A stretch of 64,000 nucleotides of DNA from NCBI GenBank assembly GCA_900450595.1, contig UGGS01000001.1, positions 806,001-870,000 of the forward strand. Reading direction: 5' to 3'. Each line of letters opens with the position of its first letter. Within the stretch, counting starts at the first letter, position 1. Below are positions 1-64,000 of this stretch, piece after piece. Origin of the DNA: [Flavobacterium] thermophilum (lineage in GTDB: Bacteria; Bacillota; Bacilli; Bacillales; Anoxybacillaceae). The notes beneath the pieces are model-generated. The model saw only the letters and a list, made by a program, of their open reading frames with translations, made no database searches and had not been told where the DNA came from. A program made the translations under genes and the position numbers.

Positions 1-561
1 GCGAAGCTCGTCGGGCTGGAACAGCGCATCCATGACCGGGTGGGCACGTATTCGCTCGGCATGCGGCAGCGGCTCGGCATCGCGCAGGCGCTGCTTGGAA
101 AGCCGAAGGTGCTCATTTTGGACGAGCCGACCAACGGCCTTGACCCGGCCGGCATTCGCGAAATGCGCGCCTTCATCCGCTTTTTGGCGGAAACGGAAGG
201 GTTGAGCGTCCTCGTTTCATCGCATTTGTTAAGCGAAATTCAATTAATGTGCGACCGCGTCGCCATTATGGCGAAAGGGCGGCTCTTGGCGGTCGACACG
301 GTGGAGCGGCTGTTAAACCAGCAGGCGCGCGTCGTTTGGAAAGCCGTTCCGATCGAGCGGGCGCGGGCGCTGTTAGCGGCGGAAACCGAGGTGTTGCGCG
401 CCGATGAAGAGACGATCGTCACGCCATATGAGCCGTCGAGACTAGCCGCTTGGAACGCCAAGCTTGTCCAAGCCGGCGTCTCGGTTTCGGAAATTGAACC
501 GCGGCTGCCGACGCTCGAGGACTTGTTTATCGAGCTGACAGGGGGCGAAACGATTGAGTAA
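1..561 (+). CDS. ABC transporter ATP-binding protein (5' end outside window)
   Basis: ATPase subunit of an ABC-2 type exporter. The reading frame is open from base 1, so the N-terminus with the Walker A loop lies to the left. Visible are the signature region (YSLGMRQR), Walker B with its glutamate (VLILDEPTNGLDP), the D-loop and the H-loop histidine (SSHLLSE). The C-terminal tail resembles BcrA/YhcH-type ATPases of drug or lantibiotic exporters. The stop overlaps the start of the permease gene by 8 bases, so the two are translationally coupled and probably form one transporter at the membrane. The substrate cannot be read from the sequence. Confidence 0.93.
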   Translation, partial: AKLVGLEQRIHDRVGTYSLGMRQRLGIAQALLGKPKVLILDEPTNGLDPAGIREMRAFIRFLAETEGLSVLVSSHLLSEIQLMCDRVAIMAKGRLLAVDTVERLLNQQARVVWKAVPIERARALLAAETEVLRADEETIVTPYEPSRLAAWNAKLVQAGVSVSEIEPRLPTLEDLFIELTGGETIE

Positions 562-1534
562 GCTCGTGTATAATGAAATGTTGAAAATCGTTCGCAAACG
601 GCGTCTATGGGTGATCGCCGCCATCATTGCGGTGCTCGTCGCCTTGTTTACATACGCCCAATACCGCGAGACGGAAGAACTGCGAAAACGGCTTGGCACG
701 ACCGACTGGCGGACGCAGCTGCAGCAGCAAATCGTCGATTTGCAAAACCGCCTCCAGTCGCCGAGCATGTCGGAAGAATGGCGGAAGTATTTGCAAATCC
801 GTCTCAAGCAGCAGCAGTATTACTTAGAACATAACATCAACCCGTCCGCTCCTGGTGCGCCGACGTTTATGCGCACGTTTATCGAAAACGCCATCGATTT
901 GTTCTTGCCGCTTTTGGTGATGGTGGTGGCGGCCGATTTAGTGTCGTCCGAGGCAAGCGCTGGAACGATCAAGCTGCTTCTCGTTCGGCCGGTGAAGCGG
1001 TGGAAAGTGCTGCTCAGCAAATATATCGCGCTCTTGTTGTCTGTCTCGTTTGTGATGTTGGCGACAGCAGTGTTGTCGTATGTCATTTCCGGTCTTGTGT
1101 TCGGGTACGGCGGCTTTCATCTGCCACTATTGACCGGTTTTGTCCCTCAAGGAGAGGATCTCGATACAACGAACGTTCACATGATTCCGCAATGGAAATA
1201 CATTTTGATCGAGCTTGGGCTCGCCACGTTTGTGAGTGCTGTTGTCGGCACGCTGACGTTTATGTGTTCCGTGCTGCTTCGGAGCACGGCGGCAGTGATG
1301 GGCATTATGCTCGCGGCATTGATTTCTGGCGCGATTTTGTCGAACATGGTGTCGTCATGGCATTCGGCGAAATATTTGTTTATGGTCAATTTGCGGCTGA
1401 CAGATTACATAAAAGGAGCGACTCCGCCGATTGAGGGAATGACGCTTGGCTTTTCGATGGCCGTGCTGGCCGTTTGGGGGCTTGCAGGGCTTCTTGTCGC
1501 TTTTTTTGTCTTTATGCGGCGAGATGTCTATTGA
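554..1534 (+). CDS. ABC-2 type transporter permease
   Basis: Membrane partner of the preceding ATPase, 326 residues, starting at a TTG that overlaps the ATPase stop. It has one N-terminal membrane segment (about residues 17-35), then an extracytoplasmic Gln/Arg-rich, coiled-coil-like stretch (about 40-95), then five further hydrophobic segments, the last ending near the C-terminus. This layout is typical of ABC-2 permeases of the BcrB/NatB kind. A strong hairpin terminator lies 17 bases after the stop, so the pair ends its operon here. Family assignment is firm. The exported compound is unknown. Confidence 0.9.
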   Translation: MSKLVYNEMLKIVRKRRLWVIAAIIAVLVALFTYAQYRETEELRKRLGTTDWRTQLQQQIVDLQNRLQSPSMSEEWRKYLQIRLKQQQYYLEHNINPSAPGAPTFMRTFIENAIDLFLPLLVMVVAADLVSSEASAGTIKLLLVRPVKRWKVLLSKYIALLLSVSFVMLATAVLSYVISGLVFGYGGFHLPLLTGFVPQGEDLDTTNVHMIPQWKYILIELGLATFVSAVVGTLTFMCSVLLRSTAAVMGIMLAALISGAILSNMVSSWHSAKYLFMVNLRLTDYIKGATPPIEGMTLGFSMAVLAVWGLAGLLVAFFVFMRRDVY

Positions 1535-1550
1535 AAACGGCAGAGCGGCG

Positions 1551-1582
1551 AAAACCCGAGGGGGTGTTCCCTCGGGTTTTTC
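1551..1582. terminator. Bidirectional intrinsic terminator
   Basis: A 12-bp inverted repeat (AAAACCCGAGGG / CCCTCGGGTTTT) with a six-base loop and T-runs on both sides. It can end the ABC operon from the left and the minus-strand gene at 1603-2070 from the right. Confidence 0.9.
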
Positions 1583-1602
1583 AGTGAAAGGGGATGAAAT
1601 GC

Positions 1603-2070
1603 CTATCTATTCGGCTGCTTGTCGTGAACGCCGGCGAGTCCAAGCGCGTGATGGCCCCGCAGCAACTGCTCCACGGCCGGCCATTGCTGTTCATCGCAAC
1701 GGATGAGAAGCACGATATCAGCGCCTGTGCGGCTTTGACGGTGCGTGGATTTTCGGTTTACCCACCATTTGAGCAAAATGCCGATTCCGATGCCTGAAAC
1801 CGCCCCGATAATCCCCCAAATGATCGGACCCCATGCCAACACATAGCCGTAAATCGCCCCTAGCAGCATCAAGCACGTTCCTAAAATCGCCGCCAAGTCA
1901 AGGAAGCTGAACCCGTTGGCGTGATGGAGCGTATCAAGCAGGCGCGGCGGTTCGGCAGAGCGGTTGAGCGGGACTGCAAAAATCTGATGTTCAGCAATCC
2001 CTTTTTCTTGAAGCGCTGAAATCGCCAGTTCAACGAATAGGTGGCTCTCGAAAGTGGCAATGACAATCAT
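1603..2070 (-). CDS. Hypothetical two-TM membrane protein
   Basis: A 155-residue protein I do not recognise by name. Residues 1-50 form a soluble alpha/beta-like part starting MIVIATFESHLFVELAIS, similar in feel to the N-terminus of general-stress and YflT-like proteins, where a residue-specific fold precedes membrane helices. Two hydrophobic segments follow (about 55-78 and 80-103), then a hydrophilic tail with a second short alpha/beta stretch. The start is supported by a GGGAGG ribosome site. It lies 13 bases downstream of a broken membrane gene on the same strand and was probably co-transcribed with it. Confidence 0.7.
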   Translation of the reverse strand: MIVIATFESHLFVELAISALQEKGIAEHQIFAVPLNRSAEPPRLLDTLHHANGFSFLDLAAILGTCLMLLGAIYGYVLAWGPIIWGIIGAVSGIGIGILLKWWVNRKSTHRQSRTGADIVLLIRCDEQQWPAVEQLLRGHHALGLAGVHDKQPNR

Positions 2071-2083
2071 GAAACGCCTCCCA

Positions 2084-2668
2084 TCAAATCGGCCATGCGA
2101 ACCGTTTCGGCTGAAAGCGGCGCCGCAAATAGTGGGCTAGTTCTTTTTCAAACAACTTGTTGTATTCGACCGCTGATACGTAAGCATCGTAAAAGATGAA
2201 CGAGTAAATCGGTGGCAGATAAAGCGCCCACTGCATATCGATGATCTTCGTTGCACAATCGAATCGGCCCGTCAGCGTGTACGTAATCGCTTCGGGCAAG
2301 TGGGCGAAATACGATACCAAAATGGTAAAGGTGAAGATAAACAGGCCGGTGATCACTTTATGGACATACAAATGGCCAAGGCCCGGGGCGAGCACCGACT
2401 AGACCAGCGCCAGCCAAGGCTCGCGCTTGTCCAAATAATTAATATCCCATATTCCCATTCGGATGGAAGAGATCGGCGCATCTTCGCGGTCGGCGAGCAA
2501 ATACAGCTTGTTCATGTCGACTGAGCCGCGGTAGCTGTCCCAAATGCTGTACATGTAGATGGCCACATAAAACATGAGCCATCGTTCGTCAAGAACGGCT
2601 TTTGCCTTTTCAAAATCGCCAAGCAGCGAGTATAATATACCTGTATTGATATGGGCTTTTGTGTTGAT
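2084..2668 (-). pseudogene. Nonsense-mutated membrane protein gene
   Basis: The frame that encodes a 103-residue C-terminal part (APGLGHLYVHK, then two to three hydrophobic segments) continues upstream of an in-frame TAG at 2399-2401. The stop sits in WLALV(stop)SVLAPGLGH, where a tryptophan codon TGG is the simplest ancestor. The upstream part reads through KAHINTGILYSLLGDFEKAK and DMNKLYLLADREDAPISSI before meeting a TGA at 2669-2671. No start codon exists between that TGA and residue 32, so the 5' end is also damaged or missing. The GLGHLY motif beside a membrane segment recalls small TM2-like or DUF-type membrane proteins, but I cannot name the family. Confidence 0.7.
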
Positions 2669-2725
2669 AATTCAGAAAAAAGATAAATTTTCATCCGTTA
2701 TGGCGAAAAAAAGATAAAAAAACTA

Positions 2726-2754
2726 TTGACTTTCCTTTGAGGTTCATATAGAAT
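2726..2754 (+). promoter_or_regulatory. Sigma-A promoter of the tRNA operon
   Basis: TTGACT (2726-2731), a 17-base spacer and TAGAAT (2749-2754), about 25 bases before the first tRNA. Nothing else lies between, so this drives the three tRNAs. Confidence 0.8.
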
Positions 2755-2785
2755 GTGAATTGTCGCAAGGTAAACCAGCCTGTGT

Positions 2786-2862
2786 CGGGAAGTAGCTCAG
2801 CTTGGTAGAGCACACGGTTCGGGTCCGTGAGGTCGCAGGTTCAAATCCTGTCTTCCCGACCA
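2786..2862 (+). tRNA. tRNA-Pro (anticodon CGG)
   Basis: 77 bases, cloverleaf complete: acceptor CGGGAAG paired with CTTCCCG, anticodon loop TTCGGGT giving CGG (reads CCG), T-arm with GGTTCAAATC. The 3' CCA is encoded. It is the first gene of a three-tRNA operon. Confidence 0.95.
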
Positions 2863-2869
2863 TTGCCAT

Positions 2870-2942
2870 GGGGCCTTAGCTCAGCTGGGAGAGCGCCTGC
2901 CCCGCACGCAGGAGGTCATCGGTTCGAATCCGATAGGCTCCA
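2870..2942 (+). tRNA. tRNA-Ala (anticodon CGC)
   Basis: 73 bases. Acceptor GGGGCCT pairs with AGGCTCC (one G-U), anticodon loop CCCGCAC gives CGC (reads GCG), T-loop GGTTCGAATC. The discriminator is A and CCA is not encoded, so nucleotidyltransferase must add it. Confidence 0.94.
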
Positions 2943-2951
2943 TTTTTATAC

Positions 2952-3041
2952 GGAGGAATACCCAAGTCTGGCTGAAGGGGGCGGTTTCGAAAACCGCTAG
3001 GGGTGTCACAGCCCGCGGGGGTTCGAATCCCTCTTCCTCCA
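2952..3041 (+). tRNA. tRNA-Ser (anticodon CGA), discriminator A
   Basis: 90 bases with the long variable arm of a class II tRNA. Acceptor GGAGGAA pairs with TTCCTCC and the anticodon loop TTCGAAA gives CGA (reads UCG). CCA is not encoded. The base after the acceptor stem is A, whereas bacterial serine tRNAs normally carry G73. The 3' end abuts a tyrosine-recombinase remnant, so an integration event may have supplied this end. Confidence 0.92.
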
Positions 3042-3088
3042 TTTCTAATATCCGATCCTGTCAAATTGTAAATCATGAAACCCTTGAT

Positions 3089-3116
3089 ACGACTGCGTTG
3101 GCAGTCGTTTTTCATT
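3089..3116 (+). terminator. Terminator of the tRNA operon
   Basis: ACGACTGC / GCAGTCGT 8-bp hairpin with a GTTG loop, followed by a T-rich tract. It lies 48 bases after the tRNA-Ser gene. Confidence 0.8.
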
Positions 3117-3211
3117 TTTTGGGAATCCTTTTGACTTTTCTTCAAATCTTTTAACATGTTCAGCGTCTTATCATCAATCGTAATCGTTCGTTTCGAATCG
3201 AAAACACCGTC
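3108..3211 (-). pseudogene. Tyrosine-recombinase (phage integrase) fragment
   Basis: A short minus-strand frame reads DGVFDSKRTITIDD followed by KTLNMLKDLKKSQKD. This resembles the segment of ICE and phage integrases in which a basic KS(S)RRTI motif precedes an IDDETL..LKKWK helix in the catalytic domain. Only about 35 residues survive. There is no start, and the catalytic Arg-His-Tyr residues are absent. It sits directly beside a tRNA gene, the usual target of such enzymes. The match is from motif memory, not from a search, so confidence is moderate. Confidence 0.5.
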
Positions 3212-3237
3212 TCGATGGCATCTTTTTTTGAATTTAT

Positions 3238-3256
3238 GTATATACTATGTATATAC
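3238..3256 (+). promoter_or_regulatory. Double palindrome, likely MazE/MazEF operator
   Basis: Two copies of the self-complementary octamer GTATATAC separated by TAT, placed over the -10 region behind a TTGAAT box at 3228. Alternating palindromes of this kind are the autoregulatory sites of MazE-type antitoxins. It lies 56 bases before the likely mazE start. Confidence 0.6.
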
Positions 3257-3311
3257 GAAATGAAAGGAGAGAGGTATAATGGAATTAAACAAACAGAAAG
3301 GAGTGTCAATC

Positions 3312-3548
3312 ATGACAATAACAGTTCAAAAATGGGGAAACAGCCTTGCGGTTCGTATCCCAAGCGTGATTGCTGAACGTTTAGCGCTTCATCAAGGATC
3401 AGAAGTGGAGGTGATCGTTGAGAACCAAGCGATCAAGTTGATCCCGAAAAAGAAAAAGCCGACATTGGAGGAACTTTTGGCTAAAATCACGCCGGAAAAT
3501 CGTCATGCTGAAATTGATTTTGGAACAGAAGGGAATGAATTGTTCTGA
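3312..3548 (+). CDS. mazE: MazE-family antitoxin (AbrB-like)
   Basis: Antitoxin of a type II toxin-antitoxin pair. The N-terminal half carries the swapped-hairpin AbrB/PemI fold (ITVQKWGNSLAVRIPSVI), which binds DNA as a dimer. The C-terminal half (KKPTLEELLAKITPENRH and an acidic end) is the flexible part that covers the toxin. I place the start at 3312 because the protein family begins MTxTVQKWGNS and an AAAGGAG lies 8 bases upstream. An in-frame ATG at 3279 would add 11 residues. Its stop overlaps the toxin start by one base (TGATG). The pair lies between two copies of a 13-base repeat, one of them inside tRNA-Ser. Confidence 0.92.
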   Translation: MTITVQKWGNSLAVRIPSVIAERLALHQGSEVEVIVENQAIKLIPKKKKPTLEELLAKITPENRHAEIDFGTEGNELF

Positions 3549-3877
3549 TGCAAGCGCCGGATCGTGGGGATCTTGTTTACGTCAATTTCAATCCACAAGC
3601 AGGGCATGAGCAGGCAGGAAAAAGGCCCGGCATCGTTCTATCACCAAAGCGGTTCAATCAATTGACAGGGTTTGCGGTGCTTTGCCCGATCACCCGGCAA
3701 CAAAAAGGATATCCATTTGAAGTGGAATTGCCATCAGGCTTGGCCGTTGAAGGCGTGATTTTAACCGATCAGGTCAAAAGTTTAGATTGGCGCGCCCGAC
3801 AGCTTCAAATAGTAGGACGGGCGCCCAATGAAGTTGTTTCGGATTGCTTGGATCTGATTCATACTTTTCTTTCGTGA
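3548..3877 (+). CDS. mazF: MazF-family endoribonuclease toxin
   Basis: 109 residues with the PemK/MazF SH3-like core: PDRGDLVYVNFNPQAGHEQ, KRPGIVLSP, LCPITRQQKGYPFEV, LTDQVKSLDWRARQ. The conserved Arg and Thr of the catalytic site are in PITR. Such toxins cut mRNA at short sequence motifs until MazE neutralises them. It is coupled to mazE and followed by its own terminator. The PITRQQKGYPFEVELP version is nearer the E. coli ChpAK/PemK branch than the B. subtilis NdoA branch, which fits acquisition with the neighbouring element. Confidence 0.93.
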   Translation: MQAPDRGDLVYVNFNPQAGHEQAGKRPGIVLSPKRFNQLTGFAVLCPITRQQKGYPFEVELPSGLAVEGVILTDQVKSLDWRARQLQIVGRAPNEVVSDCLDLIHTFLS

Positions 3878-3899
3878 AAGGCCATTTATGGTGGGATTG

Positions 3900-3912
3900 G
3901 AATCCCTCTTCC
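3900..3912 (+). repeat. 13-bp direct repeat of the tRNA-Ser 3' arm
   Basis: GAATCCCTCTTCC here is identical to 3025-3037 in the T-arm and acceptor of tRNA-Ser. The two copies bracket the integrase scrap and mazEF like attL/attR. The downstream copy also sits in its own small inverted repeat (TTGGAA/TTCCAA), so chance or a structural role remains possible. Confidence 0.4.
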
Positions 3913-3920
3913 AACGTCCA

Positions 3921-3950
3921 CCTGCCGAGTGCCGGCAGGTTTTTGTTTTT
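3921..3950 (+). terminator. mazEF terminator
   Basis: CCTGCCG / CGGCAGG hairpin with a five-base loop followed by TTTTTGTTTTTT, 43 bases after the mazF stop. Confidence 0.88.
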
Positions 3951-4097
3951 TGCGAGCGGTATGGCCGCCATTTTTCAGGCAGATGACTTGCCTGTTTTTC
4001 GTTGAATCCGGTACGATGAAGGAGGAAACGGTTTGTCGATTGAGCTGCACTCCTTTCGGCAACGGCCGGAATTGCGCAACATAAGGGAGGAGAGGTT

Positions 4098-4931
4098 ATG
4101 GCGATTCAACGCCGCATTCGCCGTACCAAAACGGTGCAAATGACTGTCAACAGCCCGATTCACCGAAGCGGGCCTGTGCTGGAGCCCGGGAATTGGCAAG
4201 AGTATGATCCGTTTTTGCTGATGATGGAAGATATTTTCGAGCGCGGAACCTTTGATGTCCACCCGCACCGCGGCATCGAGACGGTGACGTACGTGATCAG
4301 CGGCGAGCTCGAACATTTTGACAGCAAAGCCGGCCACGGCACGCTCGGCCCCGGGGATGTGCAATGGATGACGGCCGGCCGCGGCGTCGTCCATAAAGAA
4401 GACCCGGCTCCCGGTTCGACGGTGCACAGCCTGCAGCTTTGGATCAACTTGCCGAGCACGCATAAAATGACCGAGCCGCGCTACCAAAACTTGCGCGCCG
4501 AGGACATGCCGGTGCGAAAAGAGGAAGGGGCGGTGATCCGCGTCTTTTCCGGCTCATCGAAAGGCGTCAAAGCGCCGACGAAAAACATCGTCCCGGTGAC
4601 GATGGTCGACATGACGGTGGAGCCGGGGGCGACGGTGGCGCAAGACTTGCCGGGCCATTACAACGGCTTTTTGTACATTTTAGAAGGCAGCGGCATGTTT
4701 GGCGCCGACAAGACGGAAGGAAAAGCCGGGCAAGCGCTGTTTTTCAGCCGCCACGACCGCGGCGAAGAAACGGAGCTGCAGGTGACCGCGCGTGAAAAGC
4801 TGCGCCTTCTTCTTTACGCCGGCGAGCCGGTGAACGAACCGGTCGTCGCCTACGGGCCGTTCGTCATGAACACGCCGGAACAAATCCGCGAAGCGATCCG
4901 CGATTACCAGGAGGGGCGGTTTGGTCAGTAA
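4098..4931 (+). CDS. Pirin family protein (quercetinase-like cupin)
   Basis: 277 residues, two cupin domains. The N-terminal cupin holds the metal ligands in FDVHPHRGIETVTYVISG (two His), a later His in HEDPAPG-type context (VVHKEDPAPGSTVHSLQLW), and the glutamate. The C-terminal pirin domain (about residues 165-275) has MVDMTVEPGATVAQDLP and a degenerate metal site. Family members include YhhW/YhaK-type quercetin 2,3-dioxygenases and redox-sensing regulators; the cellular substrate is not settled. A GGGAGGAGAGG ribosome site precedes the ATG. It is monocistronic, with a terminator directly after. Confidence 0.92.
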   Translation: MAIQRRIRRTKTVQMTVNSPIHRSGPVLEPGNWQEYDPFLLMMEDIFERGTFDVHPHRGIETVTYVISGELEHFDSKAGHGTLGPGDVQWMTAGRGVVHKEDPAPGSTVHSLQLWINLPSTHKMTEPRYQNLRAEDMPVRKEEGAVIRVFSGSSKGVKAPTKNIVPVTMVDMTVEPGATVAQDLPGHYNGFLYILEGSGMFGADKTEGKAGQALFFSRHDRGEETELQVTAREKLRLLLYAGEPVNEPVVAYGPFVMNTPEQIREAIRDYQEGRFGQ

Positions 4932-4936
4932 TGGCA

Positions 4937-4973
4937 GAAAAGAGCTGATCATTTTTCGGCTCTTTCTTTTTTT
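4937..4973 (+). terminator. Terminator after pirin gene
   Basis: GAAAAGAGC / GGCTCTTTC hairpin with a 13-base loop and a following T-rich run. It starts just after the stop. Confidence 0.8.
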
Positions 4974-5026
4974 ACTATGATGAAAATCGGGAACAATACC
5001 ATTCATTGCATCAGGAGGCATGGATG

Positions 5027-5776
5027 ATGAATGCGGTCATTGAAACGATTTTGCGCCATCGCTCGATTCGCCGTTTTGAAGAGCGGCCGTTGACGGATGA
5101 ACAAATCCGCACGATCGTCGAATGCGCCCAGGCGGCGTCGACTTCCAGTTATGTGCAGGCGTACTCGATCATCGGCGTGAAAGATCCGGAAAAAAAGCAA
5201 AAGCTTGCGGAATTGGCAGGAAATCAGTCGTACGTGGCCCAAAACGGCCATTTTTTCATCTTTTGCGCCGATTTTCACCGCCATGAGCTCATTGGCGAGC
5301 TAGAAGGAAAAGACGTGCTTCCGTCGCTAGAGAGCACGGAAAAGTTTATGGTCGCGCTGATTGACACAGCGCTTGCGGCGCAGAACGCCGCCATCGCTGC
5401 GGAGTCGATGGGGCTTGGCATTTGCTACATCGGTGGGTTGCGCAACAATTTGCCCGAAGTATGTGCGCTGCTAAATGTGCCGAAGCGGGTCATTCCGCTG
5501 TTTGGGCTTGCCGTCGGCTATCCTGCGCAAATGCCGGATCGAAAGCCGCGGCTGCCGTTTGAACACGTTTATCACGAGGACGAATACGACCAAGACCGCA
5601 CGCGGCTCGTCGAACAGCTGCAACGCTACAACGAAACCGTGTCTGCCTATTATGAACAGCGGACGAACGGCCGCCGCCGCGACACTTGGACCGGGCAAAT
5701 GGCCGAGATGCTCAGCCGTCAAGTCCGGATGTACATAAAGGAGTTTGTGGAAGGGAAAGGGTTCAATTTACGGTAG
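5027..5776 (+). CDS. NfsA/NfrA-type NADPH nitroreductase
   Basis: Flavin (FMN) oxidoreductase of the nitroreductase family, 249 residues. The N-terminus (VIETILRHRSIRRF) is the diagnostic FMN-phosphate-binding Arg-Ser segment. Further family blocks are AAQNAAIAAESMGLGICYIGG and FGLAVGYPAQMPDRKPRLP, with the basic tail (TWTGQMAEMLSRQ) that contacts NADPH in NfsA. Homologues reduce nitroaromatics, quinones and flavins. The start is set at the second of two adjacent ATGs (5024 and 5027), 8 bases from a perfect AGGAGG and matching the MNxxIETIL beginning of B. subtilis NfrA. A sirtuin gene follows, probably on the same transcript. Confidence 0.92.
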   Translation: MNAVIETILRHRSIRRFEERPLTDEQIRTIVECAQAASTSSYVQAYSIIGVKDPEKKQKLAELAGNQSYVAQNGHFFIFCADFHRHELIGELEGKDVLPSLESTEKFMVALIDTALAAQNAAIAAESMGLGICYIGGLRNNLPEVCALLNVPKRVIPLFGLAVGYPAQMPDRKPRLPFEHVYHEDEYDQDRTRLVEQLQRYNETVSAYYEQRTNGRRRDTWTGQMAEMLSRQVRMYIKEFVEGKGFNLR

Positions 5777-5849
5777 CCTCGCTGCAGGCGGGAGCCCCCA
5801 GCTCCCATTCCCGAAGTCCAAGAGGTTCGTAAGAAAGGAGAGAACGAGA

Positions 5850-6593
5850 GTGGGCAAAATCCGGCAACTGGCGCAATGGATCAAAGAGGCGAATACAATC
5901 GCCGTCCTGACCGGGGCCGGGATGAGCACGGAGTCCGGCATTCCTGATTTTCGCAGTGAAAACGGCCTTTACGCCCAAGAGGACCATGTCGAATATTATT
6001 TGTCAGAGCATTATTACAAAAAAGATCCGGCTGATTTTTGGCGTCGATTTAAGCGGATGTTTTCATTAAAAATGATGGGCGGCTTTGCCCCGAATGATGG
6101 GCATCGGTTTCTCCGTTGGCTTGAGGAGATGGGCAAGACGGTGACGATTTTGACGCAAAATATTGACGGGCTGCATACAAAAGCAGGGAGCACGAATGTC
6201 ATTGAGCTGCACGGCACGCTGCAGACGGCGACATGCCCGTCATGCGGCAACAAGTATGATCTGTCGTTTATCAACCACCACGAGGTGCCGCGCTGCGAAA
6301 AGTGCCAGACGATTGTCAAACCGGATGTCGTTTTGTTTGGCGGGCTCGTGCCGCGCATGGAAGAAGCGTTTGCTGCGGCGGCCGCCAGCGACTTGCTTCT
6401 GGCCATGGGAACAAGTTTGGAAGTGGCGCCCGTGAATCAAATCCCGTTTTATGTCGCCGCCGAATCGCCGGCAACAAGGAAAGTATTGATTAACAAAACA
6501 GCGACAAGAATGGACGGGATGTTTGACCTTGTCATTTATGGCGGAATCGGAGAAACGGTCGCCAACGTGCGCAAGCAACTACAGGCGGAATAG
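5850..6593 (+). CDS. NAD-dependent protein deacylase (sirtuin)
   Basis: SIR2 family, 247 residues. NAD pocket GAGMSTESGIPDFRS, catalytic-loop TQNIDGLH with the active histidine in IELHGT, zinc ribbon of four cysteines (CPSC and CEKC), then KPDVVLFGG and GTSLEVAPV. It removes acetyl or other acyl groups from lysines using NAD, and in bacilli controls acetyl-CoA synthetase among others. The start is the GTG at 5850, 9 bases after AAAGGAG. Upstream in-frame codons would give a long non-conserved leader overlapping the nitroreductase gene. Confidence 0.93.
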   Translation: MGKIRQLAQWIKEANTIAVLTGAGMSTESGIPDFRSENGLYAQEDHVEYYLSEHYYKKDPADFWRRFKRMFSLKMMGGFAPNDGHRFLRWLEEMGKTVTILTQNIDGLHTKAGSTNVIELHGTLQTATCPSCGNKYDLSFINHHEVPRCEKCQTIVKPDVVLFGGLVPRMEEAFAAAAASDLLLAMGTSLEVAPVNQIPFYVAAESPATRKVLINKTATRMDGMFDLVIYGGIGETVANVRKQLQAE

Positions 6594-6609
6594 ATCGATA
6601 GATTCCATG

Positions 6610-6644
6610 CCAACGGGAGAACACATATGGCGTTTTCCCGTTGG
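6610..6644. terminator. Hairpin after sirtuin gene
   Basis: CCAACGGGA / TCCCGTTGG with four more pairs inside and a nine-base loop. The downstream tract is A-rich rather than T-rich, so this may be a weak terminator or a boundary hairpin before the next promoter. Confidence 0.45.
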
Positions 6645-6664
6645 ACAAAAAATCAAAAAAGGTA

Positions 6665-6693
6665 TTGTACTTTTCAGAACATTCTAATATAAT
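6665..6693 (+). promoter_or_regulatory. Promoter of the beta-oxidation/Liv operon
   Basis: TTGTAC (6665-6670), 17 bases, TATAAT (6688-6693). The 18-bp palindrome at 6703 covers the expected transcription start. Confidence 0.8.
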
Positions 6694-6702
6694 AAAGATA
6701 AC

Positions 6703-6720
6703 ATACCAACCGGTTGGTAT
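6703..6720. promoter_or_regulatory. Perfect 18-bp palindromic operator (copy 1)
   Basis: ATACCAACCGGTTGGTAT is exactly self-complementary and lies 9 bases downstream of the -10 box. An identical copy at 24090-24107 has the same placement. Size, symmetry and position fit a TetR-family repressor site; a TetR gene lies in this operon at 10877. Confidence 0.8.
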
Positions 6721-6773
6721 TTTGATGAGTGGAGCCGAGCATAAAGGCGTAACGGAAAACGGAGGGGACCATC

Positions 6774-7952
6774 ATGTATTTGCGCTTAACAGACGAGCAG
6801 CGCATGGTGCAAAAAGCGATCCGCAAGTTTGTGGAAAAAGAGTTAATGCCGCTTGAAAACGAAGTGTTGCGCAATGAGTGGGAAGGAAAGCCCGGGCTTG
6901 CGCCGGAGAAATTGAAAGAATTGCAATTAAAAGCGAAAGAAGCGGGTTTTTGGGGGATCAACACGCCGGAGGAATACGGCGGCGCGAACTTGGGCCACGT
7001 CATGCAGGCGATCGTCCTAATGGAAGTGTCGAAAACGCTCGTTCCGTTCCAGTTCGGCGGGTCGGCGGACAACATTTTGTATTATGCGAATGAGGAGCAG
7101 AAGAAAAAATACTTGATCCCGACGATCAACGGCGAGAAAAAATCGTGTTTCGCCATGACCGAGCCAGGGGCGGGGTCCGATACGCGCAACATCAAAATGA
7201 CGGCGGTCAAAGATGGCGATGAATGGGTGTTGAACGGGGAGAAGACATTCATTACCGGCGGCAATGACGCCGATTTCGTGATGGTGATCGCCATCACCGA
7301 CAAAGAGCGGCATCAGGCGACGAACGGGCGCGAAGGGGTGACGTGCTTTATCGTTGACCGCGAGATGGGCTGGCGCTCCGAACCGATTTATACGATGGGG
7401 CCGTCGACGCCAGCCAGCTTGATTTTCGAAAACGTGCGCGTGCCGGAAGAAAACATTTTAGGCGAGCTGCACTACGGTTACAAGCTTGGACTTGAGTGGA
7501 TCGGCTATGCGCGATGGGTCGTCGGCGCCCGTGCGGTCGGGGCGGCGGAGCGGCTGCTGCAGATGGCGATTGATTATGCGAAAGAGCGCGTCACGTTTGG
7601 CAAGCCGATCGCCGAGCGGCAAGCAATCCAATGGATGATCGCCGATTCAGCGGTGGAAATCGAAGCGGCCAAATGGCTGGTGTTAAATGCGGCGTTTACG
7701 CTCGACCAAGGGGAGGACAACCGCCACTTGGCATCGATGGCGAAACTGTTTGGCGCGAACATGGGCAATCGCGTCGTTGACCGCGTCATGCAAATCCACG
7801 GCGGCATGGGCTATACGAAGGAAATGCCGATCGAGCGTTGGTATCGCGAAGCGCGGCTGTGGCGCATTTACGACGGCACGGATGAAATTCAGCGCCTCAT
7901 TATCGCTCGCAACTTGATTAAAGGGCATGTCAAACTTGGTCAGTTCATCTGA
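6774..7952 (+). CDS. Acyl-CoA dehydrogenase
   Basis: 392 residues, FAD-dependent enzyme of the first beta-oxidation step, introducing the 2,3 double bond into a CoA ester. Domains: N-terminal helical (1-125), central beta domain with the FAD/substrate signature CFAMTEPGAGSDTRNIK and WVLNGEKTFITGG (about 126-235), C-terminal helical domain with IHGGMGYTKEMPIERWYRE and YDGTDEIQRLIIARNL. The catalytic base in this subfamily is the Glu of YDGTDEIQ or an equivalent in helix G; I do not assign it. It is the first gene after the palindrome-controlled promoter. Substrate chain length or ring structure cannot be inferred. Confidence 0.93.
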   Translation: MYLRLTDEQRMVQKAIRKFVEKELMPLENEVLRNEWEGKPGLAPEKLKELQLKAKEAGFWGINTPEEYGGANLGHVMQAIVLMEVSKTLVPFQFGGSADNILYYANEEQKKKYLIPTINGEKKSCFAMTEPGAGSDTRNIKMTAVKDGDEWVLNGEKTFITGGNDADFVMVIAITDKERHQATNGREGVTCFIVDREMGWRSEPIYTMGPSTPASLIFENVRVPEENILGELHYGYKLGLEWIGYARWVVGARAVGAAERLLQMAIDYAKERVTFGKPIAERQAIQWMIADSAVEIEAAKWLVLNAAFTLDQGEDNRHLASMAKLFGANMGNRVVDRVMQIHGGMGYTKEMPIERWYREARLWRIYDGTDEIQRLIIARNLIKGHVKLGQFI

Positions 7953-7987
7953 AAAATGAAAGCGTTATCGAAAGGGAGGAGAACACG

Positions 7988-8752
7988 ATGAGCCAACGGT
8001 TTGCAGGAAGAGTGGCGTTTGTGACCGGAGGAAGCCGCGGCATCGGCAAGGCGATCGTCACCCGCTTCGCGGAAGAAGGGGCGAAAGTGGCATTCATCGA
8101 TTTAAATGAAGAAGCGCTTGAAGCGACGGCTGCCGAGCTGCGGGAGAAAGGGTATGACGTGTACGCCAAAGTGGCGAGCGTCACCGACCGCGAACAAGTG
8201 GAAACGACGATGCAAGAGGTCGTCGACCGGTTCGGCTCGCTTGATATTCTTGTCAACAACGCCGGCGTCATCCGCGACAACTTGCTCTTTAAAATGACGG
8301 ACGACGATTGGCAAACGGTCATGGACGTCCATTTAAAAGGCGCGTTTTACTGCGCCCGCGCCGCGCAAAAATATATGGTCGAAAAAGGATATGGCCGCAT
8401 CATCAACGTTTCGTCGACCTCCGCGCTCGGAAACCGCGGCCAGGCGAACTATTCGGCGGCGAAAGCCGGCATTCAAGGGTTTACGAAAACGTTGGCGATC
8501 GAGCTCGGCAAGTTCGGCATTACGACGAACGCCATCGCTCCAGGATTCATTGAAACCGATATGACAAAGGCAACCGCTGAGCGGCTTGGCATTTCGTTTG
8601 AGCAGCTCATTCAGGCGAGCGTCGCCAACATCCCGGTCGGACGCAGCGGCCGTCCGGAAGACATCGCCCATGCAGTCGCGTTTTTCGCCGACGAACGGTC
8701 GTCGTTTGTCAACGGCCAAGTGCTGTATGTGGCCGGCGGCCCGAAATGTTAA
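7988..8752 (+). CDS. Short-chain dehydrogenase/reductase (3-hydroxyacyl-CoA dehydrogenase-like)
   Basis: 254 residues, classical SDR. Cofactor motif TGGSRGIGK, NNAG, catalytic Ser in INVSSTSA and Tyr/Lys in YSAAKAG, C-terminal IAPGFIETDM and FVNGQVLYVAGG. The aspartate after the second beta strand (AFIDLNEE) suggests NAD rather than NADP. In this setting, after an acyl-CoA dehydrogenase and before two MaoC hydratases and a thiolase, the likely role is oxidation of the 3-hydroxyacyl-CoA. A FabG-like 3-oxoacyl reductase is the alternative. GGAGGAGAA ribosome site. Confidence 0.9.
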   Translation: MSQRFAGRVAFVTGGSRGIGKAIVTRFAEEGAKVAFIDLNEEALEATAAELREKGYDVYAKVASVTDREQVETTMQEVVDRFGSLDILVNNAGVIRDNLLFKMTDDDWQTVMDVHLKGAFYCARAAQKYMVEKGYGRIINVSSTSALGNRGQANYSAAKAGIQGFTKTLAIELGKFGITTNAIAPGFIETDMTKATAERLGISFEQLIQASVANIPVGRSGRPEDIAHAVAFFADERSSFVNGQVLYVAGGPKC

Positions 8753-8765
8753 GGGGGGGACGGGG

Positions 8766-9215
8766 ATGTACCAGCATGACATCGGAAAACGGTCGGCGAA
8801 AGTGAAAAACACCGTTGAACACGGAGCGGTGAAAAAGTTTGCGGAGGCGATCGGCGACCCTCATCCGATTTATTGGGATGAGGAGACGGGGAAGCGGTCG
8901 CGCTACGGGCGCAACATCGCCCCGCCGACGTTTCCGCGCGTGTTTGACTACGGCGTCATTGAAGGATTGAAATTGCCAGCCAAAGGGCTCATTCACGGCG
9001 AGCAGCGCTTCCATTATGAGCGTCCGCTGTTTGTCGGTGAAGAACTGTACTGCTATGCGGAAGTGAAAGATTATTACGAAAAACAAAGCAGCATGGGCTT
9101 GCTCGGTTTTTTAGTGATCGCCAACAACGGCGAGGATGCTGACGGAAATCTCATTTTCACTTCCACCTCGACGATCATGATCAACGAGGCGGTTAGAAAG
9201 GCGATGAGCGTATGA
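8766..9215 (+). CDS. MaoC-type dehydratase, N-terminal (FAS1-like) subunit
   Basis: 149 residues, hot-dog fold. MYQHDIGKRSAKVKNTVEHG and FAEAIGDPHPIYWDEE match the FAS1-like dehydratase N-terminal module, and GLIHGEQRFHYERPLF the following sheet. This half usually lacks the catalytic Asp/His and binds the CoA part while the partner catalyses. The start codon is the ATG behind AAGGGGGGACGG. The stop overlaps the next start (ATGA). Together they form a two-subunit enoyl-CoA hydratase of the kind used for bulky or branched CoA esters. Confidence 0.88.
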   Translation: MYQHDIGKRSAKVKNTVEHGAVKKFAEAIGDPHPIYWDEETGKRSRYGRNIAPPTFPRVFDYGVIEGLKLPAKGLIHGEQRFHYERPLFVGEELYCYAEVKDYYEKQSSMGLLGFLVIANNGEDADGNLIFTSTSTIMINEAVRKAMSV

Positions 9216-9616
9216 CGACGATCCGCGATTGGCAAGTAGGGCAGTCGCTTCCCGACGTGACGCTTCCCCCGGTGTCCCGGCTCGATTTGATCAAATATGC
9301 CGGCGCATCAGGCGACTACAATCCGATTCATACGATCGATGAAGAGGCGAAAAAAGCCGGCCTGCCGGGCATTATCGCCCACGGCATGTGGACGATGGGG
9401 AACTTGGCCAAGCTGTTTACGCCGTATTACGAAGAAGGGTTCGTACAGGACTATTTTGTCCGCTTTCAATCGATGGTGTTTTTAAATGATATCATCACCT
9501 TAAAGGCAACGGTGAAGGAAAAAGGCGACAAGACGATTCGGTTTGACGTCGCGGCCGTCAATCAGCATGGCAAAGAAGTCGTCAAAGGTGAAGCGGTCTT
9601 TGCGCTTTACGAGTGA
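9212..9616 (+). CDS. MaoC-type enoyl-CoA hydratase, catalytic subunit
   Basis: 134 residues with the hydratase-2 motif: YAGASGDYNPIHTIDEEAKKAGLPGIIAHGMWTM, in which Asp of GDYNPIH and His are the catalytic pair. It adds water across a trans-2-enoyl-CoA (R-specific in this family). Coupled to the preceding FAS1-like subunit by a 4-base overlap. The separate-subunit arrangement is like Mycobacterium HadAB or ChsH1/H2, though that does not fix the substrate. Confidence 0.9.
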   Translation: MTTIRDWQVGQSLPDVTLPPVSRLDLIKYAGASGDYNPIHTIDEEAKKAGLPGIIAHGMWTMGNLAKLFTPYYEEGFVQDYFVRFQSMVFLNDIITLKATVKEKGDKTIRFDVAAVNQHGKEVVKGEAVFALYE

Positions 9617-9621
9617 AAAAG

Positions 9622-9671
9622 ACGGGCGGCCCCAAAGCTGAAGCCGTAAGCGGGGCGAGGGGCCAGCCCGT
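9622..9671 (+). other. Strong intercistronic hairpin
   Basis: ACGGGC-GGCCCC (9622-9633) pairs with GGGGCC-A-GCCCGT (9659-9671), 12 bp with a one-base bulge and a 25-base apical region that can form a further small stem. No T-run follows, so it is more likely an mRNA-processing or stability element than a terminator. Confidence 0.5.
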
Positions 9672-9710
9672 TTGCGGGGATGTGTTCACAACGAACAAGG
9701 GGGAATGACG

Positions 9711-10880
9711 ATGAAACGGGATGCCGTCATTGTGTCGGCCGTACGGACGGCCATTGCCCGCCAAGGAGGCGCTTTGGCGACGTTGCCGGCGCATATTTAC
9801 GGTGCGGAAGTGATCAAAGAGGCGATGCGGCGGGCGAACATCGGCCCGGAACACGTCGATGATGTCATCATGGGCAATGTCTTAAGCGGCGGCGGCAACA
9901 TCGCCCGACTGACGGCGCTGCAAACCGGCTTATCTCTAGAGTTGACAGGTTTGACCGTTGACCGCCAATGCGGTTCGGGCATTAACGCTGTGGCGTTGGC
10001 GGCGCAGGCCATTTGGGCCGGCGACGGGGACGTCTATATCGCCGGCGGTGTGGAAAGCATGAGCCGCGCACCGTATTTGATGGACCGCCCGGAAAAACCG
10101 TACAGCTCAACACCGCCCAGCTTCCGCAAGTCGCAGCTGTCGCCAAAAGAGATTGGTGACCCGCCGATGGGCATTACGGCGGAGAATTTGGCGAAAAAGT
10201 ACGGCATCAGCCGTGAAGAACAAGACGCGTTTGCCTTGCGCAGTCAGCAGCGCATGGCGCGCGCCATGCAGGAAGGGCGGTTTGACGAACAAATCGTGCC
10301 GATCACCGTTCCGGTGAAAAAAGGCGAGCCGTTCGTCTTCGATACGGATGAACATCCGCGCCCGAACACGACGATGGAAGCGCTGTCGAAGCTGCCGCCG
10401 GCATTTTTGGAAGGCGGAACGGTGACAGCCGGAAACAGCTCGGGACTGAACGATGCCGCCTCCGCGCTCGTCATCATGTCGCGGGAAAAAGCAGAGGAGC
10501 TTGGCGTAAAGCCGCTTGCCGTCATCCGCGCCCATGCGGTCGCCGGGGTCGACCCGAACATCATGGGCATCGGTCCGGTGCCGGCGACAAGAAAAGTGTT
10601 GGAAAAAGCGGGGTTGACGCTTGATGAGATGGACATCATCGAAATCAACGAAGCGTTTGCCGCGCAAGTGATCGCCTGCGACCGCGAGCTTGAAATGGAT
10701 CCGGAAAAAGTGAACATAAACGGCGGCGCCATTGCCCACGGCCATCCGCTTGGCGCGACCGGGGCGATTTTGATCACAAAAGCGGTGTATGAATTGAAAC
10801 GCCGCAGCGGGAAGTATGCGCTGATTACGGCGTGCATCGGCGGCGGCCAAGGGATTGCGACCATCATTGAGAGAGAATGA
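9711..10880 (+). CDS. Thiolase (acetyl-CoA C-acyltransferase)
   Basis: 389 residues. The nucleophilic cysteine is in [12 protein letters not shown], the second site in NEAFAAQV, and the active His and Cys in [15 protein letters not shown] and [10 protein letters not shown]. It cleaves 3-oxoacyl-CoA with CoA, releasing acetyl-CoA, or runs in reverse. The start is the ATG at 9711; an in-frame ATG six bases earlier is too close to the AAGGGGG ribosome site. It completes the four-step cycle with the preceding genes. Its stop overlaps the TetR gene start. Confidence 0.93.
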
Positions 10881-11527
10881 CGCATTGGAGACCGTGGAGG
10901 ATGAAAGAAAAATTAAGGGAAGTGGCCATAGAGTTGTTCGAACGCAAAGGATTCAAAGAAACGTCGGTGCAGGAAATCGTCGAAGCGATCGGGGCAACGA
11001 AGGGAGCCTTTTACTACTATTACAAAAGCAAAGAGGAGTTGCTATGTGATATTTGTGTTTCCTATCTGGACGATTTGCTTCGGCAGCAAGCTTGCATTGT
11101 CCAAGATCTTGAGAAAAGCTGCACGGAGAAATTGCGGGCCATCGTCCATATGGTCATCTGCAATATCCGCACACGGAAGAAAAGCGCCCGCATTTTCTTC
11201 CGTGAGATGCGGCATTTGGCTGACGACCATTTAGAGGAAATCCGCGCCAAGCGGCGGTTGTTTCGCAAGCGGTATGAACAGCTTATTCGGGACGGAATGG
11301 CGCGCGGCGAATTCAAGCCGTCGCTTCATGCAGAAATGATTACGTTCGGTCTGCTCGGCATCACCAACTGGAGCTATTATTGGTTCCGGCCTGACGGAGG
11401 CATCTCTGAAGAAGAACTGACGGATATTTTCGTTGATTTCATTTTGCACGGTATAAAGGCGCCAAGAGCTGGAGAAAGCGGTCGAAATGAGGAGGAGCTA
11501 GGCAATTCGGGCGGTCAGACCGAATGA
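10877..11527 (+). CDS. TetR/AcrR-family transcriptional regulator
   Basis: 216 residues. The helix-turn-helix is at about 10-58 ([37 protein letters not shown]), the ligand-binding helical domain after it. The ATG start overlaps the thiolase stop (ATGA). A second ATG at 10901 (MKEKLRE) would give the more usual short N-terminus, but its GGAGG is immediately adjacent. Because it is encoded inside the operon, it is the best candidate to bind the 18-bp palindromes at 6703 and 24090, probably releasing DNA on binding a CoA ester. That link is inference. Confidence 0.9.
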
Positions 11528-11582
11528 AAGATCGGCCGCTTTGATGGTCTGGCCAAACGGCAAACAAAAAGGGGGGATCGGG

Positions 11583-12446
11583 ATGGAGCTATTCATCCAA
11601 CAGCTGTTAAACGGGCTGACTGTTGGAAGCGTTTACAGCCTCGTGGCGTTAGGGTTGACGCTTGTTTACGGCATTTTGCACATTCCAAACTTCGCCCACG
11701 GCGCGCTGTATATGATGGGCGGTTATGTTACATTGATGGCTATGACGAAGCTCGGGATGCCGTATGGGATCGCGATCGTCGCATCGATGGCGGCGGTCGG
11801 GCTGCTTGGCGTCTTGATGGAGCGGCTCGTGTTTTATCCGCTTCGCAATGCGCCGCCGCTCCATGATAAAATCGCGGCGATCGGCATCTTGCTCTTTTTG
11901 GAAGCGTTTGCCCAGTTCGTCTGGGGGGCGGACTATCAGACGATGCCGACCCCGTATGGCGATGTCGTCACGGTGTTCGGATTCACATTGACCATTCAAC
12001 GCATCCTCATCATCGCATCCGCTGTCATCATCATGATCTTGCTTTACCTCTTCTTGAAAAAGACGTTCATCGGGGCTTCCATCATCGCGATGGCGCAAAA
12101 CCGCGAAGGGGCGAATTTGGTCGGCATCAATACGAACAAAGTGGCCATGCTGACGTTTTTCCTCTCCGGCAGCCTGGCTGCGCTCGCCGCGTCGCTCGCT
12201 TCGCCGATCAACCTCGTGTTTCCCGGCATGGGGCATCTCGTCATCTTGAAAGCGTTTGTCATCATCATTCTCGGCGGCATGGGAAGCATTCCCGGCGCCA
12301 TTGTCGGCGGCTATATTTTAGGATTCAGCGAGAGTTTGGGGGCGACATATGTGTCGAATGACTACAAGGACATTATCGCTTTTGCCATCCTCGTCATCAT
12401 TTTAACGGTCAAACCGAACGGACTGTTTGCCAAGGAGGGACATTGA
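11583..12446 (+). CDS. Liv-type ABC transporter permease (LivH-like)
   Basis: 287 residues, about eight hydrophobic segments, with the LivH family signature GLTLVYGILHIPNFAHGALYMMGGYV and the EAA-type cytoplasmic loop GASIIAMAQNREGANLVGIN. Part of an importer of the branched-chain amino-acid/amide/urea class. The start at 11583 has an AAGGGGGGATCGGG leader. The stop overlaps the next start (TGATG). Its presence in a CoA-ester degradation operon suggests import of an acid that is then activated and degraded, not simple amino-acid uptake. Confidence 0.9.
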   Translation: MELFIQQLLNGLTVGSVYSLVALGLTLVYGILHIPNFAHGALYMMGGYVTLMAMTKLGMPYGIAIVASMAAVGLLGVLMERLVFYPLRNAPPLHDKIAAIGILLFLEAFAQFVWGADYQTMPTPYGDVVTVFGFTLTIQRILIIASAVIIMILLYLFLKKTFIGASIIAMAQNREGANLVGINTNKVAMLTFFLSGSLAALAASLASPINLVFPGMGHLVILKAFVIIILGGMGSIPGAIVGGYILGFSESLGATYVSNDYKDIIAFAILVIILTVKPNGLFAKEGH

Positions 12447-13483
12447 TGGCCGTTTTCGAAAAACGACGCCTATGGCTTGCTGTTCTCGCGGCGTTGGCAC
12501 TCGCCTTCCCACTGCTTGTGACCAACGGCTATTACGTGCATATGATGACTATTTCCTTTATTTGGATGATTGCGGTGTACGGATTGAACTTGTTTGCCGG
12601 CTATACGGGGTATTTGTCGCTTGCCCACGCTGGATTTTTTGCGATCGGCGCGTATGCGCTCGGCATTTTGACGGTAAAAGCCGGCTGGCCGTTTTGGCTT
12701 GCTTTTGCCGCAGCGTGTTTGCTGACGACGTTGATCGGCGTTTTCGTCGGACTTGTCGCCTTGCGAACGAAAGAACACTTTTTCGCCATTTATACACTTT
12801 GCGTCGGCTACATCATCTATTTGATCATTGACAAATGGGACAGTTTAACCGGCGGAGTGCGCGGGTTTATCGGCATTCCGGCGCCGGCTGACATCGGCCC
12901 GCTCTCGTTTCAAACGCCCGTCGCCCAATATTATTTGGTGTTATGCTTCTTGGTTGCGGTCATCTTCACCATGTACCGCCTTGTCTATTCGTTGACCGGA
13001 CGGACGTACATCGCCATTCGCAACAGTGAGGAGCTCGCGTTGACGCTTGGCATCTCGACGATGAAAAACAAACTCGCCTCGTTTGTTCTCTCGGTCTTTT
13101 TTACATCGCTTGCCGGAGCGCTGTACGCGTCGTTCATCCGCTTTCTTGGCCCGGACATTGCGTACGTCAGCGTCATGTTCGACTTTTTAACGTACTTGCT
13201 TGTCGGTGGGATTGGCACGCTTGCCGGTCCGGTCGTCGGGACGTTGCTGATTACGTTTCTGTCCCAACAATTGCAGTTTTTGCAAGATTACCGGATGTTG
13301 ATTTTCGGTCCGGTGCTGACGTTGCTCATCATCTTTTACCCTCATGGCATTGCCGGGGGGGTCATCCGTTTGAAAGCAAAGCGTGAAGAAGCGCGCCGTC
13401 TCGATCCAGAAGCGAACCGAGTTGCTGCGGAACTGGCCGTCTCGAGCCAAGGACGAGGCGAGCGGCACGCAGAGGAGGGATAA
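12446..13483 (+). CDS. Liv-type ABC transporter permease (LivM-like)
   Basis: 345 residues, nine or ten hydrophobic segments. LivM signature YGLNLFAGYTGYLSLAHAGFFAIGAYA, coupling loop GRTYIAIRNSEELALTLGIS, and VGGIGTLAGPVVGTLLI near the end. The C-terminal 40 residues are charged and cytoplasmic. Start at the ATG overlapping the LivH stop, with AAGGAGGGA upstream. A TTG three bases earlier is in the same frame and less likely. Confidence 0.9.
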   Translation: MAVFEKRRLWLAVLAALALAFPLLVTNGYYVHMMTISFIWMIAVYGLNLFAGYTGYLSLAHAGFFAIGAYALGILTVKAGWPFWLAFAAACLLTTLIGVFVGLVALRTKEHFFAIYTLCVGYIIYLIIDKWDSLTGGVRGFIGIPAPADIGPLSFQTPVAQYYLVLCFLVAVIFTMYRLVYSLTGRTYIAIRNSEELALTLGISTMKNKLASFVLSVFFTSLAGALYASFIRFLGPDIAYVSVMFDFLTYLLVGGIGTLAGPVVGTLLITFLSQQLQFLQDYRMLIFGPVLTLLIIFYPHGIAGGVIRLKAKREEARRLDPEANRVAAELAVSSQGRGERHAEEG

Positions 13484-13485
13484 CG

Positions 13486-14250
13486 ATGCTTTTGCACGTT
13501 GAACGGTTGACGAAGCGGTTTGGCGGGCTTCTGGCGGTCAACGATGTCACCTTTTCCGTCGAGCAAGGGAAGATCAACGCCATCATCGGCCCAAACGGAG
13601 CCGGCAAATCGACGTTTTTCAATTTAATCAGCGGCTTGCACCGGCCGACGTCAGGGACGATTACGTTCAAAGGGCGCGATATTACCCGCCTGCCGGCAAA
13701 CGAACGGGCGAAGCTCGGCATCGCCCGCACGTTTCAAACGACTCACTTGTTTGAACAGGCGACGGTGATTGACAACGTCATCATCGGCCATCGTCTCCGC
13801 ACATCATCCAACTTATTTGATGCCATTTTGCGCACGAAACGGCACCGCCGCGAGGAACAGGCATGCAAAGAAAAGGCGATGGAAGTGCTCGACTTTGTTG
13901 GGCTCACCGATGTGGCGGATCGGCTCGTTGCTAACCTGTCGCAGGAACAGAAAAAGCGGGTGGCGTTTGCGCTCGCCTTGGCGACCGATCCGGAACTCGT
14001 CCTGCTTGACGAGCCTGCTGCCGGCGTCAACCCGGACGAAACGGAAGGGTTGGAAGAGCTGATTGTCAAAATGGTCAAGGGCGGCCTGACAGTTTGTCTC
14101 ATTGAACATAAAATGTCGATGATTATGAAAATCGCTGACCGCATTATGGTGTTGAACTATGGAGAGAAAATTGCAGAAGGAACGCCGGAGGAAGTGAAAA
14201 ACAACGAGGCGGTCATTCAAGCGTACTTAGGAGGGAGCGCCATTGCTTGA
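13486..14250 (+). CDS. Liv-type ABC transporter ATPase (LivG-like)
   Basis: 254 residues. Walker [14 protein letters not shown]-loop in [16 protein letters not shown], Walker [15 protein letters not shown]-loop EHKMSM, and the LivG-specific C-terminal extension [24 protein letters not shown]. The ABC signature reads [11 protein letters not shown] instead of LSGGQ-type, a visible departure. It starts 2 bases after the LivM stop with a GAGGAGGG ribosome site inside livM. It overlaps the LivF gene by 8 bases. Confidence 0.92.
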
Positions 14251-14950
14251 AGTTGCGAACGTATCGGTCCGCTATGGGAGTTTTGCCGCCATTCGCGATG
14301 TGACGTTTTCCGTCAAGCGAGGAGAGATTGCGGTTTTGCTCGGTGCCAATGGAGCAGGAAAAAGTACATTGTTCCGCACGATCAGCGGACTGCACAAACC
14401 TGTGCAAGGGGAAATCCGCCTCAACGGTGAGCGCATCGACTCACTTCCGCCTGATCGCATCGTCGGGCGCGGCGTCGTGCAATGCGCGGAAGGGCGCAAA
14501 CTGTTTCCGCGCATGAGCGTATACGAAAATTTGCTGATGGGCGCTTACGTTCATCGAAAGGATAAAGATGGCATCCGCCGATCGTTGGAACACGTATATG
14601 AATTATTTCCCATCCTGCGGGAAAAGCGCAATGAGCCGGCCGGATCGCTAAGCGGCGGCCAGCAGCAAATGCTTGCCATCGGACGCGCCTTAATGTCGCG
14701 CCCTGCGGTGCTCTTGCTTGATGAGCCGTCGATCGGGCTTGCTCCGCTCATTGTCGAGCAAATGTTTGCGACGATTAAACAAATCAATCAGGAAGGGACG
14801 ACGATTTTGCTCGCCGAACAAAATGCCCATGCGGCGTTGTCCATCGCTCATCACGGCTATGTGTTTGAAAATGGAACGATCGTTGCCTCAGGAACAGCGG
14901 AGGAGCTGCTCGCCAACGACGATGTCCGCAAGGCGTACATTGGCGGATGA
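14243..14950 (+). CDS. Liv-type ABC transporter ATPase (LivF-like)
   Basis: 235 residues. Walker [14 protein letters not shown]-loop [19 protein letters not shown], signature [16 protein letters not shown], Walker [15 protein letters not shown]-loop EQNAHAA. It starts at TTG 14243 after TTAGGAGGGA and overlaps LivG. LivG and LivF form the heterodimeric motor of the importer. A 125-base gap then separates it from the binding-protein gene, which carries its own ribosome site. Confidence 0.92.
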
Positions 14951-15075
14951 TCGACTCCATCTTCTTCAGCAACGAAAGCAAGGAGAAGAGATGGCACTGA
15001 AAGGAGGTGAATAACGGGCGCGCTGAATATTATCTAAATATTCTAAATAATAAATCATCAATAGGGGGAGTAGTA

Positions 15076-16296
15076 ATGAAAAAAAGAAAATGGTCCATCT
15101 TGGCGATGATGGCAGCGATCATGATGTTGATGCTGGCTGCCTGCAACAGCTCAACAACTAACAACAACGCAAGCACCGGAAACAACAATAATGGAGGCGG
15201 AGGCGGCGGTGAAACGGGCACAGTCAACATCGGATACAGCGGTCCGTTAAGCGGTCCGGCCGCCTATTACGGGGAGCGGACGTTAAACGGCGTAAAAATG
15301 GCGGCGGAAGAAATCAATAACAGCGGTGGATTTGAAGTGAACGGCAAAACATACAAGCTCAATATCGTGTCATTGGATGACAAATATTTGCCGAACGAAA
15401 CAGCGGCGAACGCCAAACGTCTCGTTCAGGAGCATCAGACGCCTATTATTTTTACTCCACACAGCGGCGGTGTGATGGCGCTGCAAGTGTTCAATCAAAC
15501 GGACAATTTCATCATCGCGGCATACACAAGCGAACCGAAAATTACGCAGACCGGCAACAAGCTGACCGTGCGCATTCCGCCGCGCTATGACGGCTACATC
15601 CCGACCTTTACTGATTATGCCATGAAGCGTTTCGGCAAGAAACTGGCCGCTCTGCCGACGGCGACGCAATACGGGAAAGACTGGACGGAAAAATTGTTGC
15701 CGTACTGGGAAAAGCAAGGCGGGGAAGTCGTCTACAAATCGTCGATTGATTTTACGAAAGACACTGACTTCTTTACCATCGTGACGAACGCATTGAAAGA
15801 AAAACCGGACGTGCTGTTTATCGGCGGACCGTCGGAACCGACGGCGAAAGTGGCGAAACAAGCGCGTGAACTTGGCTTTAAAGGCGGTTTTATCATTATG
15901 GATCAGGCGAAGCTCGATGAAATGCAACGGACGATCGGTTCTTATGAGATACTGGAAGGCTCAATCGGCGTCATGCCGCTTATTCACTCCGACCAACCAG
16001 GGGCTCCGGAGTTTGCGGAAAAATATCGGACGAAATTCAATGCCGAGGCGAGTTCGGAATCCGGGTATAACTACTTGGCTCTTTACGCGTTTGTTGAGGC
16101 TATGAAAGCCGCTGGGACGGTTGATGATCCGATGGCCATCCGCGAGCATTTGAACGAAGGGCTGAAAAACATTCCGAAAGAAAAGCAAGTATACGTCGTT
16201 CCAAGCGTCGGCGATGATGGCGGCTTTGAATCAGAAATCGTTGTGGCCGCGGTGGAAAATGGAAAAGTTGTGCCGATTGAGTTAATTGACAAATAA
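15076..16296 (+). CDS. Liv-type substrate-binding lipoprotein
   Basis: 406 residues, type I periplasmic-binding fold for the Liv importer. Lipoprotein signal MKKRKWSILAMMAAIMM with lipobox LAAC (cleavage before Cys about residue 24), then an Asn/Gly/Ser-rich linker, then the binding domain starting TVNIGYSGPLSGPAAYYGE. Unusual for amino-acid binders is the absence of an obvious Ser-Asp amino-acid clamp that I can point to, so the ligand is open. It ends the operon with a strong terminator. The membrane anchoring is typical of Gram-positive binding proteins. Confidence 0.92.
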   Translation: MKKRKWSILAMMAAIMMLMLAACNSSTTNNNASTGNNNNGGGGGGETGTVNIGYSGPLSGPAAYYGERTLNGVKMAAEEINNSGGFEVNGKTYKLNIVSLDDKYLPNETAANAKRLVQEHQTPIIFTPHSGGVMALQVFNQTDNFIIAAYTSEPKITQTGNKLTVRIPPRYDGYIPTFTDYAMKRFGKKLAALPTATQYGKDWTEKLLPYWEKQGGEVVYKSSIDFTKDTDFFTIVTNALKEKPDVLFIGGPSEPTAKVAKQARELGFKGGFIIMDQAKLDEMQRTIGSYEILEGSIGVMPLIHSDQPGAPEFAEKYRTKFNAEASSESGYNYLALYAFVEAMKAAGTVDDPMAIREHLNEGLKNIPKEKQVYVVPSVGDDGGFESEIVVAAVENGKVVPIELIDK

Positions 16297-16387
16297 TCCG
16301 TCCGCCATGCAAGGCCGACAAACGAAGAAGCCCTTTCATCAGCACGTTTGCCATGCATAGCGTCTCGAAGGAGACAACACCCTCGAC

Positions 16388-16434
16388 AGGCTGTCGGAAA
16401 AAGTCATCGCTCGACTTTTTCCAGACAGCCTTTT
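16388..16434 (+). terminator. Terminator of the Liv operon
   Basis: Long hairpin: AGGCTGTC-GGAAAAAGTC pairs with GACTTTTTCC-A-GACAGCC, then TTTT. It lies 92 bases after the stop. Confidence 0.9.
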
Positions 16435-16799
16435 CACATTCTGATATTTTTTGATTATACGGATGACAGCTGCGCCTGTTAGGGTGCCTTTTATCAAGAG
16501 TGGGCGTTCGACATGTTCATTCCGGATGGGGATCAGAAGGGAAGTCCATATCGCCGTGAATGTTCAAAGATCCAGGCCGATCGCTGGCATTTGGCAAGTG
16601 AACAATGATAGGCAAAAGAGGCTTACATCGTGATAAGATCGCCTCTTTGGCGCTGCTGTTTCGGTGTATACATATTTTTTTATAAAACTATGTTCTAAAT
16701 AATCAAAGGAACAAATAGAAAAATTTTAAATAATGAGATAAAATAAAACTGCTCTACATCATTGAGAAGGGAGAAGGTCAAACGCATAGGGGGGGAACG
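16435..16799. other. Gene-free interval with a Ter-like site
   Basis: No convincing gene. It holds an 8-bp inverted repeat AAAGAGGC/GCCTCTTT (16615-16648), an AT-rich tract from 16660, the Ter-like motif at 16688-16705, and the ribosome site of the next gene. Confidence 0.6.
16676..16705 (+). other. Candidate replication terminator (Ter) site, plus orientation
   Basis: CTATGTTCTAAATAATCA at 16688-16705 is a close relative of the RTP B-site core of B. subtilis Ter sites (CTATGTACTAAAT...TTC, from memory). The same 18-mer occurs on the minus strand at 60965 and with one change at 59419. In this orientation a leftward-moving fork would meet the B site first and be arrested. The 12 bases on the A side are T/A-rich and match the published A site poorly. 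Confidence 0.65.
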
Positions 16800-17057
16800 A
16801 TGAGAATCATCGTGTGCATCCTGCTTGCCTGCCAGACGTTCGTCATCTACTATTGGATCAGCGATTGGCGTCAGCTTGTCACCCCGGTGGGTCTTTGCAT
16901 GTGGGTGGGCGGAATCGCAGTCGGCCTTGTTGTTCTTCGGACGGGGCGGTACCTATCGCCAAGATGGCGGAGGGCGCTGAAGATGACGACGGCGGGAGTC
17001 ATCTTGCTTGCTGTGATGTCGCTGATCATTGAATGGGCGGTTTGTTCGATGCCGTAG
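16800..17057 (+). CDS. Small hypothetical membrane protein
   Basis: 85 residues, not recognised. Three hydrophobic segments (about 2-20, 28-46 and 61-82) separated by short charged loops, the second loop being RTGRYLSPRWRRALK. Good AGGGGGG ribosome site before the ATG. It stands alone between a long gene-free interval and convergent queT. The overall layout is that of many small bacillar membrane proteins without assigned function. Confidence 0.65.
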   Translation: MRIIVCILLACQTFVIYYWISDWRQLVTPVGLCMWVGGIAVGLVVLRTGRYLSPRWRRALKMTTAGVILLAVMSLIIEWAVCSMP

Positions 17058-17169
17058 TCAAAATAGATGTTGAAAGCCCGTACGATTGATCAAGAACTTC
17101 CCGTGTGGGCGTACGGGGAATGCGCCTTTAGAATGAAGCGAACCCCTTGCCTAAGGCGAAAGAGGGCTG

Positions 17170-17673
17170 CTAACGGCTTCGATGGGCGGAATCGAACATC
17201 TTCGGCGCCAAGCGGCGGCCAACCGCATACATGATCGGTGCGCCGATCGCCATGACAACAAACTCGCCAATGGCCGTCGTCAGCCATGTGAGCCAAAACG
17301 GAAAGCCGAGCGCGAGCTTTAGTTCAAAGGCGATGATGGCCATGGTCACGGTAAACGACAACGTATTGATCGCCATACGCGCCCAAATGTTCTCGACATA
17401 ACGCATGGAAACAATCGTGATGAGAAGCGCCAGCACCGACTGGCCGACGCCGAATACAAGATCATACGCGACAATCGGCGAGAAAAACAAATTGGCCAAA
17501 AAGACGCCGAGCACGATGCCCACGGCGTATGTTCGGCGGAATACGACTAGGTGGTTTAACATTTCTGAGACGCGAAACTGAATGTTCGTAAAGCCAAACG
17601 GCTGGATGAACGCCGTCACGGCGATATATACGGCGGCGATCAAACCGTTTGTCGCCATCATTCGAACGTTCAT
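17170..17673 (-). CDS. queT: QueT family queuosine-precursor transporter
   Basis: 167 residues with five to six hydrophobic segments, an ECF-type substrate-binding S component. The N-terminus reads ATNGLIAAVYIAVTAFIQP, and the conserved block FTNIQFRVSEMLNHLV is typical of QueT. Partners would be the general ECF ATPases and EcfT encoded elsewhere. The start at 17673 has an AGGAGAGAA ribosome site. Only 72 bases separate it from divergent chrA, and I see no preQ1 riboswitch there, although many queT genes have one. Confidence 0.87.
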   Translation of the reverse strand: MNVRMMATNGLIAAVYIAVTAFIQPFGFTNIQFRVSEMLNHLVVFRRTYAVGIVLGVFLANLFFSPIVAYDLVFGVGQSVLALLITIVSMRYVENIWARMAINTLSFTVTMAIIAFELKLALGFPFWLTWLTTAIGEFVVMAIGAPIMYAVGRRLAPKMFDSAHRSR

Positions 17674-17745
17674 GGTATTCTCTCCTCTCGTGCATGATGA
17701 TATGATTGTAGCATGACACTCTCGTGAACGAAAGGAGCGGGATCC

Positions 17746-18951
17746 ATGGCTGCAAAGAAACAAGCAGCAGACCGATATGGTTCCGTCTGGGAGGTCGCAA
17801 TTACGGCGCTTCGCCTCGGCTTGACGTCATTTGGCGGACCGGTGGCCCATCTTGGCTATTTTTACGAAGAATACGTCAAACGAAAGAAATGGATTGACGA
17901 GAAAACGTATGCCGATTTGGTCGCTTTATGCCAATTTCTCCCTGGTCCGGCAAGCAGCCAGGTCGGCATCGGCATCGGACTGATGCGCGCCGGCGTCTGG
18001 GGGGCGTTGGCAGCGTGGCTTGGGTTTACGTTGCCGTCGGCGGTTGCGCTTAGTTTGGTTGCCGTCTGGCTGCAACATGCTTCTTTGGGAGAGGCGGGCT
18101 GGATGCACGGCTTGCTGTTGGCGGCTGTCGCGGTCGTCGCTCAGGCGGTATGGGAGATGGCGCGCAAATTCGCCTCTAGCCGCCTCGAGGCAACGGTCGC
18201 CATCATAGCGGCGGCCGCCGTGCTTCTTGCGCCGGGCGCGTGGAGCCAAGTCGCCGTCATCGCCGCAGCGGGGGGCATTGGCGCTGTTGGATTGCGAAAA
18301 AACGTCGCACCTTCTTCGTCTGCGGCAGGCATCCCGCCTTCCATTCGTCGTTCCACCGGTTTGACGTTGCTTTCATTGTTTGCCGTGTTGCTTGTTGCGC
18401 TGCCGCTCATTCGCACTTGGATCCATTCACCACTTTGGGCGCTGTTTGACAGCTTTTACCGCGCCGGGGCGCTCGTGTTTGGCGGCGGGCATGTCGTGCT
18501 GCCGCTTTTGGAGGCGGAAGTGGTGCCGCAAGGGTGGGTCACCGCCAATCAGTTTTTAGCCGGCTACAGCGCCGCGCAAGCTGTTCCGGGGCCGCTGTTT
18601 ACGTTTGCTGCGTACATCGGAATGGCTGCGTTCGGTTGGAAAGGCACGCTCGTGGCTACGGCAGCGATTTTTCTTCCGTCCTTTTTGCTTGTGCTCGGCG
18701 CTTTTCCGTTTTGGCACTGGCTTCGCCATCAGCCGCGCTTCCAAGCGGCGCTTGCCGGCATTAACGCCGCTGTCGTCGGGATTTTGCTCGCGGCGCTGTA
18801 TGATCCGATTTGGACAAAAGCGGTGAACGAGCTGGCCGATTTCGCGTTTGTCCTCGTCGCCTTTCTTTTGCTTGCCGTTTGGAAGTGGCCGGCGTGGGCG
18901 GTCGTCCTTGTTTCATTCGTCGGCGGAGGGCTGCGCGCTTGGCTCGGCTGA
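17746..18951 (+). CDS. chrA: Chromate transporter ChrA (two-domain)
   Basis: 401 residues, CHR family in the long form made of two homologous halves. The N-terminal half has FGGPVAHLGYFYEEYV and LCQFLPGPASSQVGIGIG; the C-terminal half repeats the pattern as FGGGHVVLPLLEAEVV and GYSAAQAVPGPLFTFAAYIG. About ten to twelve membrane segments. Such proteins export chromate and related oxyanions across the membrane. Ribosome site AAAGGAGCGGG. Divergent from queT. Confidence 0.93.
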   Translation: MAAKKQAADRYGSVWEVAITALRLGLTSFGGPVAHLGYFYEEYVKRKKWIDEKTYADLVALCQFLPGPASSQVGIGIGLMRAGVWGALAAWLGFTLPSAVALSLVAVWLQHASLGEAGWMHGLLLAAVAVVAQAVWEMARKFASSRLEATVAIIAAAAVLLAPGAWSQVAVIAAAGGIGAVGLRKNVAPSSSAAGIPPSIRRSTGLTLLSLFAVLLVALPLIRTWIHSPLWALFDSFYRAGALVFGGGHVVLPLLEAEVVPQGWVTANQFLAGYSAAQAVPGPLFTFAAYIGMAAFGWKGTLVATAAIFLPSFLLVLGAFPFWHWLRHQPRFQAALAGINAAVVGILLAALYDPIWTKAVNELADFAFVLVAFLLLAVWKWPAWAVVLVSFVGGGLRAWLG

Positions 18952-19265
18952 TCGCGCCAAACACCATTCGTTACCGTCCAATGGACAACGTCGCTTTCTG
19001 CTTTGCCCCTGCAATGGACGGCAAATGCAAATAGACGTATAGTTCGATCAGCAGCAGCGCCAGCCAAGAAAAATGCTATGAGAAAATGGATGGTTACAAT
19101 AGCAGGCGGGAGGTCAAACCAGAAAACAAGGGTGTCGAGTGCGATCTGCGCCGCAAGCTGGCTTTTTTTCGCAAATGAACTACAGGACTGGCCAAGTTGG
19201 TTTAGTTTTCCGTGAACCGCTCATACTAACAACAGCATGATCGACTTGAAAGGAAGTGGATCAAA
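18952..19265. other. Gene-free interval before yhgE
   Basis: No reading frame with a ribosome site or recognisable product. It holds the upstream region and the AAAGGA ribosome site of the yhgE-like gene. I see no clear promoter or terminator. Confidence 0.5.
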
Positions 19266-21383
19266 GTGAAACAGGCATGGCGCATTTATATGAGCGATTT
19301 GAAACATCTCACGACCAACTGGGCCGCATCCATATTGGCTCTCGGTCTGATCGTTCTTCCATCGCTTTACGCTTGGATCAATGTAGAGGCTTCGATTGAC
19401 CCTTATGCCCATACAGAGGATTTACCGGTCGGCGTCGTGAACGAAGACCGAGGGGCGGAGCTCGCCGGTCACCGGTTTCACGCCGGCGATGAGATCGTCA
19501 AGACCTTAAAAAACAACCACCAGTTGGGATGGCGATTTGTCACGCGGAAAAAAGGAATGGAAGGCGTTCGGAGGGGAGACTACTTTGCGACGATCGTCAT
19601 TCCGGCTGATTTCTCGGCTAAATTAGCCACTGTAGTGCAGAAACGTCCGAAAAGGGCGGTTATTTACTATTATGAAAACGACAAACGGAACGCCATCGCT
19701 CCCAAAATCACGGAGCGCGGAGCAAGTACATTGTCAGCGCGAGTCAGCGATGAGTTTGTGAGGGTGGTCAATACCGCATTGTTTTCCTTGTTCCACCAAG
19801 CGGGAGTGACGCTCGAACAGCAGCTTCCCACCATTCGCCGCGTTGAAGCGTTCGTGTTTCGTTTGGAAAACGAATTGCCAACGATTCACCGACAATTGAA
19901 AGCCCTAGATCGCGATGTGGGAGAGGCAAGATCACTAGTTCGTACAGGCCGCGAGCTTCTGCCGGCTGCCAAAACAACGGTGCGGCGCGGTTTAGAATGG
20001 ACAGGCCGCGTTGAGAAGTTGTTCATGCAAGTCAATGCTTCATCGCACTTATGGGAAAAGCCGGTGGAAATGGCGGTTCATGCGCTCTATTCCTTTGCAG
20101 AGCAGACGCCACAGTCCCTCGATACACCGGAAAAGCAAGCGCGTTGGGCGGCTCTCATCCAACAGGCGGCAACAGACGCGAGCCCATTGGTTCAGCAATT
20201 GCGCCGAACGTTGAGAACATGGGAGGGGACGATTGATTCCTCTTCGCTTCAGCCTGTGCAACGCACAGTCAGCCGTATCGAGCAGACGCTAGCGTCTATT
20301 CAAGAAACAGCGGCGCTAGTGAAACAACATCCAACAGGCGTCGAAGGGAAGATCACTCACCTGCGTGAACAAATGGCCTTATTGGACGCACAGGCGCAGC
20401 AACTTGATCAAGCATATCGCCAACGGCTGCTACCTATGCTGCGGGCAAAATGGAATCAAACAGGGGAACAGGTGCGCCAAGCGAAACAAACGCTTCTTCG
20501 CATGGATCAAGCGTTACATGAGGCAGAGCAATGGTTGTCAAACACAGATCGTGATTTAGCGGCCGCGCAACAAGCGCTAAAGACCGCACAGGCTCAATAT
20601 CCATTTCTCTCCCGCCAGGTCCGCGAGCTGGCCGCCTTCCTATCGAAAATCAAAAGAGAAACCAACATCGACGAACTGATTCGCTTGTTGAAACAAGATC
20701 CACAGGCGAAAGGCGCCTTTTTGGCCCACCCGATTGACGTCAAAACGTTCCGCCTTTTCCCGCTGCCGAACTATGGTTCAGGCATGAATCCATTTTACAC
20801 GGTGCTGGCCATATGGGTAGGATGTTTGTTGCTTGTTTCCGTCTTGTCGACCGATCCTTCTTCGTTTTCGGAAGCGAATGAGCGGGAAAGATATGCCGGA
20901 CGGTTGTTGACCTTTTGGACGCTGAATGCTTTGCAGGCGATGGTCGTGACGGCTGGAGCGGCTTTCATCTTGCCAAATATTTTCGTCCGTGAGCCGGGAT
21001 GGTTCATGACGTTCGGCCTTTTGTGCAGCTTTGTCTTTATGGCGGTGGTTTTTTCGCTTGTTTCCTTGTTCGGCAATGTGGGAAAAGCGATGGCGATTGT
21101 GTTGCTCGTCTTGCAAATTGCCGGAGCGGGAGGCACGTATCCGATTGAGCTGATTCCTCCGTTCTTTCAGCAATTAAACCCTTGGCTGCCGTTTACCTAC
21201 GCCATTGACATCATGCGCGAGGCAGTCGGCGGGATCGTATGGGAAAATGTTGAGCATGATGTCAAGCGGCTTCTCTTGTTTGCCGTTTCCGCCCTTTTGG
21301 CCGGGCTTGTGTTGAAAGGCCCGTTAAGCCCATGGATGCGCGTGCTGAAAGAGAAAGCCGCCCTAAGCGGGTTGTTTCATTGA
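19266..21383 (+). CDS. YhgE/Pip-domain membrane protein
   Basis: 705 residues, GTG start behind GAAAGGAAG. One N-terminal membrane segment (about 20-40), then the YhgE/Pip N-domain (LYAWINVEASIDPYAHTEDLPVGVVNEDRG). A large helical extracytoplasmic region rich in Gln and Arg (about 180-490) has long coiled-coil character. The C-terminus has five to six membrane segments with an ABC-2-like permease layout (VLAIWVGCLLLVSVL, IQLIPPFF-type block IELIPPFFQQLNPWLPFTYAI). Relatives include the phage-infection protein Pip of Lactococcus and the type VII secretion-associated EsaA. The exact role in Geobacillus is unknown. Confidence 0.88.
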   Translation: MKQAWRIYMSDLKHLTTNWAASILALGLIVLPSLYAWINVEASIDPYAHTEDLPVGVVNEDRGAELAGHRFHAGDEIVKTLKNNHQLGWRFVTRKKGMEGVRRGDYFATIVIPADFSAKLATVVQKRPKRAVIYYYENDKRNAIAPKITERGASTLSARVSDEFVRVVNTALFSLFHQAGVTLEQQLPTIRRVEAFVFRLENELPTIHRQLKALDRDVGEARSLVRTGRELLPAAKTTVRRGLEWTGRVEKLFMQVNASSHLWEKPVEMAVHALYSFAEQTPQSLDTPEKQARWAALIQQAATDASPLVQQLRRTLRTWEGTIDSSSLQPVQRTVSRIEQTLASIQETAALVKQHPTGVEGKITHLREQMALLDAQAQQLDQAYRQRLLPMLRAKWNQTGEQVRQAKQTLLRMDQALHEAEQWLSNTDRDLAAAQQALKTAQAQYPFLSRQVRELAAFLSKIKRETNIDELIRLLKQDPQAKGAFLAHPIDVKTFRLFPLPNYGSGMNPFYTVLAIWVGCLLLVSVLSTDPSSFSEANERERYAGRLLTFWTLNALQAMVVTAGAAFILPNIFVREPGWFMTFGLLCSFVFMAVVFSLVSLFGNVGKAMAIVLLVLQIAGAGGTYPIELIPPFFQQLNPWLPFTYAIDIMREAVGGIVWENVEHDVKRLLLFAVSALLAGLVLKGPLSPWMRVLKEKAALSGLFH

Positions 21384-21523
21384 AACATTTGCTCTATTTT
21401 CTTTTGGAAGCATCTGCTACAATAGGGACGAGAGCGTTGCTTCCTGTTCAATGACCCCGTAGGATGCATGCTTCTCGTTTTGCGAGATGAGAGAACCAAT
21501 GGCGGGGAAAAGGGGAGAGAATT

Positions 21524-21670
21524 GTGTCGATCCGTCGACTGCTTGGTGTTGCGTTCCTTTTTTTGGCGATTTCGATGTTTATCGAGCAAATGTGGTGGGT
21601 CGGGGGCATTTGCCTCTTGATTGGAATTGGAATGACGGCGAAGTGGAGGAAAAAGAAGCATATATGGTAA
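21524..21670 (+). CDS. Small membrane protein coupled to NO synthase
   Basis: 48 residues: GTG start after AAGGGGAGAG, two hydrophobic stretches (about 5-20 and 24-38) around a Trp-Trp turn, and a basic end [10 protein letters not shown]. Its TAA lies inside the first codons of the NO synthase gene (ATGGTAA), so ribosomes finishing this frame can restart on it. The synthase itself has only a poorly spaced ribosome site, which supports coupling. I know no family name; a membrane partner or anchor for the enzyme is a guess. Confidence 0.6.
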
Positions 21671-22791
21671 CGATCGAGAGCGATAAGCTCAGACAGCACG
21701 ATGAGCAGTTGATGACAAAAGCAGAACAGTTTATCATAGCAAGCTATCGGGAGCTTGGAAAAAGTGAGCAAGAAATAAAGCGGCGGGTGAATGAAATCCG
21801 TTGGGAAGTGGAACAAACCGGAACATACCGCCATACGTACGAAGAGTTAAGCTATGGGGCTAAGATGGCTTGGCGCCACAGCAACCGCTGCATCGGCCGC
21901 TTGTTTTGGCAATCGCTCCATGTCATCGATGCGCGAGAAGCGGTTACCGTAGACGAGGTTTTTTCTTATCTATTCCATCATATTGAGTTTGCAACCAATG
22001 GCGGGAAAATCCGACCGACGATCACGATCTTCCGTCCCAATGGGGAAGTGCGCATTTGGAATCATCAACTGATTCGTTATGCCGGTTATGAAACCGAAGA
22101 AGGGATTATCGGCGACTCATCCTCCCTTACGTTCACCCGCGCCTGTGAACAGCTTGGGTGGAAGGGGGAGAAAACGCCTTTTGACGTGTTGCCCTTGGTG
22201 ATCCAGGTAGGCGGCCAGAAGCCTGTTTGGACGCCGATCCCTAAAGAATTGGTGCTTGAGGTGCCCATTGAACATCCGGAGTTTCCGTGGTTTCGCGATC
22301 TGCAGTTAAAATGGTACGCGGTCCCGATTATTTCAGATATGTGTCTAGAAATTGGCGGCATTCGCTATATGGCAGCACCGTTTAACGGGTGGTACATGGG
22401 TACGGAGATTGGAGCCCGCAATTTTGCCGATGATTATCGCTACAACATGCTTCCGAAAGTGGCCTCTTGCATGGGGCTTGACACCAACTCCAACGCATCA
22501 TTATGGAAAGACAAGGCGTTGGTCGAATTGAATATCGCGGTTTTGTATTCCTACAAAAAGGCGGGCGTCAGCATCGTTGACCATCATACCGCCGCGCGCC
22601 AATTTCAGTTGTTTGAACAGCAAGAGAAAGCAGCCGGCCGCCATGTCACCGGCGATTGGACATGGCTGATTCCGCCTCTTTCTCCGGCAACAACGCACAT
22701 TTTTCATCGGTCGTATGACAACACGATGATGCTGCCCAACTTTTTCTATCAGGACCGTCCATACGAACCACAAAGGGGAGGGGAACAATGA
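21664..22791 (+). CDS. nos: Nitric oxide synthase oxygenase
   Basis: 375 residues, bacterial NOS consisting of the haem oxygenase domain only; electrons come from a general flavoprotein reductase. The haem-ligand cysteine is in [13 protein letters not shown]. Arginine-site residues lie in [15 protein letters not shown] with the Glu, and the pterin/haem region is [44 protein letters not shown]. It makes NO and citrulline from arginine, used in bacilli for oxidative-stress and antibiotic protection. It is very close to the G. stearothermophilus enzyme of known structure, as far as I recall. Coupled upstream to a 48-residue membrane protein and downstream (ATGA overlap) to an ABC ATPase. Confidence 0.95.
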
Positions 22792-23573
22792 CCGTCATCA
22801 TCCGCATGCGCGATGTGTCATGGGCAAGAGGAGAGCGCACGATTTTGCGCGATATAAACTGGGAAGTAAAAGAAGGCGAGCAATGGGCGATTCTTGGACT
22901 AAACGGCTCCGGGAAAACATCGCTTCTCAATATCGTCACCGGCTATCAGTACCCGACGCGCGGTGAGGTGGAAGTATTAGGCTATCGGTTTGGACAGGCG
23001 AGTCTGCCGGAGTTGCGCCGGCACATCGGGTTTGTCAGCAGCGCGCTCCTTGATCAATTTCACGACACGCTGCAAACGGAAACGGTTGAAGATGTCATCA
23101 TCAGCGGCAAGTTTGCGACGATTGGCCTGTATGATGCAGTAACTAGCGAGGATCGGGATCAAGCGGAGGCATTGATGGAATCGTTCCGCCTGCAAGCGGT
23201 AAAAGGGAAGCGATACGCGACGCTGTCGCAAGGGGAAAAGCGAAAAACGTTGATCGCCCGGGCGCTGATGGCAAATCCGAAGCTGCTGATCTTGGATGAG
23301 CCGACCGTTGGCCTAGACTTATTGGCGCGTGAAGAAGTGCTTTCCTTGATCGAACAGGTCGTGTCCCGTCCGTGCCATGTATTATACGTCACCCACTATA
23401 TTGAAGAGATTGTGGGATCGATCACCCATGTGCTGCTCTTGCAAGACGGACGCATTGCCGCCGCTGGGCGAAAAGAGGATGTGCTGACCGATGAGCGGCT
23501 TTCAGCGGCGTTTCGCCTCCATATGCGCGTTCATTGGGAGAACGGGCGGCCGTGGGCGTCCGTGCGCCGCTGA
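22788..23573 (+). CDS. Stand-alone ABC ATPase (YlmA-like)
   Basis: 261 residues. Walker [14 protein letters not shown]-loop-like [10 protein letters not shown], signature [15 protein letters not shown], Walker [15 protein letters not shown]-loop THYIEEI. It resembles B. subtilis YlmA and the ModF/PhrA group of ATPases that lack a dedicated permease gene. The start overlaps the NOS stop by 4 bases and no membrane component follows, so its physical partner is not evident. Co-translation with NO synthase is the notable feature. Confidence 0.9.
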
Positions 23574-23676
23574 GCCGGCCGATTCCTCCGCCGCTAGGAG
23601 GTTGGTGATTTAGTACAAAATAATGCTAGCTCCACCTGTTTCTCAATTTTCAACCCGCATAGCGCCATCAACGCAT

Positions 23677-23713
23677 AGAGGATGTCCGCCAAACAGCGTG
23701 ACATCCTCTTTTG
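23677..23713. terminator. Terminator between convergent genes
   Basis: AGAGGATGTC / GACATCCTCT, 10 bp, then TTTT on the plus strand. It serves the NOS-ATPase operon and also lies just past the stop of the convergent small gene. Confidence 0.8.
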
Positions 23714-23725
23714 TGGCTCGACGTT

Positions 23726-23932
23726 TCAAAACGCCCGGTCAACGGGCGGAAAATCGATATCGTCCGCTTGTTGGCGGCCGTCAGCGGGCGTGATTTCAAT
23801 GACCGGCGGCCGTCCGTTTTCAAAGCCGTGGGCGATATCGCGAATCGGACTCATTTCATCGGGAACGCCAATCCCTGGGGTATAGCGCGGCAGGTTGGAA
23901 GCGGCGCTGCGTTCTTCCCAAGGTTCTCTCAT
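23726..23932 (-). CDS. Small hypothetical protein, 68 residues
   Basis: Hydrophilic, Pro- and Asp-rich protein (MREPWEERSAASNLPRYT, then PGIGVPDEMSPIRDIAH and RPPVIEITPADGRQQADDID). Not recognised. It is supported by a full expression signal on the minus strand: TTGTAT, 16 bases, CATACT, then GGAGGTG seven bases before the ATG. No membrane segment and no cysteines. It probably represents a lineage-specific small protein. Confidence 0.6.
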   Translation of the reverse strand: MREPWEERSAASNLPRYTPGIGVPDEMSPIRDIAHGFENGRPPVIEITPADGRQQADDIDFPPVDRAF

Positions 23933-24071
23933 GAACAAACACCTCCGTATTCTCAGTATGGCCGTTTGGAGAGGCGATACAAATGGAAAAAGCCTCCTTT
24001 CCCTTCCGCCGCAACAGGAGAAACTTCTTGATCAAGTCAATAAAAATGTTTCAAATATTCGAAATACATTG

Positions 24072-24107
24072 TATAATAAAAGTAATGACATACCAACCGG
24101 TTGGTAT
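24072..24107 (+). promoter_or_regulatory. Promoter with 18-bp palindromic operator (copy 2)
   Basis: TATAAT at 24072-24077, with a weak TTTCAA 17 bases upstream, followed 12 bases later by ATACCAACCGGTTGGTAT (24090-24107), identical to the palindrome at 6703. Both copies cover the transcription-start region of CoA-metabolism operons. Confidence 0.75.
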
Positions 24108-24158
24108 ACATTGTTTTGAAAACGGATTCATCCGGAAGAAAAGGAAAGGCGGGAGAAC

Positions 24159-24911
24159 GTGAGGCTGAACGGAAAATCTGCGATTGTCACCGGCGGCGCG
24201 AGCGGCATCGGCCGGGCGACGGCGATCCGCTTTGCGGAAGAAGGCGCCAAAGTGGCGGTAAGCGACATCGATGAGGCAGGAGGGGAAGAAACGGTTCGGC
24301 GGATTCGGGAAAAAGGAGGTGAGGCGATTTTTGTCAAGGCCGATGTTTCCGACTCGGGGCAAGTAAAGCAGCTCGTGCAAACGGCCGTGGAGGCGTTCGG
24401 CGGCCTGCATATTCTCTTTAACAATGCCGGCATCGGCCATTCGGAAGTGCGGAGCACCGACTTGTCCGAGGAAGAGTGGGACCGGGTCATCGATGTCAAC
24501 TTAAAAGGAGTGTTTTTAGGCATCAAATATGCCGTGCCAGCGTTGAAGGAATCCGGTGGCGGTGCGATTGTCAATACATCGAGCTTGCTTGGGATTAAAG
24601 GAAAAAAATACGAGTCGGCGTACAACGCTTCGAAAGCCGGAGTCATTTTGTTAACGAAAAATGCGGCGCTTGAATACGGCAAGTTCAATATTCGCGTCAA
24701 CGCCATCGCGCCGGGTGTCATTGATACGAACATCATCACGCCATGGAAACAAGACGCGCGCAAGTGGCCGATCATCTCGAAAGCGAACGCCCTCGGCCGC
24801 ATCGGCACGCCGGAGGAAGTAGCGAATGCGGTGTTGTTTTTGGCGTCCGACGAGGCATCGTTTATCACCGGGGCAACGTTGTCGGTCGACGGCGGCGGAC
24901 TGACGTTTTAG
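24159..24911 (+). CDS. Short-chain dehydrogenase/reductase
   Basis: 250 residues, classical SDR, GTG start. TGGASGIGRA, NNAG, catalytic Ser in NTSSLLGIKG, Tyr/Lys in YNASKAG, then VNAIAPGVIDTNI and ITGATLSVDGGG. Asp after the second strand (VSDIDEAGG) points to NAD. First gene of an operon whose promoter carries the same palindrome as the acyl-CoA dehydrogenase operon 17 kb to the left, so the substrate is probably a hydroxyl-bearing CoA ester or acid of the same pathway. Confidence 0.9.
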   Translation: MRLNGKSAIVTGGASGIGRATAIRFAEEGAKVAVSDIDEAGGEETVRRIREKGGEAIFVKADVSDSGQVKQLVQTAVEAFGGLHILFNNAGIGHSEVRSTDLSEEEWDRVIDVNLKGVFLGIKYAVPALKESGGGAIVNTSSLLGIKGKKYESAYNASKAGVILLTKNAALEYGKFNIRVNAIAPGVIDTNIITPWKQDARKWPIISKANALGRIGTPEEVANAVLFLASDEASFITGATLSVDGGGLTF

Positions 24912-24956
24912 CTTGCTTGATGTGATAAAAACAAAAACAAAGAGGGAGGGGACGCG

Positions 24957-25727
24957 ATGCGCTTTTCCAATGCAGTGGCAGTTGTCACCGGCGGGGGCAG
25001 CGGCATCGGCCGAGCGACGGCCATTCGGCTGGCGCAGGAAGGGGCGACGGTCATTCTTGTCGGCCGCACGGCGGCGAAACTCGAAACAACCGCTCAAACG
25101 ATCGAACGGATGGAAGGAGCCGGAAAGGCAGAGGTGTTTGTCGCGGATGTCACCAACCGGGAGCAAGTGAAAGGACTGGCCGACTATGTGCGCCGCCAGC
25201 ATGGCGATCTGCATGTGCTGGTCAACAATGCCGGCATTTCGACCCATACGAAATGGCTTGAGCTGACCGAACAGGAATGGGACGACGTGCAACAAGTGAA
25301 CATGAAAAGCGTGTTTCTTGTTTCCCAAACGCTCGCTCCCCTGATGATTGAGGGAGCAAAGCGGGAGCGCGCCAACCGGGCGGTCGTCAACGTCGCCTCG
25401 CTGTCGGGTTATCAGGCTGGAGCGCACATTCCGCACTACAGTGCGGCGAAAGCGGGAGTGATCAGTTTGACGAAATCGCTCGCCTTGGAGCTGGCTCCGT
25501 ACGGCATTCGAGTCAACTCTGTCTCACCTGGCTTTGTCGAGACGCCGCTTACCGAGCGCGGACTGCAAAACGAACGGTTTGTGAAAGCCATCGAACGCAA
25601 CACCGCCTTAAGGCGGGTGGGGGCGCCGGAGGAAATTGCCAATGTCATCGCCTTTCTTGCCTCGGCGGAAGCGTCGTATATGACTGGCTCTGATGTGCTT
25701 GTCGATGGAGGGTGGCTGATTACATAG
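24957..25727 (+). CDS. Short-chain dehydrogenase/reductase
   Basis: 256 residues, second SDR of the operon. TGGGSGIGRA, VGRTAAKLE after strand two (Arg there suggests NADP preference), NNAG, NVASLSGYQAG with the catalytic Ser, YSAAKAG, VNSVSPGFVETPL, MTGSDVLVDGGW. GAGGGAGGGG ribosome site. A pair of SDRs with different cofactor preference beside an enoyl-CoA hydratase could interconvert stereoisomers of a hydroxy-intermediate; this is a suggestion only. Confidence 0.9.
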   Translation: MRFSNAVAVVTGGGSGIGRATAIRLAQEGATVILVGRTAAKLETTAQTIERMEGAGKAEVFVADVTNREQVKGLADYVRRQHGDLHVLVNNAGISTHTKWLELTEQEWDDVQQVNMKSVFLVSQTLAPLMIEGAKRERANRAVVNVASLSGYQAGAHIPHYSAAKAGVISLTKSLALELAPYGIRVNSVSPGFVETPLTERGLQNERFVKAIERNTALRRVGAPEEIANVIAFLASAEASYMTGSDVLVDGGWLIT

Positions 25728-25777
25728 CCTTGCCGGTTTTGCGGTGTTAATGAAAACGTGGAAAGGGGAGAAGGAAC

Positions 25778-26560
25778 ATGGCGGAATCTCCGCATTTGCT
25801 TGTTGAACGATCCCATTCAGTGTTATGGCTGACATTGAACCGCCCAGAGCGGCTTAACGCGTTCAGCCCCGATATGGTGGCCGGATTAACAGAAGAGATC
25901 GAACGCGCCGCTGTGGATGACGGTGTGCGGGCCATCGTCTTATCCGGCGCTGGGAGAGCGTTTTGCGCCGGCGGGGATGTGAAAACGATGGGACAGTCCA
26001 ACGCCCAGCAAGCCTACGATCATATCGGCCGACTCAATCGTCTTATTCTGGCCATGCAGCGATGCGAAAAACCGATCATCGCCGCCGTGCACGGATTTGC
26101 CGCCGGGGCGGGGTTTAACCTCGCGCTGGCCTGCGATTTCATCATTGCGGCGGATGACACTCAATTCATTTTAAGCTTTGCCAAAGTCGGGCTGGTGTCT
26201 GATGGCGGCGGATCGTATTGGCTGCCGCGGCTTGTCGGCCCACATTTGGCCAAACAACTGTTCTTTACCGCTGAGCCCATTTCGGCCCGCCGTTTGCATG
26301 AACTTGGCGTCTTAAGCGACGTCGTTCCGGCGGAAACACTGCGTGAGGCGGCCGAAACGATCGCGGTCAAGCTCGCCCAAGGACCGACGAAGGCGATCGG
26401 CCATCAAAAACGGCTCATCACCCATGCCATGACCGCTTCCCTTGAGGAGATACTCGAAGAAGAGCGGCTCGTTCAGGGGCTGATGGTGGAAACAGCTGAC
26501 CACCGGGAAGGCGTGGCGGCGTTTCAGGAAAAACGGGAGCCGGTGTTCAAGGGAAAGTAA
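25778..26560 (+). CDS. Enoyl-CoA hydratase/isomerase
   Basis: 260 residues, crotonase fold. Oxyanion-hole segments SGAGRAFCAGGDVKTMG and HGFAAGAGFNLALACDFIIAA. The usual catalytic glutamate after the second is replaced in the stretch FILSFAKVGLVSDGGGSYWLPRLVG, where Asp of SDGGGS holds the position used by hydrolases and isomerases of the PaaG type. This favours an isomerase or ring-opening role over simple hydration. Last gene of the three-gene palindrome-controlled operon. Confidence 0.88.
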   Translation: MAESPHLLVERSHSVLWLTLNRPERLNAFSPDMVAGLTEEIERAAVDDGVRAIVLSGAGRAFCAGGDVKTMGQSNAQQAYDHIGRLNRLILAMQRCEKPIIAAVHGFAAGAGFNLALACDFIIAADDTQFILSFAKVGLVSDGGGSYWLPRLVGPHLAKQLFFTAEPISARRLHELGVLSDVVPAETLREAAETIAVKLAQGPTKAIGHQKRLITHAMTASLEEILEEERLVQGLMVETADHREGVAAFQEKREPVFKGK

Positions 26561-26591
26561 CGGGCAGTACGGCCAATGGACGAATGAATGG

Positions 26592-26625
26592 AAAAGGTGT
26601 CCTGATTGATGCGGGACACCTTTTG
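26592..26625. terminator. Bidirectional terminator
   Basis: AAAAGGTGTCC / GGGACACCTTTT hairpin with T/A runs on both sides, between the enoyl-CoA hydratase gene and the convergent kinase gene. Confidence 0.88.
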
Positions 26626-26626
26626 A

Positions 26627-27463
26627 TTATTTCGCTTTTGGAACGACAGAGGAGAGCGGTTGGCGGCCGTCAAGCAGCCGGCTGATATCGATCATCAGTT
26701 GGTCGGCCGTTTCATATGGCCTCTCCAGCTGCAGCATTCTTCTCAATATCCGACAGGCGTGCGGCGACAATGCAAGCTCTTCTTCCCAGCTTTTTTCCTC
26801 ATCGCTTGTCGGTTCATAAGACGAGTACAATAAAAATAAGGTAAAGTGTCCAAGGGCATAGAAATCGCTTCGTGGATGCGGTTCGCGCCGCAGCCGCTTC
26901 TCAAGCGGGTCGTCATCGCGGAAATCCACCGGTTCGCCGATGCGGCAGGCCAAGCCGAAGTCGATGACAAACACCGTTCCATTGCGCCAGATGATGTTCG
27001 GGATGCGCAAATCGCGGTGGACAATCCCCAAAGTATGCAGGTGGCACACGACCATCAACACGTCGCGCAGCAGCTGGAACGCTGCCTGTTCCGTATACGT
27101 GACTCCCCGTTTGAAGATCAAGTCTTCCACGGTTTCTCCTTCGATGTACTCCATCACGAGATGCGGCTGTCCGCGCTCCACAAACCGATCATACAGCCTC
27201 GGAATTTGCGGATGGCGCAAACGGGCAAGCAGATCCGCTTCGCGCTGAAGCAAGCGGCGGCCGTCTTCGCCTTTTGTCCGCCGCGCCTGCTTGACGACGA
27301 CAAACCGCTTGGTATGGAGGTCGCGCCCTTTATAGGCGATGCCGTAGCTTCCCATCCCAAGCTCTTCGATGATTTCATAGCGGCCCAAAAGCACCTTCCC
27401 GCCCCGATGCGGCCGATCAACCCAGCGGGAGACGAACGGATGGCGTTCAAAAAACCGTTTCAT
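26627..27463 (-). CDS. Hanks-type Ser/Thr protein kinase (PrkD/YbdM-like)
   Basis: 278 residues, kinase domain only, no membrane or PASTA part. Gly-rich loop GMGSYGIAYKG, ATP-anchoring Lys in VVVKQ, Glu in the C helix, catalytic loop HRDLRIPNI and DFG in VIDFGLA. The catalytic loop has Arg where most Ser/Thr kinases have Lys (HRDLK), while Asp and Asn are kept. It resembles B. subtilis YbdM/PrkD. Its ATG overlaps the stop of an unusual His-rich 65-residue frame (TGATG), so the two are translated together. Targets unknown. Confidence 0.9.
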   Translation of the reverse strand: MKRFFERHPFVSRWVDRPHRGGKVLLGRYEIIEELGMGSYGIAYKGRDLHTKRFVVVKQARRTKGEDGRRLLQREADLLARLRHPQIPRLYDRFVERGQPHLVMEYIEGETVEDLIFKRGVTYTEQAAFQLLRDVLMVVCHLHTLGIVHRDLRIPNIIWRNGTVFVIDFGLACRIGEPVDFRDDDPLEKRLRREPHPRSDFYALGHFTLFLLYSSYEPTSDEEKSWEEELALSPHACRILRRMLQLERPYETADQLMIDISRLLDGRQPLSSVVPKAK

Positions 27464-27660
27464 CAGCTGCCGAAAAAGCTTGAGAAGAAGCTGCCGCTAT
27501 GATGTTTCTTTTTGTAGTGATGGTGCCCATACTGGGACGGGTGGTGATGCGAGTGATACGTCGGGTTGTAATAATGGTGGTCGCTGCTGCTGTAATGTTT
27601 ATGGTAGTGCGACGGATGATGGGGATGGCCGAAAAGGGATTTTAGCCATTTTTTCAACAT
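27463..27660 (-). CDS. His/Tyr-rich small protein coupled to the kinase
   Basis: 65 residues, 17 of them His and 7 Tyr. Layout: a short basic amphipathic N-terminus (MLKKWLKSLFG), a low-complexity middle of HH, HHH, HHY and PSHYH/PSQYG units, and a Phe/Ser-rich end (SGSFFSSFFGS). The His clusters could bind Zn, Ni or Cu; the Ser/Tyr content offers kinase targets. It precedes the kinase gene with a one-base overlap and has AAAGGAGCG before its ATG. Not recognised as a named family; function unknown. Confidence 0.65.
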   Translation of the reverse strand: MLKKWLKSLFGHPHHPSHYHKHYSSSDHHYYNPTYHSHHHPSQYGHHHYKKKHHSGSFFSSFFGS

Positions 27661-27733
27661 CGTGATCGCTCCTTTGCGATAGATTTATCTATATATACGA
27701 GGCAATGAGAGGGAGGTTTCAGATTCAAAGATG

Positions 27734-27767
27734 AAAAAGAAACCGCCAGGGGCATGAGCCCCCAGCG
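27734..27767 (-). terminator. topB terminator
   Basis: On the minus strand an imperfect GC hairpin (CGCTGGGGGC / GCCCCTGGCG) is followed by TTTCTTTTTC, 14 bases after the topB stop. Confidence 0.75.
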
Positions 27768-27780
27768 CCGTGCAGTAGTC

Positions 27781-29874
27781 TCATTCCTCTTTTTGGCTCA
27801 ATGCCTGCTTGAGCAGCTCTCCTAAACTGACCCCAAACGATTCGTTCGACGCGCTGTATTTTTTGAGAAGCGCCCGTTCGCTGCCTTTGGCGGCGATGCG
27901 TTTGGTCTCGTCCGCTTTTTCGACAATATTGCACGGGCGGCATTGGAAATAAAGTCCTGCCTTTCCTTCATGCATTTCCATGCGCCGGTGGCATTGCGGA
28001 CAACGGCGGTTCGACAGTTTCGGGTCGCGCCGGCGGCGGTAGCGGCATTGTAAGTTCGAGCAGACAAGCATCCGTCCGTCTTTCGTTTTCCGCTCTTTTA
28101 AAAGCGCGCCGCATTCTGGACACGTCAGATTCGTGAGGTTTGGCGCTTTGTATACCTGCTCGCTTTGCTTAATTTCGGCAACGAGTTGCTGCGTTTGCCG
28201 GCGGATGTTGGCCAAAAATTGTTGTGGATTTCCTTTCCCGCGGGCGATCGCCTCCAGCTCCCGCTCCCAGCGGGCGGTCAATTCCGGCGATTTCAGCTCT
28301 TCATTGACGAGCTCAATCAGCTGTTTCCCTTTTTTTGTCGGATAAAACCGTCCGTCTTTTCGCTCGACCACTTCGGTTTCAACCAGCCGTTCGATGATGT
28401 CCGCTCTTGTCGCTGGCGTGCCGAGCCCGTATTTCTCCATTTGCGCGAGCAAGTCAGCTTCCGAATAACGGGCAGGCGGTTCCGTGAACGATTGTTCCAG
28501 CTCAAGTTGCACTGATGGGAGCGTCTGGCCTTCCGCGAGATGCAACAACGTTGGTTGGGCCTTGTTGTCTTCTTTGCTGAGAACGGCTTGAAATCCGGCG
28601 TTGACAACCACCGTCTCCTTGGCGACAAACGTTTCGCCGCCGATGTCAAAGACGGCTGTCGTCGTTTCGGATTCATGCGGCGGGTAGAAAAGCGCCAAAA
28701 AACGGCGGGCGATGAGATCATACAGCTTGCGCTCATCAGTGGACAGCCTGCTAAGGTCGAGCCGCTCATCCGTTGGAACGATGGCGTGATGATCGGTTAC
28801 TTTGTCATCGTTAAATACCCGCTTGGCAGCTTTGGCTTTGCCTTTGGCGAGAAGCGGAACGATGACGTCCTCATAACCGGATTTCATCGCCAACAACCGC
28901 TCGGTCATCGTCGCTTCCATATCGCTTGGCAAATAACGCGAATCGGTGCGCGGGTACGTGACAAGCTTGTGTTGTTCGTACAGTCGCTGCAACACCGAGA
29001 GCGTCTTTTTCGCCGAAAAGCCAAACCGCTTGTTTGCGTCCCGCTGCAGTTCGGTCAAGTCATACGGCAGCGGGGCGGGCTCGCTTTTTCGTTTCCGTTT
29101 GATCGATGTGACGCGCGCCGGCTGACCGTCAAGGCGGGCGTGCAGCTGCTTCGCTTCGTCTTGGTCAAACAGACGATGTCCGCCATGCCGCTCCCATACG
29201 GCTGTGATGGACCCGATCTTGGCCCGAATTGTCCAATATGGCACGGGAACGAACGATTGGATCTCGCGTTCGCGCTCGATGATCATCGCAAGCGTCGGCG
29301 TCTGCACCCGCCCGGCTGAGAGCGGATCGTTGTATTTGGTCGTCAAGGCGCGCGAGACGTTTAACCCAATCAACCAGTCGGCTTCCGCGCGGCAGACGGC
29401 CGATTGATACAGGCGTTCAAACTGCACCCCGGGCTTGAGTTGGCGGAAGCCGTCGCGGATGGCGCGGTCGGTTTGCGACGAAATCCATAGCCGCCAAATC
29501 GGCTTCGTCCAACTGATCATCTCTAAAATCCAGCGCGCCACCAGTTCCCCCTCGCGGCCCGCGTCGGTCGCGATGATGACATCTTTCACATCCGGTCGTT
29601 TCGCCAACCGTTCAATGGCGCGAAACTGGTGGCTTGTTTGCCGAATGACTTTCAAGCCCATTTTCTTTGGGATGATCGGCAAGTCCTCCAGCCGCCATGT
29701 TTCGTATTTTCGGTCGTAGTCTTCCGGCATCTTCAGCTCCACTAAATGGCCGAGTGCCCAGGTGACAATGTGCTGCTTTCCTTCAAAATAATGTTTATGT
29801 GCTTGCTTGCAGCCGAGCACGCGGGCGATGTCGCGGGCGACGCTCGGCTTTTCCGCTAACACGAGCGATTTCAT
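27781..29874 (-). CDS. topB: DNA topoisomerase III
   Basis: 697 residues, type IA topoisomerase. TOPRIM domain at the start (LAEKPSVARDIARVLG, DVIIATDAGREGELVARWIL with the acidic DxD-type metal site). Active-site Tyr region is KLVTYPRTDSRYLP. The C-terminus carries zinc-ribbon elements (CPECG... CSNLQC and CPQCHRRM...CRPC). It relaxes and decatenates single-stranded DNA regions during replication and recombination. Length and domain order match B. subtilis TopB. Monocistronic, with a terminator directly downstream. Confidence 0.95.
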   Translation of the reverse strand: MKSLVLAEKPSVARDIARVLGCKQAHKHYFEGKQHIVTWALGHLVELKMPEDYDRKYETWRLEDLPIIPKKMGLKVIRQTSHQFRAIERLAKRPDVKDVIIATDAGREGELVARWILEMISWTKPIWRLWISSQTDRAIRDGFRQLKPGVQFERLYQSAVCRAEADWLIGLNVSRALTTKYNDPLSAGRVQTPTLAMIIEREREIQSFVPVPYWTIRAKIGSITAVWERHGGHRLFDQDEAKQLHARLDGQPARVTSIKRKRKSEPAPLPYDLTELQRDANKRFGFSAKKTLSVLQRLYEQHKLVTYPRTDSRYLPSDMEATMTERLLAMKSGYEDVIVPLLAKGKAKAAKRVFNDDKVTDHHAIVPTDERLDLSRLSTDERKLYDLIARRFLALFYPPHESETTTAVFDIGGETFVAKETVVVNAGFQAVLSKEDNKAQPTLLHLAEGQTLPSVQLELEQSFTEPPARYSEADLLAQMEKYGLGTPATRADIIERLVETEVVERKDGRFYPTKKGKQLIELVNEELKSPELTARWERELEAIARGKGNPQQFLANIRRQTQQLVAEIKQSEQVYKAPNLTNLTCPECGALLKERKTKDGRMLVCSNLQCRYRRRRDPKLSNRRCPQCHRRMEMHEGKAGLYFQCRPCNIVEKADETKRIAAKGSERALLKKYSASNESFGVSLGELLKQALSQKEE

Positions 29875-30006
29875 CGATAAACCCCTTTCTGTCGTCTCTA
29901 CATGAGCATAGTCTGCTTCTTAAGTATAAAGGAAGAAGGAAAAAGACGCATCCGTCAAGGTTTGTCTCCTTGGCGGGACAAGACGCCTTGGCGTGGCGCA
30001 AAGCTG

Positions 30007-30042
30007 CATCTCCACACTTTCTGCACATTTGCCAAATAAAAT
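30007..30042 (+). promoter_or_regulatory. Direct-repeat box and promoter of the two-component operon
   Basis: CATCTCCACA, 3 nt, TCTGCACA, 2 nt, TG at 30007-30031, then TAAAAT (30037-30042) nine bases after the second half. The same arrangement, 20 of 25 bases fixed and equal spacing to the -10, occurs at 33379-33414 before ydhK. The repeated TCCACA/TGCACA units are 11 bases apart, one helical turn, as for OmpR-family response regulators. Confidence 0.6.
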
Positions 30043-30090
30043 AGTAAAATTGAAATGACACTCGGACTTGATGGATGAGGAGAGGAATCC

Positions 30091-30561
30091 GTGCGAAAAC
30101 TGTCACGGAAACTCGGAATGCTTTGTTCGTTTTTGACAAAATTGTGTGAAAAACTGCGCCCCGCGTTTCAGGAAAAATCGTTGTCGCTTGTGTGCCAGTG
30201 CCCCGGTTCGGTCATGGCTGCGATTGATCGGCAGCGGTTCGAGCAAGTGATGATCAATGTGCTTGACAATGCACGAAAGTACGCGTTTTCTGGCACGACG
30301 GTGGCCGTCGCCGTTCACCTTCAAAAGCAAGGAATCGTCATTGCCGTATCCGATGAAGGAACCGGCATTCCGCCGGAAGATGTGCCCCGGATTTTCGAGC
30401 GGTTTTATCGGGTTGACAAATCGCGGTCGCGGACAAGCGGCGGGACCGGACTCGGTTTGGCGATTGCCAAAGAAATCGTCGAGGCGCACGGGGGAACGAT
30501 CGCTGCTCGAAGCGAACAAGGAAAAGGAACGACCATCCTCATTACGCTGCCGGAGGGATAA
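30091..30561 (+). pseudogene. Sensor histidine kinase with internal deletion
   Basis: 156 codons from a GTG with a good GAGGAGAGG ribosome site. The first about 17 residues (MRKLSRKLGMLCSFLTK) look like the start of a kinase running into its first membrane helix. From KLCEKLRPAFQEKSLSLVC on, it is the end of the DHp-ATPase linker and the whole ATPase domain: N box NVLDNARKYA, G1 DEGTGIPPED, F box FERFYRVDKSRSRTSGG, G2 GTGLGLAIAKEI. Sensor, HAMP and the phospho-accepting His are absent. This reads as an in-frame deletion of a full kinase gene. It could still encode an ATPase-domain fragment. It overlaps the regulator gene by one base. Confidence 0.75.
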
Positions 30562-31244
30562 TGATGTATACCTTGCTGTTGGTTGATGATGAAGAGCGGA
30601 TGCTTGATTTATTGGAATTGTATTTAGCGCCGAACGGCTACCGCTGCGTGAAACGGCGTTCGGGGGCGGAAGCCATTGACTATTTGCGGCGCCATCATGC
30701 CGATTTGGTGCTGCTTGATGTCATGATGCCAGAACTCGACGGATGGGAAACGTGCCGCCGCATCCGATCGTTTTCGAATGTGCCGATCATGATGGTCACC
30801 GCTCGCGATGAGACGGCGGATATTGTCCAAGGATTGAAAATCGGAGCAGACGATTATGTGACGAAACCGTTTGACGAGGCGGAACTGCTTGCTCGCATTG
30901 AAGCGGTGCTGCGCCGTACAGCTGGCGGTCGTTCCGCCATTCGCGCGGCCGGGCTTGTATGGGACGAAGAGGAACATACGGTCCGCTACGAAGATAAGCC
31001 GATTGCGTTGACGCCGAAAGAATTTGCCATTTTGGGGCTGCTGTTAAAGCACCCGAATCAGGTGTTCAGCCGCGGGCAAATCATCGCATCGCTATGGGGC
31101 TATCTCGCTGATACGGAAGAGAGGACCGTTGACTCCCACATGAAAAACATCCGCGAAAAATTGCGGAAAGCGGGGTTCCCAGTGGACGAATATTTGCAGA
31201 CGGTCTGGGGCGTCGGCTACAAATGGGAAGGGCGCAAGTCATAA
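30561..31244 (+). CDS. OmpR/PhoB-family response regulator
   Basis: 227 residues. Receiver domain 1-115 with the acidic pair VDDEE, phospho-acceptor Asp in VLLDVMMPELDGW, Thr in MMVTARD and Lys in DYVTKPF. Winged-helix DNA-binding domain 130-225 (LTPKEFAILGLLLKHP, TVDSHMKNIREKL, TVWGVGYKW). The receiver looks intact although the neighbouring kinase has lost its sensor and phospho-accepting His, so it must be phosphorylated by another source or act unphosphorylated. Likely targets are its own promoter and ydhK, which share a direct-repeat box. Confidence 0.92.
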   Translation: MMYTLLLVDDEERMLDLLELYLAPNGYRCVKRRSGAEAIDYLRRHHADLVLLDVMMPELDGWETCRRIRSFSNVPIMMVTARDETADIVQGLKIGADDYVTKPFDEAELLARIEAVLRRTAGGRSAIRAAGLVWDEEEHTVRYEDKPIALTPKEFAILGLLLKHPNQVFSRGQIIASLWGYLADTEERTVDSHMKNIREKLRKAGFPVDEYLQTVWGVGYKWEGRKS

Positions 31245-31275
31245 CCATTTTCGGAAAGAGAGGCGTTTGGGTCAA

Positions 31276-31391
31276 ATGGAAGAACGGATGATTGAGTTCC
31301 TTCAAGCATACGGCGGAGCGGCGTACTTCTTGAGTCTAGCCTGCAATGTGGTGATCAGCGTGCTCGGAGTCGTCCCAAGCGCCTTTTTAAC
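31276..31391 (+). pseudogene. VTT/DedA-like membrane protein, 5' part (split by TnpB element)
   Basis: ATG start, then EERMIEFLQAYGGAAYFLS and a first membrane segment ending VVPSAFLT at the insertion point. The frame resumes exactly at 32871 when the element 31392-32870 is removed (...SAFLT + AANLTVFG...). The whole would be about 185 residues. It follows the response-regulator gene, so the intact gene was probably in the same operon. Confidence 0.85.
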
Positions 31392-32870
31392 ATAAATTAG
31401 CCAGAAGTCCTCCACCTCTATAGGTGGGGGATGAATGGCGTTCGGTTTTTCTGTTTTTCTCTTTCTTTTTTGGATGACAATAGAATACAATAAACATAGG
31501 AGGTGAAACCATGTATCGAACGCTGAAAACCCGTTTTCGGGCAAAGAAAGAAGTTATCCAAAAACTATTTGAATGCAATCGCATCTCCGCAGAAGTTTGG
31601 AACGAATGCATTCGTTTGGCAAAAGAACATCATTTGAAAACAGGAAAATGGATAACCAAAACGGAACTGCAAAAAGCAACAAAAGGTCGTTTTCCTATCC
31701 ACAGCCAAAGCATCCAAGCCGTTGTGCATAAATATATCTTTGCCCGTGATGGGGCAAAAGAAGCACGGAAAAAAGGGGAAAAAATCAAATATCCATACAA
31801 AAAGAAAAAACACTTCAACACGAAATGGGCAAAAGATGGATTTGTTTTGCGTGAAGACGGAACGTTGGAACTGTCGCTAGGAATTTGGAATCGAAAAAGA
31901 CAATCTCCTTTGGTGGTGAAAATGGATAAAGAACAAATTCCAAAGGGTCAAGTGAAAGAAATCGAGTTGGTCTATGACCGTGGTTTGTGGCTTTGTTTAT
32001 CGTATGAAGATGGAAAAGAACCAAAAGAGAATAAAAATCAAAACCGTGTCGCTATTGACTCAGGGGAAATTCACACCATCGCAGCCGTTTGTGAAAATGG
32101 GGAAAGCCTCATTATCACAGGACGAAAAATAAGAAGCATTCATCGGTTGAGAAACAAAAAATTAAAAGAACTTCAAAAGTTGATGTCCCGTTGCAAAAAA
32201 GGTTCCAAACAATGGAAAAAGTACAATCGGGCGAAACAATACGTATTAAGTAAGAGTGAAGTGCAACTCAAAGATGCGTTGCATAAAACCACGAGACAAT
32301 TTGTTCGTTGGTGTTTGGAAAACCAAGTGAAAGAAGTGGTCATTGGGGATGTCGAAGGAGTGCAACGGAACACGAAAAAGAAACGAAACAAAAAGACCAA
32401 TCAGAAATTATCCAATTGGTCGTTTGGAAAACTATTTGATTATCTCAAATACAAATTGAATGCCGAAGGCATTGAAATAGAGAAAAAAGATGAAAGTTAC
32501 ACATCGCAAACATGCCCTGTTTGCGGGAAGAAGAATACATCTTCTTCTAGAAATTATACATGTCAATGCGGATACAAACAACACCGTGATATCCATGGGG
32601 CAATGAATTTATTTGCCAAAGTATATTATGGCGAAATTCGCCCGTTGGAATTTACGGTCAAACCGTTTACGTATCGACGGATTGCATAAGCAAGAAGTCG
32701 TAGATGGCGAGTTCCCGCCCATGAGTATCGATGATACTCATGTTGCCTGTCGTTCCCAACGAGACCGATGCCAGGCGTTGCCTGCAGATAGGCTGCCAAC
32801 CAGTCTATCGTGCATCCACCCCGAAGGGAAAACAGGAAACTCCTACTTCTGTAAGTAGGAGAGGTTCATC
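31392..32870 (+). mobile_element. IS200/IS605-group (IS1341-type) element with tnpB only
   Basis: The left end begins after target TTTAAC (31386-31391) and carries a subterminal hairpin CCTCCACCT/AGGTGGGGG. The right end has a hairpin CTCCTACTT/AAGTAGGAG and finishes GGTTCATC at 32870. There is no target duplication, as expected for this group. No tnpA is present, so it moves only with help in trans. Removing it restores the interrupted VTT reading frame without loss or gain of a base. Confidence 0.88.
31511..32689 (+). CDS. tnpB: TnpB RNA-guided nuclease
   Basis: 392 residues, apparently complete. N-terminal WED/REC-type part (YRTLKTRFRAKKEVIQKL). The split RuvC site keeps its three acids: Asp in RVAIDSGEIHT, Glu in VIGDVEGVQ, Asp in HRDIHGAMNLF. 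A zinc finger CPVCGKK...CQCG lies between the last two. The first motif has DSGE in place of the usual DLGI, a visible change near the catalytic Asp. The family cuts DNA next to a TAM using a guide RNA from the element's right end. Lower GC than the neighbours. AGGAGG precedes the ATG. Confidence 0.93.
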   Translation: MYRTLKTRFRAKKEVIQKLFECNRISAEVWNECIRLAKEHHLKTGKWITKTELQKATKGRFPIHSQSIQAVVHKYIFARDGAKEARKKGEKIKYPYKKKKHFNTKWAKDGFVLREDGTLELSLGIWNRKRQSPLVVKMDKEQIPKGQVKEIELVYDRGLWLCLSYEDGKEPKENKNQNRVAIDSGEIHTIAAVCENGESLIITGRKIRSIHRLRNKKLKELQKLMSRCKKGSKQWKKYNRAKQYVLSKSEVQLKDALHKTTRQFVRWCLENQVKEVVIGDVEGVQRNTKKKRNKKTNQKLSNWSFGKLFDYLKYKLNAEGIEIEKKDESYTSQTCPVCGKKNTSSSRNYTCQCGYKQHRDIHGAMNLFAKVYYGEIRPLEFTVKPFTYRRIA

Positions 32871-32890
32871 TGCCGCCAATTTGACCGTTT
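32690..32890 (+). ncRNA. Candidate omega (right-end) RNA with guide
   Basis: The 181 bases between tnpB and the element end are rich in hairpins (for example GAGTATC/GATACTC and CTCCTACTT/AAGTAGGAG). They match the position of the TnpB guide-RNA scaffold in IS605-group elements. The guide would be the flanking host DNA starting at 32871 (TGCCGCCAATTTGACCGTTT). Boundaries are estimated. Confidence 0.65.
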
Positions 32891-33312
32891 TCGGATTTTG
32901 GTCCGGCTTTTGGGTGTCGTTTGCCGGCGAGGCGATCGGAGCGGTCGTCTCGTTTGTCTTGTATCGAAAAGGACTTCGCCGATGGAGCCAAACCACATGG
33001 CTTTCCCATCCCAAGGTGAAGCCGTTGCTTCATGCCAGTGGCAAGGAGGCGTTTGGGCTTATTTTCGCGCTTCGACTGTTGCCGTTTGTGCCATCCGGGG
33101 CGGTGACGTTCGTTGCTGCCATCGGCCGCACGTCTCTTCTCGTGTTTGCAACGGCTAGCTCGCTCGGCAAGCTCCCGGCTTTATGGATGGAAGCGTATGC
33201 CGTCCATCAATTCCTCGAGGCCGCCTGGGCGGGCAAACTGATGCTCGCTGTTGCATCGATCGTTCTTTTGTGTTTCGTCTGGCGAAAGATAGGGCAAAAA
33301 GCAGCGGGGTGA
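32871..33312 (+). pseudogene. VTT/DedA-like membrane protein, 3' part
   Basis: Continuation of the frame broken at 31391. It reads AANLTVFGFWSGFWVSFAGEA, then GLIFALRLLPFVPSGAVTFVAA, the hallmark of the SNARE-associated/VTT domain (FxRxxPxxP-type), and two further hydrophobic segments. Sequence quality is good and no other lesion is seen, so the gene was inactivated by the insertion alone and recently enough to stay clean. Confidence 0.85.
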
Positions 33313-33378
33313 AACAGCCCCCGCCCAAAAGGACAGTCAGCCTAGGCGCCATACGGCCTTTAGCGGCAAATCCAAGGC

Positions 33379-33414
33379 CATCTCCACAAAATCTGCACAA
33401 ATGTCTGGTATGCT
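33379..33414 (+). promoter_or_regulatory. Direct-repeat box and promoter of ydhK
   Basis: CATCTCCACA, 3 nt, TCTGCACA, 2 nt, TG at 33379-33403, with TATGCT (33409-33414) nine bases after the second half. Same composition and spacing as at 30007 in front of the two-component genes, and no -35 consensus, as expected for an activator-dependent promoter. Confidence 0.6.
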
Positions 33415-33438
33415 AACAAGGCAAGGAGGGTGAAAACG

Positions 33439-34005
33439 ATGAAAAACTGGAAAATGTTATTGGGAACAACTTCAGTTATGGCAGCGCTCTTGCTATCCGC
33501 CTGCACCGGTGCCAACGACAACAAAGCGCCAAAGGAAAATACGGCTTCTCACACCGGTCATGAGGGAATGAACCACTCGGGTTCAGGAGAGGTGCCGGCT
33601 GGATTGAAGGAAGCGAAACAACCAAAGTATCCGGTTGGAAGCCAAGTCATCATCCATGCCGACCATATGCCGGGAATGGATGGAGTCAAGGCGACTGTCA
33701 CCGGTGCCTTTGACACGATCGTCTATACGGTCACATACACCCCAACTACAGGCGGGGACCCAGTGAAAAACCATAAATGGGTCATTCACGAAGAAATCGA
33801 AAACGCCGGAGACAAACCGTTCCAGCCGGGCGATGAAGTCGTCTTGAATGCCGATCACATGGAAGGGATGAAAGGGGCCAAAGCAGTCATTGATTCGGCG
33901 AAACAAACGACGGTGTATATGGTCGATTACATCGATACGGAAACTGGTCAAAAAGTGACCAACCACAAATGGGTGACCGAAGACGAGCTGTCGCCGGCCA
34001 ACTAA
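33439..34005 (+). CDS. YdhK-family (DUF1541) lipoprotein
   Basis: 188 residues. Lipoprotein signal with lipobox LSAC, a His/Gly/Ser linker (SHTGHEGMNHSGSG), and two tandem DUF1541 repeats (VIIHADHMPGMDGVKATVTGAFDT and VVLNADHMEGMKGAKAVIDSAKQT), each ending NHKWV. The ADHM(P/E)GM and MNHSG motifs are Met/His-rich and could bind copper; that is inference. AAGGAGGG nine bases before the ATG. It likely belongs to the regulon of the response regulator at 30561. Confidence 0.88.
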   Translation: MKNWKMLLGTTSVMAALLLSACTGANDNKAPKENTASHTGHEGMNHSGSGEVPAGLKEAKQPKYPVGSQVIIHADHMPGMDGVKATVTGAFDTIVYTVTYTPTTGGDPVKNHKWVIHEEIENAGDKPFQPGDEVVLNADHMEGMKGAKAVIDSAKQTTVYMVDYIDTETGQKVTNHKWVTEDELSPAN

Positions 34006-34054
34006 CGAATCATCATCGGTGTTTCCGCAAAACGCGCAGCCATTTCCCTTGGAG

Positions 34055-34100
34055 CGGAAAAAGGAAGACGGGCGCCGTCTATGATGAAAGGACGCCCGTC
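34055..34100 (-). terminator. Terminator of the amino-acid permease gene
   Basis: GACGGGCG / CGCCCGTC hairpin with an 18-base loop, followed on the minus strand by TTCCTTTTTCC. Confidence 0.6.
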
Positions 34101-34135
34101 TCTAGCTGTCGCCCGAGCGAAAAGAGGCGGTTTGG

Positions 34136-35500
34136 TTACGCCGTTCGCCCGGGCGCTTTTGTTGCTTGATGCTGCTTTTCTTTGACAGTGGAATAGATGA
34201 ATAAGAGAACCAAGACGGCCACGCAGAGAAGCGAACCGATTCGATGCTCTCTTTGAAGCAAAAAGCCAAGCCAAATCGCCCCGAGCGCCCCGACCGCCGC
34301 CATCGTTGTGTACGGAAACCCTTTCGTTCGGAAAAACGGCTTCGTTTTGTAGTGCGGCCGCAGCTTCAGCTGAGCGGCGCCGATCATCATCCAAACGATG
34401 AGCACGGTAAACCCAGGAATCGTCATCAATTCCCCGATGATCCGCCCGGGCGCCAAGTACGCGCCGATCACGCCAGCGGCGATGCAGATGGCGACCATGC
34501 CCATCCCGTACAGCGGAACCCCGTGTTTCGTCGTCCGCTGCAAGCGGCGGCTTGCTTCTCCTTGTTCAGCCATGGTGTACAGCAACCGAGAAGTCGCATA
34601 GACGCCTGTATTGGCCGCCGATAAGACGGCAATGAGCAACACCGCGTTCATGACATGGGCCGCGCCGGGCAACCCGATCGCTTCCAACACTTGGACAAAG
34701 GGGCTGTTCGTTTCCGAAACGGTGTTCCATGGCATAATGCCGCAAATGATGGCCATTGGCAAAAGATAAAAGCCGACAACCCGCCAGATTGTGGTGCGAA
34801 TGACGCGCGGCAGCACCTGCTCGGCGTCTTTCATCTCCGTCACCGCCACCCCGATCAGCTCCGCTCCGCCATAGGAAAACATCACGATAAGCAAGGCGCT
34901 GAGCGTTCCGGCAAACCCGTGCGGAAACCATCCGCCGTCGCCGGCAGACGGAAACGAGCCGCTTATGCCGCTTGGGATCACGCCAGCCCATACGCCCGCC
35001 CCGAGCACGATAAACACCACTAGCGCCGCCACTTTCAGGCCGGCCAGCCAAAATTCCGCTTCCCCGTAATACTTCACAGGGAAAAGATTCAACCCCATGA
35101 TCAGACACGCGCACAGGAGGGCAAGCAGCCATAACGGCGCAGACGGAAACCAATAGCTCAGGAAACTGCCGGCAGCCAGCAGTTCGACAACAGTGACCAA
35201 CGTCCAATTGATCCAATACAGCCAGCCGACGATCCATGACAGGCGAAAGCCAAACGCCCGGCGGATCAAATGTTGAACGTTCGAACCCGGATACGCGATC
35301 GCCATCTCGGCCAGTGCAGCCATAATCCAAAACAACAGCACGCCGCCGATCAAGTACGTGAGCACGACGCTTGGTCCGGCGATATGAATGGCCTCGGCGC
35401 TTCCTTTAAAAATGCCGGTGCCGATCATCCCTCCTAACGCGATCAGCTGAACGTGGCGGGGCAATAGTCCTTTTTGCAGCTGAGGACGGGATTGTTCCAT
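34136..35500 (-). CDS. Amino-acid permease (APC superfamily)
   Basis: 454 residues, twelve predicted membrane segments. The substrate/cation-site helix 1 motif is IALGGMIGTGIFKGSA, followed by PGSNVQHLIRRAFG and SYGGAELIGVAVTEMKDAEQVLPR, the consensus loop of the amino-acid transporter branch (relatives: YbxG/AlaP, GabP, ProY). It imports an amino acid with a proton. A strong promoter (TTGACA, 17, TATTCT) lies 84-112 bases upstream, with a perfect leader hairpin between. The specific amino acid is not determinable here. Confidence 0.9.
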   Translation of the reverse strand: MEQSRPQLQKGLLPRHVQLIALGGMIGTGIFKGSAEAIHIAGPSVVLTYLIGGVLLFWIMAALAEMAIAYPGSNVQHLIRRAFGFRLSWIVGWLYWINWTLVTVVELLAAGSFLSYWFPSAPLWLLALLCACLIMGLNLFPVKYYGEAEFWLAGLKVAALVVFIVLGAGVWAGVIPSGISGSFPSAGDGGWFPHGFAGTLSALLIVMFSYGGAELIGVAVTEMKDAEQVLPRVIRTTIWRVVGFYLLPMAIICGIMPWNTVSETNSPFVQVLEAIGLPGAAHVMNAVLLIAVLSAANTGVYATSRLLYTMAEQGEASRRLQRTTKHGVPLYGMGMVAICIAAGVIGAYLAPGRIIGELMTIPGFTVLIVWMMIGAAQLKLRPHYKTKPFFRTKGFPYTTMAAVGALGAIWLGFLLQREHRIGSLLCVAVLVLLFIYSTVKEKQHQATKAPGRTA

Positions 35501-35543
35501 GTTGACAACAACCTTTCTGCTCTAATGTTGATTCATAGATGTG

Positions 35544-35575
35544 CTTTTTTGCTTTTATGCGGTTAAGCAAAAAAG
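35544..35575 (-). promoter_or_regulatory. 11-bp leader hairpin of the permease mRNA
   Basis: CTTTTTTGCTT / AAGCAAAAAAG, perfect, ten-base loop, in the 5' leader between promoter and start. It is not followed by a T-run in the direction of transcription, so it may affect mRNA stability. Confidence 0.4.
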
Positions 35576-35583
35576 ATAATTTC

Positions 35584-35612
35584 AGAATATAATAGTTCAG
35601 TTGTTCTGTCAA
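35584..35612 (-). promoter_or_regulatory. Sigma-A promoter of the permease gene
   Basis: On the minus strand TTGACA (35612-35607), 17 bases, TATTCT (35589-35584). Confidence 0.75.
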
Positions 35613-35697
35613 CGATTGTCGAAAAAAGGCATCGCCAACATGGAAATGTTTTGTTATACTGGAAACAGAAATGATGTGCAAAAAGGAGATTAAGAGA

Positions 35698-36180
35698 ATG
35701 CTTCCTCATAGAGGCAAACCCATTTCATCAAAAGCGGTCACCGTGTGGCGTCTCACGGGGGCGCTTGTGGCATTGGCTTCCGGTGTGGCGATCGGGGGAA
35801 TCATATGGCTGCTCTCGCAGTTCCATGCTCCTCCTTGGCTATTGATAGTGTTGGCCGGCGTTTGGATGGTGCAAGCCATTGTATGGGTCGTCTGGCTCCC
35901 GCCGTTGCGCCAAAGACGTTGGCGCTATGACATTCGTGAAGAAGAGATTGACATTCAGCGAGGAGTCTGGTCTACGAGACGGACTTTGATCCCGATGGCT
36001 CGCGTTCAGTACGTCGATGTGCGGCAAGGTCCGCTTCTCAAGCGGTACGGGTTGGCTTCCATTGCGGTGTTCACAGCGGCGGCCGCTCATGAAATTCCCG
36101 CTCTTCCGATGGAAGAAGCGGAGCAGCTTTGCCGCTTGATTGCGGAGTGGGCGAAGGTGGCGGATGACAATGACGCGTAA
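35698..36180 (+). CDS. YdbS-like bacterial PH-domain membrane protein
   Basis: 160 residues. Two membrane segments (about 20-42 and 48-68) followed by a bPH2 domain (RRWRYDIREEEIDIQRGVWSTRRTLIPMARVQYVDVRQGPLLKRYGLASI). This is the small partner of the YdbS-YdbT pair of bacilli, implicated in resistance to heterologous antimicrobial peptides in B. amyloliquefaciens/subtilis. The start at 35698 follows AAAAAGGAG; an upstream in-frame ATG is less likely. It overlaps the next gene, consistent with a complex. Confidence 0.87.
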   Translation: MLPHRGKPISSKAVTVWRLTGALVALASGVAIGGIIWLLSQFHAPPWLLIVLAGVWMVQAIVWVVWLPPLRQRRWRYDIREEEIDIQRGVWSTRRTLIPMARVQYVDVRQGPLLKRYGLASIAVFTAAAAHEIPALPMEEAEQLCRLIAEWAKVADDNDA

Positions 36181-37618
36181 AGCAAGACGCCGCCTCCATC
36201 CGATTGCCATTATGGCCGGGCTAGGAAAAGAATTAAAAAATATGGTCGTTCCTCTTCTAGTCATCATGGCAGCCGGCAGTCGCCATGGGTTTTCATGGAC
36301 CGATATTCTTGTGCCGTTGGCCGCCCTCATTTACACGCTGGTCATGGGCGTTCTTTCTTGGCTTCGTTTTACATATGAGTGGGATGACACTTGCTTGGTC
36401 GTTGAAGAAGGGGTGTTTGTTCGCAAAAAACGTTCCATTCCGTTGGAGCGCATTCATGGGATTTCGGTGACAGAGGGAATCTGGCAGCGGATGGCGGGGG
36501 TCGTCCAAGTGCATATTGAGACGGCGGGCGATGCCCTCGGTGAAGCAGAAGTGACGCTTCGGGCCATATCAAGGGAAGAAGCCCGCCGCCTGCAACGATG
36601 CGTGGAACAGGCGAAACACAAGGCGGAAAACGCTTCCCATCCGGAGCCACTCGCGAACCGCCCACATCCTGTTCTGTTTACCTTATCGATGAAAGAAGTA
36701 TGGGTCGCTTCGTTGACAAGCGGTGGAGCGCTTGGCGTGGTTGCCGCTTTATGTGGGTTTTTGTCGCAATTAGGCGACTTCATTCCATATGAGGCGCTGA
36801 TCCGCGATCTTCAGTCGACATGGAACGGACATGGACGATGGTATATTGCTCTATTGATCTTGTCGATTCTCTTGGCCGCCTATGGAGTGGCCATCGTGCA
36901 AAATATGATCCGGTACGCTTCGTTTGTCGTGCGGAAACAAGAAGACACGATTGTGATTGCTCGCGGATGGTTGGAACGAAAAGCGGTGTCCGTCCCTGTT
37001 GACCGCGTCCAAGGCGTCGTTATTCATGAGAATTGGCTGCGCCGTTTTTTCGGATATGCCTCTGTATCCATTATTCATGCCGGCGGAGCGCTCGATGGCG
37101 GACCGTCAGGGGAAGTCGTTCTTTGCCCGCTGGTCAAAAAGCATCGCATCGTCCCCATTGTTCAGGCTTGTTTGCCCGAGTATCGCCTCGATGTGCCATT
37201 TTGTCCGCTTCCTCAGCGTGCAAAAAGTCGATATATGCTTCGCCCGCTTTATTGGTTGACGATTCCGGTTGGAGTTGCCGCGTATATGGAGCGTCCATGG
37301 GGAGCAGGGCTTTTGTTTGTGTTGCCGCTTGCTCTGTGGATCGGGGCGCGGCGCTATCAAGCGGCCGGCTGGGCGCTTTCCTCGAAGCAGCTGTCGCTCC
37401 GCAACGGCTGGTTTCGGCGAACGACCGCGCATTTGTTAAAGCGTCACGTCCAATCGTTGGAAATCGCAACGACATGGTGGCAAAGAAAAAAACAGTTGGT
37501 GACGATCTCGGCTTCCGTCATGCCGGTCGGCACCCGCTCCCGTGTCGTGGATGTGGATGAAGAAGATGCCGCTTCGATCTATCGCTGGCTGCAAGGGGAA
37601 AAGGGGGACCAAACATGA
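36164..37618 (+). CDS. YdbT-like bacterial PH-domain membrane protein
   Basis: About 484 residues with three bPH2 domains, each beginning with the pattern (W/L)xxxDDTxxVxxGxxxRKxxSIPLxRIHGI (first at about 75-155, second at 250-330, third after 400), separated by pairs of membrane segments. It partners the YdbS-like protein, whose gene it overlaps by 17 bases. The start is one of two nearby ATGs (36164 or 36170). Its stop overlaps the following truncated LysE gene (TGATGA), so all three were once one transcript. Confidence 0.87.
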   Translation: MTMTRKARRRLHPIAIMAGLGKELKNMVVPLLVIMAAGSRHGFSWTDILVPLAALIYTLVMGVLSWLRFTYEWDDTCLVVEEGVFVRKKRSIPLERIHGISVTEGIWQRMAGVVQVHIETAGDALGEAEVTLRAISREEARRLQRCVEQAKHKAENASHPEPLANRPHPVLFTLSMKEVWVASLTSGGALGVVAALCGFLSQLGDFIPYEALIRDLQSTWNGHGRWYIALLILSILLAAYGVAIVQNMIRYASFVVRKQEDTIVIARGWLERKAVSVPVDRVQGVVIHENWLRRFFGYASVSIIHAGGALDGGPSGEVVLCPLVKKHRIVPIVQACLPEYRLDVPFCPLPQRAKSRYMLRPLYWLTIPVGVAAYMERPWGAGLLFVLPLALWIGARRYQAAGWALSSKQLSLRNGWFRRTTAHLLKRHVQSLEIATTWWQRKKQLVTISASVMPVGTRSRVVDVDEEDAASIYRWLQGEKGDQT

Positions 37619-37977
37619 TGAAGGCCTTTCTTCACGGGCTTATCCTTGCGTTTGGACTCATTTTGCCATTGGGGATGCAAAACGTGTTCATTTTGACCCA
37701 AGGAGCAGTCCAGCGGCGTTGGCGGCATGCCTTGCCGGCGGTGCTGACGGCGTCGTTGTGTGATACGTTGTTGATTTTCCTCGCCATTTTGGGCGTCTCG
37801 CTCGTTTGGCTTGGTTCCGCTTGGCTGAAAACAGCCGTGATGGGGGCTGGCATTCTTTTTTGGCTGTATATGGGCTGGAGTACATGGAAGAGCGAGCCTG
37901 CAACAGGCGAAAGCGAAGCGGCGGAACGGTTTCCGCCCCGCAAACAAATCGCTTTTGCCGCCTTGAAAGCGACCTGA
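37615..37977 (+). pseudogene. LysE/ArgO-type exporter, truncated after four segments
   Basis: 120 residues: FLHGLILAFGLILPLGMQNVFILTQGAVQ is the N-terminus of LysE-family amino-acid exporters, followed by SLCDTLLIFLAILGVS, another family block. The family usually has about 200 residues and six segments. Here the frame stops after KQIAFAALKAT, just before the position where full-length proteins continue into their second half. No continuation is seen in other frames downstream, so the 3' half has been deleted. Confidence 0.7.
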
Positions 37978-38112
37978 GTTGTTCCCAACGAACAAATGAT
38001 CTGCTAAAATAGGAAACAACGAAAGAAAAGAAGGGAAGAAAGATGCAAACGGAGCGCGAATCGCATGGGCGGATCATTTTTCCGACAGGCAAACGAAAGA
38101 GGGGGAAGAACG

Positions 38113-38301
38113 TTGACGATCTTACTAATTGCCGCGGCTGTCGTGATGCTTGCAGGCCTCATCGGCACGCTCGCGCTGTCGGGGCGGGGGGACGAACAGT
38201 ACACATCAGCAACCGAAGGCAATCTCACCCGCCTAGTGTTGATTTATGCCGGGTTGGCCCTTGTGCTAGCGGCGGGAATCGGGGTATATCTAGTGTTATA
38301 A
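38113..38301 (+). CDS. Small two-TM membrane protein
   Basis: 62 residues from a TTG behind AAAGAGGGGGA. Two hydrophobic segments (about 2-20 and 40-60) around a polar loop SGRGDEQYTSATEGNLTRL. The TxNLTRLxxIYxGLxL pattern is seen in small conserved membrane proteins of bacilli without assigned function. Upstream in-frame codons exist but lack a ribosome site. Possibly co-transcribed with the next two small frames. Confidence 0.6.
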   Translation: MTILLIAAAVVMLAGLIGTLALSGRGDEQYTSATEGNLTRLVLIYAGLALVLAAGIGVYLVL

Positions 38302-38314
38302 CAAGCGAAAGACG

Positions 38315-38407
38315 ATGCCCGCCGTCGGGTGGAGAAGAACGTTTCATCTTGTCTCTGCCTTGCTGTTTGCCGGTTTGTTTCTCCTTCATCTATTTTGGCC
38401 GATCTAA
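38315..38407 (+). CDS. Possible 30-residue single-TM peptide
   Basis: MPAVGWRRTFHLVSALLFAG followed by LFLLHLFWPI: one hydrophobic segment with a basic N-terminus, 13 bases after the preceding stop. The ribosome site (AAGCGAAAG) is weak. Position in a run of small genes and clear membrane character argue for it; length argues against. Confidence 0.35.
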   Translation: MPAVGWRRTFHLVSALLFAGLFLLHLFWPI

Positions 38408-38431
38408 TCACGTGTAAGGGAGAGAGAAAAC

Positions 38432-38701
38432 GTGGGTGACTTGCTTTCTTTGCTGACGGAATACCGCCATCGCCAAGTTGTCGTCAACTTCTATGAAGAA
38501 GACGAGCTGGTGGCGCGTGACGGGTTTTTCTTTGATGGCATCGAACGATCAGACGGTCTGCTATCTTTCATCAAAGATGGGCGCATTCGCTGGTCCATTC
38601 GGTTGGATGACTACCCAAGCTATGAGATCGTACACGATTTCCCGAGGCGTTATCGGTTTTATGGCCAGCATCGGGCTGTAGAGCTCTATTTCCCTTCTTA
38701 A
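38432..38701 (+). CDS. Hypothetical protein, 89 residues
   Basis: GTG start with AAGGGAGAGAG upstream. Soluble, acidic and aromatic-rich: LLSLLTEYRHRQVVVNFYEE, DGFFFDGIERSDGLLSFIKD, RYRFYGQHRAVELYFPS. The sheet-like pattern of alternating hydrophobics suggests a small all-beta fold, and VVVNFYEEDE with RVELYFP ends could be an Sm/SH3-like barrel. No family recognised. Followed by a clear terminator. Confidence 0.6.
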   Translation: MGDLLSLLTEYRHRQVVVNFYEEDELVARDGFFFDGIERSDGLLSFIKDGRIRWSIRLDDYPSYEIVHDFPRRYRFYGQHRAVELYFPS

Positions 38702-38720
38702 CGGTGTCCGCTTTAGGAGA

Positions 38721-38773
38721 AACCGGTCAGAATCCTCCTCATTTTCATGAGGAGATGAATGACCGGTTTTTGA
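38721..38773 (+). terminator. Terminator after the small-gene cluster
   Basis: AACCGGTCA / TGACCGGTT closes a second inner hairpin (CTCCTCAT / ATGAGGAG), then TTTTTGAC. Confidence 0.85.
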
Positions 38774-38811
38774 CTATATATCATGTAAGTGGTTGAAATG
38801 TTTTTATAAAG

Positions 38812-39642
38812 ACTCACAAGCCTATCACGATAACGATTCCGCCTGTGTTACTGGACAAAAAGATTAAGCAGATTGAAATCATTCCTAAGCATCATGCCAG
38901 GTTCTTTGAGATTCAGTACAAATATGAAATGCCTGAAGATCAAAGAGAATTAAATGACCAAAAAGCACTGGCAATTGATTTAGGATTAAACAATTTTGCC
39001 ACTTGTGTCACATCAGACGGCAGATCATTCATCATTGATGGGCGGAGATTAAAAAGTATCAATCAATGGTTTAACAAAGAAAATGCCAGACTTCAAAGCA
39101 TAAAAGATAAGCAAAAAATCAAAGGCACCACTCGTAAACAGGCTTTGCTTGCTATGAATCGCAATAATAAAGTGAATGATTATATCAACAAGACTTGCCG
39201 TTACATCATTAACTACTGTATTGAAAATCAAATTGGCAAACTTGTCATTGGCTATGCGGAAACATGGCAACGCAATATGAATCTAGGAAAAAAGACAAAT
39301 CAAAACTTTGTCAATATTCCTCTCGGTAACATAAAAGAAAAACTAGAATATCTTTGTAAATTTTACGGCATTGAATTCTTGAAACAGGAAGAATCATATA
39401 CGTCTCAAGCCAGCTTTTTTGACGGCGATGAGATTCCTGAATATAATGCCGACAATCCAAAAGAATATAAGTTCAGCGGCAAACGTATTAAGCGCGGCTT
39501 GTATCGAACAAAGTCTGGCAAACTAATTAATGCTGATGTCAATGGCGCATTAAACATCTTAAAGAAAAGTAAAGCTGTAGACCTGAGTGTCTTATGCTCT
39601 AGCGGCGAAGTGGACACGCCTCAAAGAATAAGGATTGCTTGA
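38812..39642 (+). pseudogene. TnpB-type nuclease, 5' truncated
   Basis: About 275 codons in frame with no start. The frame opens after a TGA at 38794 and reads PITITIPPVLLDKKIKQIEI, a segment normally about 130 residues into this TnpB lineage, so the N-terminal domain is gone. The RuvC acids remain: Asp in AIDLGLNNFAT, Glu in VIGYAETWQ, Asp in NADVNGALNIL. In place of the zinc finger it has SYTSQASFFDGDEIPEY and FSGKRIKRGLYRTKSG, as in the cysteine-poor lineage. Much lower GC than the neighbours. It is a different lineage from the complete tnpB at 31511. Confidence 0.82.
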
Positions 39643-39664
39643 AGCAGTCAAACTTCTTTGGAAG

Positions 39665-39710
39665 CCCCCACTTCAAATTTTCGCTAGAAAATTAAGTGGG
39701 GGTAGTTCAT
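39665..39710 (+). mobile_element. Right end of the truncated IS605-group element
   Basis: CCCCCACTT / AAGTGGGGG closes a smaller inner stem (AAATTTTC / GAAAATT), ending GGTAGTTCAT. The end resembles GAGGTTCATC of the intact element, so the right end and presumptive guide site survive although the left end is lost. Confidence 0.65.
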
Positions 39711-39819
39711 ATATTAAAAAATAACTGAATTCTAAATCAATTGAAACATAAATTAATAGTGGCATACCTTGGACTGGTATAGCAACACAAATAAAAATAA
39801 TAAAAGGTATCTTTTATTA

Positions 39820-39853
39820 TTTACTATCAAATATAAATTTAGTATAATTCTAA
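39820..39853 (+). promoter_or_regulatory. katG promoter with PerR-like box
   Basis: TTTACT (39820), 17 bases, TATAAT (39843-39848). The -10 lies inside TTAGTATAATTCTAA (39839-39853), which fits the PerR consensus TTATAATNATTATAA in its palindromic outer bases. A PerR box over the -10 of a peroxidase gene is the classic arrangement. Confidence 0.6.
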
Positions 39854-39860
39854 TGTACAA

Positions 39861-42164
<2,304 letters not shown>

Positions 42165-42169
42165 CCAAC

Positions 42170-42210
42170 AAAAAAGCAGCTTGTCCGTTTAAGGGGCAAG
42201 CTGCTTTTTT
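42170..42210 (+). terminator. katG terminator
   Basis: AAAAAGCAGCTTG / CAAGCTGCTTTTTT hairpin, 13-base loop, T6, a few bases after the stop. Confidence 0.92.
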
Positions 42211-42375
42211 ATATTCATATCCAGGGATTCTTTCTTAGACTTGTTGTGGATCAAAAGGGAAAGATTCGTTGAAAGGAAACTAGAGCGCTCAATTACCTGT
42301 TTTTATGCTTATGTGTCAGAGATTTGCAGAAAGAAAAGAGCCTTCGGAGAATCTTTGAGAATAGTATGTATTTTA

Positions 42376-42404
42376 TTGACAAATTATGTGTTTTTCAGTA
42401 TGAT
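42376..42404 (+). promoter_or_regulatory. Near-consensus promoter of the RNA/DUF3800 module
   Basis: TTGACA (42376-42381), 17 bases, TATGAT (42399-42404). Expected start near 42411, giving a leader of about 250 bases before the protein gene. Confidence 0.8.
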
Positions 42405-42479
42405 TGCGGCAGAATCAAATCAAGATCAAATAGCATAGGGAAAGGGACAGGACAAACGTTCACGTCAAAATAAAAAGAC

Positions 42480-42569
42480 AGCTCAGCCCTGCCCAACGGT
42501 GGCGGGGAAAAGCTATCCTTCCGTACGTTGAGATGTTATCAGCCCTGCCCAACGGTGGCGGGGAAAACA
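42480..42569 (+). ncRNA. Two tandem structured RNA hairpins upstream of a DUF3800-like gene
   Basis: A 29-base sequence (starting TCAGCCCTGCC, then CAACGGT, then GGCGGGGAAAA) occurs identically at 42483-42511 and 42539-42567. Each copy folds as a 7-bp stem CCCTGCC/GGCGGGG with one G-U pair and a seven-base loop. On the opposite strand the wobble would be a C-A mismatch, so the plus-strand RNA is the structured one. Outer bases can extend the stem differently in each copy (AGCT/AGCT in the first, TGTT/AACA in the second), weak evidence of conserved pairing. Conserved RNA motifs named DUF3800-I to -XI have been described next to DUF3800 genes; which one this matches is not known. Confidence 0.65.
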
Positions 42570-42636
42570 ACACCTTCTTTTTATGATTGTAAGGTATAAA
42601 CGTGTTTTAGTCAACACAAAATGAATTTATGTATGG

Positions 42637-42656
42637 AAAGTAAAGGAGTTTACTTT
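42637..42656 (+). promoter_or_regulatory. Ribosome site in the loop of an 8-bp hairpin
   Basis: AAAGTAAA-GGAG-TTTACTTT: a perfect 8-bp stem presenting GGAG as the loop, 12 bases before the ATG of the DUF3800-like gene. A second small stem (GTGTT/AACAC, 42602-42617) lies upstream. Suggests translational control. Confidence 0.6.
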
Positions 42657-42660
42657 AAAT

Positions 42661-43617
42661 ATGCACTACTTAATCTATTTTGATGAGAGCAATAAACTCG
42701 ACCAGTTTAACGCTGACTATTCTTACTATGGGGCTTACGGAGGAACCGATGCCGCAATGGCAAGGGTTGTTAAGCAAGTTCGAAACATCTTTAAACAGTG
42801 TAATTCTTTTAGTGAACTTCATTTTCGAGAGTATACGAAAGACAACCTTGTCAAGAAATATTTTCAAACTCTTCATACGGTTATTAATGAGAATGTACAG
42901 ATTAATATTCTAACCGTTAATAATAGGGATGCTTTGTATGCGGCACAGAAAATCGGATTAACGGCGACTGAACTAAGAAACTTATTCTATATCAAAATAC
43001 CGGAAAGATTATTTTATGGAATGACTCGGGATTTATCAAGTCAAGAATCTGGAACGATTAAGGTGAAGATTAAGGTAGACCAGAATGATGAGTATGATAA
43101 GCTTTTTCTTGAAACAAAAATCATTGAACAGATGAACGCACATTCGGCTTATCGCAATAAAAATTACCGCGTTGTTAATGTCCTTTCTCAAAACTCTGTT
43201 AAATCAATACCTTTGCAAATAGTGGATACATTTATGGGGATAGTTATATTTTTGTTGGAACAAAATTATCTTGAATTGTCCAATACTGCCAAGATAAAAA
43301 GTGATTTAATATATCGGTTCCTTATTGAAGGAAATAACTTAATGAAGTTTCAACAGCAAATCAAACTATATAAATGGACGGGACACGAAGAACTCACCTT
43401 TGTCAATATCAGCGACTATGTATCACCTTTTATGGCTTATAAAGCAGCATATGATTCACAAGAAATAATACGAATTCAAAAGATCATGGTTGAGAATCCA
43501 GCGATGCCTCTAAAAGAGCTTAGACTCAAGGCAGGCTATCCGAATACCATGAAGAACACACTGATCGGATACAAGGATCAGATTGAAGGACGGGGTAGGA
43601 ATTATTCTATTTTATGA
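42661..43617 (+). CDS. DUF3800-like protein (predicted RNase H-fold)
   Basis: 318 residues. The N-terminus MHYLIYFDESNKLDQFN has the family hallmark, a strand ending in (F/I)DES with the first acidic residue. A later acidic stretch KIKVDQNDEYDKLFLETK and the C-terminal QIVDTFMGIVIFL match the second and third conserved acids (QxADxxAG block). The last 45 residues form a helix-turn-helix-like tail (LRLKAGYPNTMKNTLIG). DUF3800 proteins are thought to have an RNase H-like nuclease fold; biochemical role is unclear. AT-rich against GC-rich neighbours, so recently acquired. It is expressed behind two structured RNA repeats from one strong promoter. Confidence 0.8.
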   Translation: MHYLIYFDESNKLDQFNADYSYYGAYGGTDAAMARVVKQVRNIFKQCNSFSELHFREYTKDNLVKKYFQTLHTVINENVQINILTVNNRDALYAAQKIGLTATELRNLFYIKIPERLFYGMTRDLSSQESGTIKVKIKVDQNDEYDKLFLETKIIEQMNAHSAYRNKNYRVVNVLSQNSVKSIPLQIVDTFMGIVIFLLEQNYLELSNTAKIKSDLIYRFLIEGNNLMKFQQQIKLYKWTGHEELTFVNISDYVSPFMAYKAAYDSQEIIRIQKIMVENPAMPLKELRLKAGYPNTMKNTLIGYKDQIEGRGRNYSIL

Positions 43618-43766
43618 TTCTCTTAGTTAGTTTTTTTTATCAATAAATATGAATCTTTGACACACAAAGAAAAGAAGGAGTTTTCCCATTCGGGCCATTT
43701 ATGAAACCCGAGTTCGGCAGTCATGGCCGGCTGCATCTGTAAAATAGATCTGGAAAGGAGCGCCCG

Positions 43767-44192
43767 ATGAGGATACGCAAATGTGCTAGAGCAGTGATCA
43801 TCAATGAGCGAAACGAAATTCTTCTTCAGCAATTTGAATTTCGGGATGTAGTAGGGAACAAAGTGTTATGGGTTACTCCAGGAGGGGGCATTGAAGAAAA
43901 CGAGACCCCAGCTGAAGCTTTAAAAAGGGAATTATACGAAGAACTAGGCATAGTGGTTGATCTTCTCGGTGGCCCCATATTCCAACTGGATGTATGGATT
44001 GAAGGAAAACAAGGTTCTTTTATTAGCCGGGAAATTTATTATCACGTTACGATCCAATCCGATACGGTGTTGTCTATCGAACATATGACAAAGAACGAAA
44101 AAGACACACTGAAAGGACTCAAATGGTGGAGCAAAGACGAATTGCAGAAAATCGACAACTTTGCGCCGCGTGAAATATTGAACTACATATAG
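43767..44192 (+). CDS. NUDIX hydrolase
   Basis: 141 residues. Complete Nudix box GGGIEENETPAEALKRELYEELGI with the metal-binding REL(Y)EE, preceded by the substrate strand ARAVIINERNEILLQQFEF. Ends KWWSKDELQKI, common in MutT/ADP-ribose-type members. It hydrolyses a nucleoside diphosphate linked to another group, substrate not inferable. Ribosome site AAAGGAG. Stands alone downstream of the acquired DUF3800 module. Confidence 0.92.
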   Translation: MRIRKCARAVIINERNEILLQQFEFRDVVGNKVLWVTPGGGIEENETPAEALKRELYEELGIVVDLLGGPIFQLDVWIEGKQGSFISREIYYHVTIQSDTVLSIEHMTKNEKDTLKGLKWWSKDELQKIDNFAPREILNYI

Positions 44193-44802
<610 letters not shown>

Positions 44803-44997
44803 TTATGCAATGTCGGTGTGGCGATAGCGGACGCCTTTATACCGAACGCGAACCGGCATGCCTTTCTCTTGTTTGTACCTAATGAGCAGCCGTCGAGCTT
44901 TTGAAAAGGCTTCCATCATCCCAGATGCCGGAATCGCCTCATCCCAGACAGACGTTCTTCCTTGGTCTGTGTAAAAGGAAAAGACGTACTGTTTCAC
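44803..44997 (-). CDS. Small hypothetical basic protein
   Basis: 64 residues: YVFSFYTDQGRTSVWDEAIP, then an amphipathic helix FSKARRLLIRYKQEKGM and a basic end VRVRYKGVRYRHTDIA. Not recognised. The start is the GTG at 44997, seven bases from GGGAGGTGA. An earlier GTG (45006) overlaps that site. It has its own terminator and a TATAAT about 30 bases upstream, so a functional monocistronic gene is likely. Confidence 0.6.
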   Translation of the reverse strand: MKQYVFSFYTDQGRTSVWDEAIPASGMMEAFSKARRLLIRYKQEKGMPVRVRYKGVRYRHTDIA

Positions 44998-45239
44998 CCT
45001 CTTCACCTCCCTATGTACTTATTATAATCAGAGACTGTTTTTCCTAAACACAAAAACTGTTACAATTATGTTAACATTTTCTGTGCCGCGGCACTATGAA
45101 AAAATGGCTGGCGGAATGGGCCGCCGTGTCACGTTCTTTTTTTGATCTATGGAGCTCCTTTCAGTATGTTCGTTGTCACCGCCGGAATCAGCCTGCCGCC
45201 ATGCTGCAAAGCCAGCGGTCTCTCTCTTGTCGCCGCAAA

Positions 45240-45267
45240 GAAAACCGGCACCTTATTCGATGCCGGT
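45240..45267 (-). terminator. Terminator of the DHH-nuclease gene
   Basis: AACCGGCA / TGCCGGTT hairpin with a 10-base loop and TTTTCTTT on the minus strand. It partly overlaps the last codons. Confidence 0.8.
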
Positions 45268-46491
45268 TTGATGTTTGTATTGTTTGACAGCCGACGGATA
45301 GTCGGCTTGGATGGCGTCTTTGTCCCGCCCGAGCCGCACGCTTAAAAACTCTAGCACAGCGGCGTCGTAGGCGAGCCCTGCCGCAAACTGCCGCTTTAAC
45401 CATCGCTCGCCTGCGGCTTCATCAGGAAAGGTGCGAGCCTCTCCCCCGTCGGCATACCATGTCCATCCCTGTTCCGTCTGGCGGCTTAACCACCACTGGC
45501 CTTGATGATTCGTCCAAAACACGCCTTCTGCCTCTTCCCGCTTGTTCAGTTGGTTTTGTTCCGCATCGCCATAAACAGGCGCAAGCGGGAACGTCTCGAT
45601 GACAAACAGCGGAAAGGTCGTGTCATCCACAAAACAACCCGATGCCTTCGGGTGGCCGCCGCCGCCAAACTGCTTCGCGAATTCGGCGACGTTGACGTCG
45701 TCATGGATGGTGCGAAACCCGATATGTTTTGTCCCGAGATTGACTAGGGCGATCAAATCTAGGTGCGGATGCCGTTTGGATAAGGCGTTGCCAAGCTCCG
45801 ACAGATGGCGTTCAGCGAACACGACGCCGATGCAGTAATCGCCGATCCAGCGCTGAACGAGCTGCTTTTGCTTCTGTCGGATGTAGCGTTGAATTTTCTT
45901 TTCTTCCATATCCAGAAGCAACTCTTCCGTCTCCGTCAAGGCGAACGCCTCCCCGGAGGCGAGCCGCTCGCTCATCGTCTCCCAAAAGCCGTCGAGCCCG
46001 AGAATGGTGAACAAATCGTTGAGCCGCTTCGCTTGCAAATTCCCATTTTCTTCCCATTCCCACGTGTCGTACTGGCGGACGAGCTCGACAAACGCATCCA
46101 ACGTTTCGTTAGGCGCCAGTTTTCCTTCGCGGACGAGGTAATCGTAAAAGAGCGAGGTTGCACATGTTTTTTTGCCGTCTTCCCGTTCGGGCGCGACCCA
46201 TCCCCATGGATAGCTGTTGAAATGAAGCGCGGTCACGTGGTGGTCGATGACTTGCACATGGCCGCCGCGCTTGGCCCGCTCGGCGAGCTGCTGCTCCACC
46301 TCCTGGCCGACGGCTAGGTCGGTGATAAACAGCATGGCGCCATTCGCTTCCTCGCTTTGCAAGAACTGGCTGACCCGTTCATCCAAGTTCCGGTACGAGC
46401 AAAACGAAATGTTCACCTCGGCAAACGCCAGCTTGGCGAGCAATCCGCAGCCGATGCCATCTAAATCGCTGTCGGTAAATAGTTTGATCAT
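45253..46491 (-). CDS. DHH-family phosphoesterase (NrnB/YngD-like)
   Basis: 412 residues. DHH motifs: LFTDSDLDGIGCG, ITDLAVGQ, QVIDHHVTALH, and ETLDAFVELVRQYDTW. The DHHA1 RNA-binding end contains AKQFGGGGHPKASGC. Resembles B. subtilis NrnB (YngD), which degrades short oligonucleotides (nanoRNA) from the 5' or 3' end with Mn. The start at 46491 follows AAAGGATGGG; 13 further upstream in-frame codons run into the previous gene. It lies 17 bases after the vWA gene and is probably co-transcribed. Confidence 0.88.
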   Translation of the reverse strand: MIKLFTDSDLDGIGCGLLAKLAFAEVNISFCSYRNLDERVSQFLQSEEANGAMLFITDLAVGQEVEQQLAERAKRGGHVQVIDHHVTALHFNSYPWGWVAPEREDGKKTCATSLFYDYLVREGKLAPNETLDAFVELVRQYDTWEWEENGNLQAKRLNDLFTILGLDGFWETMSERLASGEAFALTETEELLLDMEEKKIQRYIRQKQKQLVQRWIGDYCIGVVFAERHLSELGNALSKRHPHLDLIALVNLGTKHIGFRTIHDDVNVAEFAKQFGGGGHPKASGCFVDDTTFPLFVIETFPLAPVYGDAEQNQLNKREEAEGVFWTNHQGQWWLSRQTEQGWTWYADGGEARTFPDEAAGERWLKRQFAAGLAYDAAVLEFLSVRLGRDKDAIQADYPSAVKQYKHQTGIE

Positions 46492-46508
46492 CGATTCCCA
46501 TCCTTTTG

Positions 46509-48419
46509 TTACAAGCTTTTTTGCAGCCACGTTTTCAAAAGCGGAAGCAGTCGGTCGGGCAGCTCGCTCACTTGTGGAACGAAAACGCGAAAGCGGCCGT
46601 AAATGTTTTCAATCGTCCGCCGCGTCGATTCGTCATCCGCCCCGCGGCCTAAAAAAAGGTTGACAACCTCAATGCCGCGCCTCCGCGCTTCGGCCACCGC
46701 TTCATGCGTGTCGATAATGCCGTTTTGTTCATAGCCATAGGCGGCCGGTTCCCCGTCAGAAAAGATGAGCAACACTTTTTGCATTTCCGGGCGACGGAGA
46801 AGTTGCTCAGTCATCCAGCGGATCGCCAGCCCGTCGCGGTTGTCTTCGTGGGGCTCAAGCTGCATGATCGCCGGGCCGCTTGATGGGTCCAACGACTCGC
46901 GGAACGAAACAGCCACTTGCAAGTAATTCGGCTGTCTGGCCGCGGTTGCCTCGTTGGCGTCTTCCCAAAACCCGACGATCTGGTGCGGCACACGCAACGT
47001 TTGAAGCACGTTGTGGCAGAGAACGAGCCCCGTTTTCGTTTCATCCATTTTATCGTGCATCGACGCCGAGCAGTCGACGAGCAGGCCGAACGCTGCGTTG
47101 AACCGCCGCGCTGGCTCGCCTTTTTTGTAAAACAGGCGCGGCCGCTCGTCGGTGAAAAACGGTATGAGCTGTTTGCGCAGCCGTCCGGCCGGCAAGTTCG
47201 TGCGCCACGTGCTGCGTTGGTGTTCGAGCCATTGCTCCATCACGCGCACAAGCCGCTTTCGGTATGGCGCGGCCGCCGCCTGTTTGCTGCGGTATTCGTT
47301 CCGTTCGTCACGACTTGGCGGCGGGGAAGAAAAAACAATGATGGCTGCCTGGCGGTTCGCTTCCCCATATGGAGCACCGCCTCCGGCTGGTCGATGTTCC
47401 TGGGATGCGGCCGCCGCCTCGAGGCCGTATTCGTTTCGCTTCGCCGGCCGGGACGTTCCTTGGACAATGGCGAGCGCCTGGTCGCCATCGTCCCCCGGCC
47501 TCGCCCCGTCGCCAAGCATGCCAGTGCGGGTGCCGCGTTTCAACTCAAAGCGGAGAAAATTCCCATTCGGCCGGCTTGTTTCCCGGTGCCACGTCGACAG
47601 CACTTCCTGGTGCGCTTTGCCGTTTGGCGGATTTTCCGCTGCATCGCGGTTTTCCAACGGATCGACCCGCTTCAAATCGCGAACCGTCATCTCCGATTCA
47701 TCGTCCCCGTCATCGACAAATGGAAGCGAGGTGTAAGCGTTCACCATGTCACCGGCAAGCGCCTCTTCCATCAATGCGACGATGGCTAACGCCCAGCGGG
47801 CCGTATCCGCGGTGGACATCGCGTCAAACCATTGCGGCCACAGCGCGTCAAGGCGCGCCTGCACCGTTTCATCCGCCATCGGAGCGAGCGGAACGTCATC
47901 AAGCGGCGAGTCGGCGGTCAGCCGCAAATACATCGCCGCCAAAAATTGATCGGCGGCGGCGCCGCGGGTTTGGTTTGCCTGCCATTGCTGGGTGAAGTAG
48001 CGACGGTAAAGGCGGCGGCGCGTGCGAAACCAACGTTTCACCCCGGGCCGTTCCCGCTCGCAGAGAGCCTCAACACGAAGATCCTCAGCCAACGAAAACA
48101 GCTGTTTCGCCAATTTCGGCCATGGGTGCGCTTCGGCTGCTTGCCGAAATGCGCGGACCGCCGCTAGGTCCGTATGCCGCCGCGTGCCGATGACGCGCAA
48201 GGCGACATCGCTTTTCATTGCCGTTTCTTTCTCCTTTGGCGGATACACATCCCAAAACTGACTGACGTACACCGTTGGCTTAACCGGATGCATCCCGGAA
48301 TGGGCGGCGAACTCGACCGTCATGTCAGGACGGCGGGCGAGCGTTCGGGCGAGATCGGCGAGCTGCATCACCAAAAACGGATCAATCGGCCGATCGTTGA
48401 ACATCATAAACCGTTCCAT
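46509..48419 (-). CDS. vWA-domain protein, MoxR partner
   Basis: 636 residues. The N-terminal half is helical and shared with NorD/CobT-like proteins (RRHTDLAAVRAFRQAAEAHPW, LAEDLRVEALCERERPG). A low-complexity Gly/Ala/Pro middle (about 300-390) contains two related RNEY...AAAA units. The C-terminal vWA domain has the metal-site motif LLVDCSASMHDK and IFSDGEPAAYG. With the neighbouring MoxR ATPase it forms a chaperone pair that inserts metals or activates another complex. The NorD resemblance would fit an NO-reductase, but none is seen in the window. Confidence 0.87.
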   Translation of the reverse strand: MERFMMFNDRPIDPFLVMQLADLARTLARRPDMTVEFAAHSGMHPVKPTVYVSQFWDVYPPKEKETAMKSDVALRVIGTRRHTDLAAVRAFRQAAEAHPWPKLAKQLFSLAEDLRVEALCERERPGVKRWFRTRRRLYRRYFTQQWQANQTRGAAADQFLAAMYLRLTADSPLDDVPLAPMADETVQARLDALWPQWFDAMSTADTARWALAIVALMEEALAGDMVNAYTSLPFVDDGDDESEMTVRDLKRVDPLENRDAAENPPNGKAHQEVLSTWHRETSRPNGNFLRFELKRGTRTGMLGDGARPGDDGDQALAIVQGTSRPAKRNEYGLEAAAASQEHRPAGGGAPYGEANRQAAIIVFSSPPPSRDERNEYRSKQAAAAPYRKRLVRVMEQWLEHQRSTWRTNLPAGRLRKQLIPFFTDERPRLFYKKGEPARRFNAAFGLLVDCSASMHDKMDETKTGLVLCHNVLQTLRVPHQIVGFWEDANEATAARQPNYLQVAVSFRESLDPSSGPAIMQLEPHEDNRDGLAIRWMTEQLLRRPEMQKVLLIFSDGEPAAYGYEQNGIIDTHEAVAEARRRGIEVVNLFLGRGADDESTRRTIENIYGRFRVFVPQVSELPDRLLPLLKTWLQKSL

Positions 48420-48428
48420 GGCCTCCTC

Positions 48429-49304
48429 CTACTCGTCAAACCATGTTTCCGCGATATTGCGCACCGCCGCCCGCTCCCGTTCATCGTCGAGCTTGTCGAT
48501 GATGCTTCGTTCAATGGCGCGCAGCGGCGGGATATGCACCGCCAGATCGCACGCATCGAGCAAGGCGCGTACGGAAGCCACTTCTTCTGCCACTTGCCCG
48601 TTTCGCACCTGCGCCAGCAAGTCGGCTGACAAGGCGACGAAACGGTTGATCAACGCATCGTCTGTTAATGTAGTTTGTGCCATGATGACCGATTTTAACG
48701 TCTCCCCCTGCACATATGGGACATCGATGACGACGAAGCGGTTTTTTAACGCTTCATTGAGCGGCACGGTGCCGATATAACCTTCGTTGATCGCCGCAAT
48801 GACGCCAAACGTCGGCTTCGCCTCGACGACCTCGCCAGTGAGCGGATTGGTGAGGCGGCGCCGATAGTCAAGCACGCTGTTTAAGATTGGCAGCGTCTCA
48901 GGTTTGGCCATATTGATTTCATCAATGTATAGCAAATGCCCCTTCTCCATCGCCCGGATGACCGGGCCGGGCACATACTCGATCACCGCTTGGCCGTCGC
49001 GGTGCACGATCGTTTTAAACCCAAGCAGCGCCTCGGCATCAAGGTCCACAGAGCAGTTGATGCTGTGCATCGGCTGCCCGAACAAGGCGGACAACGTTTC
49101 CGCCAGCCGCGTTTTCCCCGATCCGGTTGGACCTTTTAACAGTACGTTTTTTCCAAGCGCCAGGGCGATGGCCGCATCGTGCACGATCGCTCCGTCTTCC
49201 GCCGTATACCCGTCGGAGCCGATCAGCGCGTGATCTGGATCATGGCGGAATAACGCTTTTCGTGTTTCCATTTCCCTTATGACAACCTGTGGCCATGTCA
49301 ACAT
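48429..49304 (-). CDS. MoxR-family AAA ATPase
   Basis: 291 residues. Walker [15 protein letters not shown], Walker [15 protein letters not shown], sensor 1 [12 protein letters not shown], Arg finger region [15 protein letters not shown]. It acts with the vWA protein encoded nine bases downstream. The annotated start is the ATG at 49304; an alternative at 49271 ([11 protein letters not shown]) is too close to its AAGGGA, and the true start is not certain. Confidence 0.88.
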
Positions 49305-49408
49305 CCTACGTCTTCCTCTCTGTTGCCGTGTCCTTCTCCCATTCTACTAAATCGTTCGGTGGGATGCAAAACAAACAGAATTCACCATAAAAATGTTATG
49401 TAAATTCA

Positions 49409-49432
49409 TACAAAAAAAGAGGCGCCCTCAAC
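49409..49432 (-). terminator. rtp terminator (weak)
   Basis: GAGG-GCG-CCTC mini-hairpin followed by TTTTTTTG on the minus strand at the end of rtp. Short stem, so only moderate support. Confidence 0.4.
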
Positions 49433-49802
49433 TGAAGTTGTCCTCAATCGCCTTGCGAATGAGCGCCGCACACCGGTCCAGCTCCGCTTTCAGTTGGCGT
49501 TTGTACAATTTCGCCTTTTCCTGCCCCCCTTCCGCGAAGCGGTAGTACACAACTTCTTGGTACTTCATGCCTTCTTTTTTCTGCTTGACTTGCTTTAAAA
49601 TGCCGTCTTCAATCAAATCGTGGAGCGCTTTGTACACTTCGGAATGGTTCGGCCGGTAGCCAAACGGTTTAAACTCTTGGCGCAGCACATCAAGCAGCTT
49701 CAGTCCATACAACCGTTCTTGTTCCGTTAACGTGATTAAATACAGTTTTAAAAACGCACGTTGTTTTAACAGAAAACCGCTGGGCGTCCGTTTTTCTCCC
49801 AT
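49428..49802 (-). CDS. rtp: Replication termination protein
   Basis: 124 residues, homologous over its whole length to B. subtilis RTP: PSGFLLKQRAFLKLYLITL, TEQERLYGLKLLDVLRQEF, RPNHSEVYKALHDLIEDGIL, LYKRQLKAELDRCAALI. The winged helix (about 15-90) binds DNA, the long C-terminal helix forms the dimer. Two dimers on a Ter site stop one replication fork arriving from one side. The start is the ATG with AAGGAGGG nine bases upstream; TATAAT lies about 70 bases further up. Its presence marks the terminus region; candidate Ter sites are at 16688, 59419 and 60965. Confidence 0.95.
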   Translation of the reverse strand: MGEKRTPSGFLLKQRAFLKLYLITLTEQERLYGLKLLDVLRQEFKPFGYRPNHSEVYKALHDLIEDGILKQVKQKKEGMKYQEVVYYRFAEGGQEKAKLYKRQLKAELDRCAALIRKAIEDNFS

Positions 49803-49911
49803 AGGCTTTTTCCCTCCTTCCCTACGGATGAAATTTCGCTCTTTGGGCGGCCAAATCCTGCTTATCTTCATTATACCATGCGGGAAAGGAAAAATCCTCT
49901 CCCGCTTGGGT

Positions 49912-50814
<903 letters not shown>

Positions 50815-50981
50815 GTTGTTCTCTCCCTTTTCTTTCCGTCGTTTGGTTTTCATCATACAAAAAAATCATCCGCTTGCCAACTGCACGGTCCATCTTTTTT
50901 GCAAGAAAAGCCGCCTTTGCCCCTGCGGCGGAAGGGGCGATATTCAAAAGAACATCTCCCCTCGAGTAAAATGGCAGTGAA

Positions 50982-52781
50982 AAAGGGGCTGACCCAAAAG
51001 TCCGCCAAAAAGCGGACTTTTGGAGTCAGCCCTCTCTGGTTTTTGTATATTTTACCAAACGGAACAAAATTCCGACTCTGTTCTCCCCCTCATTTACGCC
51101 ACCAAGGACAATTGCTTGTCCCTAGCGGCTTTTTTGAGAAGATTGTGGGCAGCACAAACCAGCCCCCATTCGATGGAAACTTTTTGGAGGCCTCGCAGGA
51201 CAAAGCGACGAAACCCGCGATTTTGTTTGATTTGCCCAAATACACTCTCAATGTCGGTTTGGCGTTGGCGGTATCGGGCTTGCCCTTCTTCACTCTCCAA
51301 CCGTTCGCGGGCTTTCTGTTTTTGTTCATGATAGACGGGGTTCCATTGCGTGGTTCGTCCATACTTGGAAGTCGTGCAGGCCGAACGGAACGGACATCCT
51401 TCGCATTCATGGCATTGGTAGTGTCGGGTGACCGAGGTGTATCCTGATTCCGTGGTCTGTTTCGAAGTTCCGGTGCGAACCAGCTTTTTCCCATTGGCGC
51501 AAATCCAAACGTCTTCTTCTTCCACATAGGTCCAATTCTGCTGATGATGCGGATTTTTCTTGACCTTGCGCGTGTTCTCCTTCTCATACGTATGGTACTT
51601 GATCAAGGCCGATATGTGCTTCTCTTCCAGCTTCACGTAGTTCTCTTCCGAGCCATAAGCCGCGTCAGCGATCAAACGTTCGGGTTCCACGCCGTACTTC
51701 TCTCGAACGGTCTCCAAATGCGGGAGAAGACAACGAGTGTCGCCCGGCCTCTGATGAAGGGAATACCCCAAAATAAATTGGCCGGAAGAACCCACCTGTA
51801 CGTTATAGGCCGGCTTGAGCTGGCCGTTTCGCATGTGATCCTCCTTCAACCGCATGAAGGTGGCATCCACATCGGTCTTGGAATAGCTGTTGCGATCCCC
51901 GCATACATGGAGTTGGTGTTCATACTTTTCACTGCGGGGCAAGTAGTCCTCCTTCATCTTCTTGATGGCCTTCTTCAACGGTTGGTTGTCCGGCTCGGCC
52001 TCCAACCGTTTTTCCCACTCCTCGGTTTTCTTTCGGATTTCTTCTGACGTAAAGGCCGGCGAAGGGTCGATGTCTTCCGCCTTTTCTTCTTCCACGATCG
52101 CCTCGATCTGGGCAATCAGCCGATCGACATTGGCTTGGAGTTTCTCCTGGTACTTCTCAGCCGATTTGCGCCAAACGAAGGTGTACCGGTTGGCATTCGC
52201 TTCAATTTTCGTTCCATCCACAAAATAATCTTCCATCTTGACATAGCCGTCGGCCACGAGCAGCGTGATCATTTCCCGGAACAGGTCGTCAATCAGGTCT
52301 TTCATCCGCTCCGAACGAAACCGATTGATGGAGCGGAAGTCCGGCTTTTGAAATCCACTTAGCCACATGAGGGGAAGGTGGACTTCGAGCTGCCGTGCAA
52401 TCTCACGGCCATGATACATTTTTTGGGTGTAAGCGTAAAGGAGAATTTTGGTCATCATTTTCGGATGATAGGCGGAGGCGCCCCCTCCTTTGTAGTAAGC
52501 AAGAAACGTCTCCATCGGGATGCGTTCAACCATCTCATGAACCACGTGGGCCATGTTATCCCGTGGAATGAGATCGGCGATGTTGCTTGGCAAAGAGAGG
52601 TTGTCCATAGTATACTCTTTAAAGGAAATATGATCATGTTTCATAAAAGAATCGCCCTTCTTTCGGTGGTAGTGGTTTTGGTGACTCTATTCTACCAGAA
52701 AAAAGGGCGATTCTTCTATATTTGAGGCAAAAAAGTGGGGGCTGATCCCAAAACGCATTCGCGTTTTGGGTCAGCCCCTTT
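50982..52781. mobile_element. IS1182-family insertion sequence
   Basis: About 1.8 kb bounded by an 18-bp perfect terminal inverted repeat AAAGGGGCTGACCCAAAA (50982-50999 and 52764-52781). Each end also forms its own long hairpin (for example AAAAGTCCGC / GCGGACTTTT on the left and AAAACGC / GCGTTTT on the right), which would fold back transcripts entering the element. One intact transposase is inside. It lies 13 bases past the hmp stop. No clear target duplication is seen. Confidence 0.88.
51094..52644 (-). CDS. IS1182-family transposase
   Basis: 516 residues, apparently intact. N-terminal DUF772-type helix-turn-helix region (HPKMMTKILLYAYTQKMYHG, FRSINRFRSERMKD). DDE catalytic domain: first Asp in YVKMEDYFVDGTKIEA, second in ERLIADAAYGSEENY, Glu in RQRQTDIESVFGQIKQNRGFRRF. 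A zinc-finger-like HECEGCPFRSAC lies before the last motif. Internal coiled-coil insertion at about 170-240. The reading frame has no lesions, so the element may be active. Confidence 0.93.
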   Translation of the reverse strand: MKHDHISFKEYTMDNLSLPSNIADLIPRDNMAHVVHEMVERIPMETFLAYYKGGGASAYHPKMMTKILLYAYTQKMYHGREIARQLEVHLPLMWLSGFQKPDFRSINRFRSERMKDLIDDLFREMITLLVADGYVKMEDYFVDGTKIEANANRYTFVWRKSAEKYQEKLQANVDRLIAQIEAIVEEEKAEDIDPSPAFTSEEIRKKTEEWEKRLEAEPDNQPLKKAIKKMKEDYLPRSEKYEHQLHVCGDRNSYSKTDVDATFMRLKEDHMRNGQLKPAYNVQVGSSGQFILGYSLHQRPGDTRCLLPHLETVREKYGVEPERLIADAAYGSEENYVKLEEKHISALIKYHTYEKENTRKVKKNPHHQQNWTYVEEEDVWICANGKKLVRTGTSKQTTESGYTSVTRHYQCHECEGCPFRSACTTSKYGRTTQWNPVYHEQKQKARERLESEEGQARYRQRQTDIESVFGQIKQNRGFRRFVLRGLQKVSIEWGLVCAAHNLLKKAARDKQLSLVA

Positions 52782-52794
52782 GGCCTGCCCGTGA

Positions 52795-54030
52795 TCAGTC
52801 TTTCGTCAAATCGCCGGCCGGGCCGAAAAATTCGTAATGGATGTGCTCCTCCGGCACGCCCCATTGTTTCAGAGCGCGATAGACGGTTTTCATAAACGGC
52901 ACCGGGCCGCAGAAATAAAAGTCAGCGTCGCGAGTCGGAATGACCGTTTTCATCCAAGCAAGGTCGATCCGTCCTTCTTTGCCGAAATGCGGATGACGGC
53001 GGTCGTCTTCAGACGGCGATTCGTAACAGAGATGGTAGGCAAACGACGGGCGTTTGGCCAATGCCCGCAACTCTTCGTCAAAGGCTTGCACGCGGCCGTT
53101 TAGGGCAGCTTGAAGAAACGTCACCGGACGATTTGGCTGACGGATGGCCAACGTATGCGCCATGCTCAAAAGCGGAGTGATGCCGACGCCGCCGCTGATG
53201 AACACAACCGGCGTCGTTTTGGACAAATCAAGCGTAAAATCGCCGGCTGGAGCGCTTAACTCGACGACATCGCCTTCGTGAATGTGGTCATGCAAATAGT
53301 TCGACACGATGCCGGCCGGTTTTTCCGCTGTTGCTGCTTCCCGTTTGACACTGATGCGGTAATACCCTTTTCCAGGTGCATCCGATAAGCTGTATTGGCG
53401 AATGTGCGTATACGTTTCACCAGGGATGTCCAGTTTTACGCTCACGTATTGACCTGGTAAATAGTCGCTGATGGCGTCGCCGTCTTCCGGCTCGAAATAA
53501 AACGACGTGATGATGTCGCTTTCCTTCACCTTTTTTGTGACGACAAAGCGGCGGAAACCGCGCCAGCCGCCGTGTTTGGCCGCTGCCTCATCGTAGAGCT
53601 CTTTTTCCACTTGAATGAAAACGGACGCAATGGCTTCATATGCTTCCGCCCAAGCCGTGATCACTTCGTCGGTGGCGGCGTCGCCGAGCACGTCTTTGAT
53701 CGCCAGCAACAAATGCTTTCCGACGATCGGGTATTGTTCTGGTTTGATTCCTAAGCTGCGGTGTTTATGGCCGATTTGCCGCACAACCGGCAAAATCGCA
53801 TCAAGCTGGTCGATATAGCGCGCTGCCGCGTACACGGCTGCGGCCAAGGCGCGTTGCTGCCGCCCTTGCTTTTGGTTGGCGTGGTTGAAAATATGGAGCA
53901 GTTCCGGATGATTGGAAAACATGAGTTCATAAAACCGCTTCGTAATTTGTTCGCCATGTGTTTCCAAGACAGGCACCGTTGATTTTACCATTTCAATCGT
54001 TTTTGGATGCAATTTCGTTGTCGTTGTCAT
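52795..54030 (-). CDS. hmp: Flavohaemoprotein NO dioxygenase
   Basis: 411 residues. Globin domain 1-140 with proximal His in IGHKHRSLGIKPEQYPIV. FAD domain (RQYSLSDAPGKGYYRISVKRE) and NAD domain (FISGGVGITPLLSMAH, FYFCGPVPFM). It turns NO and O2 into nitrate. It is divergent from nsrR, and an NsrR-type palindrome lies over its promoter. Ribosome site AAGGGGATG. Together with the NO synthase 30 kb away this gives both production and removal of NO in one region. Confidence 0.96.
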   Translation of the reverse strand: MTTTTKLHPKTIEMVKSTVPVLETHGEQITKRFYELMFSNHPELLHIFNHANQKQGRQQRALAAAVYAAARYIDQLDAILPVVRQIGHKHRSLGIKPEQYPIVGKHLLLAIKDVLGDAATDEVITAWAEAYEAIASVFIQVEKELYDEAAAKHGGWRGFRRFVVTKKVKESDIITSFYFEPEDGDAISDYLPGQYVSVKLDIPGETYTHIRQYSLSDAPGKGYYRISVKREAATAEKPAGIVSNYLHDHIHEGDVVELSAPAGDFTLDLSKTTPVVFISGGVGITPLLSMAHTLAIRQPNRPVTFLQAALNGRVQAFDEELRALAKRPSFAYHLCYESPSEDDRRHPHFGKEGRIDLAWMKTVIPTRDADFYFCGPVPFMKTVYRALKQWGVPEEHIHYEFFGPAGDLTKD

Positions 54031-54051
54031 GATTTCATCCCCTTGTAAAAC

Positions 54052-54068
54052 ATGTATTTTTAATACAT
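54052..54068. promoter_or_regulatory. NsrR-type operator of hmp
   Basis: ATGTATT-TTT-AATACAT, 7-bp arms, matching the Bacillus NsrR consensus (ATRTATYTTAAATATAT) in form. A degenerate second copy (AAATACATCTTTAATAAATT) lies at about 54109-54128 nearer nsrR. Confidence 0.75.
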
Positions 54069-54201
54069 CTTTTATTCAACCATGAGCACTGCGAAAAAGC
54101 AATATTGCAAATACATCTTTAATAAATTGTTCACAATTCTCCGTTCGAATCAGGTGTGGTACAATGGGATCAAGAATGTCGCTTAAAGGTTGTGAATCAC
54201 G

Positions 54202-54645
54202 ATGCAGTTGACGAACTATACGGAATACGCCTTGCGCGTCCTCTTGTTTTTAGGCGCGCTTGATGAAGAAGAAAAAACAAACATCAAAGACATTGCCGCT
54301 GCCTTTTCCATTTCAGAGCATCATTTAAGCAAAATCGTCTATGAACTTGGCAAACTCGGCTACATTGAAACGATCCGTGGGCGCAACGGTGGAATCCGCC
54401 TTGCGAAACGCCCCGCGGAGATTGTCATCGGCGCGGTTGTTCGCGAAACGGAGGAAAACTTATCGCTTGTCGAGTGTTTTGCCGCCCACGGCAATGAGTG
54501 CGTCTTAACGCCGGTATGTCGGCTTCGCTTCGCACTTCACGAGGCGTTAGAGGCGTTTTTGCGTGTGCTGGATGCGTATACGCTCGCCGACTTGCTTGAA
54601 GACCGAGCGTCGCTTCGTTCTTTATTGAAAGAGCGGCGCGGTTGA
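54202..54645 (+). CDS. nsrR: Rrf2-family NO-sensing repressor
   Basis: 147 residues. Winged helix MQLTNYTEYALRVLLFLG and FSISEHHLSKIVYELGKLGYIETIRGRNGGI. Three cysteines for the Fe-S cluster in LVECFAAHGNECVLTPVCRL (spacing C-x7-C-x5-C), the NsrR pattern. NO destroys the cluster and releases DNA. It is divergent from hmp, with operator sites between them. Ends with a wobble-rich terminator. Confidence 0.93.
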   Translation: MQLTNYTEYALRVLLFLGALDEEEKTNIKDIAAAFSISEHHLSKIVYELGKLGYIETIRGRNGGIRLAKRPAEIVIGAVVRETEENLSLVECFAAHGNECVLTPVCRLRFALHEALEAFLRVLDAYTLADLLEDRASLRSLLKERRG

Positions 54646-54648
54646 GGA

Positions 54649-54679
54649 AACTTTCTGGCTATAAGCTGGAGAGTTTTTT
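54649..54679 (+). terminator. nsrR terminator
   Basis: AACTTTCTGGC / GCTGGAGAGTT forms an 11-bp stem including G-U pairs, five-base loop, then T6. Confidence 0.7.
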
Positions 54680-54748
54680 GGCGTTTGGCAGGCACACGAT
54701 CACTAAGCATCGCGCTACGGAAGGAAGACGCGGGATGATGCGAAACCG

Positions 54749-54943
54749 ATGGCGGCCTTTGCGGCGATTGGCACCTTGGCGCTCGGCCTTTGCGCGGGAT
54801 GTGGCGGCAAGAACGATCATCAGTTGGAAAAACGAAACCAGTCGTCAAACATGGGCGGCGGGATGAATACGTCCGGCACCGGCCGATCACATCCCCTTTG
54901 TTTGCCACAAGACGAAGAATATATTAAGATTAGAAAGGTGTGA
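54749..54943 (+). pseudogene. Small lipoprotein-like frame, probably frameshifted
   Basis: MAAFAAIGTLALGLCAGCGG is a lipoprotein signal with lipobox LCAGC, followed by a polar Asn/Gly/Ser stretch. The better start (ATG 54735 behind AAGGAAG) is in another frame (MMRNRW...), and the basic residues that should precede the hydrophobic core are found there, so a one-base indel near 54748 is likely. The 3' end (SHPLCLPQDEEYIKIRKV) looks like read-out into another frame too. No named family. Confidence 0.4.
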
Positions 54944-54972
54944 AAACATCTGCATGACTAAAGGAGGTCACA

Positions 54973-55866
54973 ATGAAACACGAAGGAAACGCTTTGCCAC
55001 CTTACTTGCATATGGACAATGGAGAGCTTTGGCTCACCGAAGATGATCGCGACAACTTAAAAATCAGCTATCGAATCAAAGAGGTGATTTTTGCCGAGCC
55101 GTCCGAGTACCAGCATGTCATGATTTTGGATTCGTATGATTTTGGCCGCATGCTCGTACTGGACGGCGTCGTGCAAACGACCTCGATTGACGGCCATATT
55201 TATAACGAAATGATTTCGCACGTGCCGCTGCAGTTTCATCCGGAAGCGAAGCGGGTGCTCATCATCGGCGGCGGCGACTGCGGCGCAGCTCGTGAGACGG
55301 CGAAATACGCTCATCTTGAAGCCATCGACATGGTGGAAATCGACGAAAAAGTCGTCCGGGCGTGCAAAGAGCATTTGCCAGCCGTCTCCGGCAACTTATC
55401 GGATCCGCGCGTGCGGTTTGTTTATGATGATGGCGTCAAGTTTGTGCAAGGGAAGGAAAGCGTCTACGACGTCATTATGGTCGACTCGTCCGACCCAGTC
55501 GGCCCGGCGGAAGCCTTGTTTTCACCGGAGTTTTATGCCAACGTGCACCGGGCATTAAAAGAGGACGGGCTCATGGTGTGCCAAAGCCAGTCGCCCATTT
55601 TCCATCTCGATATTTTGAAGCGGACATACCGCAACATTCGCGAATTGTTCCCGCATGTGCTCGTGTACACGGCGGTTGTGCCGACGTACCCGGGCGGATT
55701 GTGGAGCTTTACAATCGGCTCGAAACGGCCGCTTGAGCTGCCGAAGCAAACAGCGATTCCCGAAGATACAAAATACGTCAATGACGCCGTATTCCGCCAA
55801 TGCTTCGCGTTGCCTTCCTTTTTGCGCGCTGCGCTGGAGGCAGAGAACGAAAACACGGGAAAATGA
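54973..55866 (+). CDS. speE: Spermidine synthase
   Basis: 297 residues, Rossmann-type aminopropyltransferase. The substrate loop is YQHVMILDSYDFGRMLVLDGVVQTT. The cofactor motif is VLIIGGGDCGAARETAKY, where most members have GGGDGG: here Cys replaces the first Gly after Asp. Catalytic Asp block IMVDSSDPVGPAEALFS. It joins putrescine and decarboxylated SAM. Perfect AAAGGAGGT ribosome site. In B. subtilis speE is near-neighbour of speB; no agmatinase gene follows here. Confidence 0.93.
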   Translation: MKHEGNALPPYLHMDNGELWLTEDDRDNLKISYRIKEVIFAEPSEYQHVMILDSYDFGRMLVLDGVVQTTSIDGHIYNEMISHVPLQFHPEAKRVLIIGGGDCGAARETAKYAHLEAIDMVEIDEKVVRACKEHLPAVSGNLSDPRVRFVYDDGVKFVQGKESVYDVIMVDSSDPVGPAEALFSPEFYANVHRALKEDGLMVCQSQSPIFHLDILKRTYRNIRELFPHVLVYTAVVPTYPGGLWSFTIGSKRPLELPKQTAIPEDTKYVNDAVFRQCFALPSFLRAALEAENENTGK

Positions 55867-55874
55867 CCGTTAAA

Positions 55875-55912
55875 AAACCGCTGTCCCTCGCATTTAGGGA
55901 CAGCGGTTTCGA
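55875..55912 (+). terminator. speE terminator
   Basis: AAACCGCTGTCCC / GGGACAGCGGTTT, 13-bp stem, nine-base loop, shared by the convergent gene's end 57 bases further on. Confidence 0.85.
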
Positions 55913-55968
55913 TTTGTCTGGAAAACACACGTTGAATGTTCTTGAGTCAACCTGCATTGGTTGGCTGC

Positions 55969-57162
55969 TTAGGCGTCAGCTTTTGCGCGCGTTCGACTGC
56001 CAGCAAGCGCCCGCTTGGCGAGCCACGCGATCGTCAAGTCGTCAGCCGGCGGGTTATGGAGTCCGGCGCGCACGTCGCGGTAATAGCGCCCAAGCGGACT
56101 ATCAGCATACAAACTTTGTCCCCCGACGATGCGCATCGCCCAATCGACAACCTCGAGCGCGGTATTCGTCGCAATGAACTTGGCGGTTGCCAGTTCCTCT
56201 TTCATTTCATGACGTTTGTCAGGGTATCGATCCCATAAATCGGCGATGCTATACAGAAAATGACGGGCGTGAACGAGGCGCCACTCCATCTCGGCGATTT
56301 TCCGCTGCACCTCCGGCGTCGAGGCGATCGGCTGCGACAACGTGTTCGGTTGGTACGTTTGGGCAAAGCGGAGCGCCTCATTGCGGGCGGCGATGGCGAT
56401 CCCTAAGTAGCATGCCGGAACATGCAAAAGCCATCCTTGTGCCGGTGCTGCACCGACCGGTTTCTCCAGCATCTCCACGAGCGCTTCCGGTTCAACCTCG
56501 ACGCCATCAAGGATGAGGTCATCGCTGCGCGTCGCCTTCATGCCGAGCGTGTGCCATGTCGGCTCAATGCGAAGCCCCGGGGTTTTCATCGGGACAAGAA
56601 ATTCGCCGACCTCGCCGCTGCTGTCAATCGTGGCGGAAATTAGCACGTAATCGAGTGCCGGCGCCAATGACGCAAACGCTTTTCGCCCATGAAGCACCCA
56701 GCGGCCGTTGCGGAAACAAGCGGTTGTTGTTGGTTTTCCCCCGCGCGCCGGGCTGCCGGTTGCCCGTTCAGAATGGGCGCTGTTTATCAACACATGGCGT
56801 TCCGTGATCTCGCTGGCCAGGCGGATGAGCACCGCTTCCGGCCAGCGGCGCAGCAAATACAGGCGCATGACAATGCTTAAATGCCAACCGAGTGACAAGG
56901 CGGTGGCGCCGTCGCCTTGGGCCAGCGTCTCTTGCACGAGCACGAGCTCGTACAGCGAGGCCCCGCCGCCTCCGTATTCGGCCGGGACGGTCAACGACAG
57001 AAATCCGGCTTCTTTTAACAGAGCGAAGTTGGCAAACGGAAACTCGGCCCGCTCATCATAATGCGCCGCGCGGGCGGCAAACTGTTCGGCGAGGCGCCAT
57101 GCCCGGCGGTGAAGCTCTTCTTCCCGTTCGGTCCGCACAAGCAGATGGTACAATTCGTTCAT
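55969..57162 (-). CDS. Acyl-CoA dehydrogenase family protein (YdbM-like)
   Basis: 397 residues, flavoprotein with the fold but not the classic motifs of acyl-CoA dehydrogenases. N-terminal FLSLTVPAEYGGGGASLYELVLVQETLAQGD, middle HSERATGSPARGG in place of the TEPxAGSD site, C-terminal MRIVGGQSLYADSPLGRYYRDVRAGLHNPPADDLT. The last block is that of the SfnB/DszC-like branch (flavin monooxygenases or sulfur-compound enzymes) and of B. subtilis YdbM. True substrate unknown; it may not act on a CoA ester. Ribosome site AAGGGGAGAACG. Confidence 0.85.
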   Translation of the reverse strand: MNELYHLLVRTEREEELHRRAWRLAEQFAARAAHYDERAEFPFANFALLKEAGFLSLTVPAEYGGGGASLYELVLVQETLAQGDGATALSLGWHLSIVMRLYLLRRWPEAVLIRLASEITERHVLINSAHSERATGSPARGGKPTTTACFRNGRWVLHGRKAFASLAPALDYVLISATIDSSGEVGEFLVPMKTPGLRIEPTWHTLGMKATRSDDLILDGVEVEPEALVEMLEKPVGAAPAQGWLLHVPACYLGIAIAARNEALRFAQTYQPNTLSQPIASTPEVQRKIAEMEWRLVHARHFLYSIADLWDRYPDKRHEMKEELATAKFIATNTALEVVDWAMRIVGGQSLYADSPLGRYYRDVRAGLHNPPADDLTIAWLAKRALAGSRTRAKADA

Positions 57163-57233
57163 CGTTCTCCCCTTCTTTTTTCCAGGATGCCTCTATTGTA
57201 CCGGTTTTGCATTGATGAGGAAATGAAAATGCA

Positions 57234-58733
57234 TTACAACAGAAAGAAATGGCGGACATACCGGTCATCGTGGCGATGGACAAACTCGTTTTTCGCCGCA
57301 TCGTATACATACTCCTCTTGCCAGCGGGCGCCATGGCGGGCGATTTGGCGGACGGCATGAAGGATCGTATACACTTCTTCATTCGTCATCGTCGGATGAA
57401 GCGACACGCGCACCCAGCCCGGTTTTGCCAACAAGTTGCCGCTTTTGACTTCGTTGAGCAAGGCGGCGGACTGCTCTTGATCGATGCCAAGCAAATAATG
57501 GCCGTACGGCCCGGCGCATGAACAACCGCCGCGCGCTTGGATGCCGAAACGATCGTTGAGCAACTTGACGATGATGTTGTAGTGCAGCCCGTCGATGACA
57601 AACGAAATGATGCCAAGCCGGTCATCCCGATGCCCTTCCAGCACCCGGACGCCGGGAATGTCTTTTAACGCCGGCAATAGAAGCGATACGAGCTCCTGTT
57701 CGCGGGCGCGCATTCGTTTTATGTTCATTTGCTCTTTCAGCTGGATGGCGAGCGCTGCTTTGATCGTTTGCCAAAACGGCGGCGTTCCCCCGTCTTCCCG
57801 CTCTTCGATTGCCTCTACGTATTCGTAATGCCCCCACGGGTCGGTCCAATACACCGTTCCGCCTCCTGGATGGTCAGGCGCCTTTTGGTCATACAGCCGG
57901 CTGTCAAAGAGAAGCACTCCTGCGCTTCCCGGTCCGCCAAGAAATTTGTGCGGCGAAAAATAAATGGCATCCAGCTGTTCCATCGGGTCATCCGGGTGCA
58001 TATCGATGCGCACATACGGGGCGGAAGCGGCAAAGTCGACGAAGCAAAGCCCGCCATATTCATGCATCAGTTTCGCCAAGGCATGATACGGCGTTTCGAT
58101 CCCAGTTACGTTCGAGCAGGCGGTGAATGCGCCGATCTTTTGCGGCCGATCGCGGTAGCGCTCGAGCAGCTCCCGCAAATGGTCAAGATCGACATCCCCG
58201 TTTTGGGTCGGCCGAATCGTCACGACTTCAGCGATCGTTTCCGCCCACGGCAGCAGATTCGAGTGGTGTTCCATATGGGTGACGAACACGACCGGGCGCT
58301 TGTCATCCGCCAGCACCAAGCGCCGTTTCCACCGCTCCGGCACGCGCAAGCCAAGCAGGCGCTGCAGCTTGTTGACAGCCCCGGTTGTCCCCGCCCCTTG
58401 CATGATCAAAACATCGCTTTTTTTGGCATGGACGTGTTGTTTGATGAGTTCTTTCGCATAGCGATACGCAAGCGTCATTTTCGTCCCGGTCACGTTCGAC
58501 TCAGTATGGGTGTTGCCGACGAACGGGCCGAGTTCACGGGCCATTTTCTCCTCAATCGGGCGATACAGCCGTCCGCTTGCCGTCCAGTCGGCGTAAAGAA
58601 GCCGCTGCTCGCCAAACGGGGTGGAAAACGGATGAAAGCGGCCGATCGTTCCGTCGCGAAACGGCTGAAAATACGTCTCGAGCTCACCGCGGCACGTATA
58701 CGTCGCATGGCCAATCGTCGCCCGAATCATCAT
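57234..58733 (-). CDS. Class V aminotransferase (cysteine-desulfurase-like)
   Basis: 499 residues. PLP fold: GTKMTLAYRYAKELI, PVVFVTHMEHHSNLLPW, PLP-binding Lys in YFSPHKFLGGPGSAGVLLF, cofactor Asp in CFVDFAASAPYV. The reactive cysteine of desulfurases appears in IQARGGCSCAGPYGHYLLG. Longer than IscS/SufS by about 90 residues, mostly at the start and end. It may supply sulfur or act on selenocysteine-like substrates; no scaffold gene adjoins. The start is ATG 58733 (or 58730) after AAAGGGGGA. Confidence 0.85.
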   Translation of the reverse strand: MMIRATIGHATYTCRGELETYFQPFRDGTIGRFHPFSTPFGEQRLLYADWTASGRLYRPIEEKMARELGPFVGNTHTESNVTGTKMTLAYRYAKELIKQHVHAKKSDVLIMQGAGTTGAVNKLQRLLGLRVPERWKRRLVLADDKRPVVFVTHMEHHSNLLPWAETIAEVVTIRPTQNGDVDLDHLRELLERYRDRPQKIGAFTACSNVTGIETPYHALAKLMHEYGGLCFVDFAASAPYVRIDMHPDDPMEQLDAIYFSPHKFLGGPGSAGVLLFDSRLYDQKAPDHPGGGTVYWTDPWGHYEYVEAIEEREDGGTPPFWQTIKAALAIQLKEQMNIKRMRAREQELVSLLLPALKDIPGVRVLEGHRDDRLGIISFVIDGLHYNIIVKLLNDRFGIQARGGCSCAGPYGHYLLGIDQEQSAALLNEVKSGNLLAKPGWVRVSLHPTMTNEEVYTILHAVRQIARHGARWQEEYVYDAAKNEFVHRHDDRYVRHFFLL

Positions 58734-58855
58734 CACTGCTCCCCCTTTCCGCAATCAGCCTATTCTCAATACAGAGTATGTATCCTTTTGACGATTGGTC
58801 CAGAAAAAACAACAATCCGCCGGGTGGGCGGATCGTTCAAACAATCTAAAGAGGA

Positions 58856-59299
58856 TTATACATTTTTGGGCGGGTTGCACGGCGCGGCTTGTTCAGTGGA
58901 AACAAGGTACTCCGCCAGCCGCGCCCGCAGCTCGTCCGGGAGCGGTTCGCTTGTTTGGGTATGGAAGTTAAAATGGACGACGACCGCCTCTCCGAGGGCA
59001 ATGAGCGTACCTGTTTCCTCCTCGACGATGCGATGGATGCATTGAAAGCTTTTGTTGCCAATGCGGGAGACATTCGTTTCCACCCGCAACCGCCGCCCGA
59101 AAAACGCTTGGCGAATAAAGTCGCACTTCGTAGACGCCAAAACAAAGTGCCATTCGTCCGTCCGTCCGCCGTAGCTCAGCTCATCGAACAAACGGGTGCG
59201 CGCTTCTTCCAAATAAATAAAATAGCTGATGTTGCTTAAATGTCCGAGCGCGTCTGTTTCACAAAAACGCGGATTGACCGTAATCGTGTGCGTTTTCAT
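58856..59299 (-). CDS. Acyl-CoA thioesterase (4HBT/YbgC family)
   Basis: 147 residues, single hot-dog domain. VNPRFCETDALGHLSNISYFIYLEEARTRLFDEL has the catalytic acid region ETDALGH(L/V)SN; RVETNVSRIGNKSFQCIHRI follows. It hydrolyses acyl-CoA esters. The start is ATG 59299 behind GGGGAGAGG; the upstream in-frame region is leader. Its promoter carries a degenerate copy of the TetR palindrome seen at 6703 and 24090, suggesting shared control. Confidence 0.88.
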   Translation of the reverse strand: MKTHTITVNPRFCETDALGHLSNISYFIYLEEARTRLFDELSYGGRTDEWHFVLASTKCDFIRQAFFGRRLRVETNVSRIGNKSFQCIHRIVEEETGTLIALGEAVVVHFNFHTQTSEPLPDELRARLAEYLVSTEQAAPCNPPKNV

Positions 59300-59343
59300 T
59301 CGTGTTCCCTCTCCCCTTTTTGACGGCAGACACAGCAGTGTGT

Positions 59344-59399
59344 CTACCAACTAGTCAGTATGTTGTTTTTATCATAGCTTGATTCGCTTATGGATGCAA
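59344..59399 (-). promoter_or_regulatory. Thioesterase promoter with degenerate palindrome
   Basis: On the minus strand TTGCAT (59399-59394), 17 bases, TATGAT (59376-59371), then at 59344-59361 a plus-strand CTACCAACTAGTCAGTAT, 13 of 18 bases equal to ATACCAACCGGTTGGTAT and placed like the two perfect copies. It may be a weaker site for the same TetR protein or a site of a relative. Confidence 0.55.
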
Positions 59400-59418
59400 C
59401 TGTTTTGTTTTTGATATT

Positions 59419-59448
59419 TGATGATTTAGAACATAGTTTAGATAGAGG
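59419..59448 (-). other. Candidate Ter site, minus orientation
   Basis: Minus-strand CTATGTTCTAAATCATCA at 59436-59419, 17 of 18 bases equal to the motif at 16688. Orientation would arrest a rightward fork. Lies between the thioesterase promoter and the end of the antiporter gene. Confidence 0.65.
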
Positions 59449-59482
59449 TGAGGAGCAGGGAGAGCGAAGCGTTCGCTTCTCC

Positions 59483-60895
59483 TCACCCGGCCCAAAGCGG
59501 AAGCAGCACGTACCCGGCAAGCGACAGCCCGGCGCCAATCAAGGAAATGCGCAGTTTGTATTTCGCATAGTTCATCAAGTCCATATCCATGATGGCGGCT
59601 GTCGTGATGGTCGTATCGCCAAGCGGCGAGGCAAACGCGCCGAACGTTCCGCTCGCAAACACCGCGCCGACCGTCATCTCAAGCGGCGCTCCAGTCGCGT
59701 GCGCGAGCGTGACGCCAAGCGGCATGAAAATGCCCCATGTCCCCCACGAGGACCCGATAAAATACGCCAAAAACGATCCGGCCAAAAACACTGCCGCGGG
59801 CACAAACGTCCCGGGAAGCCATGTCCCAAACGTCGAAGCCACGTAAGCGGTAAAGCCGAGCTCCCCCGCCACCGCGGAGACGGCCCAAACGAGAACGAGC
59901 ATGCCGATCGGCGCCATCAACTCGTTGCCCCCCGCGAAAAAGTGGTAAATCAACTCCGACAGCGACTGCCTGCGCCATACATAAAACCCCATCGAGAGAA
60001 GAAGGGTCACAAACAGCGCCAACAGCATCGCCCATGTTGCATCCGCTTGCGAAAACGCTTCTAGCCAGCCGTGCGCCCCGCGCCGCCGACCATCATAGGC
60101 AAAAAAAGCGAACGTCAGCCCGAGCAGCAACGCCAGCGGGACAAAAAGGTGAAGCGGCTCTCCTGTGACAAGGGACAATTCTTTGCGCAGCCCGAGGCCG
60201 TGCAGTTCGTTTGTTTTCTCCTCTCCTTTTTTCGCCCGCGGCTTGCCGATGCGGATGTTCAGCATCGTCGTCAGCAGCCCGATTATCAGCGCGATAATGG
60301 CAAACAGATTGTACGGCAAGCTGCGCAAAAAAACGCCATACGCCGGTTCATGAATATCGTTTTGCGCCAGCGCCGCCGCTACAACAGACGTCATAAAGCC
60401 GACAAACGCCGTTGCCGCCGGCAGAAGCACGATGATCGGTTCAGTGGACACATCGATGATGTACGCCATCCGGCGCCGGTCGATGCGAAACTGGCGAAGC
60501 ACCGCCTTCATCACCGGACCGAGGAGCATAATGCGGAACATCGGCATAAAAAACGTCACCGGCACCGTCAACCAAACGAACAACAAAAGCCTGCGCTTCG
60601 TGCGGATGCGCCCAGACAGCTTCTCGACAAACCCTTTGATCCCACCGGTGATTTGCATCATGCCGACAAGCGAGCCGAACAAGTACAAAAACGCCGCCAC
60701 CTTCATGTGTTCAACATCGCTGAGCGAATGAACAATGGCGGACAGCGCCCGCTCGATGCCGCCAACAAGCGACCGCTCAAGGCAAAACGCCCCGACAAGC
60801 AGCCCGGCTATAAGACCGGGCAAAATTTCTTTCAGCCAAATGGCGAGCGGAATGATCAAAAGAAAAGGCAATAGCGACCACCATGTTCCTTCCAC
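59483..60895 (-). CDS. NhaC-family Na+/H+ antiporter
   Basis: 470 residues, about eleven membrane segments. MQITGGIKGFVEKLSGRIRTKRRLLLFVWLTVPVTFFMP and the family block YFIGSSWGTWGIFMPLGVTLAHATG, then FASGTFGAFASPLGDTTITTAAIM, are typical of NhaC-type antiporters. It exchanges sodium for protons or a substrate such as malate/lactate in the MleN branch. I place the start at GTG 60895, eight bases from AAAGGGGGA, because the longer frame starting at 60940 has no ribosome site. Confidence 0.88.
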   Translation of the reverse strand: MEGTWWSLLPFLLIIPLAIWLKEILPGLIAGLLVGAFCLERSLVGGIERALSAIVHSLSDVEHMKVAAFLYLFGSLVGMMQITGGIKGFVEKLSGRIRTKRRLLLFVWLTVPVTFFMPMFRIMLLGPVMKAVLRQFRIDRRRMAYIIDVSTEPIIVLLPAATAFVGFMTSVVAAALAQNDIHEPAYGVFLRSLPYNLFAIIALIIGLLTTMLNIRIGKPRAKKGEEKTNELHGLGLRKELSLVTGEPLHLFVPLALLLGLTFAFFAYDGRRRGAHGWLEAFSQADATWAMLLALFVTLLLSMGFYVWRRQSLSELIYHFFAGGNELMAPIGMLVLVWAVSAVAGELGFTAYVASTFGTWLPGTFVPAAVFLAGSFLAYFIGSSWGTWGIFMPLGVTLAHATGAPLEMTVGAVFASGTFGAFASPLGDTTITTAAIMDMDLMNYAKYKLRISLIGAGLSLAGYVLLPLWAG

Positions 60896-60964
60896 ACCGG
60901 CATCCCCCTTTGCGATCTTGCTGTTAACAAGGATAGCCATAATGCTGTTCGTTTATGATTTTGT

Positions 60965-60994
60965 TGATTATTTAGAACATAGTTTTGTTTATTA
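60965..60994 (-). other. Candidate Ter site, minus orientation
   Basis: Minus-strand CTATGTTCTAAATAATCA at 60982-60965, identical over 18 bases to 16688-16705. The A-side 12 bases read TAATAAACAAAA, the best of the three against the B. subtilis A-site pattern. Orientation would arrest a rightward fork. Confidence 0.68.
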
Positions 60995-61013
60995 AATGAC
61001 CATCGGACGCCAT

Positions 61014-61043
61014 AAAAAAACGCCGCGGCCCAAAGGCGCAGCG
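61014..61043 (-). terminator. Terminator of the decayed hydrolase gene
   Basis: GC-rich hairpin (GCGCC...GGCCGCGGCG) followed by TTTTTTT on the minus strand. It outlived the gene it served. Confidence 0.6.
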
Positions 61044-61078
61044 CCATGCGATTCGATTCGCGGCCCAGGCCGCCGCCG

Positions 61079-61436
61079 TCATTTCCGGTGCGCAAAATCG
61101 ACAAATATAAGAATCACCATTTCCATCACTTCTTGCTCACTTTTGCCTTGTTCAAGCAAAATCCGGTACATATTGAGCGACTCGACGTCGCGGTAATCGC
61201 GGATATCGGTGAATTTCGGATCTGTCATGCCGATTTCTTCGCCTTGGTAAATGTATGGCGTCCCTTGCATCAGATGGATGGCCGTCGCTAGCATTTTCGC
61301 CGACTCTTTCCAATACGTCCCGTCATCGCCGTAGCGCGAGACGATGCGCGGTTGATCATGGTTGCACCAAAAGAGCGCATTCCATCCCCCGCCTTGTTTG
61401 TCAACATCTTCCGATGACCACCTTCATTTTTCGACA
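61079..61436 (-). pseudogene. Trehalose-6-phosphate hydrolase (treA-like) remnant
   Basis: An internal part of a GH13 enzyme: GGGWNALFWCNHDQPRIVSR, ESAKMLATAIHLMQGTPYIY, QGEEIGMTDPKFTDIRDYRD, VESLNMYRILLEQGKSEQEV. It contains the conserved HDQPR (catalytic-site region IV) and the YQGEEIGM loop. Upstream the frame meets a stop, downstream it runs out after the helix (ILIFVDFAHRK). Roughly 115 of about 560 residues remain. The match to TreA/oligo-1,6-glucosidase is strong by motif. Confidence 0.8.
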
Positions 61437-61472
61437 ATAGTTGTTGTTTTTTTGCTAACTTCCACTTCTTTT

Positions 61473-61530
61473 GTTATGTTTTGTCAAGCGGCAGGAAAAT
61501 CAACGACCGAGTAGGAAAATAAAACATAAC
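61473..61530. repeat. Inverted repeat before the MerR/coiled-coil gene
   Basis: GTTATGTTTT (61473-61482) and AAAACATAAC (61521-61530), perfect 10-bp arms 38 bases apart, ending 41 bases before the ATG. Likely an operator or promoter element of that gene. Confidence 0.4.
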
Positions 61531-61571
61531 GCAAATCAATGCCAAAAGACGAGAAAGGATGAGGAAATGCG

Positions 61572-62291
61572 ATGAAAACCTATACACTCCGCGAAGCAGC
61601 GAAAAAAATCGGGACGACCGCCCGCGACTTGAAACAGTGGGAAAAGCAATTCACTCAATGGATCACCGTTCCCCGCACCAGCCAAGGGGCGCGCATTTAT
61701 ACCGACGAGCTGATCCATCGATTTCGTCAAATCCGTATGTTGCTCGAGGAAGGCCGCCATCCGCGCGAAATCGCGGATCTCATCACCCAGATGAACGGGC
61801 GGCCCGCCGATCCACCTGCTCCGGTGGAACCCGATGTGATGGAAGGGGAAATTATTGACGTGCCCCGTTTGTTGCGCCATGGGGCCCCGTACATAGCAGA
61901 ACAGCTCGTCGCCCGCGTAAAAGACGAGCTCGTCGACGCCGTCAAGCGCGAGGCAGCCGACACCATCCAACAGGCGATGAGGGAGGTCAAAGGGCAGCTC
62001 AACCACCTCGGCGAGCAGACGAGCGCTGCGGCGGAAACCGTGCGCCGCTCCCTTCAAGACTACCAAGAAGCGTGGCAGCAAAAAACCGAGCAGCTGCACG
62101 AACATTTGGAAACGGTCGTCGCCTTTTGCCACGAAGAAAAAGCGAGGCAAGAACAGGAGCGAAAACAGCTCGAACAGCGCATTATCGAGCGGGAAAAAGC
62201 TTTCCGGGAACTGGTGCTTTCCTTTCGGCAAACAGCAGCCAACACCAACGCCGGCCGCTCCCGGACGAACAAATGGTGGAAGTTTTGGTAA
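61572..62291 (+). CDS. MerR-type HTH protein with coiled coil (RacA/DUF3967-like)
   Basis: 239 residues. N-terminal winged HTH of the MerR/RacA type (MKTYTLREAAKKIGTTARDLKQWEKQF, IYTDELIHRFRQIRMLLEEG). A linker then a long predicted coiled coil (about 110-215, rich in Glu, Gln and Arg) follow. The end NKWWKFW is the short aromatic/basic tail common in DUF3967-type proteins of bacilli. It could be a regulator or a DNA-organising factor. The terminus location makes a chromosome-anchoring role worth considering, but that is speculation. Confidence 0.75.
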   Translation: MKTYTLREAAKKIGTTARDLKQWEKQFTQWITVPRTSQGARIYTDELIHRFRQIRMLLEEGRHPREIADLITQMNGRPADPPAPVEPDVMEGEIIDVPRLLRHGAPYIAEQLVARVKDELVDAVKREAADTIQQAMREVKGQLNHLGEQTSAAAETVRRSLQDYQEAWQQKTEQLHEHLETVVAFCHEEKARQEQERKQLEQRIIEREKAFRELVLSFRQTAANTNAGRSRTNKWWKFW

Positions 62292-62316
62292 TTCCCGAAT
62301 GGAAAGGCCGCAATCG

Positions 62317-62352
62317 AAAAAGGGGCTCCATGAAAAGGAGCGCCCTTTTTCG
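62317..62352. terminator. Terminator after the MerR/coiled-coil gene
   Basis: AAAAGGGGCTCC / GGAGCGCCCTTTTT hairpin with T-runs on both strands, so it could also end the parC transcript. Confidence 0.75.
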
Positions 62353-62491
62353 TTCCCTATTTTGTTGATCAATCTCCAACATGGGCTTGGCGGCAAACAA
62401 GCGTTGGTTTGAAAGCGCGGGGCTTTCGCCCGCGGTTTTCCGCCCTCAAACAACGCGCGCCGACCGGCAGGCACATCCGAACAGTCCGCCC

Positions 62492-64000
62492 TCATCCTTC
62501 TTCTCCTTTGCCAATCCCCTTCGCCGGTTCTTTCCAGACGTCCACCACTGCTCCCGCTTCATCCGTATCGATGACAAACGAGCCGGTGGCGTAGCGGTCC
62601 GACAAGCGAAGCGACGCAGTCTCCACCATCTCCGTCGCCCCTTTTTCCGTCCGCAGCCCGACCGTCCCCTCGCTCTCGCCGACCAAAACCGCTCCGGCCA
62701 CGCAGTGCGGGTTTGATTTCACTTCGCGCACGATTCGCACACCCCGCTTGGCGCGCGAGGATGGCTCAAACTCGCCTAGCGCCATTTTTTTCACCGCCCC
62801 GCGCTGCGTCGCGACAACGAGAAAACCGCGGTCTTCAGGGCGAAGCGGGCAGGCGGCGGCGACAAAGTCTCCTTCTTTTAGTTGAATCCCTTTCACCCCG
62901 GCAGCGCGCACGCCGACCAGGCTGATTTCTTCTTCGGCAAACAAAAGTGCATAGCCATCATGCGTCGCCAGCCAAAGGAGGCCGCGGCCGTCCGTCGCAT
63001 AGACGGCGGCGACCTCATCATCGTCTTTCACATGGACCGCAACAAGCGGGCGCGTGTAGCGCTGCACTTGGTATTGGGAAAGCTCGGTCCGTTTCACCAT
63101 CCCTTGCCTCGTGACGAAGACGAGCTGTTCGTCCGTCTCAAACGAGGAAACAGGGACAGCGGCGATGAGCTCATCGTCGCGTTCCAGCGGAATCAAGCTT
63201 GAAATATGCTGGCCGACCTCTTTCCAGCGGATGTCCGGCAGCGTATGAACCGGGCAATACAAATAATAGCCGCGGCGGGTGAACAGCAAGAGCACATCGG
63301 TCGTATTCATCTCGAGCTGGGCGAGCAGACGGTCGGTCTCCTTCATGCCGATGTCCTGACCGTTCGATGCGCTGTACGAACGGTAGCTCGTTCGTTTCAC
63401 GTATCCTTCCTTTGTCACGGTCACGATCACATCTTCAGCCGGAATGAGCGCTTCAACGTTCACTTTCAGCTCTTCGATCTCCTCTTCAATCGCCGTCCGC
63501 CGCTCGTCAGCATATTGCTTTTTCATGGCCTTCAATTCTTTTTTAATGACCGACAACAGCTTGTTCTCATCGGCCAACACCGCGCTCAGCTCGGCGATCG
63601 TTTTGTCGAGCTCTTCCGCTTCCTGCCGAAGCGCGGCGATATCGGTGTTTGTCAGCCGGTAAAGCTGAAGCGTCACGATCGCTTCCGCTTGCGCCTCGGT
63701 GAACCCGTAGCCCGCCATCAGCCGATCTTTCGCATCGCGCTTGTCACTCGACGCCCGAATCGTCGCGATCACCTCATCCAAAATCGAGAGCGCTTTGATC
63801 AACCCGTCGACAATATGCTTCCGCTCGTTCGCTTTTTTGAGCTCAAAATGCGAACGGTTCGTGACGACGTCCTTCCGGTGGGCGATGTAGGCATCCAACA
63901 GCTCCGGCAAGCTCATCAGCTTCGGCCGGCGTTCATGGATCGCCACCATGTTGAAGCTGTATGGCACTTGCAAATCGGTGTTTTTGTATAAATAGTTAAG
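62492..64000 (-). CDS. parC: DNA topoisomerase IV subunit A (5' end outside window)
   Basis: The frame is open to the window edge, so only the C-terminal 500 residues are here. Visible are the tower/coiled-coil part (LMSLPELLDAYIAHRKDVVTNR, KALSILDEVIATIRASSDKR) and the C-terminal beta-pinwheel with its repeated blades (VTVTKEGYVKRTSYRSY, LLLFTRRGYYLYCPVH, LVFVTRQGMVKRTELSQY). The GyrA-specific QRRGG(R/K)G box is absent, which favours ParC. It decatenates daughter chromosomes. In B. subtilis parEC is also near the terminus. Confidence 0.92.
   Translation of the reverse strand, partial: LNYLYKNTDLQVPYSFNMVAIHERRPKLMSLPELLDAYIAHRKDVVTNRSHFELKKANERKHIVDGLIKALSILDEVIATIRASSDKRDAKDRLMAGYGFTEAQAEAIVTLQLYRLTNTDIAALRQEAEELDKTIAELSAVLADENKLLSVIKKELKAMKKQYADERRTAIEEEIEELKVNVEALIPAEDVIVTVTKEGYVKRTSYRSYSASNGQDIGMKETDRLLAQLEMNTTDVLLLFTRRGYYLYCPVHTLPDIRWKEVGQHISSLIPLERDDELIAAVPVSSFETDEQLVFVTRQGMVKRTELSQYQVQRYTRPLVAVHVKDDDEVAAVYATDGRGLLWLATHDGYALLFAEEEISLVGVRAAGVKGIQLKEGDFVAAACPLRPEDRGFLVVATQRGAVKKMALGEFEPSSRAKRGVRIVREVKSNPHCVAGAVLVGESEGTVGLRTEKGATEMVETASLRLSDRYATGSFVIDTDEAGAVVDVWKEPAKGIGKGEEG

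Follow-up and report, generated by a model that had tools for sequence, protein, structure and literature searches.

The 64-kb stretch of DNA analysed here (the window; positions 806001-870000 of contig C1, in a genome of 3.73 Mb and 5 contigs) is very probably the region in which replication of a Geobacillus chromosome terminates, equipped with an RTP-Ter fork trap. Ter-like sites of opposed polarity enclose the gene of the replication terminator protein (rtp), as well as a dif site, absent from the original prediction of this trap, which lies in the interval between the left and right sites. The features concerned are listed below, from left to right.

16688-16705, plus strand: Ter-like B-site 18-mer, left trap boundary; exact match, predicted to stop leftward forks
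44286-44313, minus strand: dif, XerCD recombination site, ACTTCCTATAATTTATATTATGTTAACT; 2 mismatches to the search pattern, 0 matches for the control
49428-49802, minus strand: rtp, replication terminator protein, 124 aa; PF02334, E 7.8e-53; start ATG at 49802
49912-50856, minus strand: formyltetrahydrofolate deformylase-like gene, upstream of rtp; Formyl_trans_N and ACT domains
59419-59436, minus strand: Ter-like site, inner right boundary; 1 mismatch, predicted to stop rightward forks
59483-60940, minus strand: Na+/H+ antiporter family gene, between both right-hand sites; PF03553, E 1.6e-31
60965-60982, minus strand: Ter-like site, second right boundary; exact match

When both strands of the window were scanned for the 18-mer CTATGTTCTAAATAATCA at up to 3 mismatches, three matches were obtained, with 0.02 expected by chance and none of 100 shuffles reaching three. 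These matches had the positions and strands given in the original prediction, which was also correct, according to the ORF list, in placing all three in intergenic regions; the right-hand sites were located just upstream of genes. Pairs of sites separated by about 1.5-1.6 kb were recurrent in many genomes of the family, and the pair in the window flanks the antiporter gene. Long ORFs (mechanical list, judged by eye) were mostly on the plus strand in the first 26 kb or so and mostly on the minus strand past about 45 kb, with both directions represented between 26 and 44 kb, in agreement with the gene direction given in the original prediction (mostly rightward before about 26 kb, mostly leftward after about 44 kb). 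An Rfam scan of the window detected three tRNAs and nothing else.

The protein encoded at 49428-49802, previously proposed to be RTP, is a true RTP: it matched PF02334 with 178.2 bits (cut-off 26.7) and the B. subtilis RTP structures 1bm9, 1f4k, and 2dqr in the PDB (E ≤ 1.1e-48), and exhibited 69% identity to B. subtilis RTP over the aligned region. The start at 49802 is preceded by a good ribosome-binding site, GGAAGGAGGG, and the minus-strand ORF 49428-49940 corresponds to the rtp frame merely prolonged upstream.

The pattern used to search for dif was based on the B. subtilis dif sequence. The site found is separated from the left Ter-like site by 27.6 kb and from the inner right one by 15.1 kb; from their coordinates, dif and rtp are therefore both inside the interval 16.7-59.4 kb. 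A comparison with GC skew had been proposed along with the trap, and the cumulative skew reached its maximum at window position 44502, within the interval and 189 bp beyond dif. The dnaA gene was found on contig C2, not on C1.

In the whole genome, the 18-mer had seven matches at up to 3 mismatches (three for the reversed control pattern). Six were on C1, all in trap orientation about dif: those to the left (751208, 753964, and 822688) were on the plus strand and those to the right (865419, 866965, and 1163757) on the minus strand. The scan thus revealed the flip of orientation at the terminus that the original prediction had anticipated, and not the many scattered copies without polarity that it had named as counter-evidence. 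Three of these matches lie outside the window (751208, 753964, and 1163757, with 3, 2, and 2 mismatches, respectively), as weaker sites 96 and 99 kb to the left and 313 kb to the right of dif. The description of the trap as complete needs qualifying in view of these weaker outer sites and of a degenerate A half-site. The seventh match was located on contig C4 (43.5 kb), which resembles known Geobacillus plasmids. A looser core with two mismatches mostly yielded noise in this genome (93 matches versus 66 for the control).

To place these sites in the family Anoxybacillaceae, we used a sample of 41 genomes from nine genera, all of which contained rtp (41/41). The pattern CTATGTNCTAAATNNTCA, at up to one mismatch, was also present in 41 of the 41 genomes, with 3 to 10 copies per genome and a total of 234 matches, versus 11 for the reversed pattern. 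A dif site was found in 37 of the 41 genomes. Polarity was counted for the 124 of the 234 matches that were on dif-bearing contigs (32 contigs): trap polarity about dif was observed for 83 out of 83 exact sites and 37 out of 41 one-mismatch sites. One site outside this count (G040:C6:68224, minus strand, right of dif) was also consistently oriented. Among the four wrong-way one-mismatch sites, G002:2193313 and G005:1137426 lay in a malate:quinone oxidoreductase frame (Pfam-confirmed for the G002 site); the other two, both in G005, may be background, considering the 11 control matches in 41 genomes.

Flanking sequences were fetched for 59 exact family sites (locus L129, without an exact match, is outside this set), and none of the 59 was inside an ORF longer than 120 aa. 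These sites collapsed into 16 neighbourhood clusters, several of which were common to more than one genus, and the family site counts are therefore not independent. The clusters of the window sites 16688, 59419, and 60965 comprised 8, 9, and 7 of the 59 sites, respectively.

The B half-site of this system reads CTATGT(T/G)CTAAAT(A/C)ATCA. Among 61 distinct exact sites (the 59 with fetched flanks and 2 plasmid sites, with fixed letters exact by selection), position 7 was T in 74% and G in 26%, position 14 was A in 87%, and position 15 was A in 97%; the 18-mer was directly followed by A in 95% of the sites, and both -1 and -2 were invariably A. In the available part of PMC3317982, the B. subtilis Ter consensus is published as KMACTAANWNNWCTATGTACYAAATNTTC. 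Compared with the published CTATGTACYAAATNTTC, the core CTATGT-CTAAAT was kept in the window, whereas positions 7 and 15 differed, with T/G instead of A and A instead of T, respectively. The A half-site was weak in comparison and could be recognised only in part: it was AT-rich, the junction was rich in A, and -6 was A in 84% of the 61 sites, but the AC of the consensus KMACTAANWNNW (same part of PMC3317982) was not kept. The trap of the window shares with that of B. subtilis its polarity and the position of dif and rtp between groups of opposed sites, but the innermost sites are about 43 kb apart here versus about 0.1 kb for TerI-TerII of B. subtilis, as given in an excerpt of PMC13220808.

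Excerpts of PMC13220808 and PMC10331603 describe the B. subtilis Ter site as an A and a B half-site bound by two RTP dimers, and document RTP polarity and autoregulation. By homology to that system, RTP dimers would bind the B half-site defined above; a fork reaching the TCA end first would be arrested, and a fork coming from the opposite end would pass. The plus-strand site at 16.7 kb would then stop leftward forks and the minus-strand sites at 59.4 and 61.0 kb rightward forks. Because these one-way sites are opposed, forks would meet between them, around dif, and the outer, weaker sites could serve as back-up. The orientation of the sites and the presence of dif between them thus support the predicted RTP-Ter trap, with opposed polarity enclosing the terminus, for which arrest itself is expected from the B. 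subtilis model.

We also considered that the 18-mer could be the operator of a transcription regulator, with a polarity that merely tracks leading-strand gene orientation near the terminus. This would fit with the resemblance of RTP to PadR-like regulators (E 3.3e-07 for the window RTP against the PadR profile), with the position of the right-hand window sites relative to genes, and with the fact that 40 of the 59 sites were between two ORFs both in the direction of the motif. However, the spread of the 59 sites over 16 clusters argues against an operator, as does the flip at dif, for which an operator would have no reason. Six of the 59 sites were between converging ORFs and two between ORFs both directed against the motif (mechanical ORF calls), although among the converging cases only L079 and L127, from one neighbourhood, are firm, L001 and L003 being mis-called and L092 and L097 depending on short ORFs. 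Overall, we regard the operator as very improbable. We give even less credence to a KOPS/SRS- or matS-like motif that would serve to segregate the chromosome or to organise the terminus instead of acting as a fork barrier. KOPS is a segregation motif with polar orientation towards dif, and the orientation observed here is also typical of such motifs; however, the count of 3 to 10 per genome (up to one mismatch) is low for a translocation guide, the sequence is close to a B. subtilis-type Ter, and the motif is associated with rtp.

The rtp gene of B. subtilis is preceded by two opposed sites, TerI and TerII. Unlike in B. subtilis, no opposed pair was found ahead of rtp in the genus Geobacillus. 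At the window's own locus (L037), no Ter-like site was detected within 1.5 kb of rtp, including the gap before the gene, when up to 3 of the 15 fixed positions were allowed to mismatch. Loci of rtp were read in 30 of the 41 family genomes (one of the 30 stops just short of the region upstream of rtp): a Ter-like site before rtp was found in none of the 14 Geobacillus loci and in 13 of the 30 loci overall, i.e., 13 of the 16 outside this genus. In these 13 loci, a single site was present about 100 bp ahead, with CTATGTTCTAAATAAAAA in seven of them. Ter-like sites were also observed ahead of rtp in genus g68 (3 out of 3 genomes) and, as opposed sites, in genus g51 (4 out of 4 genomes examined). 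In our view, an rtp promoter that contains a Ter site characterises B. subtilis and is not among the traits that define the trap.

This difference between Geobacillus (no pre-rtp site in 14/14 loci) and the rest of the family, together with the degenerate A half-site, would be consistent with a decaying trap, in which the protein and the B half-sites persist but, owing to weak A half-sites, forks would be arrested with low efficiency and would in most cases fuse near dif without hindrance. Against such decay, both the site and its polarity recur in nine genera, which implies selection. We consider this variant, which is compatible with the RTP-Ter trap, to be rather unlikely.

The departure from the B. 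subtilis sequence had been attributed to a thermophile variant of the Ter code, and this interpretation did not hold, as mesophiles use the same 18-mer, both among named genomes and in family f44 and genus g68. A search of named genomes for the exact 18-mer returned 95 stretches, 80 of which were examined. It was found two or three times each in Priestia megaterium, Metabacillus kandeliae, Bacillus sp. SJS, Bacillus sp. PAMC26568, and Peribacillus frigoritolerans; Priestia flexa, Metabacillus idriensis, M. iocasae, and Peribacillus tepidiphilus were represented among the 80 matches listed by a single stretch each, which carries little weight alone. Fourteen of the 80 listed stretches came from organisms only remotely related to Bacillaceae, among them Bacteroidota, Clostridia, and a Lokiarchaeote, with one stretch each except for two from Marinoscillum sp. 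isolates; we take these to be due to chance. The code of the window was also used by the rtp-bearing family f44 and by one of the three g68 genomes, the other two having near-matches ahead of rtp. Since mesophile lineages share it, the code is therefore not thermophilic. The RTPs of genus g51 share 96.6-99.2% identity with that of B. subtilis; sites in this genus contained TACT with TTCA ends, and the g51 site CTATGTACTAAATTTTCA was equal to the window 18-mer at 15 of the 18 letters.

At the scale of the order Bacillales, rtp (E ≤ 1e-20) was found in 55 of the 299 genomes and 20 of the 116 genera. The exact motif was present in 25 of the 55 genomes with rtp versus 5 of the 244 without (Fisher p 1.4e-16, uncorrected for kinship; both 299-genome draws were taken as the same set). 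The other 30 of the 55 rtp-bearing genomes lacked the exact motif, as would be expected only if their Ter codes differ. Outside the family, 11 of the 13 exact sites on rtp-bearing contigs were consistently oriented about rtp, which need not mark the terminus there (hand count; consistent: G121 and G105, two each, G120, three, and G226, G314, G176, and G149; contrary: G083 and G294).

A putative second case of a divergent Ter code is provided by another family of the order, f40. In the 10 genomes read, TGTGCAAAATTCA was present ahead of rtp (10/10), and the code TATGTGCAAAATTCAA, at up to one mismatch, had 70 matches across all 10 genomes, with 2 in all for the control. Trap polarity about rtp was observed for 41 of the 42 sites on rtp-bearing contigs; 9 of these 42 lay no more than 1 kb from the gene. 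The remaining 28 matches were on other contigs. A candidate code for family f41, CTATGTGCTAANAACACA, repeated before rtp in some genomes, was set aside since its 5 matches in 3 of 4 genomes were too few for a trap. The lineages compared first had suggested that RTP recognises position 7 through residue 59 (R where the site has A, K where it has T/G). We rejected this idea after examining further lineages, given that f40 and f41 keep R59 although position 7 is G in their putative sites, and dropped its companion, a pairing between position 15 and RTP residue 55.

The site was also found on plasmids of Geobacillus and Parageobacillus, where two distinct local contexts could be recognised. On small plasmid-like contigs, the motif was present in at least 7 of the 41 family genomes (G000, G018, G020, G022, G026, G033, and G038). 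A base-pair Markov model predicts 0.00014 matches at up to one mismatch for a length of 43.5 kb. Among 18 PLSDB records, 6 had an exact site, 7 a site with one mismatch, and 3 a site with two mismatches, and 2 were without a credible site in the stretch read; these shares are not frequencies, because most records were picked by similarity to motif-bearing regions. In the first context (pHTA426, pBSO1, pGS18, and others), the site was about 0.3 kb downstream of a gene labelled 'replication protein' or 'hypothetical protein', without any Pfam match, and its predicted arresting side was towards that gene in the loci read. In the second (pDSM14590, pGeo12b, pNCI002, pLW1071, pLDW-2, and pSJEF4-2-1), it was at the end of a leftward gene run, which in pDSM14590 included type IA topoisomerase, VirD4-like, and MobQ relaxase genes. 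The contexts overlap to some extent: several plasmids of each had a ComEC/DUF3006 module in the vicinity, and both queries matched pGS18. Plasmid GC skew was too entangled with gene direction to place an origin. Most likely, the plasmid site would act as a polar barrier using the host RTP. In a similar way, host terminator sites of the Tus-Ter system are carried by plasmids, including R6K; those on Geobacillus plasmids belong to the RTP type, with a putative role. Plasmid R1 is named as a carrier of a Tus-Ter site in an excerpt of PMC10331603.

In function, the trap described here resembles Tus-Ter of Escherichia coli, with polar barriers facing inward about the terminus. Griffiths et al. (1998) reportedly dealt with the RTP systems of various Bacillus species. 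In the excerpts available, the protein and site of Tus-Ter are unrelated to RTP-Ter (PMC13220808, PMC10331603), nine Ter sites are given for B. subtilis (PMC7515245), and RTP is listed for 'some bacillales' (PMC3290774) or treated as confined to a Bacillales subgroup (PMC6549158, PMC10331603). The accessible portions of the open-licence literature, a body that leaves most subscription papers outside, contained no description of Ter sites in Geobacillus or Anoxybacillus, or of RTP-type Ter sites on plasmids.

We lean slightly towards a broader view, in which RTP-Ter would be a widespread, code-switching fork-barrier system. Bacillales lineages would have their own Ter spelling, as suggested by rtp promoters and, for TATGTGCAAAATTCAA, by polarity, and Geobacillus and Parageobacillus plasmids would carry the current code of their host and thereby borrow its RTP to form a polar barrier, which in one of the contexts would directly follow a replication gene. 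The window itself contains a real RTP-Ter fork trap, with predicted binding and arrest and a variant Ter code that extends beyond thermophiles. Such variant codes would be missed by a search with the B. subtilis consensus. With rtp present in 41 of the 41 family genomes and in 55 of the 299 sampled across the order, Ter codes form a natural series from which to learn how RTP reads DNA; moreover, thermophile RTPs could be used for structural work, and the system could help to test why fork traps exist, including their exploitation by plasmids.

Family f40, which also carries rtp, exhibited a different putative Ter code, TATGTGCAAAATTCAA, derived from rtp promoters (genomes G118, G174, G079, G291, G248 and others; loci L262 and L278-L286), and the orientation of these sites flipped about rtp for 41 of the 42 tested. 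Family f41 carried repeats resembling CTATGTGCTAA-N-AACACA 5' of rtp (loci L288, from genome G148, L263, L287, and L289); such repeats were scarce outside the rtp promoter region in f41 genomes.

A Ter-like sequence of the wrong orientation was observed within the malate:quinone oxidoreductase gene of two genomes, G002 and G005. Similar words recurred in genus g2, and coding conservation probably accounts for this sequence.

G002:C1:2193313 and G005:C1:1137426 (loci L143 and L144), wrong-way Ter-like sequences
Window 2786-3041, three consecutive tRNA genes
G000:C4:7692 (= L132:7692), plasmid-type putative Ter site of the window's own genome
Loci L240-L243, L264-L274, and L276, putative Ter sites on PLSDB plasmids

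Contig C5 of the window's own genome (positions 1-13515) was a 99.8% copy of window 39255-52778, spanning dif-rtp, with 2 mismatches and 19 gaps; its rtp matched in pieces only. This contig is probably redundant and poorly polished.

Geobacillus and Parageobacillus plasmids carried putative Ter sites in the host's code, with 0 to 2 mismatches, and two distinct local contexts were found for them (contig C4 and PLSDB loci).
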